From NCBI GenBank assembly GCA_964020085.1, contig OZ026605.1, positions 330,701 to 394,700 on the forward strand: a DNA stretch of 64,000 bases, read 5' to 3'. A program made the position numbers and the translations under genes. This document shows positions 1 to 64,000 of the stretch, piece after piece. The notes under the pieces were generated by a model that did no database searches, was not told the DNA's origin, and saw only the letters and a list, made by a program, of their open reading frames with translations. Positions within the stretch are counted from its first letter, which is position 1. The number at the start of each line of letters is the position of its first letter. This DNA is from Micromussa lordhowensis. Taxonomy: Eukaryota; Cnidaria; Anthozoa; Scleractinia; Lobophylliidae.

Positions 1-1975
1 ATTCCTTTATAATTTACGTACATTTTCTAACGTTATTTCTCTGAATATCTGGCGAGCTTTAGTCTCCTAAACGGGCTTAACTTAAGTCCCAGGTCCGGAT
101 TTTTATATATTTTTCTAGTTTAACTAATTCTTTCAACGTACGTGTTTCAACTCCTTTGGAAGTACTTCATTTTGTACGTGCATAATGAGCTGGAGGTCAC
201 TGGAAAGTTTAACGAGGCTGTTCTTTTCATAGCAATGAGCTGAAAGATATTCGCTTCCTGTTTACAATTCTAGCTGCGGTGTTGCTGCTGCAGTCCGTTA
301 ATCTGTCATCCCAAGCAATGTTTGTAATGCTATTATGTAATGATACTAACCGGAAGTAGGTTAATTCACGTAAATTTAACACTATGAAAAAATTGTTTAG
401 TCTTTCCTTAATATAAATCATTACTTACACCTTGTTATGTGTTATAAACCATTAAAGAATAGAAAAACAAAAAGATATGTAATGACAATTCTTTACTGAC
501 CTCATTGTTTACATTTTGGAGCATTTAGCATATCGAATTTGCGTAGTGTGAAGATGAACTGACTCGAAACATTTAAAGGGGAATTGAAACCTAGTACACG
601 GCGAGATCATTTGTAGCTCTTTGGGTATTGTTGGAGGAGATCTTGGCTTCGAAAAACTGTAAAACATTTCTGGGTGGCAAACATGGTAATTTGCCCATAC
701 ATTCTTTGTAACTTACAAGTCAGTTGAGTTTGTAACCCGCGTCGCACAAAAATCATTGAGAACACCGGGCTCAAATTCCTTAAACAGTCAATATGATCTT
801 TCAATATTCATGTTCATATTTTGTAGCTTGAGAAGAAACTGAATTGCTTAATTAAGCTAGGGAGGCAAATATTGTAGACGAGGATTCCCCCATACCAACT
901 TTAGTCACGTGTAAGATATCTCTCGGTCATAGTCGCCATTTTAGAAGGCAGGGTGCGAAGAGAATGCAAAGACCTTTTTCAACTAAATCTGCAAATCTGT
1001 GGCTACGCATATTCTCGGGGAAAGGGGAAGGGGAAGGGATAGAGGACTTCTTTAACGTTGAAGGGCATTTTCGTGTCCAAGTTTGGGAGTTTACAGTCGG
1101 GTTGTAACTGTCACGAGAGAGTACGTCACGTCACACAGGGAGCTTTTGTATGGCATTACATGATTTTAATGGAGCGTGATGGGATTTTTTAATGTTAAAG
1201 AGAAAAAAAATCTTCCCACCTAAACTTAGTGAAGCCTGCACTGTTATTACTTCCTTGTGTTTCTGTTCGCATCCGTGATTTTATTTATACGTATTATGCA
1301 TATTTGTTTTAAACTCGTGGCCCCTTATCAGCAAAAATAAAAACTACATCCGCTGTAAGTTAATCTTTCGGTAAAATCACGAGATTGTAGACTTCTTGAT
1401 ATTTTACACTATTTACCCAAGAGCTAATAATGAAGTTACCAGATTGTAGACTGATTTAAAGCATAACTATGATAGATATTTGTACAGTTATAAGATTTCG
1501 AGCAATGAGATATTTCCGGCCCTAGCAAACTTAGGCAAATATTTGGAAAGGTAAGCAATTCGTGCTTACGCTCCCCTCTTCTCATCCAGGCCCCTAACCG
1601 ACTTCCCTTCCCAGAGTTCACTTTACAGCAGTTTCATTCATAGTTCTACAAAGTGACGGCTAAAACATGACTTAATGGGAGAGACGTCCACTTCAATTTC
1701 TGAATGGTATTATCTTACTCTGCTGAATGTCAGTAATGTGGCGTATATAGGTATCTAGTGATCTAAGTGCATTGAGTTTTTTTAAATGCACCCAAACAAC
1801 TTTATTCATTATTTTATTATATTAATAGCGTTCCCAAATTCGTTGGCCTTGACTTGGGTTGTAGCTGCCCTGCATGTTCCTTAATTCGTCTCAGTCACAA
1901 ATCTGCTTTGAAGCAATTCTTTCTTTTGTTGTTTTCGCATGTTCAGAGAAATCAAAGCTCAAGATTTAAAAAATA
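1..1975. other. Intergenic stretch with no recognisable gene
   Basis: I see only short chance open frames here. A segment near 1487-1620 resembles 7335-7450, so at least part is dispersed repeat. Nothing resembles the exons of the neighbouring secreted-protein family until about 1976. Confidence 0.5.
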
Positions 1976-2170
1976 AATTACAGACTGGATGTCTCCCTTT
2001 GCATTGTACGTTATCAACCCAAAGATTTCTGCAGGAATCGAACTCTCTCAGACCTTTTGAAACACAAGGGTAAGTATTCCTGGCAATGCGATCATGCGCA
2101 TTTGGACTTTCAAGGAACCCATTTCCTTTACTCGTGTGGTTACTCTCTTGACTAATGCTCTCTTCAGCTT
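1976..2170 (-). pseudogene. Truncated copy of the secreted 8-cysteine gene family
   Basis: On the minus strand this stretch reads in frame from the pro-region motif EESISQESNHTS through the R-I-A-R site into the first four cysteines of the mature domain, closely matching exon 2 of the gene at 2988-3443. Homology stops just after the fourth cysteine, where the frame runs into unrelated sequence, and on the 5' side before the signal peptide. The last four cysteines, the signal peptide and the first exon are missing, so it is a relic. Many aligned residues remain unchanged, so the loss looks recent. I do not know whether it is transcribed. Confidence 0.75.
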
Positions 2171-2987
2171 CTGGGTGGCGTAATGGAACACGGTGGACAA
2201 CTGAAGGTTAATGTATGCTGATAATACCGTCATCTATTATGCAGCCTCACATGCAAATCAGCTGGAGTGAGTGTTGAATTCTGACCTCAAGTTCCTTCAC
2301 GATTGGTCTACCAAGAACGAACTTTTCATCCTAAGAAACTGCTTATGTGATCTTTGGAACCGTTATGTATATGCATATGTCACATGACCTGCATCCGTGT
2401 TGGAAGTAGTACAAGTATTAGTATTGTAAGTAGTGTAAGTAATCATATTGTAATGTAGATAATTTAAGTAATGTAGTGTAAAAAACAAGCAATTTCACCC
2501 AATTATTACTAATGAGAGAGAGGTTCAAATGAAATTTGTGAATGGGATTTGCTCTGCTGAATGTAAATAATGAGGCGTATATTAATAGCGATCACAAATA
2601 CGTTGGTCTTGACTTGGGTTGTAGCTAACCTTCATGTTCATGTTCAATTTAAACTCACATTTCAAACCTGGGACTAAAAAAAAAATTAACATGCAATCTT
2701 CAAGAAATGAAAAAATGTCTGATGACATTTTTAACATTTGTGCAATATAAAATCAGACAACGGCAAAAGATAATTTCAAGGGATGCTCCCCTCGTGTTGT
2801 TACATCATGTTAATACATCTCCAATCTTTCACAGACTCTAATTCAACTTTATTTTCAAAACCTCCTCATCATTAAAACAGACCAGCTGTTTACAATATCC
2901 CCAGAAATATACATAGTACTTTTCTAAGCCTTAAAAAGGCTTTATAGTACAGTGTTGATACATGTAGGATAACATTTTCTGTCAAGT

Positions 2988-3796
2988 TTAAGAGGCACAT
3001 TGACAATCTATTGGCAATGCAAAACATTTATTCATGAACTTAGTATTTTTGAATCCGTACACTGTGTGGCACTTAGGTACTCTGTGTATCGGTATCACAT
3101 AATTACAGGCTGTATGTCTTCCTTTACATTCTACCTTATAAACCCAGAGATTTCTACAGGAATCGAACTCTCTCACAACTTTTGAAACACAAGGGTGAGC
3201 ATTCCTGGCAATACGATCATGCGCAGTTTGGCGTTCCAGGAACCCATTTCCTATACTCGTGTGGTTACTCTCTTGACTAATGCTCTCTTCAGGTTCAATG
3301 GCATCGACTACAGGCTGAGAGTCTTGACCTTGTGAATGCTGATTGAAGAAGACCTGGCTGCGAAGAAATGGCATCTCCGAGGAAAGAGGTTTTGCACACA
3401 CCACGTTGAAATAGGTGAAGACAAAAGCCATAGATATAATTATCTATGCAACCACAAAAACAACCAAAAACATCAAACGTAGATCAAAACGTTTAACACA
3501 ACAAGAATACTTTCATCTAAATTTTGTTAATTCTTGTATGTAAAAGTCTGTTAAAACTTATTATTAAAATATTTTTCCGCGAGCGTTGCCAAATGCGAAA
3601 TATATCTTACATGTGAACATGAAAGTTTCAGAAAAATTATGTAAAATACCTATCCGCAAAAGTTGCCCACTGTTAATTGGTTTGTAACTTAAGAACAAAA
3701 ACAAATAGATTAAACGATGAAATCGAGTTTAAATACGTTCAGCTTTTCACGGTCTAATTAATTGAAATGTTTACTTACTTTTACCGCAAAGTTCAT
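2988..3796 (-). CDS. Secreted 8-cysteine pro-protein, paralog A (minus-type; IL-17-like cystine-knot candidate)
   Basis: Two coding exons on the minus strand: 3796-3779 (MNFAVK) then a GTAAGT donor, and 3443-2988 after a TGCATAG acceptor, joined in phase 0 to give 157 residues. Residues 1 to about 23 form a hydrophobic signal peptide split by the intron. A pro-region follows with the family motif EMPFLRSQ and an N-H-T glycosylation sequon. Then comes R-I-A-R, a minimal furin-type site, directly before the mature domain with eight cysteines spaced 10-9-6-11-14-6-1. The likely role is a secreted signalling or defence peptide; the C-terminal DCQCAS recalls the C-x-C end of IL-17 cytokines, but I cannot confirm the family. 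A TATA-like box lies 114 bases upstream of the ATG and TTTATT (reverse AATAAA) lies at 2848-2853. This minus-type subfamily lacks the N-A-T sequon of the plus-type. A secreted toxin-like or antimicrobial peptide is an alternative. Confidence 0.8.
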
Positions 3797-3909
3797 CCTG
3801 CAATTCAACTGATTGAAGATCTTGTCTCGTAAATTTTTAGTTTGCTTGGGCTCTGTGGACTCCTACAATGTTTTAGATAGTATATAACTAAGTATGAAAG
3901 AAATGATGC

Positions 3910-3918
3910 TTATATAAG
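3910..3918 (-). promoter_or_regulatory. TATA-like box of paralog A
   Basis: CTTATATAA on the minus strand, 114 bases upstream of the ATG. The same box sits at the same distance upstream of paralogs B and D, in a well-conserved block. Confidence 0.4.
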
Positions 3919-5573
3919 TACAGGAAAAACCTTAAATATTCAACACAGGACTGCAATTCCCCACTTCATTGCTTAACATTCCAAAATAGTTCTCAGTGTG
4001 TTATCATCATTTCCTATCCCTATCAGTAGCACTGTCGTTATCAGTTAGATGCAAGGGAATGGAAACTTATAAACCCTTTCAATAACAGACAGTCCTGAGC
4101 ACAATTTGCGCTAAAGACTAACAATTACTTTCAGAAGTTTCAGTTGGAACTTCTTCACTTAAAATTTCTAGACTTAAAAGGAAACGGTTGTTAAAGTGAT
4201 TGATGTATTTTCGGTTACAATATTTTTTTCAAAGCTGGAATTTAAGACATGCGAATACCACTAGAACGGTTCGAACCTCAGTTTATGACGTAAAACAGTT
4301 TTTGAGATTACAGCTCGTTGCCGGTAGCATCGCTATTTTAAGCGCACGACTTGAAATGTTTGATCAACGAAATTGTTAAATTTATATATGGTAAAACAAA
4401 GTAACAAAATGAGCCCCTTGAAAGTCGTCATGATCATGAAATAAGTAATAATTTTATTGCAAAAGAGGAAACCCAATCATGCACAATACCTTCATTATTA
4501 GTCAGACCATAAAACGATCTGCCAATATTTCAAATGATATGTTTCTACGATTTGTAGAATAACGTTAAGTCGATAAAATTTAAAACAGTAGTTGAGTTTA
4601 AGAAAGGAAAACACCAAATACAAATACAAGACTGAAAAAATCAAGAATTTGGCGACTCTGTAGATAGATTACAAAGAGAATTAGAAAGATTTGATGGAAA
4701 CGTTAGGCTAAATATTCAGTAGAAGACGCCCAACTTGAAATGTGACTGTATTCCTCTAAACATGTTGCTTTACTTACCTCTCAAGTCGAAGAATGAAGTT
4801 CCTTTACTTTTTTGTTTACCTTGGAGGACTGAACTCAACACATAGCGTTCATCCCAATGGAAGGCGATTTTTATACTTTTTCATTCTTAATTTATCGGCT
4901 CCATTGTTCATATGCACACCATTTGGGCAAGGGGCGAAACCAATCTACCGTGTGCACATCAAATTTCATGACATCATTGGATAAACGTTATTCCACCGTA
5001 AAACGTTATGTTTCACAAAGTGTAATGTTCTTTCTTTATGTTGCAGATAATTGAAGGGCTCGAGTTTTGAATTTTTGAAAATAGTTTGAAAGAGAAAAGG
5101 CAGTGTGTTTCGATTTTGTCAAGAGGTTGAGAAAAACAGTCAATTTTTTTTCGTTCTTTTAGGAAACTCCGAATGTTTGCCAAATGTATAGAGAATAGGG
5201 GAATCCTTGTTTACAATATTTGCCTCATTAGCATAAGCAATTCAGTTTTTGATGAAGCTACAAATAAATCAGTTCTGAATATTGAAAGGTCATAGTACGA
5301 TTAACTCTGCCAGTGAATATGATATGAACCTGATGTATTGAATACTTTTTGTGCAACACGGGTTTAAAAACTCAAAATTTAACAAAGAATGCATGAGCTC
5401 ATTAGCGCTTTTGCCACCCAGAAATTTTGCAGTTTTTGAAAGACAATTTCTCCTTGAATATTACACCTAAAGAGCGAGAAAATTTCACCATGTACTAAGT
5501 TTCACTAGCTCTTTACCTGCCTGAAGTCAGTTCTTACCTAACATGTTTTCTTCTGTACGCAAAGCCTTATGCA

Positions 5574-5605
<32 letters not shown>

Positions 5606-6290
5606 TGAATCCGCCTATAGACTCCATCTTGAATCAGTGACCTAATCTTATAAGTGGAAAGGGTTTTGCCATTCAAATTCACCTAAACTTTGAACGCTTT
5701 TCAACTATCAACTAATATCACACTGCCTGTTACTATTGCTGCAAGTGAAGAAATCCCTCAAAGCCATTTTGTTTTATTAAAACTAAGATTTGTTATGGTG
5801 CATTTCTCGGCTTCCGTGTTCAATTGTTGAATTACTACAGATATAGGGCTGAAACGAAATGAAACGAGAATTAGATCTGCCCTTACACTCCCCCAGCCTC
5901 TGGCTTGCTTACTTTACTACATAAAACTCCCGTGGGTTAAAACACACTCATTAAAATGCAAACAAAGCGCGCCAAACCTTCTACGTTAAAAGACATCTCT
6001 TCCACTTAACATGCGCGTGCGCGTGCGCATGCTCAAATAGAATTCAACGTATCACACGAGATAATTTGTTCAGACATTATACTTGCTGCGTAAGCACATC
6101 TCAAAGCGTATTCTTTGGCCATGGCGCTTTCATATGTTCTGTGTGCTATCTAATAAGGCAATATTCTCTTGGTGTGAGATAAACTTAGTCCAACCTTTTT
6201 TTTCCTACATAGATTGCCAACGTTTAATAAAATCAATCTAATATCATACATACATATACTTTATTTAACCTCGAATTTAGAGTAGCTAAA
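3919..6290. other. Duplicated 5' flank of paralog A, no gene seen
   Basis: This stretch aligns by eye with the upstream flanks of paralogs B (about 10350-12345) and D (about 18420-20455), with many small indels. It holds a conserved splice-donor-like motif near 4779-4790 (minus) discussed in the findings, and an alternating GCGCGTGCGC tract near 6011-6031. I find no convincing coding exon. Confidence 0.5.
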
Positions 6291-6319
6291 AGATAAGCTA
6301 GTATCTTCGAGTTTCAAGT

Positions 6320-6905
6320 ATAATTCTAAATACTACTAAAATGGAAAATGATAATATATGAAAAAGAGTCATACTGTAGAATCTTGCGCTTGAAATCAGG
6401 AAAGTCAGACGTTCTGAAAGAATCCGGAAGAGAGTTCCATAGTGTTGAAGACATGTATGAAAAGAAGTGAAGACCATAAGTAGTGCTTTTTGTAGACGGT
6501 AGAGACAAAACATAATTACCGCGTAGGCTATAGGATACAGACCGAAACTAAACATATTCCTTAGATAGTCAGGATAGCAGGTAAAAAACAAGCTCTTCTA
6601 CAATATAATTAAGAAAGTCTGAAGACGTATTTTATACAGATCTAGAGATTTGGAGTTAACTTTCAATTGCTAAGTAAAGATTCATATGGAGAATTATAAT
6701 CCTACAAGATAAATCTAGTTGTTTAAAGTATCTATCTTCTCAGTACTAGGCGCACCCCAAAAATGCCATACAGACGAACAATAGTTAAAATGTGGCATAA
6801 TAAAAGCCTTATATAAGTTTAGTAGAGTATCTTTAGAGATAAGTTTACGAAATCTTAACATTACATTGAACTGACCATGAAAAAACACTGCAGGTAAAAA
6901 CACTG
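6320..6905 (-). mobile_element. Degenerate LINE reverse-transcriptase 3' fragment
   Basis: Two overlapping minus-strand frames carry motifs typical of the C-terminal end of non-LTR reverse transcriptases. Upstream, near 6720-6860, is an AFIMPHFNYCSSVWHFWG-type segment. Downstream, near 6380-6480, is a GLHFFSYMSSTLWNSLPDSF segment followed by FKRKI. The frame is interrupted between them and no 5' part is present, so this is a dead, truncated insertion. The motif assignment rests on general knowledge of LINE ORF2 C-termini. Confidence 0.7.
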
Positions 6906-7481
6906 TAAAAACACTGCTAAAAAGCTACATTTTTCTCTTGATTTTTCACACAACAGGCAAAAAAATGCCGCGTAATAGATGACAGCATAAAATATTTACG
7001 GCTCCTAAAGCGGATACTGTGTCAAGCCATTTCTGAATTGAGTCGTGCATGTTTTGCGGAAGAAATAATGAAACACCGGGCTCGCCGCAATGTATGCGTG
7101 AAATTGATTTATCAGCGACAGAGCCATCGAGTTATGTCAAACTTTGCAAACTTTAATTTAAATGTTTGCCGATCAAAGCCGCATTTGCAATCATTTGTCT
7201 TAAGACAATTTCAGAAAAGTCTAAGTCGAGATTCGGCCTTTCGTCCTATAGTACCCATTATTTGATAAACAGATCAACTTAGCAAACCATTTTCAGTAAT
7301 TTTATGCTTAATATACCAGTTTCTCGATTTGAGAATTATAAGATTTCGAGCATGCAGTAATGAGATATTGCCGACCAAAGCAAACTTCTTGCTAGGGTCG
7401 GAAATTATAAATATTGGGAAGGTAAGCAACTTGTCTTTCCCGTCCCTCACTTCCCTTCACCTTTCCATTGTCAAAGAAACC

Positions 7482-7680
7482 TAGGCTGTTCACAGCGTCC
7501 CTATTTTTCAACGCAAGTGAAAGAAAGAGCGAGCGAAGCGAGTGCAAAGCAAGCGGGGTGGAGGCGGGAAGGCGAGCGATGCGAGTCAAACAAAGAATAC
7601 CCAATCAAGCTTCCCGTTTTGCGCTGGCGCGCTGGCGTCCGAGTGTTCAACGATCGAATAGAGGGCTGTGAACAGTCTAA
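7482..7680. mobile_element. Short inverted-repeat element (MITE), about 200 bp
   Basis: The left end reads TAGGCTGTTCACAGCGTCCC and the right end, reverse complemented, TTAGACTGTTCACAGCCCTC, giving imperfect terminal inverted repeats of about 25 bp. The interior is GC-richer than its surroundings and has GAGCGAAGCGAG-type motifs. No transposase frame. The superfamily is not assigned. Confidence 0.6.
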
Positions 7681-7739
7681 GGAGACCGCGAGCCTGTTAT
7701 CTAGCTTACTGTATTCATGTAAGATGTAAGGACAGAAAA

Positions 7740-8080
7740 TGTATGTATAAATATAGGTTACTGCTGTAAGTTGTGTAACAAAGTAAACGTATTTTCAGTG
7801 TAACATATTGTAAGTAATTTAAGTAATTTCTTATAATTAATGTAAATGTAATTTTATGTTGAGTAGTTATTGCAATTCAAGTAAGAAGTTTATCATAGTT
7901 GATGTATTGTAAGTAGTTTATTTCAAGTAATGCAATGTGAGTAGTTTATTGTAATTAATGTATTGTTATGCAGATAATCATAAGTAACGTAGTGTGAAAA
8001 AAAAGCAATTTCACTCAAATATTACTAATAGGAGAAAGGTTCACATGAAATGTGTGAATGTAAGTAATGCTGAATGTAAG
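7740..8080. repeat. Degenerate (TAAGTAATGTA)-type simple repeat
   Basis: Irregular repetition of TGTAAGTAATT and TAATGTATTG-like words with no fixed period. A shorter tract of the same kind occurs at 2405-2480, in the related left flank. No coding potential. Confidence 0.6.
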
Positions 8081-8088
8081 TAATGAAG

Positions 8089-8634
8089 CAGGCCCGTAGC
8101 CAGGATTTTTTACGGGTGGGTGCGATCAGTTGATTATACGGACCAACGAGCGCCGGAGGCGCTCTTTACTAGGGGGGTCAGGGGGCATGCCCCCCCGGGA
8201 AATTTTGAAAATTAAGTTGTCTGAGACTGCATTTCGTGCGTTTTGAAGGTCAGTATGATAGCAATATAGGTCGCTAAAAGCGAACCTAAAAACGTGGATA
8301 TTTGTCAAATTTTGAACTTCAAAATTGATTTTTTTTTGGCAAAGAGAATGCTTTACGTATGTATTTTACAATGTAGAGAATAACAATGCCAATGTCACTA
8401 TTTAAAAATAACAAAAATAGAAATAAAGTTGTAAATCCGTATTGTTCACTCGGCTGGCTGCTGATCATCACGATCTTTCAGAAGTGTGCCAAGCTCAATT
8501 GGGTGCATCTTGGCAAACAGAACAACACTATTATTTTTTTTTTACTATTTATTTTTTTAACAAAAAAGTGGACCTCAGCAGTCTGCGGGGGGGTGCGGGC
8601 GCACCCATCGCACCCCCCCCCCCCTACGGGCCTG
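8089..8634. mobile_element. Non-autonomous DNA element with 11-bp inverted ends and 5-bp target duplication
   Basis: Perfect ends CAGGCCCGTAG (8089-8099) and CTACGGGCCTG (8624-8634) are flanked by TGAAG on both sides (8084-8088 and 8635-8639). The interior has G/C-homopolymer stretches near each end and no transposase frame. The related sequence around 2565-2610 lacks the insertion, giving an approximate empty site and supporting the boundaries. Confidence 0.75.
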
Positions 8635-9262
8635 TGAAGCGTCCTAAATACGTTGGTCTTGATTTGGGTGGTAGCTAATTCTCATGATCGTTAATTCAAC
8701 TCAGCCAAAAATTTGCTTTGAAGTAATTCTTTCTTTCGTTCTTTTCACATATATCAATTTCTTTTCACTCTACTGCGACCCCATATAGCCTTAACTCACA
8801 GGAAATTGACTCACGTAGAAATTTTCCTGTATGTCATAAACTCCCAAAAGACTGCCGATGAGATGGCAGCACTTTATCAAGCAGACAGGAGAAATCAGTT
8901 AACCTTGCTGCATCAAAATTAAGCCTCCCGAATTAGAAAAACTTAAACTAACATTTCAGACCTGGATGAGATGATGACATTTTTAATATTTGTGCAATTT
9001 AAAATCAGACAATGGCAAAGGATGATTTCAAGAGATGCTCCCCTCATGTTGTTACATCATATTAATACATCTCCAGTTCTTTTACAAGTTTATTTTAAAA
9101 AACTTCCTTATCATTGAAACGGACCAGCTGTTTCTAACATCCCCAGAAATATTAAAAAGGCTTTATAGTACAGTATTGTTTAATTTGTTATTAGTTAAAA
9201 TGATAAATACAAAATACAATCACGTTGATACATGTAGGATAACATTTTCTGTCAAGGTTAAT

Positions 9263-10228
9263 TTAAGAGGCACATTGACAATCTATTGGCAATGCAGAAC
9301 ATTTGTTCACGAACTTAGTATTTCTGAATCCGTACACTGTGTGGCACTTTGGTACTCTGTGTACAGATATCACATAATTACAGGCTGGGTGTCTTCCTTT
9401 ACATTCTACCTTATTAACCCAGAGATTTCTACAGGAATCGAACTCTCTCACAACTTTTGAAACACAAGGGTGAGCATTCCTGGCAATGCGATCATGCTCA
9501 GTTGGGCGTTCCAGGAACCCGATTACATCACTCGTGTGGTTCCTCTCTTGACTAATGCTCTCTTCAAGTTCAATGGCATCGACTGCAGGCTGGGAGTCTT
9601 GACCTTGTGAATGCTGATTGACGACCTGGCTGCGAAGAAATGGCATCTCCGAGGAAAGAGGTTTTGCACACACCCCGTAGAAAAAGACAACGACAAACGC
9701 CATACATAGCATTATCTATGTAAACACAAAAACAATAAAAAACAATGAATGTAAATCAAAATATCGAGCCCAGCAACACTTTCGCAACACTTTTGTTTAC
9801 ATTCCGTTACTTCTGATATTAAAAAGATATAACGAAGAGACAAGTTCCCTGTTACTCCGAGTTTCGTGCTCACGCACTCATGTTTAATGGCATTAGCCAC
9901 TTTATTACACGTATACTTCTGATATTAAAAGTCTTGTTATCTGGTTTGTAACTTCAGAAAACAACAAGTAAATTAAACAAATATTTGTTTGATTACTGGC
10001 CCGCCTAGACTAGCATAGCTATCCGCTGGCCAGTCCAGCTGTATGTAAATTAAGAAATGAAATGATTTATATAAAGTTTACGTTCTTAAAAGACAGATTA
10101 ATATATTTTTATAAGCTAGTCGATGACAGAGCCTTACAAGAGAATTATATATACTGGAATACTTCGTTGGAGTATAGTTCTGCATTGTTCATAGCCTTCA
10201 AGTGACTTACTTTTACCGCAAAGTTCAT
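9263..10228 (-). CDS. Secreted 8-cysteine pro-protein, paralog B (minus-type)
   Basis: Exon 1 is 10228-10211 (MNFAVK, donor GTAAGT) and exon 2 is 9715-9263 after a TACATAG acceptor, phase 0, giving 156 residues. It has a split signal peptide, EMPFLRSQ motif, N-H-T sequon and R-I-A-R site followed by the invariant eight-cysteine domain ending DCQCAS. Its pro-region differs from A and D by several replacements, such as E-R for E-S before NHT, and has lost the phenylalanine in RSQ-x-F. The polyadenylation signal is TTTATT at 9089-9094. It is arranged head-to-head with paralog C about 4.6 kb away, and the whole pair is duplicated as D/E. The mature-domain fold is inferred from cysteines only. Confidence 0.8.
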
Positions 10229-10341
10229 CCTGCAATTCAACTGATTGAAGATCTTGTCTCGTAAATTTTCAGTTTGCTTGGACTCTGTGGACTCCTACAA
10301 TGTTTTAGATAGTATATAACTAAGTATGAAAGAAATGATGC

Positions 10342-10350
10342 TTATATAAG
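10342..10350 (-). promoter_or_regulatory. TATA-like box of paralog B
   Basis: CTTATATAA on minus, again 114 bases upstream of the ATG as in A and D. Confidence 0.4.
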
Positions 10351-13300
10351 TACAGGAAAAACCTTAAATATTCAACACAGGACTCCAATTCCCCACTTCA
10401 TTGCTTAAACATTCCAAAATAGTTCTCAGTATGTTTTCATCATTTCCTATCCGTGTCAGTAACACTGTTGTTATCAGGTAGATGCAAGGGAATGGAAACT
10501 TATAAAGTTTATACATCGCAGAATATCAGTTTTAATAACTTATGATTACTTTTAGAAGTTTTAGAACTTCAGTTCTTAACTTCAAATTGCTACATTTTTA
10601 AACGAACAGTTCTTAAAGTGATTGATGTATTTTCCGTTTCAATAATTCTTCACTGAAAGCTGGGCTGATAAAGAAATCATGTGAATACCACTCGAACGGT
10701 TCGAAACTCAGTTTTATGACGTAAACCGTTTTTGAAATCACAGCTTGTTGCTGGTAGCATCGCTATTTTAAGTGCATGACTTGGAATGGGTTTTTCACGA
10801 AATTGTTAAGGGTATAAAAACTAAAACCAAGTAATAAAATATCACATTACAAAACCTCAACAGTATGAAATAAGTATTAACTTTAGTGCAAAATGGAAAA
10901 CCTGATCATCTTTATTCTTACTAGTAAGATGATAAGACGTTCTGCCTCAATATCAAGTGATATGATCTTTGAGAAATAACGCTAAATCGAGGAACTTTAA
11001 AACAGTAGTTTAGTTTAAGAAAAATAAATAAATAGAAAAAAAAACCCACAAATTTGGCGACTCTGCAGATATATTATAAAAAAGAATTAGAAAAGAAACC
11101 TGAGTCTAAATTGTCAGCAGAAGACGCCCAACTTGAAATGTGACTGTATTCCTTCCTTTCCTTTACTTACCTCTAAAGTCGAAGAATCAAGTTCCTTTAC
11201 TGTTTTGTGGTTTACCTTGGAGTACTAAACTCAACACATAGCGTTCATCCCAATGGAAGTCGATTTTTATACTTTTTCATTCTTAATTTATTCGGCTCCA
11301 TTGCTGAACGAAGCGTATTCTAGACCCCACCTACACGAACGGAAGTTTAATCAACTCTTTCCTATTTTTAACTGCTCAGCATAATTTCATTCATATGCAC
11401 ACCACTTAAGCAAGGAGCCATGCCAATCGACCGTGTCCACATCAAATTTCATGACATCATTGAACAAACGTTATGGCTCTGTGAAACATTTTGTTTAACA
11501 ACGTGTAGTATCCTTTCTTTAGGTAGAAGGTACTTTTAGGGCTCGATTTTTGAACTCTTGAAAATAGTTTGAAAGAGAAAAGGCAGTCGATTTTATCTAG
11601 AAGTTGTGAAAAACAGTCACTTTTTTCTTTTTGTAAGGAAAGTCCGAATGTTTACCAAATGTATAGAGACTAGACTCCCTCTTGAATCAGTGACGTAATC
11701 TATCTTGTAAGTGGCCGAGAAAGGGCTTTGCGATTCAAACGGATCTAAACTTTGAACGCTTTTCAATTATAATACCACACTGCCTGTTACTACTGCTGCA
11801 AGTGACAAAATCCCTGAAAGCCATTTGATTCTATTACAACTAAGATTTATTATGGTGGATTTCTCGGCTTCCCTATTCAATTTTGAATCACTACAAATAT
11901 AGGGCTAAAACGACATGAAACGCGGTATTAGATTTGCCCTTGGTAGGCAAATACTCCCCCAGCCTCTGGCTTGCTTACTTTACTATAAAAAGCTCCCGTG
12001 GGTTAAAACACACTCATTAAAATACAAACAAAGCGCGCCAAACCTTCTACATTAAAACATATCTCTTCCACTTAACATGCGCGTGCGCATGCTAAAATAG
12101 CTCCTTTCCTTTCAACGCGGGGGAGGTGACTCTCGAGCGGAAGCTAACATTTGCCATCGTAGCTAACTGTTTGTCCCCGAATATACTTTTTTCAACGTAT
12201 CACAGGAGATAACTTGTTCAGACATTATACTCGCTGTGTAAGGACATCTTAAAGCGTTTTCTTTGGCGAACGTTCATGTGTCCTGTGCAGTAGCTAATAA
12301 GACAATATTCTTTTGGTTTAAGATAAACCTAGTCGGAATTTTTATAAATTAAAATGATAACGTCGAATGAAGTAAATCTTATATCAGGAAACTCGGTCCA
12401 GGTTTATTCTGGTGTCTTTTTAGTCTTGGTATTTCACACAACGCCGGGCAAAAATGACGCAAAAGGTGACATCATGGGATATTTACGGCTGCTAAGGCGG
12501 ATGCTGTGTCAAGCCATTTCTGAATTAAGTCGCCAATGTTTGTCGGAATAAATAATGAACCACCCAGCCCGCTGTAATATACACCTGAAATTGATATATC
12601 AGCGACAGAGCTATCGAGTTATGCCAAACTTAGCAAACTTTAATTTAAGGGTTTACCATTCAAGGCCGCTTTTACAATCTTCTGTCCTAAAACAGAAGTC
12701 TAAATAGGATTGTGCCTTCCGTCGCGTACTACACATTGCTTGATAAACTGATTACTGACTAACCAAGTTATTTTTCGTAATTTTTATGTTTAATTTGCCG
12801 GTTTCTCAATTTGTCAGATTAATTTTAACGTCAACAAACACCCTGGAAAAACAAACAGACACCTGAAAATAAATTTGAATAATAACGAAAACAATCTTGA
12901 TCATCTTTCTCTTTCATGGGTTATACTTAACTGACCTTAGTGGAACTTTTTTCCGGTTTTCCACGTATAAATAGGGATTTAGAGCCTTAAACATCTATCA
13001 GGATTTAATAAATAAATCAATTTTACACAGCTTTTAACGAGGATGATGAAAACAACGCTTTCGAATCATGAGTATTTCAGTGCCTTATAATCTAAAGATG
13101 CGTATAACTTGTCCTTAATTCAATTAACCACTTATGGTATTCAGACGATATAAACGTACGTCATCTAACTAAGTGCTTATCGCTAAATTACGTCATAGTT
13201 CCCGCCTTTTCTTGCTTGTCAGAATAGAGCTATTAATGTCGAAGAAACTGTTCGTTTTGGTAGAAAAATGCCTGTCGCTGTAGCGAACCAAACAACGGCG

Positions 13301-14730
13301 AAACTTCTAATCAGTTTTAACGTTTCTTCAACGTGCATTAAGATTTGATTTTCAATTATTTTTTACCGAAAGCATTGGTTTGCTTTCATTTCTAAGATTT
13401 CCTCCAAAACTTTCTCGGAAATATCTTGTACATGCACTGACGACGTAATAAGAAGAAGGATGTTGTTTTAGATTCCTAGCCTGGAAAGATGTATTTCAGC
13501 AATATAACAGAATCTGATCTATGAGTCCGTCGCTATTTCCTTTAACTAATAGATGACGCCACTTTTTTTCCATTTAGATAGGTCGCACATTCAAACACCT
13601 CGACAACTCGTGAAGACCATATGCGCACGTGAATACGCGACACGAGCTGCGCATGCGTCAAGAACAGCGCATTAATTAGCATAGTAGCTATGACTTGTTT
13701 GCATAAATATAATGCTTGAGCTTTTTAAAGGAAATAACACAAAGCAGGCAGGAAGGAAATATTATTAAAATTTTATTCTTGTATCTGATGCACTTTTTTC
13801 CAAAAAAGTAAAAAAAAAAACAAAGAAAGAAATTATGGAAAAAAAAACTAAGGTAAAATTGTTCTAGGTCATTTCATCTCACTCTCATGGACAGCAGCTG
13901 AAGAGTCTATTTCTTGAATGATGTCTTGGAGGCAACTGTAGACCTGGATGAGTGGTAACTCCCCTTGCTTAAGCGCTGTGGATATCGAGGAAATTCAACT
14001 GAGCACTTAAAAATAGCTCAGAATTCATAAACTTCCGTTCATAAAGCAGGCTCCTGGACTGAAATGCAACAGTAAAAATGACTCAATATGTCAGGTAGAA
14101 ATGATACAACTCTTCAATTTACGCTAACTATTACTATTAGTAAAATAAATTATTTCTTTTGAGCAATCTCCTGGAAAAAACAGGCAGAAGTAACAGGAAT
14201 GCCAGGGACAAACAAGAGTGAAAACACTCAAAAAACGCTTTTCAACAAAACACTGAGTTTCGAACCTTTTCATGGTACTGTAGCTCTATCTAGACTTATA
14301 GAGCGTCTCATATGATGTCATGGCAACCACATTTGCGTTCCAAAACAATGAAATAGCAACCATGTTGGTGTCTCAAACCAATCCTGTGTAAATTTTCTAA
14401 TGTAAACACTATTCATTTGCATGGTGGCTGTGTGAGTGAAAACGCTTTATTACATTTGAAGTCATGCAAACATAAAATATCAATAACTTTAGGAAGTGTT
14501 TCTATGCATTTGATTGTATCGATAAAAAAGTCCCTTAACTGATAGGATACAGTGCATATACCGTACTAAATTGCCGAGCTCTTGCTTTCAGAAGCAACTG
14601 ATGATATCAGCTTATCCAGTCAAAGTGCCAAGTGTTTCTGACACGACTCGAAAACCTTGCTATAACACCGAACTATTTTCCGAATAAGAACATTAAAAAA
14701 ATGAGGAAACGGTTAAGCTATCTGATTGTT
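10351..14730. other. Shared upstream region between head-to-head paralogs B and C
   Basis: About 4.4 kb without a recognisable exon. It aligns with 18420-23476 between D and E. It contains the empty target sites for the copy-2 retroelement insertions (TATAACTTGTCCTTAATT at 13103-13120 and TTTTACCGAAAG at 13361-13372) and a TGCGCATGCG palindrome near 13647. The conservation between copies mostly reflects recent duplication rather than proven regulation. Confidence 0.5.
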
Positions 14731-14736
14731 TATAAA
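14731..14736 (+). promoter_or_regulatory. TATA box of paralog C
   Basis: TATAAA 88 bases upstream of the exon 1 ATG. Paralog E has TATATAAA at nearly the same distance. Confidence 0.5.
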
Positions 14737-14818
14737 CAGCAGCATTTTTCTCTCTGATCATTAAACATAGAGTCCAACACTTCAAAGACACGAACTTGAA
14801 TTCAGCTGAATTTGCAGA

Positions 14819-15502
14819 ATGAATATTCTTGTACACGTAAAAGTAAGTATTGATGACCTCAGGCTGGCAGGCTGGAATAACCGACAGCGCCATATTTTAT
14901 GAACACAAGTAGTTTTCCAGCAAAATGTGTAGGGTCCTTTAACCGACCGGAAAAGAGAGAAAAACATTACAGAAATCGGCTGGGTTCAACTCCGATATAA
15001 AGCATTTAACTCATTTTTTCATTTCTTGTAAATTTTTGTTTTTGTTTTTAATGTTTAGGTGCTCCTATCATTGGCGTTTGTCTTCAACCTGGCTTTTGCA
15101 AAACCCTTTTACCCGGAGATGCCATTTCTTCGCAGCCAGGCCTTCAATCAGAATTCACAAGGTCAAGACTCCCAGACTGTAGTCGATGCCATTGAACCCG
15201 AAGAGAGCATTAGTCAAGAGAGTAACCACACGAGTAAAGAAAATGGGATCCTGGAAAGTCCAAATGCGCATGATCGCATTGCCAGGAATACTCACCCTTG
15301 TGTTTCAAGAGTTGTGAGAGATTTCGATTCGTGTAGAAATATCTGGGTTGACAAGGTACAGTGTAAAAGACGACATCCCGCCTGTAGTCACGTGGTTAGC
15401 ACACACGGATCACCAAAGTGCCAACCAGTGTACGGTTTCAGAAATGCTACGTTCGTTACCAAATGTCCTTCGTTACCAATAGATTGTCAATGTGCTATAT
15501 AA
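14819..15502 (+). CDS. Secreted 8-cysteine pro-protein, paralog C (plus-type)
   Basis: Exon 1 is 14819-14842 (MNILVHVK, donor GTAAGT) and exon 2 is 15059-15502 after TTTAG, phase 0, giving 155 residues. The signal peptide covers residues 1-22. The pro-region has EMPFLRSQ and N-H-T, R-I-A-R lies at residues 81-84, and the first cysteine is residue 89. The eight cysteines use spacing 10-9-6-11-14-6-1 and end DCQCAI. Unlike the minus-type genes, the loop before cysteine 6 carries an N-A-T glycosylation sequon. Overlapping AATAAA signals lie at 15603-15612. It is nearly identical to paralog E, differing at only a handful of pro-region residues and none in the mature domain. Function is likely an extracellular signalling or defence peptide; IL-17-like cystine-knot is a tentative reading. 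Confidence 0.82.
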
Positions 15503-15660
15503 ATACAAATGTACTACGTCCTAAGCAGATATTGAAAACGTGCCACGTTAAGCAATTCTGTGTAAATAACATTTTATAACACCAGAATGTGTAACAACTG
15601 TAAATAAATAAACCCAAGTTGATTCAGGGTGAATTACGTAGATTGCTTGTTTGCCCTAAT

Positions 15661-16720
15661 GATTCAGCGTACTAGTCCAGTCCCTGAACTCTCCCTTCCC
15701 CTCATAATCACCATCAGTCCTTTGTGTGCCATGGGACTCAAAAGGCTTTGATCATATGGCATGGATTTTTCACTCGTGTCCTAATACATGTACATGTATT
15801 ATTTTGTGGCATTTTGGGCCAATAAGATGGACCGTTTAAGATTTCAGGGTAGGTTGTTTTTAAGTTTATATCCAGCAGGTTTTGGAGTAACGACTACTTT
15901 CTGCACCCAAGTACTCCATACAAGCTATGCCGTCAATCATGATTGGTTTCGACAAGAACAGATTACTTGTTATTAAGAACTCAACACAAAATACGATCCC
16001 CTCATACGAATCTTTACACTGACTCAGTCGAACAATTTAAAAATGCTTTGAACCTTCGACGTACTCCTACATTTTTAATCTGTCAACAATATGCATTCCT
16101 GGGAAAAGAAGAAGATCAAAGAAGAAGATTAAACCAAGCAAACCAAGGATACCATACAATAAAAAGCAGAATAGTTTAAGGCGGCTGAACATTCATTTCC
16201 TCAAATGGCGTCATAAAACCTACTGTGCACATGGGCTGGATGATCAATGGCACCCCTTGCAGTTAAGCGGTGTGAGCAAATTAAATCCAGCAGTTAAAAA
16301 TAACACAGACTTGATTAAAATTCCGTTCGAGTAGGAGGGATCTGTAACATACTTCGCTCAACAATAGAGATAAATAAATTGACAACGGAAAGTTGTAAAA
16401 CTTATGTTTAAATCGGCTCAGAGCTGAATAAAATCATCCAAGGTGAACTAAAAATGAGAAGAAAGGCTTCACCATAAATTGGCAGAAGAGGAACCAGTAA
16501 AATTATCAGAAACTCCGCTGAAACCAAGCTCCGTCCGGCCTGAACACATGATGCTTCTACAGATTAGTTTGGATTAAGTCAATTACAAATCCCTCTCCCT
16601 CAAAGTGCGCCCTGTTTCATTCCAATTTGTTATTAGTTCTTTGGTTTTTTTACTTTTCTGAGAATTCCTTTGACTTTTTCTTTCATTTGAAGGTAATTTC
16701 GCAGCCAAATGACGTCATAT
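15661..16720. repeat. 3' flank of paralog C, duplicated at 26268-27540
   Basis: From the words GATTCAGCGTACTAGTCCAG onward this flank matches 26268-27540 closely, apart from indels. No gene is seen in either copy. The shared block shows that the region near 26 kb once carried the 3' flank of another plus-type family member. Confidence 0.65.
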
Positions 16721-17363
16721 GCCATGTGCAAGTCATGCAACTCCAGAATGTTTTGCAATTTTGTTCGGCTCTTTAGTTCTTTTCGCATGGTATCAGTTTC
16801 TTTTCACTCTCTCTCACACACAGAAAAATTGACCCACATAGAAATTTGCCTGTATGTCCCAACTCCCAAAAGCTTGCCAATAAGATGGCCACACTTTATC
16901 GAGCACTGAGATAAATAAATGGCAGTTTGCCTTGCTGGATCAAAATTTAGCCTCCTGATTTACAGAAATTTAAACTCACATTTCAAACCTGTTACTAAAA
17001 GAGAAACTTAACGTGCAATCTAGAAGAAATGACGAAATGTCTTAGAATATTTTTAATACTTGTGCAATTTAAAATCAGACAATGGAAAATAATGATTTCA
17101 AGAGATGCTCCCTCCCCTCGTGTTGTTACATCATATTAATACATCTCCACTTCTTTTACAGACTCTGATTCAAGTTTATTTTCAAAACTTCCTTATCATT
17201 AAAACGGACCAGCTGTTTACAATATCCCATGCAGAAATATATATAGTACTTTTCTAAGCCTTAAAAAGGCTTTATACTACAGTGTTGATTAATCTTATAT
17301 TAGTTAAAATGATAAATACAATCACGTTGATACATGTAGGATCACATTTTCTGTCAAGTTAAT

Positions 17364-18297
17364 TTAAGAGGCACATTGACAATCTATTGGCAATGCAGAA
17401 CATTTGTTCGCGAATTTAGTATTTCTGAATCCGTACACTGCTTGACACTTTGGTACTCTGTGTACAGGTATCACATAATTACAGGCTGGGTGTCTTCCTT
17501 TACATTCTACCTTATCAACCCAGAGATTTCTACAGGAATCGAACCCTCTCACAACTTTTGAAACACAAGGGTGAGCATTCCTAGTAATGCGATCATGCGC
17601 ATTTGGACTTTCCAGGAACCCGATTACATCACTCGTGTGGTTACTCTCTTGACTAATGCTCTCTTCAGGTTCAATGGCATCGACTACAGGCTGGGAGTCT
17701 TGTGAATGCTGATTGAAGACCTGGCTGCGAAGAAATGGCATCTCCGAGGAAAGAGGTTTTGCACACACCCCGTAGAAATAGACAACGACAAACGCCATAG
17801 ATAGCATTATCTATGTAAACACAAAAACAATAAAAAACAATGAATGTAAATCAAAATATTGAGCACAACACGTAACACTTTTGTGTACATTCCGTTACTT
17901 TTGATCTGAATATTCTGTTAAAACTTGTCGTTAAAACATCTATACGCAAATGTTGACCACTATTTGATTTGTAACTTCAGAAAACACACAAATAAATTAA
18001 GCAAATATCTGTTTAATTAGTGGCCCGCCTAGACTAGTATAGCTATCCGCGGGCCAGTCCAACTGTAAAATGTAAATTAAGAAATAAAATAATTGATTGA
18101 TTTGTTGAAATAGAAACGTCCAGCTTTTCACGCGATTTATATAAAGTTTACGTCTTAAAAGCCAGATTAATGTATTTTTTTTAAGCTAGTCGATGACAGA
18201 GCCTTTCATTTATATATATATATTGGAATACTTCGTTGGAGTATAGTTCTGCATTGTTCATAGCCTTCAAGTGACTTACTTTTACCGCAAGGTTCAT
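17364..18297 (-). CDS. Secreted 8-cysteine pro-protein, paralog D (minus-type)
   Basis: Exon 1 is 18297-18280 (MNLAVK, donor GTAAGT) and exon 2 is 17810-17364 after TACATAG, phase 0, giving 154 residues. The layout matches A and B: split signal peptide, EMPFLRSQ, N-H-T, then R-I-T-R in place of R-I-A-R, which keeps the convertase pattern, and the invariant eight-cysteine domain ending DCQCAS. The pro-region has lost the three residues G-Q-D found in the other copies. The polyadenylation signal is TTTATT at 17175-17180. Tail-to-tail with C and head-to-head with E. Confidence 0.8.
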
Positions 18298-18410
18298 CCT
18301 GCAATTCAACTGATTGAAGATCTTGTCTCGTAAATTTTCAGTTTGCTTGGGCTCTGTGGACTCCTACAATGTTTTAGATAGTATATAACTAAGTATGAAA
18401 GAAATGATGC

Positions 18411-18418
18411 TTATATAA
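18411..18418 (-). promoter_or_regulatory. TATA-like box of paralog D
   Basis: TTATATAA, 114 bases upstream of the ATG, the same spacing as in A and B. Confidence 0.4.
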
Positions 18419-21205
18419 GTACAGGAAAAACCTTAAATATTCAACACAGGACTGCAATTCCCCCACTTCATTGCTTAGACATTCCAAAATAGTTCTCAGT
18501 ATATTTTCATCATTTCCTATCCGCGTCAGTAACACTGTTAAGTTATCAGGTAGATGCAAGGGAATGGAAACTTATAATTATACATCGCAGTATTTAATTT
18601 CAAATAACTTATAATTATTTTTAGAAGTTTTAGAACTTCAGTTCTTAACTTCAAATTGTTACATTTTTAAACGAACAGTTCTTAAAGTGATTGATGTATT
18701 TTCCGTTTCAATAATTCTTCACTGAAAGCTGGGCTGATAAAGAAATCATGTGAATACCACTCGAACGTTTCGAAACTCAGTTTTATGACGTAAACCGTTT
18801 TTGAGATCACAGCTTGTTTCTGGTAGCATCGCTATTTTAAATACATGACTTGGAATGGTTTTCCACGAGATTGTTAGAGATATAAAAACTAAAACAAATA
18901 ATAAAATATCATATTGAAAATCCCCAACAGTATGAAATAAGTAATAAATTTAGTGGAAAAGGGAAAGCCTAATCATACACCAAATTGTCATTCTTACTAG
19001 TAAGACGATAAGACGTCCTGCCTATATATCAAGTGATACGTTCTCACGATTTGAGAAATAATGTTAAATCGAGGAACTTTAAAACAGTCGTGGAGTTAAA
19101 GAAAAAAAGTATCAAAGATAAATGTAAAACTGAGAAAGATCAAAAGCTTGTCGACTCTGCAGATAGATTAGAAACAGAGTTAGAAAGAGAAACGTGATGG
19201 AAACGTTAGCTAAATTGTCAGCAGAAGACACCCAACTTGAAGTGTGACTGTATTCCTCTAAACATGTTGCTTTACTTACCTCTAAAGTCGAAGGATCAAG
19301 TTCCTTTACTGTTTCGTGGTTCACTTTTTAGTACTGAATTAACTCAACACATAGCGTTCATTCTAATAGAACTCAATTTTTATACTTTTTCATTCTTAAT
19401 TTATTCGGCTCGATTGCTGAACGAAGCGTGTTATAGACCCCACCTACACGAACGGAAGTTTAATCAACTCTCTCCTATGTTTTACTGCTCAGGATAATTT
19501 CGTTCATATGCACACCACTTAGGCAAGGAGCCATGCCAATCGACCGTGTGCACATCAAATTTCATGACATCATTGGACAAATGTTATGGCTCCGTAAAAT
19601 ATTATGTTTAGAGAGTAATATCTTTTCTTTTTGCTGCAGATAATTTGAGGGCTCGATTTTTGAACTCATGAAAATAGTTTGAAAGAGAAAAGGCAGTGTG
19701 TTTCGATTTTGTCAAGAAGTTGTAAAGAACAGTCACTTTTTTTATTTTTTTTTTAGGAAAGTTCCAACCGTTACAAATGGATAGAGACTAGACTCCCTCT
19801 TGAATCAGTGATGTAATCTATCTTGGTAAGTGCCCGAAAGGTCTTTGCGATTCAAACGGATCTAAACTTTGAATGCTTTTCAGCTATAATATCACACGTC
19901 CTGTTACTATATTGCTACAAATGAAGAAATACCTCAAAGCCATTTTATTTTATTAGAACTAAGATATTTCTCGGCTTCCGTATTCAATTGTTGAATCACT
20001 ACAGATATAGGGCTGAAACGAGATGAAACGCGGTATTAGATTTGCCCTTGGTAGGCAAATACTCCCCCAGCCTCTGGCTTGCTTACTTTACTATAAAAAA
20101 AATTTCCTTGGGTTAAAACACACTCATTAAAATACAAACAAAAAGCGCCAAATCTTCTACATTAAAACACATCTCTTGCACTAAAAGTGCGCATACTAAA
20201 ACAGCTCCTTTCCTCGCAACGCGGGGGAGGTGACTCTCGAGCGGAAGCTAACATTTGCCATCGTATCCAACTGTTTGTCCCCAAATAGACTTTTTTCAAC
20301 GTATTACAGGAGATAATTTCTTCAGACATTATACTCGCTGTGTAAGCACATCTTAAAGCGTTTTCTTTGGCGAACTTTCTTCTGTTCTGTGCGATAACTA
20401 ATATGACAATATTGTTATGGTTTAAAATAAACCTAGTCGGAGTTTTTATACATAAAAATACTGACGTTGAATAAAATAAATCTTATATCAGGAATCACGC
20501 TGTAGTTTTTAGTTGATTCTGGTGTCTTTTTCTGGATATTTCACAGAACGCCGGGCAAAAATGACGCAAAAGGTGGCATCATGATCATGGGATATTTACG
20601 GCTTCTAAAGCGGATGCTGTGTCAAGTCATTTCTGAATTGAGTCGCCAATGTTTACCGGAAGAAATAATGAACCACCCAGCTCGCTGTAATATACACCTG
20701 AAATTGATATATCAGCGACAGAACTATCGAGTTATGTCAAGCTTGAATTAAAGGTTTACCATTCAACCATTCATTTTTTTAAAGCAGAAAAGTCTAAATC
20801 GAGATGTTGCTTTTCGTTCTGTAGTACCCATTGTCCGATAAACAGATTAACTAAGCAATTTATTTTCCGTAATTTTTATGTTTAATTTCCCGGTTTATCA
20901 ATTTGTCAGATTAATTACAACGTCAACAAACACCCTGGAAGAACAAACAGACACCCGAAAATAAATTTAAATAATTATAGAAAACAAACGGTTTGATCAT
21001 CTTTCTTTATCATGGGTCTATATTTAACTGACCTTGGTGGAAATTTTTTCCGGTTTTCCACGAATAAATAGGGATGAGAGTATCTATAGCATCCAGCAGG
21101 ATTTAATGAATAAATCTATTTTACACAGCTTTAAACGAGGATGATGAAAACCGTGCTTTCGAGTATCTCATGCCTTAATCTAAAGATGCGTATAATTTGT
21201 CCTTA

Positions 21206-21488
21206 AAGGGCAAGTTTCTAAAACTCTTGAACATAAATTTAGTTTTCAAATGGGCACCCTTAATCGACACGGTATCAACGAACGCTTTTCATTCAACTAA
21301 TTCATTCTGTTGTTTTTCACGTTGCCAGGAACCAACCAATAGCGTAGCTCCATATTTCTGTATATAAACCACACACAACCCACAATTCCTTGATTCGCTC
21401 CAACGAAGGGCTAACGCTCGAAACGTCAGCTTCCGAATCTCTTTACGGTGGACAATTCACATTATCAACCCAGTTGATAAAACCAAAT
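21206..21488 (+). mobile_element. Truncated Penelope-like retroelement end
   Basis: A 283-bp insertion flanked by TAATTTGTCCTTA on both sides (21193-21205 and 21489-21501) and absent from the paralogous site near 13103. Near its 3' end the plus strand can be read as SNEGLTLETSASESL, a phrase I associate with the C-terminal/terminal-repeat region of Penelope-like elements. The same bases (21401-21429) resemble the core of the hammerhead ribozyme of such elements, with a GGGC/GCTC stem and GAAAC, but the first core box is CCAACGA rather than CTGACGA. The family name is from recalled motifs, the insertion itself is directly visible. Confidence 0.6.
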
Positions 21489-21767
21489 TAATTTGTCCTT
21501 AATTCAATTAACCAGTTATGGTATTCAGACGGTATAGTCATCTAACTAAGTGCTTATCGCTAAATTACGTCATAGTTCCTGCCTTTTCTTGCCTGTCAGA
21601 ATAGAGCTATTAATGCCAAATAAACTTTTTGTTTTGGTAGAAAGATGCCTGTCGCTGTAGTGAACCGAAAAACGGTGAAACTTCTAATCAGTTTTAATTT
21701 TGCTTCAACATGCGTTATTTTTGTGGTTTTCATTCAATTGGATTTTCAATTATGTTTAACCGAAAGA

Positions 21768-22066
21768 GGCGCGGTGGCCTCATGGTTAGTGCGCTCGACT
21801 CCGGAGCGAGCGCTCCGGGTTCGAGCCCTGGCTGGGGACATTGTGTTGTGTTCTTGGGCAAGACACTTTACTCTCACAGTGCCTCTCTCCACCCAGGTGT
21901 ATAAATGGGTACCGGCGAATTAGATGCTGGGGGTAACCCTGCGATGGACTAGCATCCCATCCCAGGGGGGAGTAGAAATACTCCTAGTCACTAGCTCTAG
22001 CTACTGAAACCGGGATAAACTCCGGCCTGATGAGCCAGTAGGCTCGTATGCAGACTTTACCTTACC
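21768..22066 (+). mobile_element. tRNA-derived SINE (299 bp) with 12-bp target duplication
   Basis: It begins with a tRNA-like head: an A-box region TGGCCTCATGGTTAGTGCG and a B box GGTTCGAGCCC. The body continues with GACACTTTACTCTCACAGTG and ends in the repeated CTTACCTT tail. TTAACCGAAAGA occurs on both sides (21756-21767 and 22067-22078). The paralogous segment at 13361-13372 has a single related TTTTACCGAAAG and no insert, so the SINE arrived after the segmental duplication. Confidence 0.88.
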
Positions 22067-23476
22067 TTAACCGAAAGAACTGGGTTGCCTGGATTTCCGT
22101 CTAACAGTCCCCATATTCCTCCTCGGTTGTACATGTACATGCACTGACGTAATAAATAGAAGGAAGTTGTTTTAATTGAGCGGTTACTAGCCTGGAAATA
22201 TGTAGAATGCAGAATCTGATCTATGAGTCCGTCGCTATTTCCTTTAACTAATAGATGACGCCACTTTTCTTTTTCCATTTAGATAGGTCGAACATTCAAA
22301 CACCTCGACAATACGTGAAGACCTTATGCTCACGTGAATATGGGACACGAGCTGAGCATGCGTCGAGAACTGCGCATTAACTAGCATAGCTGCTATGACT
22401 TGTTTGCATAAATATAATAACTATATGTTAACCCTCGTGAGATTTTTATAGCAAATAACACCAAGCAGCTTGAGATTACCAATGGCAAGTCCAATACGCT
22501 TCGTAATATTTTATTCCTGTATGTGACGCACTTTTTCCAAAATATTAAAAACGAAAGAAAGAATTTATGGTAAAAAGAAAACTGCGGTAAAATTGTTCAG
22601 GGTCATTTCATCTCACTCTCATGGACAGCAGCTGAAGAGTCTATTTCTTGAATGATGTCATGAAGGCAACTGTAGACCTGGATGAGTGGTGACTCCCCTT
22701 GCTTAAGCGGTGTGGATATCGAGGAAATTCAAGTGAGCGCTTAAAAATAGCTCAGAATTCATAAACTTCCGTTCACGACGCAGGCTCCTGGCCTGAAATG
22801 CGACAGTAAAAATGACTCAATATGTCAGGTAGAAATGATACAACTCTTCAATTTTCGATAACTATTATTAAAAGAAATGATTTACTTTGAACAATCTAAT
22901 GGAACAAACGGGCAGAAATAACAGGAATGCCAGGGACAAACAAGAGTGAAAACACTCAAAAAATGCTTTTCAACAAACCACTGAGTTTCGAACCTTTTGT
23001 ACTGTAGGGCTATCCTGACTTTATTACAGAGCGCTTTCAAATTACGTCATGGCAGCCATATTGGCGTTCCAAAACAGTGAAACATCAGCCATGTTGGCGT
23101 CTCAAACCAATCCAGTGGAAATTGAACTCTTTTCTATGTAAACACTTTCTTTTGTTTCAAATCATTTGCATGGTGGCTGTGTGAGTGAAAACGCTTGATT
23201 ACATTTGAAGGCATGCAAACATAAAATATCAATAACTTTAGGAAGTGTTTCTGTGCATTTGATCGTATCGATAAAAAAGTCCCTTAACTGAAAGGATACA
23301 ATACATATACCGTACTAAATTGCCGAGCTCTTGCTTTCAGAAGCATCTGATATATCAGCTTATCCAGTCAAAGTACCAAAGTGTTTCTGACACGACTCGA
23401 AAACCTTGCTATAACACAGAACTATTTTCGAATGAAAACATTAACAAAATGGGGAAACGGTTAAGCTATCTCATTC

Positions 23477-23484
23477 TATATAAA
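23477..23484 (+). promoter_or_regulatory. TATA box of paralog E
   Basis: TATATAAA, 87 bases upstream of the exon 1 ATG, at the equivalent position to the TATA box of paralog C. Confidence 0.5.
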
Positions 23485-23563
23485 CAGCAGCATTTTTCTC
23501 TCTGATCATAAAAATAGTCCAACACTTCAAGGACACGAACTTGAATTCAGCTGAATTTGCAGA

Positions 23564-24202
23564 ATGAATATTCTTGTACACGTAAAAGTAAGTATTGATG
23601 ACCTCAGGCTGGCAGGCTTGAATAACCGACAGCCCTATATTTTATGAAAACACGCAGTTTTCAAACAAAATGTGTAGGGTTCTTGAACCGACCGGAAAAG
23701 CGAGAAAAACATCAACAGAACTAACTCATTTTTTTCATTACTTGTATTTTGTAAATAGGTGCTCCTATCATTGGCGTTTGTCTTCAACCTGGCTTTTGCA
23801 AAACCCCTTTACCCGGAGATGCCATTTCTTCGCAGCCAGGCCTTCAATCAACATTCACAAGGTCAAGACTCTCAGCCTGTAGTCGATGCCATTGAACTTG
23901 AAGAGAGCATTAGTCAAGAGAGTAACCACACGAGTAAAGAAAATGGGATCCTGGAAAGTCCAAATGCGCATGATCGCATTGCCAGGAACACTCACCCTTG
24001 TGTTTCAAGAGTTGTGAGAGATTTTGATTCGTGTAGAAATATCTGGGTTGACAAGGTACAGTGTAAAAGACGACATCCCGCCTGTAGTCACGTGGTTAGC
24101 ACACACGGATCACCAAAGTGCCAACCAGTGTACGGTTTCAGAAATGCTACGTTCGTTACCAAATGTCCTTCGTTACCAATAGATTGTCAATGTGCTATAT
24201 AA
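23564..24202 (+). CDS. Secreted 8-cysteine pro-protein, paralog E (plus-type)
   Basis: Exon 1 is 23564-23587 (MNILVHVK, donor GTAAGT) and exon 2 is 23759-24202 after AATAG, phase 0, giving 155 residues. It is almost identical to paralog C; changes are confined to the pro-region (for example F to L in K-P-x-Y-P-E and P to L in I-E-x-E-E), and the mature domain from R-I-A-R onward is unchanged. It keeps the N-A-T sequon and the DCQCAI end. The intron, 171 bp, is the shortest in the cluster. AATAAA lies at 24303-24308, and a downstream 210-bp tandem duplication supplies two further potential poly(A) regions. Confidence 0.82.
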
Positions 24203-24331
24203 ACACAAATGTACTACGTCCTTAGCAGATATTGAAAACGTGCCACGTTAAGCAATTCTGTGTAAATAACATTTCATAACACCAGAATGTGTAACAACTG
24301 TAAATAAATAAACCCAGGTTGATTCAGGCTT

Positions 24332-24775
24332 ATTACGTAGATTGCTTGTTTGCCCTAATGATTCAGCGTACTAGTCCAGTCCCTGAACTCTCCCTTCCCC
24401 TCATCATCACCATCAGTCGTTTGCGCGCCATGGGACTCAAAAGGCTGTGTAACAACTGTTATACATAACTTTATATAATTTGTACTTGAAAAAAAGCCAC
24501 TGTAAATAAATAAAGCCAAGTTGATTCAGGCTTAAAAGTGAATTACGTAGATTGCTTGTTTGCCCTAATGATTCAGCGTACTAGTCCAGTCCCTGAACTC
24601 TCCCTTCCCCTCATCATCACCATCAGTCGTTTGCGCGCCATGGGACTCAAAAGGCTGTGTAACAACTGTTATACATAACTTTATATAATTTGTACTTGAA
24701 AAAAAGCCACTGTAAATAAATAAACCCAAGTTGATTCAGGCTTAAAAGTGAATTACGTAGATTGCTTGTTTGCCC
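24332..24775. repeat. 210-bp tandem duplication downstream of paralog E
   Basis: ATTACGTAGATTGCTTG recurs at 24332, 24542 and 24752, an exact 210-bp period. There are two full units and a partial third, nearly identical. Each junction contains AAATAAATAAA, so potential polyadenylation signals are repeated. Paralog C has a single unit. Confidence 0.9.
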
Positions 24776-25927
24776 TAATGATCAAGGCGCGTGTGGAAGT
24801 ACATTTCATTTAACTGAAGTAAGAGACCTGTGATCTTGTTAACAGTGATCTTTCCTTCAGTAAGTTTGGGCTCTGTACATATAGTTTCTGCAACGATCCT
24901 TATTGACCGACATGCCAAAAAACAAGTCTGATCCCTGCGATGAAAACAAGCCTGGCTCCAACGACATAAGTCTCGGTTCAAGCTGTTTTATGAAAAAGAA
25001 ACGATTTACCCAGCACTTATGAACTAACTTTAACACAAACAGACTCATTGACGGATTCTCTGACACTGTTGTATGAGCCTGCCTTCCCCCTTCACTTAAA
25101 GGTTGCGTCATGGCTTGCGTATTCTTGAGCATTCTTTAAGTCAGTTTTTTCTAATCCGTGTTAATTTTCTCCATCCTTAACCATGCATCCTTGTTCCTTT
25201 ATCGTTTATTAATATCTCTGAAGTGCTTTTTTATATTAGTAAATTTTTTCAGGTTTTCTTCAATTAAAGGAAGTTTTTACCCTGGCCAAAATTACTCAAA
25301 GTATCGTGACTGAGCTTCATTAAGCCTGAAAACTATCGAGGTTCACTGATATGTTGCAGTCTAACGCCTATCCGTTACATTATTTCCATTGGAAGGCGGA
25401 AGTGTAAACGATATTCGAGACTGAAGGGGTCGTCGTTGAAAACAATGACGTCATACGCGTAGCATGTCTGATAACTAAACATTATCTAGTAACATTAGAA
25501 TCGACTACTGTTTTTTTTTTTTGTAGACATTAAATTAAAGGAATATGCATTGCAAAGCTAGATGGTCTTTTCAACTGGTTATTTTTTTAAAACAAAGAAC
25601 GACAACTTGTTTCATAATTTAACTGGTCGTTACCCAACTAATTAAAGGTAAATCGTTGTTTATTCAAATGACTTATCTGATGTAATTGAACCCAAATAGA
25701 ATCTGTAGTTTCAAAACTCTTCACGTTGCATAAAAGGATTCACAGGTCACATATCGTGAATTTTTTTCACGTTATCTAATTATTTTGTGGCATATTTAGC
25801 AAATTGGAAAGACCGTTAAAGATTTCCGTGTACTCGCGAATTTTTTCCAGTTGATATCCAACGTAACATTGCTGGTGCTTCAGCAACAGCGTGAAATACT
25901 CCAAGGACAATTAATTGAACTTGCAAG

Positions 25928-25951
25928 ATGACTATTGTTGTACATGTAAAA
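25928..25951 (+). pseudogene. Stranded first exon of a lost family member
   Basis: ATG followed by seven codons (MTIVVHVK) and GTAAGT, the same exon-donor arrangement as exon 1 of C, E and F, with a related upstream flank. No matching exon 2 follows: from 26268 the sequence is already the 3' flank seen after paralog C. A second ATG-containing stretch with a GTAAGT donor (about 26143-26172) lies between but does not resemble the family. Either exon 2 was deleted or this exon serves as an alternative first exon for paralog F, 3.2 kb downstream. Confidence 0.55.
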
Positions 25952-26267
25952 GTAAGTATTGAGTTTAATTACCACTAACTGAGATAGACTGTTAAACAGT
26001 CGTATATTTTACGAACGCTTGCAGTTTTCGAACAAAAGCTGTGGGAACAAGAATCGACGCGAAAAGCAACAAAAACCCCGATTTTGCACTGTAGAGTTCT
26101 GGCTCCCTCGCAGCCGTTATAAGCTTTGCGACCCAAATAACGATGACAATTTTAATCATTACTGGAATTGCAGTAAGTATATCAAGGGATGAAGTTTTAA
26201 GTTTCTTTCTTCGACTAGGTACAATATTGTGATAAATTAATCTTGCTTTGTGGAGTGTTCAGCGTAC

Positions 26268-27540
26268 TATCGAGTCTCTGAACTCTGTCTTCCCCACGCT
26301 AAATCTCGTCATCACCATCAGTCCTTTGCGCGCCATGGGACTCAAAAGACTTTGATCATATGGCATGAATTTTTTACTCGTGTCCTAATACATGTACATG
26401 TATTACTTTGTGGAATTTTGGGCCAATAGGATGGACCGTTTAAGACTTCAGGGTAGGTTGTTTTTAAGTTTATATCCAGCAGGTTTTGGAGTAACGACTA
26501 CTTTCTGAACCCAAGTACTTCATACAAGCTATGCCGTCAATCATGAGTGGCTTAGACAAGGGAAAACACTGAGCAGATTACTTGATATTAAGAACTCAAC
26601 ACAAAATACGAACTCCAGATACGAATCTTTACACTGACCCAATCGAACAATTAAAAGAATGCTTTAAACCTTTGACGTAGTCCGACGTTAATTTTTAATC
26701 CGTGAACAACTACTAAACAACATTTTGCAGTGAAAATACGCATTCCTGGGAGAAGAAGACCTTATTAAGCTTATAATGTTGCATTCAGTTTGACGGTCCT
26801 AAATCTCCATTGCATCCATAACTGTAGCTTATATCGATTCGACTAGAGTTTTTATTTCGTTAAGGTTCAGACTTTTTCAACTCCAGAAAAGTCAGAACTC
26901 TTTGTTCAAAATCTGTTGTTCAAATGTAACCAATAAGGAACCGCCAATAGTTCTCTCAAAAAAGTTTTTTTCTATTGTTTTCAAACCAAGGATATACAAT
27001 AAAAAACAGAATAGTTTATGGCGGCTGAACATTCATTTCCTCAAATAAGGTTATGAATCCTATTGTGCACATGGGCTGGGTGATTAATGACTCCCCTTGC
27101 AGTTAAGCGGTGTGTGGATATTGAGGAAATTAAATCGAGCAGTTAAAAATAACACAGACTTGATTAAAATTCCGTTCGAGTAGGAGGGATCTGCAACATA
27201 TAAATTGCGAAAGAAAAGTAATAAAATTCATCTTTAAATCGGCTCAGAGCTGATTAAAATCATCCAAGGTCAACTAAAAGAGAGAAGAAAGGCTTCACCA
27301 TAAATTGGCAAAAGAGGAACTAGTAAAATTATCAGAAACACATGAGGGATCCGCTGACTAGTTTGGCTTAAGTTTTACAAATCCCTCTCCCTCAAAGTGC
27401 ACCTTGTTTCATTTCAAGTTTTTATTAGCTCTTTGGTGCTTTTACTTTTCTGAGAATTAATTTGACTTTTTCTTTCATTTGAAGGTAATTTCGCACATCG
27501 CAACAAAATGACGTCATATATCATGTAGCAGTGATGCAAC
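26268..27540. repeat. Copy of the paralog C 3' flank
   Basis: Matches 15661-16720 in order and orientation, with small indels. No gene seen. It marks where a family member stood to the left. Confidence 0.65.
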
Positions 27541-28076
27541 TGCTGACTTTTCTGTAACTTGGTTTTCCCTGAGAAAATATCGGTCAGTAACAGAAATTAA
27601 GCCATCCTTCCTAACTATTATTTAATTTGTACAATCTTCAGCCAACGGCCAAATAATTAGGAAGCCGGCGACAAACACGAGTGAAAACACTCTAAAAACG
27701 CTTTAAGACAAATCAGTGAGTTTCGAACCTTTTGTAGTATTTGGTGACTTCATTTTTAAACATAAAGGCATGCAAACATAAAATACCAATTACTTTAGGA
27801 ATTTGGTCGTGTACAATCGAATGTATGGATAAGAAAAAAGTCCCTTAACTACATGTGCGAACTGAGCTTCTGATTCCAGAGAGGATGTAGTACATACTGT
27901 ACCAAGCTGCTGAGCTTATACTTTCAGATTCATCTGATCTGCGGCTGATATCATACACTGCTTATTCCGTTTTCGCCATGGTTTTTCTGACACGGATCGA
28001 AGATCAGTTGATAACGGTGACCTATTTTCGAGCAAAAAAGGTAACGAAATAGGGAAACATTTGAAGTTCTCATTCT

Positions 28077-28084
28077 TTATAAGA
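28077..28084 (+). promoter_or_regulatory. TATA-like box of paralog F
   Basis: TTTATAAG, 106 bases upstream of the exon 1 ATG and in the same sequence context (followed by AAGCAGCATTTTTC) as in C and E. Confidence 0.45.
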
Positions 28085-28182
28085 AGCAGCATTTTTCCTT
28101 TGAAACCATGAAACATCGTTGGTGCTACAGTAACGAGTAAAATACTTTGAGGACACAGCTTCAATTCGGTTGAATTTGCAGG

Positions 28183-29571
28183 ATGAAGATAACAGTACAC
28201 GTGAAGGTAAGTACCCTGCGAGGGTACTTTAGAACTTTCTGGGTAGGGATATGCCGCTGGAACCCTCAGCCTATATCAGAGCTAGTTAAGCTAGTTAAGT
28301 TACCACAAGTCTCTCTCCAAAAAGGATTTATTAATACTTGCTCAATTTGTTTTATATACCCTATCCTAAAGTAAACTGCTTGAAAATCATTCCCCTACAC
28401 AACGGCACATCCCCAGATAGCCCATATATGGCAGTTCAATGAAACACGACTGACTTAAAATATACCTCAAAACAGCTTACATTGCAAAGTTCAACAAGAG
28501 TTAAAGATATTGAAGATCCGTTACCAGGATTCATGCTAAAAAATAAGTAAAAACGTTCACTGGTAAAAGGTTTGAAAAAACTATGAGCTTTCGGCAGCCT
28601 AAACTGCTGCCTTCGACGGATTAATCATGATATTGACTTTAACAATTCTAAAATCATTGACAAAGCGAACAACCGGAGTAGAAAGACACTGGAGTCTTCG
28701 CACACGGCAAAAACTGTTGGGGCAGACAATAATTCGTGCCCGCTCCCAAGACAATATCACATTCTCTTAAAGAAACACTAATTTTCTTAGCATTTTTAAC
28801 ATTTTTTCTACTACATGCCTTTATCTTTTAATTTATGCGAATTTTTCGTTATATTTAAATTTCTTTCACTTTTAGGCTTCACACATTTTTATCCGTCGAA
28901 GGCAGCAGTTTAGGCTGCCGAAAGCTCATAGTATTTTCAAACCTTTTACCAGTGAACGTTTTTACTTATTTTTAAGAGTTAAAGACTTTCACATGCAAAA
29001 AATACAAGAATTGGTGATGATAAAATATTTTCACTCTTTAGACTATATGTATTTTTTCTTGTTGAACTCAACTCAACTCATTATTTATCGAACAGTTTTT
29101 CTCTTTTCTTTCTAAAAGGTGCTTCTATCTATGGCGTTTCTATTCAACCTTTTCAACCTGGTTTTTACGAAACCCCTTTACCCGGAGACGCCATTTCTTC
29201 GCAGCCAGGCCTTCAATCAGCATTCACGAGGTCAAGACTCCCAGCCTGTAGTCGATACCATTGAGCCTGAAGAGAGCATTAGTCAAGAGAGTAACCACAC
29301 GAGTGATATAAACGGGTTCCTGGAAAGTCCAAATGCGCATGATCGCATTGCCAGGAATACTCACCCTTGTGTTTCAAGAGTTGTGAGAGATTTTGATTCG
29401 TGTAGAAATATCTGGGTTGACAAGGTACAGTGTAAAAGACGACATCCCGCCTGTAGTCACGTGGTTAGCTCACACGGATCACCAAAGTGCCAACCAGTGT
29501 ACGGCTTCAGAAATGCTACGTTCGTTACCAAATGTCCTTCGTTACCAATAGATTGTCAATGTGCTATATAA
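28183..29571 (+). CDS. Secreted 8-cysteine pro-protein, paralog F (plus-type)
   Basis: Exon 1 is 28183-28206 (MKITVHVK, donor GTAAGT) and exon 2 is 29119-29571 after AAAAG, phase 0, giving 158 residues. The signal-peptide core is longer than in C and E because of a repeated F-N-L. The pro-region has P-E-T-P-F-L-R-S-Q, N-H-T and R-I-A-R. The mature domain is the same as in C and E except for single replacements, with N-A-T and DCQCAI. The 912-bp intron is the longest in the family and contains a hairpin MITE (28537-28974). AATAAA lies at 29738-29743. Exon 2 is far more similar to C and E than the flanks are, suggesting gene conversion. Confidence 0.82.
28537..28974. mobile_element. MITE with about 86-bp terminal inverted repeats, in the intron of paralog F
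   Basis: The left arm, from AAATAAGTAAAAACGTTCAC through GGCAGCCTAAACTGCTGCC to CGACGGAT, is mirrored by 28889-28974 with few mismatches. The single strand can fold into a long hairpin. AAGAGTTAAAGA occurs near 28496 and 28974; it may be a duplicated flank but does not abut the left arm. No coding frame. Confidence 0.85.
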
Positions 29572-30214
29572 TAAAAAGAAATGTCCTTCGAATTCGTTAC
29601 CAACAGATATTGCAAATATGCCGCTTGAAGGAATTCTGGAAATAAATGCTTATTAATTTAAAACAGCAAAATGTATATTAACAACTGAATATTCCTATTT
29701 AATTTTTACAAGTAACAGTTAAAAAGCCGGCACGGTAAATAAATGAAGCCTGGTCGACTCAGGATTAAAACTGAATTATGTATTAAGTAAATTGCTGCTT
29801 TTTTCTAATAATAAAGCAGAATGTGGAAATAAATTTCATTCAGAGTGCATAGTGGTCTTTTCTCAGTTAGTTTCGACTCTTTGCATGTCGTTTTTGCAAC
29901 GATCCTTAATGACCGAATTCGGCAACAAAGATAATTTTTAAGACACGGGAAAAAAAGATGTCTTAGCCCTGCGTTGAAAACAAGTTTGGTTCCAACGTGA
30001 TATGATACGGAAGAAGGAAGGTTGAGGCGAGCAAAGAAACTGAGTCCAAACCGAGAATTAACTGAAAGTTTCGAATATGCTATTTGTACTTAAATTATAG
30101 TGTTTAAAGTGGATGGGTTAAATTGATTTAATGCGTTGATTGTTTAAAATATAACAATCTTTGGACACAACTGGATACAATTATCCTACTGCTCTTCTGT
30201 TTAAAGCAATACTA

Positions 30215-30620
30215 CTCAAGTTAATCTGTACAAGCTCCAAGCAGTACAGACGTTTGCTTGTCGCATTTTAATTTTGTGCGGCGCTACAAAAATTCGATCG
30301 CATAACGCCTTTGCTGGCTACCAATCAAGCAACAAATTTATTTCCATTTTGCTGTTCTGGTTCTTAAGTCAATGAAGGGGTGTGCTCCACAGTATTTGAC
30401 ATCTAAGCTCGCTGGAAGATCCGCCGTCCAGCCGAATACGACTACCAGGAACTCTCAACGTTTGAACATACCACTCTTCCGCACTGCTAGAGCTGTGCTA
30501 GCGGCCAAAGGACCTTTCACTGTGGAATGAGTTACAGCCTGCGCTCAAACTTACCCATCCTTGACCGATTTCAAGCCCTTACATGAAATGTCATGTGTTT
30601 GGCTTTCTGCGTTTTCTTTT
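30215..30620 (+). mobile_element. LINE reverse-transcriptase C-terminal remnant
   Basis: The plus strand reads LQAVQTFACRILILCGATKI, then after frame breaks KGCAPQYLTSKLAGRS, and finally AAKGPFTVE, a stop, and TDFKPL. This order matches the usual tail of non-LTR reverse transcriptases (Q-N-R-A-R, P-Y-L, G-R-F-S, L-W-N, F-K). Stops and frameshifts make it dead. AATAAA follows near 30675. Confidence 0.65.
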
Positions 30621-31705
30621 TAAATCGTTTTCCAATGTAACATTGACTCTGAAAGGCCTCGTGGGGACGAGCCAATAAAATATGTATCTACCTGCAGATA
30701 ATGTCAATGGAAGAACAGTCAAAAACACTGTGCTGATTGAATAGCAACATTGACAGTACAACGGTTAAGAACCTAAAGCGTCAGAAATCATTCCAAGATT
30801 ACTTCTGACAGTTTTGAACAAGGGTTTTAGAGCTACCATGTTACACTGATTGGTGGACACTAGTAGGATGTTATTGGTTCAAGTGGTTTTATTAAAAATA
30901 AACAAAGTTTTTATTAGATTTACCTGACCATGACTATGAATCAACTTAAACGCAAGCGGATTTAGCAACGGATTTATGGCAACAGTGCACGAACCTTCTT
31001 TCAACCGTCACTTTAGGCTGAAAACTCTCACTCTTACATTACTTTCATTATGGTAAATCGGAAGCGTAAACAATATTTCATTGCTCGACGGAAGTAGTCG
31101 TCGTTGAAAAGAAAGACGTCCTACGCGAAGCAGATCAAAGATGCAAACAATAAGCTATTTCTCGTTTCCGAAGCTGGTGTTTTGATATCTTGTGCATGAG
31201 AAGTCGTGACGGGGATTTGTGCTAATGCGCCGCTTTGCGCCACACTGATCCACTCAGTTGCCAGAGCCTGGGGTGTTTATTTCGTCCTGGCGAGGTGTAG
31301 TACTGAACCTATTGTAAAAGAGAAAGGGCTCATTAATTTAAGTTGTCTACACAAATATCAGTTATTACAGTCAGCACACTTCGAAATGTAGCTAGGGGCA
31401 CTCCCTTATATCGGCTATCTAGGTATGTCCAGCCTCATAGGGTATGGTTTTAAGACTTTTTGGTCAGAAATAGAGTATTGATTTTGGTCACTGGGTATGC
31501 TTTTTATGCACTCGTCTTAAATTAGGTATGACGTTTTTAGAAGCATACTTTTTCATCATTATCGACAACACCAGCAACTAAAGCCATTCACAATACCTTT
31601 AACATCATTCTGAACTAGGGAACTAAGGCAGGTCTGAAACAGGATATTAATATAAGGGTCAGGTCACAAATAGGGTAGAAAATTACAGATTATGGTCTTA
31701 AATAG

Positions 31706-31799
31706 GGTTAATTTGCTGTGCGGCCCGCTTCCCGAAGCACTAATTATTTGAAGCACTAATTATTTAATTTGCTGTGCGGCCCGCTTCCCGAAGCACTAA
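31706..31799. repeat. Short tandem duplication
   Basis: TTTGCTGTGCGGCCCGCTTC followed by CCGAAGCACTAA occurs twice, at 31711 and about 31769, separated by a doubled GAAGCACTAATTATTT word. No function evident. Confidence 0.8.
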
Positions 31800-33685
31800 A
31801 AGTGTTATGTGTGAGCTAAATAAAGCTAAGAGGCAAAAGCACTTGATGCATTGTTTTTCAATCTCTGTGTCAGGCAGGGCTTGATTCGAATGGATGCGGC
31901 CGCATTCTACGTCTTGTTGTCAGTGACGCAGTATATTTTTCTTTTTAAAAAGGATGTCTTATGTGTGCTGACAATTGTGCACTTAATCCTCCGCTTTTGC
32001 TTGAATATTAGGAAGCTAAAATACAAATGCTATCGGTATTTTCATGGAAACCAGCTCTTGAAATGCCGCGGTACGTCAAAGTACAGATTTTCTTACTTTT
32101 ATAAGCGCTCTCTCAGAAGTAAAGCTACTCGAGTTGTGGCGGAAAGTTTGACAAATCTAACTAAATCTGGAACTGATATGTCGACACCTACGGTATAGAG
32201 AAAACCTTATACGAAAGCCATTTGAATATACCAACGTAAATTAAAATACAATATGATGAATTATCTTTCATAATATATCGTATCTGTAGTATCGTCCAAG
32301 CCGGCGCTCCAAGTGACGTGTGCGTCCTTTTCTCGTAAAAAGCCACAGCAGAAAAGGGGCGGGATTGTTTTTCCTGACAAGTGTTCTGATTGACCAAAAT
32401 TATGTCGCCACAGTTGTGATCTTAATAACATTCAAGCACGGAAGCAGATATCTTCGATTCTCTAGAATTCATCGTTTCAATCTGACTTAGAACCATTTAG
32501 TTACCAAGATTCTAAGTTCCTTTTGTTTTTAAATTTAGTCTCAACACTGAGTTATTTTTGCTGAACATGTTTACCTTGTGAATTACAAGCGTTACCCTGA
32601 GGGTGATTCATACTTACTATATATGTCAATAACTCACTCTGAAATAGAAAACAGAACCATTTCTTTGTTGAAGTAAACTAAACTAACTGCTTCCATCGGC
32701 TCAAAATATCGCATTGGTGGACAAATCGCGTGTTGTGGTGGTGGCTCTATCTCGAAAATATATTTCCTTTTCATTATCACTATCCGATTGGAAGTCCCGT
32801 CCGTAGTTTTCTTGTGTAAAATAATCACGGGAAACATACCAGGTAACAACTGAAATGTTGCAAATGCACATTTTGTTGCGAGGCACCGAATTTTGGCAAA
32901 ACTTGGCCGCCGTATCTACATTAACAATTACGAATTTTCTCTGATTGGACATTAACTGCACTATGTAAATAGTTCACTTCTGAACTGAAAATAATATCGT
33001 TTCGTTTCTGAGGAAACGAAACAAAAAGCATATCGAATAACATCACAAACGACGTGTGTTTCCTTTAGCCTTTTGACTTCATTCAAAAGGAATGTGCACT
33101 ATAAGCTATTGTAGATGGGGTGGTAAACTGGTTCTTATAAAGAGGATTAAAGGTAACCCAGCTGATTTCAGATGAATCATTGCCAGTATTCCAGTGACCT
33201 ATCTGATCTACAATTGAACCCTTCAAGTCTACTACGCAGGAGCCCAAGTGGAATTTATAGTTTCAAAATTTCCGCATGTTGTAAAAAAACGATTCGAAGA
33301 TCATCCAGCAGAAATGTTTTGCTCGTGTTCTAATCAGTATTTTTTGGCATTTATGGAAGATTGGAAAGACGTAAACGATTTTTGAAATTGTTTTTTTTAG
33401 TTTAAAATTTAAAATTTAAACGCGCAATTGTTTATGGTGTCAATTGTGAGTGTTATTACTGAAGGGAAAAATACTGAACAGATTATTCAAGTTGTTATTA
33501 AAGAACGCGAAACAAAATATGATCAGCACATAAGAATTCGGCTTTACACTGACCTCTGAATCAATGAATTAAAAGAATGCTTTATATCTTTGACGTACTG
33601 TGACATTTTGAACCAGTCAGCAACTTTATTACAACATTTTCAGTGAAAATACAAATTCCCCGTGTTATCAGCCAGTCTTCCCGAC

Positions 33686-33693
33686 TATATAAA
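33686..33693 (+). promoter_or_regulatory. TATA box of paralog G
   Basis: TATATAAA, 161 bases upstream of the proposed exon 1 ATG, farther than in the other paralogs. Confidence 0.4.
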
Positions 33694-33846
33694 AGAAAGA
33701 ATGGATTTGGTGGCACTACACAGTTGCATCTCAAGACTTACAAGCCCCGGGAAAAAACCCAGGTTGTCTATCGAATTCGACTTCTTCAACGCGACCAAAG
33801 TGAGATCTGCAGGTTTTTCGATAGGAGTGAATTTCAAAGTTCCAAC

Positions 33847-34639
33847 ATGAACATCATCATAAAGGTGCGTTTTACTGTATTATGAATACTTATCCCCGAT
33901 GTCACTTATTCTCTCTTGATTACATATTACTTCCGTTGATTGCAGCCTTGTTTAAAGACGTAAATTTTATTACTTTCCGGCCAATGAAACAACGGAGAAA
34001 AGAATAATTTCTTGGTTAATTCTAAGCGAATACTGGGACAAAACCAATATGGCTTTAACTTAGCTGGGAGAAGAAGCGGAAGATACGGGTAAGCAAAAGT
34101 CATCAAAAGTAACGCTGCTGCAACGGTTTAAAATTTCGCTATTCGCCCCTAACGTATATTGTTTGGCTGTTGTCACCACAGGAAACGCATTTTTTCAGTC
34201 GAAAATGAATTGTTTTGTTTCACAGATGCTTTTGTGTATGGCTTTTGTCTTAAGTTTTTCCAGACCGATTGCTGCAAAAACTCTTTTTCTAGAGTTGCCA
34301 TGGCAACGAAGCCAGGCTGTCGAGGCTCTTGAACCAGGGAGAAGCATTAACCAAGAGAGTGACAAAGCAAGTAAAGTGAATGGGTTTGTGGAGAGTTCAA
34401 CTGCGCATAATCGCACTACCAGGAACGTTCACCCGTGTATTTCAGGAATAGTTAGAGAGTACGACTGGTGCAGAGGTCGCTGGATTGTAAAGGTGCAGTG
34501 TAATAGAAGACATCCTGCCTGTAATCACGTAATAACCAAACACAGGATACCTAAGTGTCAAACAGTGCACGGCTTTAGAAATGCTACGTTTGTGAATAAA
34601 TGTCCTTCGTTGCCATTAGATTGTCAATGTGCCTCTTAA
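33847..34639 (+). CDS. Secreted 8-cysteine pro-protein, paralog G (divergent)
   Basis: Exon 1 is 33847-33864 (MNIIIK, donor GTGCGT) and exon 2 is 34226-34639 after TTTCACAG, phase 0, giving 143 residues. The in-frame ATG at 34226 means exon 2 could alternatively start on its own, or an upstream in-frame ATG near 34163 could give a longer N-terminus; I prefer the spliced model because it matches the six paralogs. The pro-region is about 15 residues shorter, keeps only R-S-Q of the FLRSQ motif and lacks N-H-T. The R-T-T-R site and all eight cysteines with exact spacing are kept. It has the plus-type N-A-T sequon but the minus-type CAS ending, so it may be the outgroup of both subfamilies. Confidence 0.75.
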
Positions 34640-34872
34640 ATTAGCTTTGACAGAAAACGTTACAGATGTGCCGCTTGAGAAATCCTGATTGATCTCATAC
34701 TGTATGATCATGACTGTATGAAAATATACGTTTTCGGTAATTAAAAACTGTGATTGTAATTGTAATCGAATTAGCTATCACAGAGAGGTAAAAATCAAGT
34801 TATTGAGAGTTTTATTTCAAACCTAATACTTTATAGTGCTTCCTCAAATGTGTGGAAAAGCATTACCTCTGG

Positions 34873-35189
34873 CGCTGTCCACCCTATCGCGGAGAAATTT
34901 GAAAACGGATCGAGGTTTCACCCTTTAAACGCATCAAATGTTTTCCGTCCGCACTTCGCCAGAGAAATTTGAAAACGCACTCGGCAATCACCGGTCATCT
35001 TGGATTTGAGGAAATCCCGGGCAGCGAAATCACAAGATTATCATGACGTTATCGTTTTCTGAAAGCTCCCTTTTAAAAATATTTTTTTCCATCCACACTA
35101 AAACTCAAAGCCGGCGTTTTCAAATTCCTTCGGGTTGAAGCCGGCGTTTTTCAAAAGCTCCGTTTTCGTGACGGATTGGTGTGGACGGT
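34873..35189. mobile_element. Possible MITE with GTCCAC ends
   Basis: The left end CTGTCCACCCTATCGCGGAG and the right end TTGGTGTGGACGGTAGG are imperfectly inverted, with inward-facing GAAAACG motifs on both sides and internal repeats of GCCGGCGTTTTC. No coding frame. Boundaries are weak. Confidence 0.4.
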
Positions 35190-35967
35190 AGGCCTAACCG
35201 TAGATACGTCCCAACGTTACAAGTTGAAAGTAAAATCCTTGTACATATTGTATTTATTGAGTGAATATATTGAAATAGTTAAGTAAACTTCGGAACCGTT
35301 TCTAGTTAGCCTTCTGTAATTATTTGCTCACGATTTGAAGAACGCGCGCATTTTAAAGAGTATCGAAAGAATATCTTGAAAGCTTGTCCGCTACATTTAA
35401 TAAATAAGATGATTGCTTGTTTACTTTGAATTATTTGTTTTCTGTTCCTCCGCCATTTTGAACTGATAGAACGCGAAAAAATTGAACTACTGAAAAACGA
35501 ATGTTTACAAAATGTTACAATATTGAGACGTTCCTAGTCTCAGCACCGGAACGTCAGAATTGTCACTTGGCATTGAAACACGGAAGTAGAATTACACCGG
35601 AAATGATTTTATGTTCAGTCATTTGCTTTGATGTCATGCCACTGAGGAAAAAGAAACACGATCAAATGACAAATGTTGCATCAATCGTCTTCAGGTATAA
35701 AGCCAGTAACAGCGGGTAGTTGCTAAAACTGACCACACCACAATGGATAAAAAACATGGTCAACACACAGCTATTTCAGTGTAAATGAAGTTTGTCTCGG
35801 TGGGCGCTAGAAAAAGCATCCGAATATTTATCATATATGAAGCAACTAGTGGAGCCTTGTACTGCCGCTGGTCAGCGGGTCGAGGAAGATTGCGTGACGA
35901 GCTCAAAGAGCGTCTGCGTAGGAGGCCGGTTTGAATGTGACAAGGTTTTTTTTTTCAACTGAGAAAA

Positions 35968-38900
35968 ATGTCTTTTATATCAGTTCGAGCAAGATCCATG
36001 CCGCAATATTTCAATCACGAGGCATCGTTGTCAGGAAAACATAAGGAAAATCCATTTCACAAAACAAAAAATCCACAGGTAGGAGCCAGGAGGCTTGTTA
36101 TTGATAACTGCGATATTGATAGCCTTTACATAGCTGTTTGTTAAAATCAGTTAGAATATTGCGCCTATATATTGTTCCCTCACATTTTCATGGCCGGCGT
36201 TATTAATTTTATAATTCCCGGATTCCCGGCGTCGATTTCATAGCCTCTTGGAACGCGGGACGGTTTCCCGCCTGGTGGGGTGGGGAGAGGTCGTGGTTCT
36301 GATCTGGGATAAGAGTTTGCAATCACTGTTATTTTAGACAATTAAGTGAAACTTTGGCAAAGGCAAATGGTCTGACCGTCTCCCATGCAGAAGTTGGTTA
36401 CATTTGTGCAATCTAGATCATTCAATGCCAAAACCACTATGATCTACATTGTAGCCACCCCATTTTCGGTCAGTGTAAAACGCAGACTGCAGACTACAGA
36501 CCGGGGGTAAAATGCAGACTGAGGGTAAAATGCAGACTGCATACTGCAGACCAGGTGGTAAAGAATATATTGAGAATATATGGTCAATATACCTTTTCCA
36601 GGCTAGTGGTTTTTGGTTTTTTTTTTTTTGCTTAGGTTTGAAATTTGTGTTTCTACCTTTCCCCTTGAGGCCCACCTGACTTTACTGACTGAGGCGTGAG
36701 TCCTGACGTGATGGGAACGAACACTCTTTTATTTTATCCTTATGACTCGTGTTTTATTATTTATCTTTTATTTTACCCTCAGTCTGCATTTTACCCCTGG
36801 TCTGCAGTCTGCAGTCTGCATTTTACCCCCGGTCTGCAGACTGCAGTCTGTAGTCTGCATTTTATACTGACTGCCCCATTTTTGAATTTTGAATTGGCAG
36901 GACTGCCAACTACCGAGATGCCAATCTAAAATAATCCAATCCCAGGAAATGGCCAATTTTACCTTGGTGACCCTAAAAAAAATGTTGTTTAAAGTAAAGC
37001 TATGGCAGAAATGCATCAAATATCAAAAAAACATTGCCAAAAATTGGCCAAAGTATGTCAGAAAAATGTACTGTATTTTATGTACATGTGGGAGACCGGG
37101 AGATTCATTGTATCCAGGTTGGCATCGTTGCACATGCACTATTCTATCAACAATTAACACTCTCAAAGTGGGAACCATTGAAATGTGGATATAGTTACAG
37201 AGCTCTCAGTAACACCTTGGTCCTGTGCTCTGGCGGGTATTCTACATCAGATCTACATCTACACCTATTGAGTCAGCAGAAACTGAATAGTTATCTTGCT
37301 AACGTTAACATAAAAATTATAAAATAATCTAAGATATCAAATGTAATAGAGAAACACTCATCTAACTTGTGAATCACCTGAGCTATATTATCAGAATTTG
37401 GCCATATGGAAGAAGTTGTTATCTAATGGGCCTTCCTAATTTGCTCTCTAATTAGTGGTACAGGAGAGCAGACACCTAATTTAACACTGTAATTGGTTAG
37501 CTGATGCTGGTGGAATTTCACGTGCTTGTCTTTAATTAAACTCTCTTTAATTAAGGTGGATGTGTCAATCAATTATGTAGGTGAACAGCTAGAACTGGTT
37601 CCAGAATGTCAGCCTTGCATGAATGAGTTAACTGTTTAGCGACATGAGGAAGCTTAGAAACAGGGAGCTTCACTGTATCTTATTTCTAAGGTTCATCAGT
37701 TTAAAATGACCATTTAAAACTCAACTGTCAGTCAATTGCGTGTAGTTATTTAAACATCACTGGTGATTAAGATGGCTCATTTATATTTTCAGGGGATCAT
37801 CAACATGGCAACAAGTGAAAACACATTAGCGTTTGATTTACTGAAAGATAAGGTATACAGTATAAATTTATGAAAAACAAATTTACAATTACAGTGTAGT
37901 AGAATCTTGTTAATCTGGTGACAGACATGCCAGAAAAATCTGGCTATGAATGGCTTGATGGTATTTAATAGGTTCTTTAATTATATAAGGAAATGACTAA
38001 CTTAGCATTTGTTCGGTCCAGAATAAAATGGCTGTAATGATGGTATGACTGCATGTATCATGATGTTAACAAGGTGGCCATACATGTAAACCATCTTTAT
38101 TTGTTAAATTTATGTATAGTCAAGGGTTATTGTTAATTAGTTTAATTTATTTATCAATGCCATAAACTTGGCTTAGCCCTGATTTTAATAAACAGGTTCT
38201 TATGTACTGCTCTACATACATTTCTAATAGTTCTAGAGCTGGGAAGTTTTGGTAACTTCTTTTCTCTCAAGACAATATTAATTAATAGACCATTTTCGAT
38301 ACAGTATATTAAAATTCTAACATGGCTCCAAGGCCTGGGGGAATAAGACAAAAGAAACTTATTATTCATCCTGCAATCTTGTTGTGATTTCTTTTGTTTT
38401 ATTCCCCCAAGCATTGGAGCCAAGTTAGAATTTTAATATATCAAAAATGGTCTATTCTCACTAGTCACCTGTGTGATCAGGAGAATGTATTAAGGGCATT
38501 GAGAAATTTTAATTTGTTAAAAACACAAAAAAGAACCACTGGAATCATAATCCCCACAAATACATGCTAACTGGTGCAATTAACTCTAAAATGGGACCAT
38601 CTTTTACAGTTGGAAGACAAAGCATCACATGCTATACTTCAAGAACACACGCAATATTTTCCGTGTGAGGGATTAGACAGGTAAATCTTGAATTATAATC
38701 ACAAATTGACCATTGCAGATAACTGGTCAACAACATTATATTAATTTTGTCTTTCTTGATTCATGTACGTTGAATCAAAGATGCTAACAAGTCTAAAAGT
38801 GGGCCTTTGAACCTAACCTCTCAAGCTTTTCCTGAGTCTCTCAGATATATAAAAAAGAAACCAGCTGTCTACGAAATAGGGCTGGTATTAATTATTAGGC

Positions 38901-41900
38901 TCCATAAATAGTGTCTGGGACCATTGCAGAATAACTAAACTCACAAAATGCTGATTCATCAGCTACATGTAACCCTTACATAATCAATCTGAATGACATT
39001 AAAAAAAATTGTTACAAAAAAATTTGTTACAAATATTAAACTTTTAACAAATTATTAGCAATCAATTTGTGCACAACAATTATTACAATATTTCCAATCA
39101 TTCTATTTCCTTTTTAGCTTTAGGGAAACTATTGTTGATTTTCTCAATTACTATATGAAGCCTGTTGAGCCTTTGATTCCAGAAAATGTAAGTAAATCAT
39201 CAGTGGTTTAATTAAAACTATAACTTAACAGAAATCATGTTACAGAAAGCAGTTCAGTTCAGTTCAGTTTAGTACAGACCACACAAGGCAGTCCAATGGG
39301 ATCATGTGTACTTAAGGCATCTGTCGGCCGAGTGTCGGTCGATACTATCGGCCGATATGGCGACCGACACTCGGCCGATATATCGACGACACTCGGTCGA
39401 GTGTCGGTCGAGTGTCGGTCGACATGTTGTTTTAGTTAACAGACCATCGGTCGATACTATCGGTCGATATGTCGGTCGACACTCGGCCGACACCTCGGCC
39501 GATATGTTGCGATCGACAGTCGCTAGTGTATCGGTCGACTGTCGGTGAGGTATCGGTCGACTGTTACCCTTTGTTTTGCTGAAATAGCAGCAATCTCCTT
39601 ACCAACAGGTGACGCGAAAGAAAGAAGAGTCCATTGCCTATGCTCGTGTGTTGATAGAGCGAGGATGCAGCTCAAACTGCCGCCATTTCGAATACATATG
39701 TAATGCAACTTCTGGACAAGCACTGAGTAGGAAAAGAAGGGACTCACACGAACATATCCCGGAGTGTCCAATCGATGGAAAAAGCAATCGATAGATCAAT
39801 ATCAGTCGATACTAATGGTATCGTTCAATCGATGATCAATCGATAATCACAGCGACTGTTACAACACCTAACGTAAACTTGCGAGACAAACCCCCCCCCC
39901 CCCCCGAAAGTATCATCAAAAGATTGTGGCCTCAGTTAGATCCCGAAAGTAGCGACTCCCCAAAAATAACAGCTCCTCCGAAATTAGGTAGCCTAGCCTC
40001 AACAAGCCCACCTCAATCAAAGACAGAGGCCCAGGTTCTATAGCATATTTATTTTCCAATGATCAATATTCAGGTCAAATACGTATGATAATACGTATGG
40101 TAAAACACGACTTGTATTTGAGAACCGGAGAAACTGAAATGTAAATGAAAACGCGCAGGTGGGTGTTTACTACATTTCTCGAGCCCTTTTTCTGTGTTTT
40201 GTACTCTGATAAAACGCACTCTGCAACAGGGAAGGGAAGGTCTTGCTTATGCCACGAAGAGTTGTGAAATATCACGGGGTCTAGACATGAAAAATCAATC
40301 TATGTGGCAGGAAGAGAGCGCAATCGTACCAACTTTTTATATCATCTTTTGCTCCCCTAAAATAACGAGCCTCCAAAAGCAACAATCCCCAAATGCTGCG
40401 TAACTGGAAAAAAAAGACTTGAATATTGCCGGAGTTAAAGGCCAAAAAAGGACGACGGCCACTGAAAGCCTCTCTCAGTAGAGCAGGGAAGATCTCGGTA
40501 CCAAGAGCTGACCAAGTGAGCTTAGTGTTGGCCGAGTGATGGTAAAGTATCGGCCGAGTGGCGGCCGAGTGGCGGCCCAGTGGCGGCCCAGTGGCGGCCC
40601 AGTGGCGGCCCAGTCGCGGCCCAGTCGCGGCCCAGTCGCGGCCGAGTGGCGGTGAAGTATCGGCCGGGTGTCGGCCGACATGCTTGTCGGTTCATGTCGA
40701 CCGACACTCGACCGACACTCGGCCGACATATCGGCCGAGTGTCGGTCGATATATCGGCCGAGTGTCGGTCGCCATATCGGCCGATAGTATCGACCGACAC
40801 TCGGCCGACGGATGCCTTAAGTACACATGATCCGTCCAATGTAGGGGTGTCCCCGCAAAACGTTTTAAAATTTGAGGTCCTCGGAAATGGGATTTCTGGC
40901 ATTCTGAGGCAAGTCAGCATGTGTCATTTTTATAACTTAGAGGATTCAATGAAACCCCTAGATGTGCCCCAGCCATGTTTCTACGTAATCATGTCATCAT
41001 GTTACCATATCATAGTACCATGCTATTGTGTTATCACATTAGCATGTTGGCATTTAGCATGTGTTAACATGTAAGCGTATTAATTAGTATTTATGGTTTA
41101 GCATGTTATCATGTTAGCATTTACCATATGTTATATGTTTACTTAATGTGTTGCCATGTTGCCTTGTTACCTAATACTGTGTTACCTGTTAGTGTGACGT
41201 GTTAACTCATCTTAAAACATGTTTCCACATAATACCACATTATCATATTCCAGTGTTACTAAATTGTAGCATGCTATTGTGTCTCCATGTTACCATCCTG
41301 ACATGGTATTTTTATCATGGTAATAATATTAGAAAATAAAATGTGTTATATAACGTACATGTAGACTACATTTTTATAGCATGTTAACATCTTGTAAATT
41401 CAGTTATCATGGTAACATGTTACGATGTTAAAATGTACGACATGGAATTAGTGCATAGGTACATGTACCTAGTTGAAACGGCATCTTTCTCTTATGTAAT
41501 TATTGGTGCCCCAAACTGAAAACAATATGGCTTAGTTGATTCGAGGTTTAAGCTCTCTTTAATAGTTTGCAATAGTGTGTGTAAAAATTATCTACAAACC
41601 TGACCAGAGAGCAAGTTGCTCTCTGCTTTTTTTGTGTTTGTTTTCTTTCCTTTTTTGCGAAAGAAGCTTGAGCTAAATTTTCAAGGATAACATCTCTCTG
41701 ATTTCTGCTTTCAGCTGATTGTGTCTAATGGATGTACAGCTTTAGTTGATACTTTGGCATATACACTTGCCGATGAGGGAGGTATGGCGAGAATAGACCT
41801 GCAGAAATGAATACTTCAAACAGTGGTTCTGGGATTCCCAAAATATATAGCCATGGAGTTCATGTTTTCTAGCATATTGAACAAACCTTTCTTCACTTCT

Positions 41901-43841
41901 CCAGATTTTAGCACACAGATTCTGTTACTGCTTGTAACCCCGCCTTTCCACCTAGTGTAGCTGTTTTCATTCAAGTGTGGTTTGCAGTGATATAATATAA
42001 TTATAACTGATATAATGATGATATAATTGTGTTTCTTATTTTGTTTGTGAAAAAATGATGCAACAGAGGGTCTGTTGATTCCTTCTCCTTTTTATGGATC
42101 ATTTTTGGTGGACCTGCGAATCAGATCAAGAGTGGTACCATTTCCAGTGGAACTCTCTAGTATGGTAATAGCAATAGAAAGCTTTTCCTTTCTGAAATCC
42201 TGCCAGTTGGATTTCTTTATGCTCTGTTTGCTCCTTGAAGACAAAAATATTTTACGCATGAAATTAAGCTCAGATTTGTTTTATCTTAGCCTGGTCCAGG
42301 AGAAACACAACCATTTGAACTTTCTGTTACAAGGCTGGAATCTGCTTTGAAGAAGGCGGCAGAGCAGGTATAGGATATTTGTTTGTTTTTACCATGAATT
42401 TATTTGTTATTATCATTTTACTCTTGCCTGATTGATGAATAATAATTAGTGAGTAATTTTCAACTAATTCTAAGATTTCCAGTGTATAATTTAATCAATG
42501 CTATAGATAGATTTTTAATGTGTATTTAATCAATTTTATATTAACAGGGCCCCTATGGGTACCATCCTTCAAGCTGAAAGGGCCACCCTGTGGAAATAAC
42601 GATTTACTTTAATTAACTTACCACTTCTGACAGCATTTCCAATATAGATTACAGTAGTTTCAGTGATAGTCTCCTCCACATTATGTAAAAAGAGCATTTT
42701 ACACATTGCATGCATTATTTATTTTTTTTACACATCAGGGTGTTAAAATCCGTGGTTTGTTGTTGTGTAACCCTAACAACCCACTAGCAATTATCTATTC
42801 TAAAGATGTCTTACAAGGATGCCTGCAGTTTGCAGCAAGGTGAGAAATAAACTCTATGATTCCTGAGGCTATGCACATCAATTTTTGAATTGTCTAAAAT
42901 GTGTTAAATTATGTCTGTTAGGGTTCCCCAAAATGATGCAACAGGATCTACTAAAATCATTGATTTAATGAATGGATTTTTAGTCATCAGATTGTACCAG
43001 GGAAGGGGATGTAAAGCGTGTTAATGCAAATTAAAGTTAATATGTTAATAGACGTGGAACAAACAAATACTGCCAGCCCCCCAGACTGGTGGGTGTGGTT
43101 AAGTGACACCCATCTTGCATAATAATTTTCTTGGGGCAGTTTTCATTTAACCAAACACAAATCAGGTTTATATTTGCAGAAATTTCCAGGGATGAATTGT
43201 CAACCTTTCCCAAAATTTCTGGAAGAGAGGACAAACCTCATGAGGCACACCAACTTATTGGAAATTTGTTACTGGGAAGTTTCATTCCATTTGACCTTCA
43301 TCCCGGAATTTCCAGAATTTTTAGTTGAATGGTTCACATTTCAGAAATTCAGAAATCTTGGGATGTTCCAGAAAATTTTCCAGGAAAGTTTAATTTTGTT
43401 CCCGTTTCGAAATTTTTGGTTGAATGGAAAGTACCCATGCTCATATTTTCCATAGTACATTCAATTGACTATGTGTTTTCTGTTGCGGTAGGCATTCTTT
43501 GCATGTGATCGTGGATGAAATCTACATGTTGTGTGTCTTCAAAGAGGGCTCTTCGGTCACAAATGTGCTCGCTTTGAAAGAGTAAGTCTGCTTCACTGCC
43601 TGTATTCATGTCTACCTTCTGGTAAAATGTTCCTCACATAGAGACCAAGATTGCTTATCGGATAAGTTCTACCATGCAGGTAATCTGGCAATGAATCATT
43701 TTCCAGGTTAGCCGACCGGTTAGCTCAGTTGGTAGAGCCCCGGACTGCCGTGCGGGAGGTCGAAGGTTCAAACCTCGACCGGACCAACACTCAGGGTCTT
43801 TAAGTCACTGAGGAGAAAGTGCTGCCTTTGTAATGACATCT

Positions 43842-43879
<38 letters not shown>

Positions 43880-46800
43880 GATAAACCGTAGGCCCCGTCT
43901 CACAGTACTGGTGTGGGACGTTAAAGAACCCACACACTGTTCGAAAAGAGTAGGGGACATAGTCCCCGGTGTGATGGCTTATCACTTATTCTGTTCTGGG
44001 GGCACCTGTATATTCCACTATTCTCTCTAATACGATTGTGAACTGCGTGGCTGCAATTTGCTCCTATAACTGAAATAAGCGGTCTGGCAAAGTCCCCCAT
44101 AAAGTGTTGTAAAGCGCTTTGAGCGTCAGGATAAACCGCTATATAAATGCCGTATATTTTATATCATTTAACCGGCATTGCTCAATTTAGTCTTTTCAGA
44201 ACTATACTTTACCTCAGTAGCTACTCTGTAAATCAATTTCAGTTTTAATTGACCATTTTTGGCCACAGCTGTTTGTCACGAATGTTTTGCCTTATGTAAA
44301 GCTGTAATAGAACAAGTACCTAATTAAAGAACTATGTACGTTTGTACATGTACTTTAGTTGCTGTCAGAGCAGACCTGAAAAACATCTTTTTAGTAATCC
44401 TTCAGTCCCATACGTTAAATGTCATTGCATGACATTACATTTGCTTTCATTACTTTCAGCATTCCGAACAAGGAAATGATCCATGTAATCTGGGGCTTCA
44501 GTAAGGTATGTCAAACGCACGGTTCATTTTAATTTGCAGTTTTTTTTTCTGTCATTTAGTCTTACGTGGCGTGTTTTTAAAATCAGGCACAAAGCACCAT
44601 GAGTATACATTCGTGTTTGCAGCGCAATACCAAAAAATAGCCAAGGAAAATGTGTTTTCTAAGATACCATTCAATAACTTTGTAACTGTAGACACGCCGA
44701 GAAAAAATTGTTATTTCGTGGTTGAAAGAAATCTGATCATAGTTACTTACACTAAGGTAAAGGTTTGGTAAATTTCGAAATGGACGTGGAAAAAAATTAC
44801 TAAATTAACTTTTATGGCTGTTTTATGATTGATGGATGTCTTGAAACCGAAATCAGCCTTTGTTCACATCTGGCCAATCAGAAGAAACCCAAACGATAGC
44901 GTGAGCCAATCAGAACTCGCAAGAAGACATAAAATCGGCGTGAAGTGCGGGAAGACATGCACCGTTGCCAAGGGCGGGAAAGCGCGCCTCAAGTCATGAC
45001 TGGTTTGAGTATTGCTCCTGATAGGTCGACAATTCGTCAAACCTGCTCTGATTGGATAAACGCATTGCACGACGAATTACGAGACCGAGGCTGGCCTGCA
45101 GAACAAGACTTTTTTAGCGTCGGATTCTTACGTTTGAGTGCTCTAATGTTAAAGAGCCTGTCCTTCAAAAGCCCTAAGCCATGGCATACCACTTTATACA
45201 TTCGTCATCTGCTACCACAGTATCTCCTTTCGCATTCCCTTCCTTCTCACATGTTGTTCGTTGTCGTAGGATTTCTGTGTTTCTGGCTTTCGATGTGGTG
45301 TTCTTTACACGTGGAATAAAGATCTATTCAATGTCATCGCATCAGGGTATTCACGATTCCATGACGTGCCGACCCCAGCTCAGGTATGTTACACACATTC
45401 CGTTCAGAGGCCCCTTTCTCGAAACTCCTGGTAACTTTACGGACCCGAAGCCATATTTAGTGATCTAGATCTAAGAAATAGTAGTCAGTGTTCCAGATAA
45501 GTGAGGGTCTCAGGTTAAAAACCCGACAAGATCAGCTACAATACCCGACAAATTGGAAGGAAATTTACAATGATTTGGTGGGTGCGGTTGGAATTGCCCC
45601 GTTGGAATTCCTTTTTGACACCCTACGGCTACTTTGAAAACTTATTTGAAACCCTGAATAGTAGTGCGGGTTTTACCTCAAAAGCCAGTCCATTCTCTTT
45701 CCTTTCCTGATATTTTTATTGGTTGAATTTCAAAGCTATTGATTTATTGATCTTGAATGTAAACACGGCAAACAAAAACAGCTTTTCTGGACCGATAACT
45801 ACCGAAACTTACGAGAAACGGGCCCCAGGATCAATGATCCAAGATCAGCTGGGATCGTGGTACATCAAAGGAAGCGATGAATCCACTCTGAGCTTGGATT
45901 CGTTGCTTCCTTTGATGCACTATGGTCCGGGTGAAAATCGTCGAAAACGTCGTTATCAGTATGTTTATGTAATAAGCACTGTAATACAAAGTTGCTTGTA
46001 TATGTTGCAGGTCAAAATGAAATTCAGGTTAAAATGAAATTCCTTTGTTCTTTACCCTAATTATTCATGTTCCATGAATTATTAGGGTTAGAAGACAAAG
46101 GAAATTGAGAATCAAACTAGGTTAAAGTCATTTTACCCTGAATTTCATTTTGACCTGGAACATATATATTGAACTTTTCTTCTCATGTTCAACGTTATAT
46201 CTAAAAATAGAGTCGAACACTCAGCCCCACCAAGCCTTTGCTATGGGCTACGATAGTTCGTGATTTGCTCTCTAATATCTTTCATACAATCTTTCCCTTT
46301 AGATTCTCCTGGGAAATCTCATCAAAGATAAAGGTTAGTACGCTGCGAGACGCCACCCTTGTGTCTCCTGTAAAGTCGAAGAAGACTCTACAAATTGCCT
46401 CCTGCTGCGTGAAAGGCAACCAGCTACTCAGTTAGAAGAGGAAACTCATTCTCTGTTCTTTTATGCGGCATGCGGTATAGTGATGGTCTCTGAATCTGCT
46501 CCATTTCGGACCAGAGGCCACTGACAACATTCTCGTCCAATCCCATCTGACCCTCGCCAGGCGTTCCATCTGCGTCCATCAGTAGCCCCTTGACTGGACA
46601 GTGCGTTCGGTATACCTCCTCCAGATGTTAGGCGGTCCGACTCCCTCTACGTTTGTTAGCGTGCGGTGGGGGCCTGCGGCCGAGGGGGTGCAATGCAGTC
46701 AGTTGTAATTAAGAGTGGACCATTTAACTTTTGAGGAGATAGGCATTTTATCATACACTAGCAAATTTTTCTTCGGGACGTGTGTAGGCATGGAAGTTTT

Positions 46801-48925
46801 CGCTCCGTGTAACATGCTTTTTTTTCGTCTCTCTGAATGTGCGTCAATTCTTTTTTTTTTTCGGCATTAACCTTTTGCATTAATTTTTTTGGTACAAAAT
46901 CACTCAATCCCTCCCTCAGAAGTCAATTTTCGACCCCTAATTTATACGATAAAAGATGTTATAAAGGTTCTTTTGGCTTGGTGCCAGACTGCAGAAACCA
47001 ACACTTTTTTTTCTTTTTGCAGAATGGTTAGACAATACGTTTATTCCAGCCAATCAAAAGCGGCTTCGAAACGCTCACAAGATGGCTTGTGATGCTCTTC
47101 AAGAAGTCGGTATTTCAGTCCTTCCTGGGGAATGTGGGCTTTTCATCTGGGTTGACTTTAGAGAGGTAGACGATGACTTAATTTGATTATTAGTTTACAA
47201 ATGTACCTACTGCATGTACTCGTGTAATGTCATTGTAATAAGCCGACGTACTTAGCGTAGCGTGACAGGTTTAGATAGAGTGTCAAAGGCAAAGACTTTC
47301 CCCACCTGCAGACCATCGCAATAGAGCAGCTTCTAATAAACGTTGAAAACAAAATTAAATAACCTATTGAGAAGTCGAAGCCAAACGTGCAACCAACTCC
47401 AAGCGCGGGAAAATATGTCATGTAACCGGTGCCAGATAAGCGCGGGAAAACAGAATTTTGTTTCGTAATACTGATTGACTAATAAAACAGAATGTTTTCT
47501 CGATTGGTTACGAGTGTCAAAATAATTATTTACTACTGCATTATCTTTTTTTTCTGTTAGCTTGTCCCAACGTGTACGTTTGACGAAGAAATGCAGCTGT
47601 TTGAAAGCATGATGGCTAATGGCGTGTTCATATTTCCTGGGTCGCACTTTTGCTGTCCAGAGCCCGGCTGGTTTAGAATTGTATTTGCCTTGGAAACAGA
47701 CATTCTTCAGATAGGTAAGCTAAGTCGTCAGTAAAGTTGTTTTCCCTTGAGTTTTGTAAACAGAACTAAAGTGATTGAATTGGCCAATCGAAAAACACGT
47801 AAGCGACACAATGAACCAATGAGAACTCGAATATACGTAAACGGCGAAAAGCGCGGGAAAACGGGCGTGGGCAAGTCGCGATTGGTTTTGGTTTTGCTGT
47901 AACGGTTTTTCAAAAAAAAAAAACAATCAGAGGACGTAATGAGGCAAGACAATTAAACAAGACAGTAAAAAATAGCTTACGACATGTCAAATTTAGTAGA
48001 TATTACCGAATTAAAATTAACAAGTTAATATTCGCGGCTTGTAATAAAATGAACAATGATAGGGCAGATGGCCATTGCTGTAGCTTTGCCTGGATTCAAC
48101 GATCTTGGACGTTCGGTGACCCCTATTTTTCTTTTTATGGATCATTTTCTCTACCGATTTTTTACGTGCAGCGAAAAATTAAGAAAATCTATTGATTAGA
48201 AGTTTGAGGTTTTTGCAAAATGTACCATAGAATTCCGGTATTTTTAGCTCTTCGTTTATCTTTGCGGCGGTTTTTAAAATGCCTCTTGAAGGGTTAAGTT
48301 TTGTGAAAACGTAGGCAACATTAAGAATTATTTACGCAACAGACCCACTTCTACAAAATATTATGTGCCTCCGTTTAACTATAAACACCTGGGCCGGGTT
48401 GTTCGAAGCCCGGTTAAGCTAACCCAGGGTTAGCGCGAATTTTGATTGTGAATTTGCAACTTTTTGGTGAGTTTTTGTGTTTGTATTATTTGTCCTTCAG
48501 TTTTGAGTTTGAATAATCTAAAACTGCACAAAACATAAGCAGTGAAAGACATATTTATAGAAGAAAAATTAGTACGTCGGTTAACTTTTAATCCTGGATT
48601 AGCTTCTATATCTACTGACCCTTGTTTTTTTTTTTCAGGGCTAAGAAGAATTCAGGAAACTGTCAAACAAGTCCGTGCCGATATTGCGGTCAAGCCGAAG
48701 GGAAGAGGGACTAAAACGGACCGTGCAGGCGTGCCGTTTGCCCAAAATGAAGTCGGTGCTAGCAATGCAGAAAATGCTGGTGACGAAAACCTTGACGACT
48801 TAGTTCGCACTCTACACCGGCAGATGCAGTCCAGTGACTGGCTGAAGGAAAATACTGCTGAAAAATGGATGGCAGAAAATCCTGAGCTGGCTAAGGGATT
48901 TTTTAAGCAAGACACCAAGAAATAA
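35968..48925 (+). CDS. ACCS: PLP-dependent aminotransferase, ACC synthase-like (ACCS homolog), 15 exons
   Basis: Exons: 35968-36078, 37793-37852, 38610-38680, 39118-39187, 41715-41781, 42067-42164, 42290-42367, 42739-42839, 43492-43581, 44460-44505, 45270-45383, 46303-46333, 47023-47165, 47561-47714, 48639-48925. All junctions are GT-AG and in phase, giving 506 residues, about the length of vertebrate ACCS. Fold-type I landmarks appear in order: N-P-Q-G-I-I-N-M with S-E-N near the N-terminus, S-N-G-C-T-A-L, P-S-P-F-Y-G, the N-P-N-N-P loop (followed by L-A instead of the usual [LT]-G), V-D-E-I-Y, the G-F-S-K-D segment with the presumed PLP lysine, and W-F-R-I-V with the carboxylate-binding arginine. 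It should bind PLP in the cytosol; animal ACCS proteins are not established as real ACC synthases, so the substrate is unknown. The C-terminal 75 residues are a polar tail. AATAAA at 49166-49171. Confidence 0.92.
36469..36871. mobile_element. Foldback element with internal CAGTCTGCA repeats, in ACCS intron 1
   Basis: The ends GTCAGTGTAAAACGCAGACT and, reverse complemented, GTCAGTATAAAATGCAGACT are inverted repeats. Each arm contains several GGGTAAAATGCAGACTGCAG modules. The centre is AT-rich with a T run. No coding frame. Confidence 0.75.
38288..38452. mobile_element. 165-bp MITE flanked by TA, in ACCS intron 2
   Basis: The left arm GACCATTTTCGATACAGTAT continuing to CTAACATGGCTCCAAGG is mirrored on the right, ending AAAATGGTC. 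TA lies directly outside both ends (38286-38287, 38453-38454). The TA target and near-complete palindrome suggest a Tc1/mariner-type non-autonomous element. Confidence 0.82.
39299..40833. mobile_element. hAT-like non-autonomous element with minisatellite arms and 8-bp target duplication, in ACCS intron 4
   Basis: The ends are inverted: GGATCATGTGTACTTAAGGC at 39299 and its complement ending at 40833. GTCCAATG stands directly outside both (39291-39298, 40834-40841). Inside each end is a long array of TCGGCCGA/TCGGTCGA/TATCGGC words, ending on the right in a GTGGCGGCCCA tandem run (about 40556-40650). The middle (about 39575-40500) has a poly-C run at 39891-39905 and no transposase frame. The 8-bp duplication is typical of hAT elements; the superfamily remains inference. 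Confidence 0.82.
40985..41450. repeat. Degenerate CATGTTA/TAACATG simple repeat
   Basis: Dozens of CATGTTACCAT, AGCATGTTA and TAACATG words with variable spacing, in ACCS intron 4. No fixed period and no coding potential. Confidence 0.8.
43713..44160 (+). mobile_element. tRNA-derived SINE with conserved core, in ACCS intron 9
   Basis: The head GCCGACCGGTTAGCTCAGTT with TGGTAGAGC, followed by GGTTCAAACCTCG, has tRNA A- and B-box form; the anticodon-loop position reads GCC, glycine-like, but the stem is broken. The body includes GGGACGTTAAAGAACCC, a word shared by several invertebrate SINE cores, and the tail has AAAGCGCTTTGAGCGTC and CGCTATATAAATG. Target duplications were not clear to me. 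Confidence 0.85.
44873..45060. repeat. CCAAT- and GGCGGGAA-rich dispersed segment, intron 10
   Basis: Contains GGCCAATCAGA, AGCCAATCAGAACTCGC, GGGCGGGAAAGCGCGC and TCTGATTGGAT. Similar mixtures occur near 47395-47520 and 47770-47910 in introns 13 and 14. These match CCAAT-box and E2F-site consensus words; whether they act as regulators or just mark a repeat family is not shown. Confidence 0.45.
45855..45930. repeat. Near-perfect hairpin, ACCS intron 11
   Basis: CATCAAAGGAAGCGATGAAT and its near-complement ATTCGTTGCTTCCTTTGATG face each other across a short loop, with weaker pairing extending outward. Probably the core of a foldback element. Confidence 0.7.
45999..46166. mobile_element. Palindromic MITE, ACCS intron 11
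   Basis: Left TATGTTGCAGGTCAAAATGA followed by AATTCAGGTTAAAATG is inverted at the right as CATTTTACCCTGAATTTC and TTTTGACCTGGAACATATA. The central TAATTATTCATG/CATGAATTATTA halves complete the foldback. Confidence 0.75.
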
Positions 48926-51900
48926 TAATGATTATAATTATATCGCTACTTTTTATTCTAAATTATATTTTAATGCAAACTATAACAAAACGAGATTTTT
49001 CTTCAATGTCTTCAATTGTGTAGCCAACTTGGATTGTCTAGGAAGGAGTGAGTGTTCTGTCGTCCATCTGTAGATCAGATCATGCGGTTTTTTTTTACAG
49101 CCGTTCTTAAATGTTCTCTCAATGTTTGATTCAAGATTGCTGCTGCAAGTAGTATCACTGAATGAAATAAAAAGGTCAGAATCAAACTTCTCCTTACTTT
49201 TATCATATATGTTATGATAACTTCACGTGGGAGAGTTTGAGTCTTGGTCAAGTCATTTTCTTGCGATGATCAACTCCTTCAGTCTTGTATTCGTTACAAA
49301 GAGATCAAAGAGAAGTCCAGGGATAGGGAGTGAATTAAAGGATTTGGTACTGACATATGGTAAAGTAAAAAATCCAAAAGAATACCAGTCTTGAAACATA
49401 GGGGGTAAGTCGAAGTTTCGAAAGAAGCAAGCCGAAGTGGAAAGGCTTAATTTAAAGTATATCAAATACCTTTTTTCGCTTTTAACGCGCTTCTTCCTGG
49501 TCTATTTCGAACCAGAACAAGGTAGACAAAAGCCTAATAATCTAGACTAAAAGAGTCGCCTCAGTAGAGGCGATTTCTATGCAGAAATTTAGCTTCTCTT
49601 GCGCTCTTTTCCTCTGGTATTTACTTCGTTTCATGCGCGGTCAGTTGCCGCGTGAGGCCGGGACGTGCCATGACAAGCACGAGATAGGTTCCCCACACCA
49701 CAGAACAATATACCGGTTTCAAGCCAGTTTAAGCAGTTTTTGACAGATGTTTAGTCATGAAAATAGACAAAGAAGTCCTAGATCAGAGCTGACATTGTCT
49801 TGACTGTTTTATGAAAGGGAATTTAAAGCAATGGTCGTTAGTGAAGGACTGAGTGTATTTAAAGGGTTCAAAGTAGGGGGTCCGGGGCATGCATGCTCCG
49901 GGAAAAATTGAATTTTCAGAACTTCAGGAAAGTTTATTTAGGCATTCTGACAGAACTTTTGCACTATTAGAGATACTGTCATCACAACACCCACATTCAA
50001 ATAGAAGTAGACAAAGCCTGAAAAAGAGCTCACCTTGCCTCTCTTAATGGAAGTCACTCGTGTAGGTCCAGGTATATTTATCAACCATATTGTCTAGTTC
50101 CTGCCGTGGGGTACCTAACATAGTAGGGACGTCTGAAGGTATGCCTCCACGGCAGTTTTGAATTTTTAGAACCCCAGGAATGCTATTTTAGGTATTCTAG
50201 AAGAACTTTTGCACTATCATAATTTTGCATCTAAAGGAGAACCAAAACTTATCGATACCTTTTCTTGAAAAACAAATTATTCAGCTATCAGAAACAGGTT
50301 AGAAACTTGACTTGAGCGCCATTTGAGAACAAACACACAGTTACTAAGTGAAATTCCACATTTACGAGTAAAATTCAGAGATATTTTTCGACATGTGCCA
50401 TAACTCAAAATTCCTTGAAACTTCACCTTTGGAACACTTTTATGTCGTTGTAAAACATTAAAATCAGCTTGGGTTATTCTTCGAGAGGTCTTTGAGCTCC
50501 TCTTCAGCTCTTTTCCTCTGGTATTTACCTCATTTCATGCGCGGTCAGTTACCCCAGGCGGGACGCGCCATCAAACGAAAAACAAATTCCCTTCCCTCCC
50601 TCCTTAAAATTGTCACGACTAAAGCGACAAATCTGAACACTCTCCCCCTCGCCTCTCTGTTGATATGTTTGTGTAAAGTGCAAACACTGGACACGAACTT
50701 AGACAATGTATTTTACTCTGGAATTCAAAATGAACTATCATTTTAATGACCGGATCATTCCGGGAGCCATATATACCAGAGTCAGAGGACAGCAAATTAA
50801 AGGAGCTAAGTCTAAAATTTGGGAAAAAGCGTGAGATTTTTAACGCTACTCATCTAGTAATGTGTAGCTGCGTGCAAGTCGGCGCTTCGCACTCAGACTT
50901 GTACATCCCTCTCAGTAAAATGTGTCTTGCCATGAAGTACATTTTGCCTTCACTACACAACCGAACACACTCAAAGGTTGAGGCATGGGCGCGTTGGTCA
51001 GCCAGGCCCAAGATCTGTTTAATTGTGACAATAAGCTTACAACAAAGTGGATAAGAGATACATCAAGTACATGCGCCAAAGCCGGTCACGTTAAAACCCC
51101 CCAAAACCCCTTGCCTATTCATCAGTAGTTTACCATCGCCTGTTATTTTAAGGAGACGGTTTTTATTTTCAGATGTTGTGTCACGAGCGGTGACGGAAAA
51201 GCGCAATTCTATTCCTTGCATTATTTACCCCGAATCTCAGTTCGGCCCCGATAATTTAACTGAATGAATTTTGCAATATTTTCGCGAATTCTGAACATCG
51301 TGAAAAAGAAAAAACAAAAAGCTTGAGGTTGGTTCTGTTCTAAGCTTTGGCTCAGTTCCTCTCAGTTCTCCGAAGTCTTCATTTAGCAGAATCTAAAAAA
51401 GGCAAATATTTAAGCTTGGGTAACAGTAAACTGATTTGTTAAGAACTGTCGGTGACAGAAAACACCACAGTATGTAAATTGTCGTTGCGCCAAATAAATT
51501 CCGTAAGCGAGTTTCGATGTCTCAATCATATTATTGTAAGCGGACTGAAATTGTTGAAAAGAAAACATTTGATTTTGTAGCCTGGCTGCCCAAAACCAAA
51601 GATGATGTCTCTCTTTGATTGTTAAAAGAGTATAAGGACATCATGGGGACGGTTCCAGCGGTTCGTCAAAGTGAAAGTCAGTTGAATCGAAACCAGTCAT
51701 TTTCACTTCTTCTGTTTGCTTTTTTAATTGTCTCAAACGGAAAGAGCTGTCATGGTAAATTGATCAACTGTAATGTCAGCGTAGCGAGGTAGTCATTTTA
51801 AAAACGAGAAAATTCGAGTTGGTCATATAACTGATGCAATGTTGGACAAAAATCATCAATTCACATCTCATTTTCTCATTCCCGACTACCGCTTACCGAC

Positions 51901-52060
51901 GAGAAGCAATTCGACCTGTGAAGGCTTCAAATCCACATTCAACCAGTTAGTGTTTTTTCTTCAGTTTCTGACAAAAAGGTAAAAGATTCGACATATTCGC
52001 CGGCCGCCAACGACATTCAGTTGTTCGCTAAATACTGATCAGGATTAGTTAACAATTAAA
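48926..52060. other. Repeat-rich intergenic tract, no gene supported
   Basis: Contains a duplicated word block (49596-49670 and 50502-50573, with CTCTTTTCCTCTGGTATTTAC and TTTCATGCGCGGTCAGTT) and a second pair of similar blocks (49895-49975 and 50145-50220, with AGAACTTTTGCACTAT). The latter also resembles the interior of the 8089-8634 element. The open frame at 50746-51054 shows no motif I recognise. Confidence 0.5.
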
Positions 52061-52141
52061 TTTACCTCGCTTGAATATATAGTTTGTCTCTGTCTTACAA
52101 TTTTCATCCTGTCTCAGATCCAAATCAAGTGAGAGACCGTG

Positions 52142-52663
52142 ATGATGGTCATGTGGTTCAAGTTCCTTCTGATCTCCATGATGGCCACCGCGATGTCGTT
52201 AGACGAAGCTTCAGCAAACACGTATCCTCGCTGGGGGAAGCTCAACAAGTCCCCAGTTTGCTTCGGAGCCCGAGGGAACCAGTACGGCCGTTTTTCCTAC
52301 AATCGGAACGTCTTCGTGAGCCAGTTCATGCTCGTACACCGCACGGGAGCCGTATCGTGTGACAGAAAACATTATAGCTACTGGGGATGTACTGCAAATC
52401 ATGCTAATATAGCTGTCGTCCTAACTGACAACCACAACAGAATCTTGGCTCCAGCTGCCTCAATAGTCAGCAAGTATGGATGGTACAATCTGGCAGGTTA
52501 CACCTCGTCTTCGTCTGCTCTTGTGTTCTCTGCTCACAAAAAGCCTCAATGTATTTTCCGTAACAGCGAGCTGCGCCTATGGTACGGAGAGGATTTAAAG
52601 GGCTACACCGAAAACGACAACGGCGGGAAAACGTGTGCAGATGTGTATGGTCTTTTGGCTTAA
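52142..52663 (+). CDS. Small secreted protein of unknown function, single coding exon
   Basis: Starting at the first ATG of an ATG-ATG-GTC-ATG cluster the frame gives 173 residues. A hydrophobic signal peptide (W-F-K-F-L-L-I-S-M-M-A-T-A) is followed by a mature chain of about 148 residues with five cysteines (V-C-F, S-C-D, G-C-T, Q-C-I, T-C-A). The C-terminal part carries L-R-L-W-Y-G-E-D-L and N-D-N-G-G-K-T-C-A-D-V-Y, a pairing I have the impression of seeing at the ends of secreted or matrix proteins of marine invertebrates; I cannot name the family. A TATATA word lies about 65 bases upstream, and AATAAA at 52750-52755. A CAG acceptor-like site at 52116-52118 could mean a 5' UTR intron. Confidence 0.8.
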   Translation: MMVMWFKFLLISMMATAMSLDEASANTYPRWGKLNKSPVCFGARGNQYGRFSYNRNVFVSQFMLVHRTGAVSCDRKHYSYWGCTANHANIAVVLTDNHNRILAPAASIVSKYGWYNLAGYTSSSSALVFSAHKKPQCIFRNSELRLWYGEDLKGYTENDNGGKTCADVYGLLA

Positions 52664-52939
52664 ACCACTCTAGGTCGCTAAGAGCTCGCCATATCTTGAA
52701 ACCTCGAAAATGATTTTTTTAGGAAACACTGTAGCAATTTGAATGAAGACAATAAAGTATATCCGAGGTGAAGGCAGCTGTTTTAGTTGACTCGAAACAA
52801 TTTCCCTCCCCTTTCCTCCTCAAGCGTCTAAAGCTGAAGCACTTCGCATCCGTTGCAAAAATGAATTTTCGAATCCGGTGTTGTAGGCGCATTTTGAAGG
52901 CATGGCGGACGCACCCCATTTAGCAAAGTCAATAATTCA

Positions 52940-53229
52940 TAATTTAAATTATTAAAAACTGGGTCATTGTATAATGCAATTCAAGGAATTTGATTGACTT
53001 AGTGGCCATGGTATATGAGCCATTATATCATGCCCTACAAATATGGCAAGTGTACGCGTCAGCACAACAGCTGAAATTCTGAAACTTTTTTCCGCGGAGA
53101 GAAACAATGGCGGCCGAAGAAAATCGTTTCGTTACTTACATTATACCTCCTTTTCCGGTCCAAGAGAGGATTTTGCGAAATAAAACGTGGCAAGATCTTG
53201 GCGAAATTTGGTGGTTGTTTTCAATAAAA

Positions 53230-53262
<33 letters not shown>

Positions 53263-53345
53263 CTGATTAAAGCCAACTCGGCGCTACGCGCTTGGTTGGC
53301 CATCTATCATCTCATATCCAACGCGCGCTCGTGGAATAATTGTTA
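52940..53345. repeat. Dispersed repeat with AACAATTATTCCACTCGCGC ends
   Basis: ATTAAAAACTGGGTCATTG and GAGCCATTATATCATGC recur at 57115-57215, and AACAATTATTCCACTCG plus its inverted GTGGAATAATTGTT recur near 54905-54985 and 57280-57300. Within 53200-53345 the halves are inverted, forming a hairpin around GCCAACTCGGCGC. Non-coding. Confidence 0.65.
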
Positions 53346-53849
53346 AATATACGAAATTAACATTTTAATATCAAAGCCCTGATATAAAGACGAAGTAAAC
53401 ATTCCTAAATTCTCACCCGAGATGTTCAGAAATAAACCTGCCACGTGTATTTGGCCAATTTGGCCAACTTCACTGAATGCAGTTAGCGGATTTCCGGTTC
53501 CTTTAGAAGGTTCAGTCGAAGTAAGAGATAGAAAGGGGCTGAATAAAGGGTCATTAAAATGCTGCAATAAACAAAGAAAGGAAAACGAAAAAGCAAAATA
53601 AGGCAGAAATAATTGCCCAATTTGCCTATGAAAATATCAAACGTGGGCTATCAGCACCATCAGCGAGTAAATCTACCGGTGGGCCCCAGCGCCGTAGCTA
53701 GTAACAGGCCAACCGAGGCACTTGCATCGGTCATTTCTTTGGCTTTTGTTGTTTATAGTATCTAATACCTAGGAAGAGAACTCAACCATGGACTGATTGC
53801 CTCAGTCATAAGTTATTCATAGACACAACGACAGTCAAAAGTTTTTTCT

Positions 53850-53935
53850 GGCGACGGCCCTGGCGGCGTTGGAAGTTCATCGGCCACATCCTCAGAATGG
53901 ATCCAAACAAACATCCCAAGACTCGGATTTTTTTC
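53850..53935 (+). mobile_element. LINE ORF2 C-terminal scrap
   Basis: The plus strand reads WRRPWRRWKFIGHILRMDPN, containing the G-H-I-L-R-M motif often found downstream of the reverse-transcriptase domain in non-LTR elements. Nothing else of the element is recognisable. Confidence 0.5.
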
Positions 53936-54773
53936 CTAGTTTACGTTTCTCCGTACATCATGTTGTTGTTGTTTCGTCTTTAATAATAAAGCTGAATTAT
54001 TAAAACAAAATTGCCCCCACATGCCTTAAGATAGTGGCATCTTGATTGAAAACGATCACTAACTCAAAAGCACGCGGATCGAAAATGTCACATTTCACCC
54101 CAGAATTTGTGACGAATGTGTCAGTTCCTTTCCCACCCCAATCCCACCCCCACCCCCACCCCCACGACCCAAACAAGTACCCTATCCAACATACAGCACA
54201 TTCTCCGGCTCGCAGCCGGCTCGCTTGATTCACGTAAGACTACTTCCTTTTGCATTTGTCACTACGTTTTACTCTATTGCTAATGAAAAACTCAATATGA
54301 TTACCCTACAGAATGAACGAGTTGAATTTTTTCATGTACCATCTTTGAGTTTTTGTTTTAATGTGTTGATGGTTTAACTTGATATGGTCATTGTCTTCAT
54401 TTAATGACACTGTTCATTTAATGACATCATTTTTTGACCAGCTGGTTTTAACGTACAGCTTATGTTGTTGTCACGGGCAACAGGCTCCGTTTCAGTCCAA
54501 TGACAACTTGTTTAACTTTGGCGTCACTGGCAGTAAAGCGCGCGAAATTGCAGGCGACGAAGAAAATTGCCCTTGGCTACACCGTAATGTGAAGTCCAAA
54601 ACTTCGTCAACAAAGCTCCGTCGCGCCTTACTCAAGTGATAATCCTAGTCATTTCTCTTTATCGGACAAGCCCCCCCCCCCCCACCCCCTTTCCTTTGGC
54701 ATAAGAGTCAGTGAGCAAGTAGTAAGCAAGGAGGCGACGGATTGGGAAGGGCTTAGAGCTGCATACCACTCAC

Positions 54774-54856
54774 CAGAGCTCCTCTTTTGACTGGGTAGTA
54801 CAAAGATGGACTGAAGCATTGAAGTATTCTCTTGGAACCATAAATAATGTAGCTAT
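54774..54856 (-). pseudogene. Decayed extra copy of a CFAP20DC exon
   Basis: On minus this segment matches exon 5 of CFAP20DC (59735-59627) from A-T-L-x-M-x-P-R-E-Y to the CTCTGGTGAGTGG donor, and the similarity runs on into the intron side (down to about 54725). A one-base loss after the E-Y codons shifts the frame, and the acceptor half is missing. It lies about 4.1 kb beyond the gene's last exon in the same orientation. Intron sequence is included, so it was copied as DNA rather than through mRNA. Confidence 0.75.
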
Positions 54857-55472
54857 ATTGGGGAATGTGTCAGATATATAACGAGACAAAAGCAAGGTAA
54901 ACATTTAACAATTATTCCACGAGCGCCCGTTGGATATGAGTTGGCTACAATCATCTCATTAAAGGTGAGTAGAATAATTGTTTTATTAAAAACGCCCTCA
55001 AAATATAGAAAACTATACTAAAATAAAGACACCCAAAAAATCACGCGTACGCTTACCATGGTATAAATATATGCTCGGATATTTGCCCACGGCGGACATT
55101 ATCTGTTTCGAAAAGAGAACAGTTTTCCGAGAGCGTACCTCGAGGAAAACTGTGAGCTTCAGGAACAGATAATGTGCAAGGACAAATATCAGAGCATATT
55201 TTCGCCCAAATTTTATTATCCTTCAAACATTTTTCACAGCACGCGCAGTTTTGAAAATTAGCTGAGGAATATTCAGTCACGTGACGCGCTTAGACCAATC
55301 GCGCACGAGCGAAAATATTGATGGCTTCTAATGGGATTACAGTGAAACCTGTATTAAGTGGACCCCGTATTAAGCGGACACCCTCTATTAAGTGGACACC
55401 AGCTTGAGTCCCTAAACTTTCTTCCCACATTTACTGTAAAATAAACCTGCGTTCAGCGGACACCTCTGTTAA

Positions 55473-55880
55473 GGTGGGGTTTTACCTGAATTAAAGTGAA
55501 ATTTGAGGAAGTTTAAAGAGAGATTGAAAGGGGGAGAAAAGGTTATGGAACACCACCAGACAGTTGCCCGACCCCACAATGGCACTCGGGTTGTTAGGCA
55601 ACTGTTTGGTGTGTATCTATCAATTTTTAACTTCAAACTCTAATTTTAAAACAACACCAAATCTTCAAAATTTCCTATTTCCATAAATTTTACTAATCCT
55701 TTGAGAAAAACTATCTGTCTCCAAATAAACCTAAAAATCACCAAAAAATTTACAAAACGGCGCAAAACATAGATGTGTGTAATGAGTGAACAGATTCTTG
55801 ATTGCTTGAAACGTAAACGAGATATTTGCATTAAGAACATAATACCAAGCCAAAATACGGCTTTCAGGTAGACCCCCGCC
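55473..55880. mobile_element. TTAA-flanked 408-bp MITE, left copy
   Basis: Starts GGTGGGGTTTTACCTGAA and ends AGGTAGACCCCCGCC, imperfect inverted ends, with TTAA on both sides (55469-55472 and 55881-55884). TTAA targets are typical of piggyBac and Kolobok elements. It is matched base for base by 56389-56796 except for one T/C change that I could find. Confidence 0.8.
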
Positions 55881-56388
55881 TTAAGAGAAGTTTTCAAGGT
55901 TTTTCAAGCTGTAGCTACTGTCAAGCTAATAGATGGGAAGAAAATCACAAATTTAACGCGTCTGTCACGATTAGATATGAAAACAGCGATTGCATGGCAT
56001 TATAGGACAACAATAAGCTTAGCGCCAAAACGAGGCTTCGCCTCGTGCGAGTCTAAGAAATGCCTCCCAAAAGGGAGGCAAAGAGCATTTCACCTCTTAT
56101 TTAAATTTAGTCGCATCGAAGGGGTGTTGGAGGCTCCTCGTGCGGGTGGACCGGTGAGGGTGGGACTCTGCAGAGACTCTGCTCCCGTTAACTCTACCCC
56201 ATGACGGGGGTAGGGGGGAGCAGAGAACGAGGAGCATTTTGTTTGGATTATTTTTCGTTTTTTTTTTTTCCCTTAAACAAACATGTTAAAACACGCGTTT
56301 TAACTTGTATCGATATCAGATTAATATATCTGGCATAAAAAAAACCTGGGTTTAAATGTCAGGAATATTCGAAATTGTCCTCCTTTAA

Positions 56389-56796
56389 GGTGGGGTTTTA
56401 CCTGAATTAAAGTGAAATTTGAGGAAGTTTAAAGAGAGATTGAAAGGGGGAGAAAAGGTTATGGAACACCACCAGACAGTTGCCCGACCCCACAATGGCA
56501 CTCGGGTTGTTAGGCAACTGTTTGGTGTGTATCTACCAATTTTTAACTTCAAACTCTAATTTTAAAACAACACCAAATCTTCAAAATTTCCTATTTCCAT
56601 AAATTTTACTAATCCTTTGAGAAAAACTATCTGTCTCCAAATAAACCTAAAAATCACCAAAAAATTTACAAAACGGCGCAAAACATAGATGTGTGTAATG
56701 AGTGAACAGATTCTTGATTGCTTGAAACGTAAACGAGATATTTGCATTAAGAACATAATACCAAGCCAAAATACGGCTTTCAGGTAGACCCCCGCC
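56389..56796. mobile_element. TTAA-flanked 408-bp MITE, right copy
   Basis: Same orientation and sequence as 55473-55880; TTAA at 56385-56388 and 56797-56800. The 500 bases between the two copies (55885-56384) are unrelated to the outer element: GC-rich near 56100-56220 and without a recognised gene. Confidence 0.8.
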
Positions 56797-57399
56797 TTAA
56801 GCGGACGCGGACACCAATATTGAGCCATTTTATTGCACAAAACCTGCAATAAGCGGACAATTCAAGGGCTTTTTACTTCTAAAAGCACAGCTCAGACATC
56901 GTTAACATTGTTCAGCGATGTCGTTTTAAAGCTAAGTAGATTATTCCAGATTCATGCATTGGACATTATGCTAAGAGCAGTCTTTGATCTTACACGGTGT
57001 TACAAAAGGGTTAATAATTAACTATTATTGCTGAACCTGTTTAGAGCGGACACCCTGTATTAGGCGGACACTAGTGAGGGTCCCAACGGTGTCCGCTTAA
57101 TACAGGTTTCACTGCATTAAAAACTGGATCATTGGACAATGCAATTCGAGAACTTTCATTGGCTTAGCCATCATGGGCTATGAGCCATTATACCATGCTC
57201 TACGAATATGGTAAGCGAACGCGTGTTTTTATTTGTTTTAAAGTTTACTTTGTTCCATATTTGGGGCGTTTTTAATAAAACAATTATTCCACTCGTCTTT
57301 TCCTCCTTTCTTTTTCGTCTACCAGAATAGTGTAAATAAAGGTTGTTGTTGTCGTTATAGCCAACTCGGCGCTATGCGCCTTTAGTCAGGCTTTAATTT

Positions 57400-58880
57400 C
57401 AGAACTGCTTAAGTTGTGTGCATAACTGCGATGATCAATCATGTATTCATATCTTTCTCCGCAGTTCAAATATATGATCTTTCATATATTCATCGATAAT
57501 GCATTTTTGTTTGAAAAAAAACATACTTTGTGATGCGTCTTCGCTTATCGCTCACACTAAAACGCTCGAAAACGCTGATGAAAACGGGGACTTTCGGAAA
57601 CGATGTCAAAAAATGGATCTTATATTGTCACTTCCATCACCGTTTTCTAGATTACGAGTAGCGCCTCTTTCGCTTAGTACGTCGTGCGTGAAGCGAAAGA
57701 AAACTGCGATTCCGTCGAGCTTTTGACTCCGCTTACGATTCCGATTTTCAATATTGCTCTTAGACCTCCGACGGTAGTGAAAACAAGACTTGAAGAGGAA
57801 TTTTATATAATCTGTTTGCCGAGCTCCTCCTTCCTTTGGCATGAGAGTTCCCCTCCCCGGCAGACACGTGCAGCAAACTCCGGACTCAACATGAGCATCA
57901 TCCAACAACAAGATCAGTGTTGCTGAACGTTTTTAATCCACACTTGAAAACTCACACAAGCAAGTTCAATCACTTCCTTTAAATCAAGAATACCGCGCAA
58001 GGAAGTGACGTAATCACACATTTAAATGAATGGATTTGTATCACTATTACAAAACGTGAAATACATGTTCACGAATACCAAATAAATAACTAGTCTCACT
58101 AGTGTACCGATAAAACTCTTCTCAGTTGATATATTTTTCAGTTGATATATTTTTTTTTTACACGAGAACTTGAAGAAACATTTTCTCATAACGTACAACC
58201 GGAAGTTCATAAGAGATCACCAAACTATACCGTGGCAAAATCATTGCCTACTTCCATTCTGAACCCCCGGGTAGATAGCAATTGAGGTGAGCAACACCTC
58301 AATGCAGATAGTAAAGTAGCAAAGAAACAAACTTAAAAAAAGAATTTCTCTTGGCTTATTGTTTCATCACTTGTTTCATCTTTCACTTTTCCAATTTGCC
58401 TGTCCTGGCCTCCATGAATGTTATAAGTGTAGAATGGTGTAATCTCGAGATTCTGATGCTCTTATCTTGAAATTACGCAGTATGAAGTCTCTCGTAAACT
58501 GATTTAAGCTGTGTAAGATTAACGGACTTCAGCTTATATACATACCTCCCACATGGAAGGGTTTCTAGTTTCAAGAAGTCCTGTTACAAGTCAGGAATCA
58601 ATGGTGTACTTAATATAAGTACATGTACATTAAACATCCAAATGAAATTGCTAGCTCTTTATGTTGTAAGATACATCAGCAACAAAGCCTGCGAACAGGC
58701 TCAAGATTGGATTACAGGGCGAAAAAAAGAGAAAGCTACACCAAGAACGAGCAGAGCTAGCCAAGAGTTCACTCGCTTAGCTTGTCTAATGTTTTCCTCG
58801 CTTGTCAACTCGCTTTGCTTGTCAAATTTTTTCGCCCTCGCCTTTTCACAGCCTACATAAACATAAAAAATTATGAAGTC
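57400..58880. other. Intergenic stretch downstream of CFAP20DC
   Basis: Short open frames only, none with recognisable motifs. CTTCCTTTGGCATGAGAG (57829-57846) is shared with about 54690-54707, so part is dispersed repeat. Confidence 0.45.
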
Positions 58881-58889
58881 TCTTTAGGT

Positions 58890-61800
58890 TCATGCCAACT
58901 CGTAATACTTGTGTGTTTTGGGATCAAAATAGCAGTTCAAACAAGGATCATAGAGCAAGTCTAACTCCTCCTCATCCACAGTGTTGTGATCCATGCTAGT
59001 GCTAGGATTACGACTTCTTGGTGGCGAAAGAGCTGCTGAGAGAGCATCATTTTGTCCTGCTGTTGAACAAAAACATTGTTTTCAGAACTTTGCATGCAGT
59101 TGCTATTTGTTTAGAGAAAAATATATAAATGGAAAGGGAAACCAAGAATGTCTCCGATTATCATATTTTACAGGTAATTCAATGCCATATTATCTATTCT
59201 AGGGTTATACATATAGGCATGCAATACATTTTTGTACTTGTAGAGGATGTGATGCGTGTTGAGAGCTATGTTGCTGTACCCCAGAGAATTAAATACAGGC
59301 CTATAGCAATACACTTGGTAACATATTAATGAAACATAGTGTGTATATTTTTAAAAACAATGCCTGACTGATGCAATGGCTCACATTTTGTTTCATGCAA
59401 CATAGGTGCACTCCATTTGCTTCTCATTACCCACTCCGCAGATGTACAAATTATTTTGGAAAATCATTCGACTGTGTCCCTTTCATGGAGGGTAACTCTA
59501 CACTGCTGCATACTTTGAAATTCAAAGTTATGTTAGCCTGTGATCTGTCAGAGATGAATGAAGGAAAAGGACAATAAGCAAGGAGATGGGGGATTAGGGA
59601 ATGGGTAAGAGTTACGTGCCACTCACCAGAGTTCCTCTTTTGACTGGGTAGTACAATAGGTGGACTGAAAGCACTGGTGTATTCTCTTGGATCCATGGGT
59701 AATGTAGCTGTCAAGTCTGGTTCAGGGCCAGGGTGCTGTTCAATTTACGTAAATCAAACCATTACTGTTAATTTAAATATTTGGTCCAGTGTAAATACAT
59801 GTAATATCTGCCATTGTCATCATATAGGCCATATCCCTGGAACTAGCTTGCAACAGAGACTAATGTAGGGAGTCTTTTCAAATGCAAATCACATTTATCT
59901 CTTTGTAATGATATTCCCCCGCATGAGACTCCAGTCCAATACCAAGAATACAAATAAGTTCTCGTCACAGCCAGTTACAGGCGACACGGGAGTCAATGGG
60001 TTAAAAGAGCTGATAGTTAGGTTAACCACAAAAAAGTAACCATTTACACTAGAAATAGTAAGTAGTAAGACAAGTCAAGATGGCTGTTACATGTATGTTA
60101 ATGTAACCTTACAGTATCAGGCTTAACACTACATAAGATTTTTGGGAGTAAAATGTACACATAGTTGTTACAACCTATATCACATGTACATGAGTGTGGT
60201 AAATTTGTAAAGGGAGTAATATGCAAAATTCTACGTACTTCTCTTAAGTCTATAGAGGTTACCACGTATCATATTTCCTGAAGATTCTTTTTCAAAGATA
60301 TGTAGTCTTCTTGCTCTCCATGCATTGGCCTAATGTATTACACTACAGTGACACTTACCCTCATTTCATCCAGATACCGATGTATCCTCTTGTCAGGGGG
60401 AGGCGGTCCTTTCCAGGTGCTGTAGCTAGTATCATCACTTGAGTCGCTCAGGGAATCCCCTCCGTCATTATTAATGATCACCTCTTCTGACCCTGATGTC
60501 CCAAATGAGCTGTTAAATGATTTATCCAGTGATTTATCCAGCATCGTGTTGCTCATGACAGATGTGTCAAAGCGCCACGAGCTTGCATTGGATTGAAAGT
60601 TTTGCCAGGAGCTTGTGTCAGGTTGGTAGTTCTTCGAATCATAGGGCTTACCATTGTTTTTGCGAGGTGAAGGAATCTGTAATTATTAGTGATACACAAA
60701 AAAGTCATGCATTTAACCAATACAAGATATCTGGGTGGCTTTGTTTATTTGTGAGCTTTTTTTTATCCATACCTAAACAATGACTGGGAGATTCAGACAT
60801 GTTGTTACTTTTATTCACCCTTCAATCATTCATGTCTTGCTCGTAACCTGGGAAAGCAGATCTACCCAGGGTGGAACTAAGGTTCTGAGTGATCTATTGT
60901 CTTGATCTTCACAAGTAACAAGCTTGTTGCTTTGTTCATTGGGATGTGAATGTTCTCGACAACAGGAAAGTTCATCCATTCAGTAACACCAAGGCCCATC
61001 AAAAACACCAGGGGTTTCATTAAGAGTGGGGCACTGGGCAAATTGATTGGCTGTAAGGACGGTTTTGCCGACCTAGTTTGACCATCTAAATGTAGAGAAA
61101 TGTTTTCTTATTAAGGAGCTCAGTTCAAAAGTTTTTCCAGCCTGTGAAAACCAGTTACCCTCCTGCTGAAAACATAATGAAACCCCTGAAACAAATCAAT
61201 AAACAGGAGTTAATGCCAAGCCCAAGGACTATGGTACTCTAACTGTTTTGTGTGCAAATCCTAATAAAAGATGTACAGTAGTTGTGATTTGCAGTACAGT
61301 GTCCTAACTCACCTCCTTTAACAAACTACTTCTGATGCTCATCCTTAAAATCTGTGAGTTTGATAGCGGATCAGGCTCTGGGCTTGGCTCTGGACTAGGC
61401 AGAGGACTCAGTCTAGAGCTCCGTGAACTACACCTTGAGTTGCCACTTGTTTTCAAAAAGTTCTGCAAGTCATCTTCTTCAGTAGAACTTTCCCCTGAAG
61501 CTTTGTAAAAATCGTCATCATATTCGGATCGATCACTCCCTTTTCTACCTCGGGTCTGCACCTTGAGGCTATTAGAGTCTTTCAAATCCACAGGTCCTTG
61601 AAAGGAAATTTTGACTTGTGGTTTCTCCTCTGCAGGAGTTGAGCTGGGATTAAAATCCTGTTGTTTTCGTTGTCGACTCCGTGGTGATCTCGGTGCTGAT
61701 CTAGGTCTTGAAGAAAAGGTAAACACTGGTGGGGATCCCTTTTCAAGTTCTGCTGTAAGAGGTGGCTGTTCTCTTGAATTCATGTCACAACTGACATGAC

Positions 61801-64000
61801 CATTTTGATCCTTATCAGGAATTTCTATTTGCAACTTGTTAAAGCTCTCTCCTAAGCTACTATCATTTCCTGACATTTTCAGAGAACTTTCACTCTGTGA
61901 TCTAGAAATTGATTCCTGATTACTATCCGAATCTTTTTCTTCAGAAACAATGTCCTTAGTCCCAGAAGAACCATTTAAAGGCGCATAGCTCTTAGCAGAA
62001 AGATTGATGGCATCTTTATCATCTGCATTGCGAGATTTCGAACTTCCAGGATGTTTGACTCTTAATGGTCTTCTCCGTGTTTTACCTCCCGAGCCAGTTC
62101 TTGGAGGCCGAGGTTGTATTGTTGTTTGAGTGGCCTCAACTCCTAGTAGTGCATTGGATGATTCAGAATGTAAATTAGTTGCATCGGAAAAAGACCTTTG
62201 ATATGAAAGTCTGTGAGTTTGTCTACTACTTTCTCGCCCACTTTCAGGCTCTAAAGCAGGTGAAACAGATGCTAACTGTGGAATTGAGCCACTGCGATTT
62301 AGTGCAGAGGAAGAGTTCCGTCCACCTGCAGACGATGCACCTCCTTCCCGAGAGGACTTGCGAGCATGTTTAGGAATGACTACTTTTGAACCAAACGCAA
62401 TATGTGTTGGTTGTTCTTCTAGTCTGTTTCCTGTTGGGTCAGAATCAAAGAGAACAGGTGTCGGAGGTGGTGGAAGACCAGCTTTCTCTTTTGCCTTGAT
62501 TTCAGCTTGCCAGAGTTTAGCCATGTTGATGACCTTGATGAAAAAGAACAACATACATGGATGTAGTCTAAAGCTCAAAGAGAAAATTTGAAGAACTACT
62601 GATAATAAATCTATAGAGAAAGAGTTGGATTGTTAGTAACGAACCTCCTATAAATGGATACTTAGTTGGGGTTACTTCGCTTACAAACATCCCATAACTG
62701 GACTGATAGCTGGAGCTTTCACACCCACAGAGTTCGCACCCACATCAACTCAATTAGCAATCAAGTGCTTAAAATTTATCTTTCTCTTATCAAGCAAAAA
62801 AGACAACATATGGACATAATAATAAAAAAAATCACACAAACATTGTTTATTTCTTGGTAAAGGCAAACTTGAAATAGAAAGTTTTTGATGAATTCAGGAG
62901 ACTGCAAACTTAGTGGGTGTGAACTTGATTGGGTGCAAAACAGGTAATATTTGCTGGACTTTCACGAGGGGGCACTATTCCTGATCTTAAGATTTAGCAC
63001 TCTACGTACTACAACATATTCATCACAATTGAAAATACATGTAATATTATTCTACCTACAGAAAGCAACATTTACACTGAAATTAACCCTTCTATACTGT
63101 AGTACACTTACTAATTTATTTATTTACAAATAAAACGTGACAACACGATAATCTTGATATGAATGATATGAATAGCATAACTAATTAATACATGACTGTA
63201 GTTAAATTTACAACATATTTTTAATGAACTTGTATATTTTATAAACAGTGAACAATACCTGGGTGTGATATTGGATGTCTGGTGAGGTTGAAAGCTGTAG
63301 TGACTTGGGTATATTTTCTAATTCACCGCTGTTCGTATTATCGCAGTTGTAAATTTCATCATCGTCTGTTGTATCGAATGGTTGCAATTTCATGGTAAAA
63401 ATTTTCCGTAAGCGACAACTTGCAGAAATTGTCAAGTTTTCAAGAGCCTTGAAAGATTGCCCTTTGAATGTCTCCCCGACCAGTGACTGCAGATCCAGGC
63501 AAAGATTCAACCAAATCCCGACACGGAGGATATTAAGCGGAAATCGTGCGTGCAGTTGAGTTATCGTAATGTCCCTGTGGTTAGACGAAAGCAGAATTCG
63601 TCGTTTGTTGTTGCCGGTGTCGGTGACGCCAAACTCCAAAGAAAACGAATGTCCGAGCGGTACATACAATTGTAAGACTAAATAGCGCTGTATGAGCCAT
63701 AACGATTGCTTTTCGTCCTTCGGAAGGCTCATTTTCGTGGTGGTTGTTTCGCCCTCCAAAATGTAAACAAAACTCTTCACGTCCTTGTCATAAACTTTGT
63801 TTTTCATCGATGCACTCCCAGTAAGCCTCCATTTTGCTACGGGATCGCGACCTTGTGCACTGAAAACTTCCACATACGAGCCACCCTGTTATCGCAAACC
63901 AGAAAGAAAAGATGAAACTTTAGATACACAAGTAATTACAGTAACCATCGGTTACGCATTTAACGCAAAAGGCGATTGAGCACTTCACTCACTTGGAACT
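58890..64000 (-). CDS. CFAP20DC: CFAP20 domain-containing protein (CFAP20DC), 5' end beyond the window
   Basis: Minus-strand exons: 64000-63993 (partial, ends F-Q, donor GTGAGT), 63885-63259, 62533-61313, 60676-60359, 59735-59627, 59059-58890 (TGA stop). All junctions are GT-AG and phases agree; about 816 residues lie in the window. Exon 2 holds the CFAP20 (DUF667) domain of about 185 residues, with [12 protein letters not shown], the L-P-K-x-x-K-Q region and N-L-C-L-D-L followed by F-K-G, as in CFAP20, a ciliary doublet-microtubule inner protein. Exons 3 and 4 encode a long Ser/Arg/Pro-rich disordered stretch with S-P-S-P-E-P repeats. The final exon ends with [14 protein letters not shown], the conserved tail of vertebrate CFAP20DC. 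The role is probably ciliary but the protein's function is poorly known. The last acceptor could instead be three bases downstream (CAGCAG). Confidence 0.9.

Follow-up and report, generated by a model that had tools for sequence, protein, structure and literature searches.

Organization of the array

The locus analysed here raises the question of whether a cluster of small eight-cysteine proteins in Micromussa lordhowensis belongs to a known class of secreted factors, such as the IL-17 cytokines, or forms a family of its own. The window, the whole 64-kb stretch of DNA that was analysed, holds seven open second exons (as open reading frames) with one layout in 7/7: a hydrophobic N-terminus, a pro-region, an R-[IT]-[AT]-R site and a 71-residue domain (Table 1). 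Upstream of each lies a short first exon of 6 or 8 codons followed by GT, in agreement with the seven two-exon genes described in an earlier note; the donor is GTAAGT in six of the seven and GTGCGT in m7, and because of this unusual donor the m7 first exon is a probable call, less sure than the other six. An MNIAVK start occurs at the matching place in four of six Oculina patagonica proteins (gene models), and all six genes examined have a TATA-like box 87-120 bases ahead of the start codon. Two relics had also been reported; the exon-2 piece was recovered, while the exon-1 piece located here may differ from the second of these.

Inside the array, stretches as long as about 3 kb are duplicated (e.g. 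10064-13118 versus 18134-21206, 86.5%), and tandem growth is evident at the sequence level. A loose six-cysteine pattern, run across 182 kb around the locus, matches the seven genes and one neighbour only, which excludes chance; a search of the 581 Mb genome with one member hits the array alone, at eight places (E up to 0.001).

Table 1. Features of the array and its neighbour; positions are those of the window except in the last row.
Feature	Position	Strand	Description
m1 exon 1	3779..3796	-	MNFAVK, donor GTAAGT
m1 exon 2	2988..3443	-	signal-peptide core, pro-region, RIAR, 8-Cys domain, stop
m2 exon 1	10211..10228	-	MNFAVK, donor GTAAGT
m2 exon 2	9263..9715	-	open frame, Cys pattern
m3 exon 1	14819..14842	+	MNILVHVK, donor GTAAGT
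m3 exon 2	15059..15502	+	open frame, Cys pattern
m4 exon 1	18280..18297	-	MNLAVK, donor GTAAGT
m4 exon 2	17364..17810	-	open frame, Cys pattern
m4 mature domain	17367..17579	-	modelled chain, mean pLDDT 94.2
m5 exon 1	23564..23587	+	MNILVHVK, donor GTAAGT
m5 exon 2	23759..24202	+	open frame, Cys pattern
m6 exon 1	28183..28206	+	MKITVHVK, donor GTAAGT
m6 exon 2	29119..29571	+	open frame from 29116; Cys pattern
m7 exon 1, probable	33847..33864	+	MNIIIK, donor GTGCGT; resembles MKIIIK start of P0106
m7 exon 2	34226..34639	+	open frame from 34064; acceptor inferred
Relic, exon-2 piece (end of pro-region to fourth Cys)	1976..2171	-	tblastn 54-80% identity to 7 members; blastn 72-89%
Relic, exon 1 and intron start only	25916..26076	+	87% to m3 region over 47 bases, 70% to m5 region over 165
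Six-Cys neighbour	G000:C11:327899-328339	-	about 2.4 kb left of window start

The mature domain and its proposed function

The cysteine spacing 10-9-6-11-14-6-1 and the C-terminal end D-C-Q-C-A-[SI]-stop are invariant in all seven genes, as first described, and the R-[IT]-[AT]-R site stands four residues before the first cysteine in every one. C1, C3, C4, C5, C7 and C8 provide, in order and with a C-x-C end, the six knot cysteines of cystine-knot growth factors. Structure prediction of the domain after R-x-x-R, an approach put forward in the earlier note, gave a model of the m4 chain (mean pLDDT 94.2) whose predicted fold is probably of the cystine-knot class; with Foldseek alone, no cystine-knot factor is among the matches listed for model 1. 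Over 122 domains the mature part is basic, with a median charge of +6 (range 1 to 11); the pro-region is mostly acidic, at a median of -5 (range -29 to +5). A basic charge is compatible with heparan-binding cytokines as well as with defence peptides.

We lean, with some hesitation, towards a tandem array of seven genes for secreted cystine-knot ligands, which would belong to an uncatalogued family of stony corals; a ligand is favoured by the modelled fold together with the protease site and the pattern of selection. The tiny first exon would begin the putative signal peptide, with exon 2 encoding everything else; a disordered, mostly acidic pro-region would be removed by a furin-type protease at R-x-[AT]-R, leaving a basic domain of about 71 residues. 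C1, C3, C4, C5, C7 and C8 would serve as knot cysteines I-VI, and C2-C6 would form an additional bond; the mature protein would probably dimerize, like IL-17, Spaetzle and NGF, and once released outside the cell would signal via a receptor, its most likely role being in epithelial immunity or tissue response. Corals have Toll-like receptors; their own extracellular signals are poorly known, and the array supplies specific genes that may encode coral cytokines or growth factors, so that corals may possess secreted messengers of their own.

Divergence within the array

The pro-regions had been described as variable; those of all seven genes do differ, however between m1/m2/m4 and m3/m5/m6 the pro-region is less diverged than the mature domain, with synonymous divergence (nine pairs) of 0.11-0.22 versus 0.43-0.62 in the mature half. 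Since this difference extends to synonymous sites, protein-level selection is no explanation; gene conversion is suggested, or an exchange of 5' halves, either of which can account for it. Mature domains inside m3/m5/m6 show 0 or 1 amino-acid change. Between the three subgroups the mature-half dN/dS is 0.24-0.44, which points to purifying selection, with no sign of diversifying selection (dN/dS < 0.5); within subgroups the values range from 0 to 0.80, with few changes underlying them.

The family beyond the window

A profile search of 5.8 billion proteins returns 123 proteins at E up to 10, of which 120 are listed. A second search, started from a divergent alignment, returns 91, 22 of them new. 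No Pfam domain is recorded among the matches listed in either search. An organism is given for seven listed rows of the first search, six from Oculina patagonica and one from Desmophyllum pertusum, all hypothetical or uncharacterised proteins, and the family would appear to be restricted to stony corals. Eight relatives apparently lie on one contig and six Oculina ones on another, which suggests that arrays exist elsewhere too. The exact spacing 10-9-6-11-14-6-1 is found in 81/142 relatives; in another 28 it appears minus the first cysteine, an R-x-x-R inside the domain having been scored as the cut site, no cut site was found in four, and the remainder are variants, truncated or mis-cut. By a looser pattern the full eight-cysteine domain is present in 122/142. 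Loop length among relatives varies from 9 to 26 residues for C5-C6 and from 8 to 12 for C4-C5, and the pro-region is longer and repeated in several (such as P0121-P0125, P0127 and P0138). Alignments include 26 of 32 representatives, with 64 rows in the first model and 22 in the second, 21 being common to both.

In a tree of 121 mature domains, with many forks left without resolution and m5 equal to m3 in this domain, m3/m6 group with five relatives from other contigs and m7 with seven, both on starred branches; m1/m2/m4 group with three on an unstarred branch (96/77). The m subgroups may therefore be older than Micromussa lordhowensis as a species. The P0106 protein joins exon 1 to exon 2, suggesting that some coral transcribes and splices an m7-type gene.

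Pfam scans give no match for any of the seven window genes or any of the 23 members of alignment A2 (four of which are window genes); hits to DUF4196 (E 0.012) and Mqo (0.18), each in one member and below the cut-off, are ascribed to chance, as are the weak matches to baculovirus AC109 (best E 0.015) and CFAP115 (best 0.44), found with two of three family profiles in a PDB sequence search. No published description of this coral family was found in open-licence PMC, judged by the titles and abstract openings of the papers listed. On sequence grounds, the seven proteins match no catalogued family.

Comparison with IL-17

The earlier note had offered the alternatives of an IL-17-like cytokine or an undescribed family; this interpretation is partly supported, the second alternative being favoured, with a fold probably of the knot type, and IL-17 membership is rejected by profile. 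The Pfam IL17 model (PF06083), proposed as a check, matches none of the window genes or A2 members; in the genome it finds 13 places, none in the array, of which four exceed the cut-off (two on contig C4, one with a stop, and two on C9) and nine lie in one stretch of C9 (E 0.02 to 4.7 there). These nine exons read C-[PS]-W...P...KA.C..C..YCR.V, ending VAFVYDP or similar, and carry no terminal C-x-C as far as the exon goes. With hhalign the array family aligns to IL-17s at Prob 1 (P 0.048, nine columns), and to the coral IL-17-type exons alone at 0.24 over 19 columns, versus Prob 95 (E 1.7e-8) for the positive control, the C9 exons against other IL-17s, which is not fully independent as the Pfam IL17 model had served to select these exons. 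The IL-17 consensus query yielded three IL-17 proteins only, so the IL-17 profile is small.

The array family shares with IL-17 a probable fold class, as modelled, the C-x-C end also seen in most IL-17s, and similar places of D-x-x-R, C-x-P-V-Y and VGC-x-C, motifs taken from passages of PMC4517768. It differs, as had been noticed, in having x6 rather than x4 between the third and fourth cysteines (knot cysteines II and III) and a last hairpin about 10 residues shorter than that of IL-17A; it also has all six knot cysteines and an extra pair, whereas vertebrate IL-17 is without two knot cysteines. The CPW/SPW motif of IL-17s, described in passages of PMC8353272, is absent, with C-[VI]-S in all seven genes. 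The same passages count 3 IL-17s in Nematostella and 11 in Pocillopora; those of PMC4517768 report IL-17 as not found in Nematostella or Hydra.

Scores of IL-17s, Spaetzle and neurotrophins against the family model range from -2.8 to 7.0 bits; the best is a coral IL-17-type exon (L013), a value reached by one of 200 shuffles, and it drops to 2.6 bits once the six-cysteine neighbour joins the model. In a column test with cysteines fixed and the first cysteine as anchor, IL-17 is equalled in 15/600 whole-domain shuffles and 1/600 within segments, and noggin in 2/600 and 3/600; seven families and two anchor choices were tried. The motif likeness to IL-17 is real but weak, and is no proof.

That the array is a strongly diverged IL-17 branch of true descent, signalling via SEFIR-type IL-17 receptors, is unlikely: besides the missing Pfam match, the poor hhalign result, the absent CPW and the x6 spacing, Spaetzle ties structurally, and each of the nine coral exons scored lower once the family model included the neighbour. 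This genome's IL-17-type genes also sit elsewhere than the array and their exons lack the terminal C-x-C, so that under such descent the C-x-C end must predate those exons.

Defence and venom peptides

Tandem expansion and lineage restriction are usual for defence and venom peptides, and the array shows the first and apparently the second. Its products could accordingly be read as direct effectors acting on microbes or prey, a basic disulfide-rich domain being released from a mostly acidic pro-region; this is considered improbable, as the model has the fold of signalling factors, which are often basic as well, and mature-half dN/dS stays below 0.5 between subgroups, so that diversifying selection is not seen. 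Membership of the SCRiP toxin family is rejected: SCRiPs, too, are small proteins secreted by corals that have eight cysteines and mostly carry a protease site; however, passages of PMC2652719 and PMC10892658 give a framework of Cx6-7Cx4-6CPx3-6Cx4-6Cx5-6CCC in a mature part of about 40-48 residues, mostly anionic and with a CCC end, versus 71 residues, a C-x-C end and basic charge in the array.

Spaetzle, neurotrophins and other cystine-knot factors

Spaetzle has a C-terminal knot domain released by a protease, to which the predicted protease-released C-terminal domain of the array is alike; it is also a tied structural match, with the C-x6-C of fly Spaetzle and a C-x-C-A end. The array domain is, however, about 35 residues shorter than Spaetzle C-106, with a short first hairpin, and the spacing between cysteines II and III is x8 in the Aedes chain. 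Neurotrophins (NGF, BDNF and NT-3) are larger, with CII-x9-CIII, a long first hairpin and no extra pair. A cnidarian counterpart of Spaetzle or neurotrophins, binding Toll-type or Trk-type receptors, is quite unlikely: hhalign gives no significant match (P 0.07), family-model scores are -2.8 to 5.0 bits with at least 13/200 shuffles as good, NGF and Spaetzle both have a much longer first hairpin, and the identity gap is due partly to the two knot cysteines missing from vertebrate IL-17. Neither the Spaetzle nor the NGF model of Pfam matches any of the seven window genes or 23 A2 members.

Noggin and PTTH are also among the closest known systems; noggin kinship was dropped, as noggin gave the best Z in the whole-domain column shuffle yet fell below its own shuffles with the family model. 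The column test gave no support to TGF-beta or glycoprotein hormones, and none of seven small hand-made families is significant by hhalign. Cystine-knot hormones in cnidarians are described in passages of PMC4079206.

The six-cysteine neighbour

A broader proposal takes the array as a cnidarian branch of the Spaetzle/neurotrophin/IL-17 knot ligands, namely self-made, tandem-expanded ligands of Toll-type receptors with a six-cysteine founder adjoining the array; this is a long shot. Passages of PMC2586362, on fly neurotrophins, report that a DNT1 homologue was not found in Nematostella, a search that yielded no ligand of this kind there. The array and the IL-17-type genes on another contig bear on whether Toll/neurotrophin-type ligands predate bilaterians.

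In the preferred reading, of an uncatalogued coral ligand family, the neighbour is read as a six-cysteine cousin. Its layout is that of the array, with exon 2 starting after TTTAG inside the putative signal peptide, then a pro-region and RIKR, and Pfam gives no match. Run on the 1169 open frames of at least 50 residues in the 182 kb, the family model ranks the seven genes, the relic and then the neighbour (E 0.012; next frame 0.35), a score reached by none of 1000 shuffles with cysteines fixed. The mature part, C-x21-C-x7-C-x11-C-x17-C-x1-C-A, has exactly six cysteines; in the alignment these correspond to C1, C3, C4, C5, C7 and C8 of the array family, which supports C2-C6 as the added bond.

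The pro-region and mature halves of the array genes

Between the subgroups m1/m2/m4 and m3/m5/m6, synonymous divergence in the pro-region is about one fifth to two fifths as high as in the mature half, the eight-cysteine domain after the R-x-x-R site (window 2988-29571); this lower divergence in the pro-region points to gene conversion. Within the pro-region of one family branch there are DQETQPQGDAFQPEESINQENDVTSGM-like repeats of variable number, carried by the profile-search relatives P0121-P0125, P0127, P0128, P0132, P0133, P0137 and P0138.

Neighboring and IL-17-type genes

The six-cysteine gene is probably a diverged relative of the array; its product looks secreted and has an RIKR site, six cysteines and GCSCA at the end, and the pro-protein has no Pfam match. 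A terminal C-x-C is usual for IL-17, whereas the coral IL-17-type exons of contig C9, as read, lack it and end in VAFVYDP or similar; they feature a CPW motif (n = 9; CSW in one).

Other features of the window

Long open frames overlap in several frames at 39273-40923, with recurring words; the probable explanation is a tandem DNA repeat, not genes. The 176-residue open frame has a hydrophobic start and several cysteines, and no Pfam match. The CFA20-domain exon presumably belongs to a CFAP20DC-like gene.

Features in the window and elsewhere in its genome (G000; contigs C9 and C11)
Feature	Location	Strand	Details
Six-cysteine pro-protein gene	G000:C11:327899-328339	-	~2.4 kb left of window
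Coral IL-17-type exons, arrayed	G000:C9:8279659-8416687		nine: L011-L014, L016-L019, L021
Open frame	window 52133-52663	+	
Direct repeat	window 55463-55885 and 56379-56801		423 bases, 99.3% identical
CFA20-domain exon	window 63208-63888	-	PF05018, E 6.8e-35
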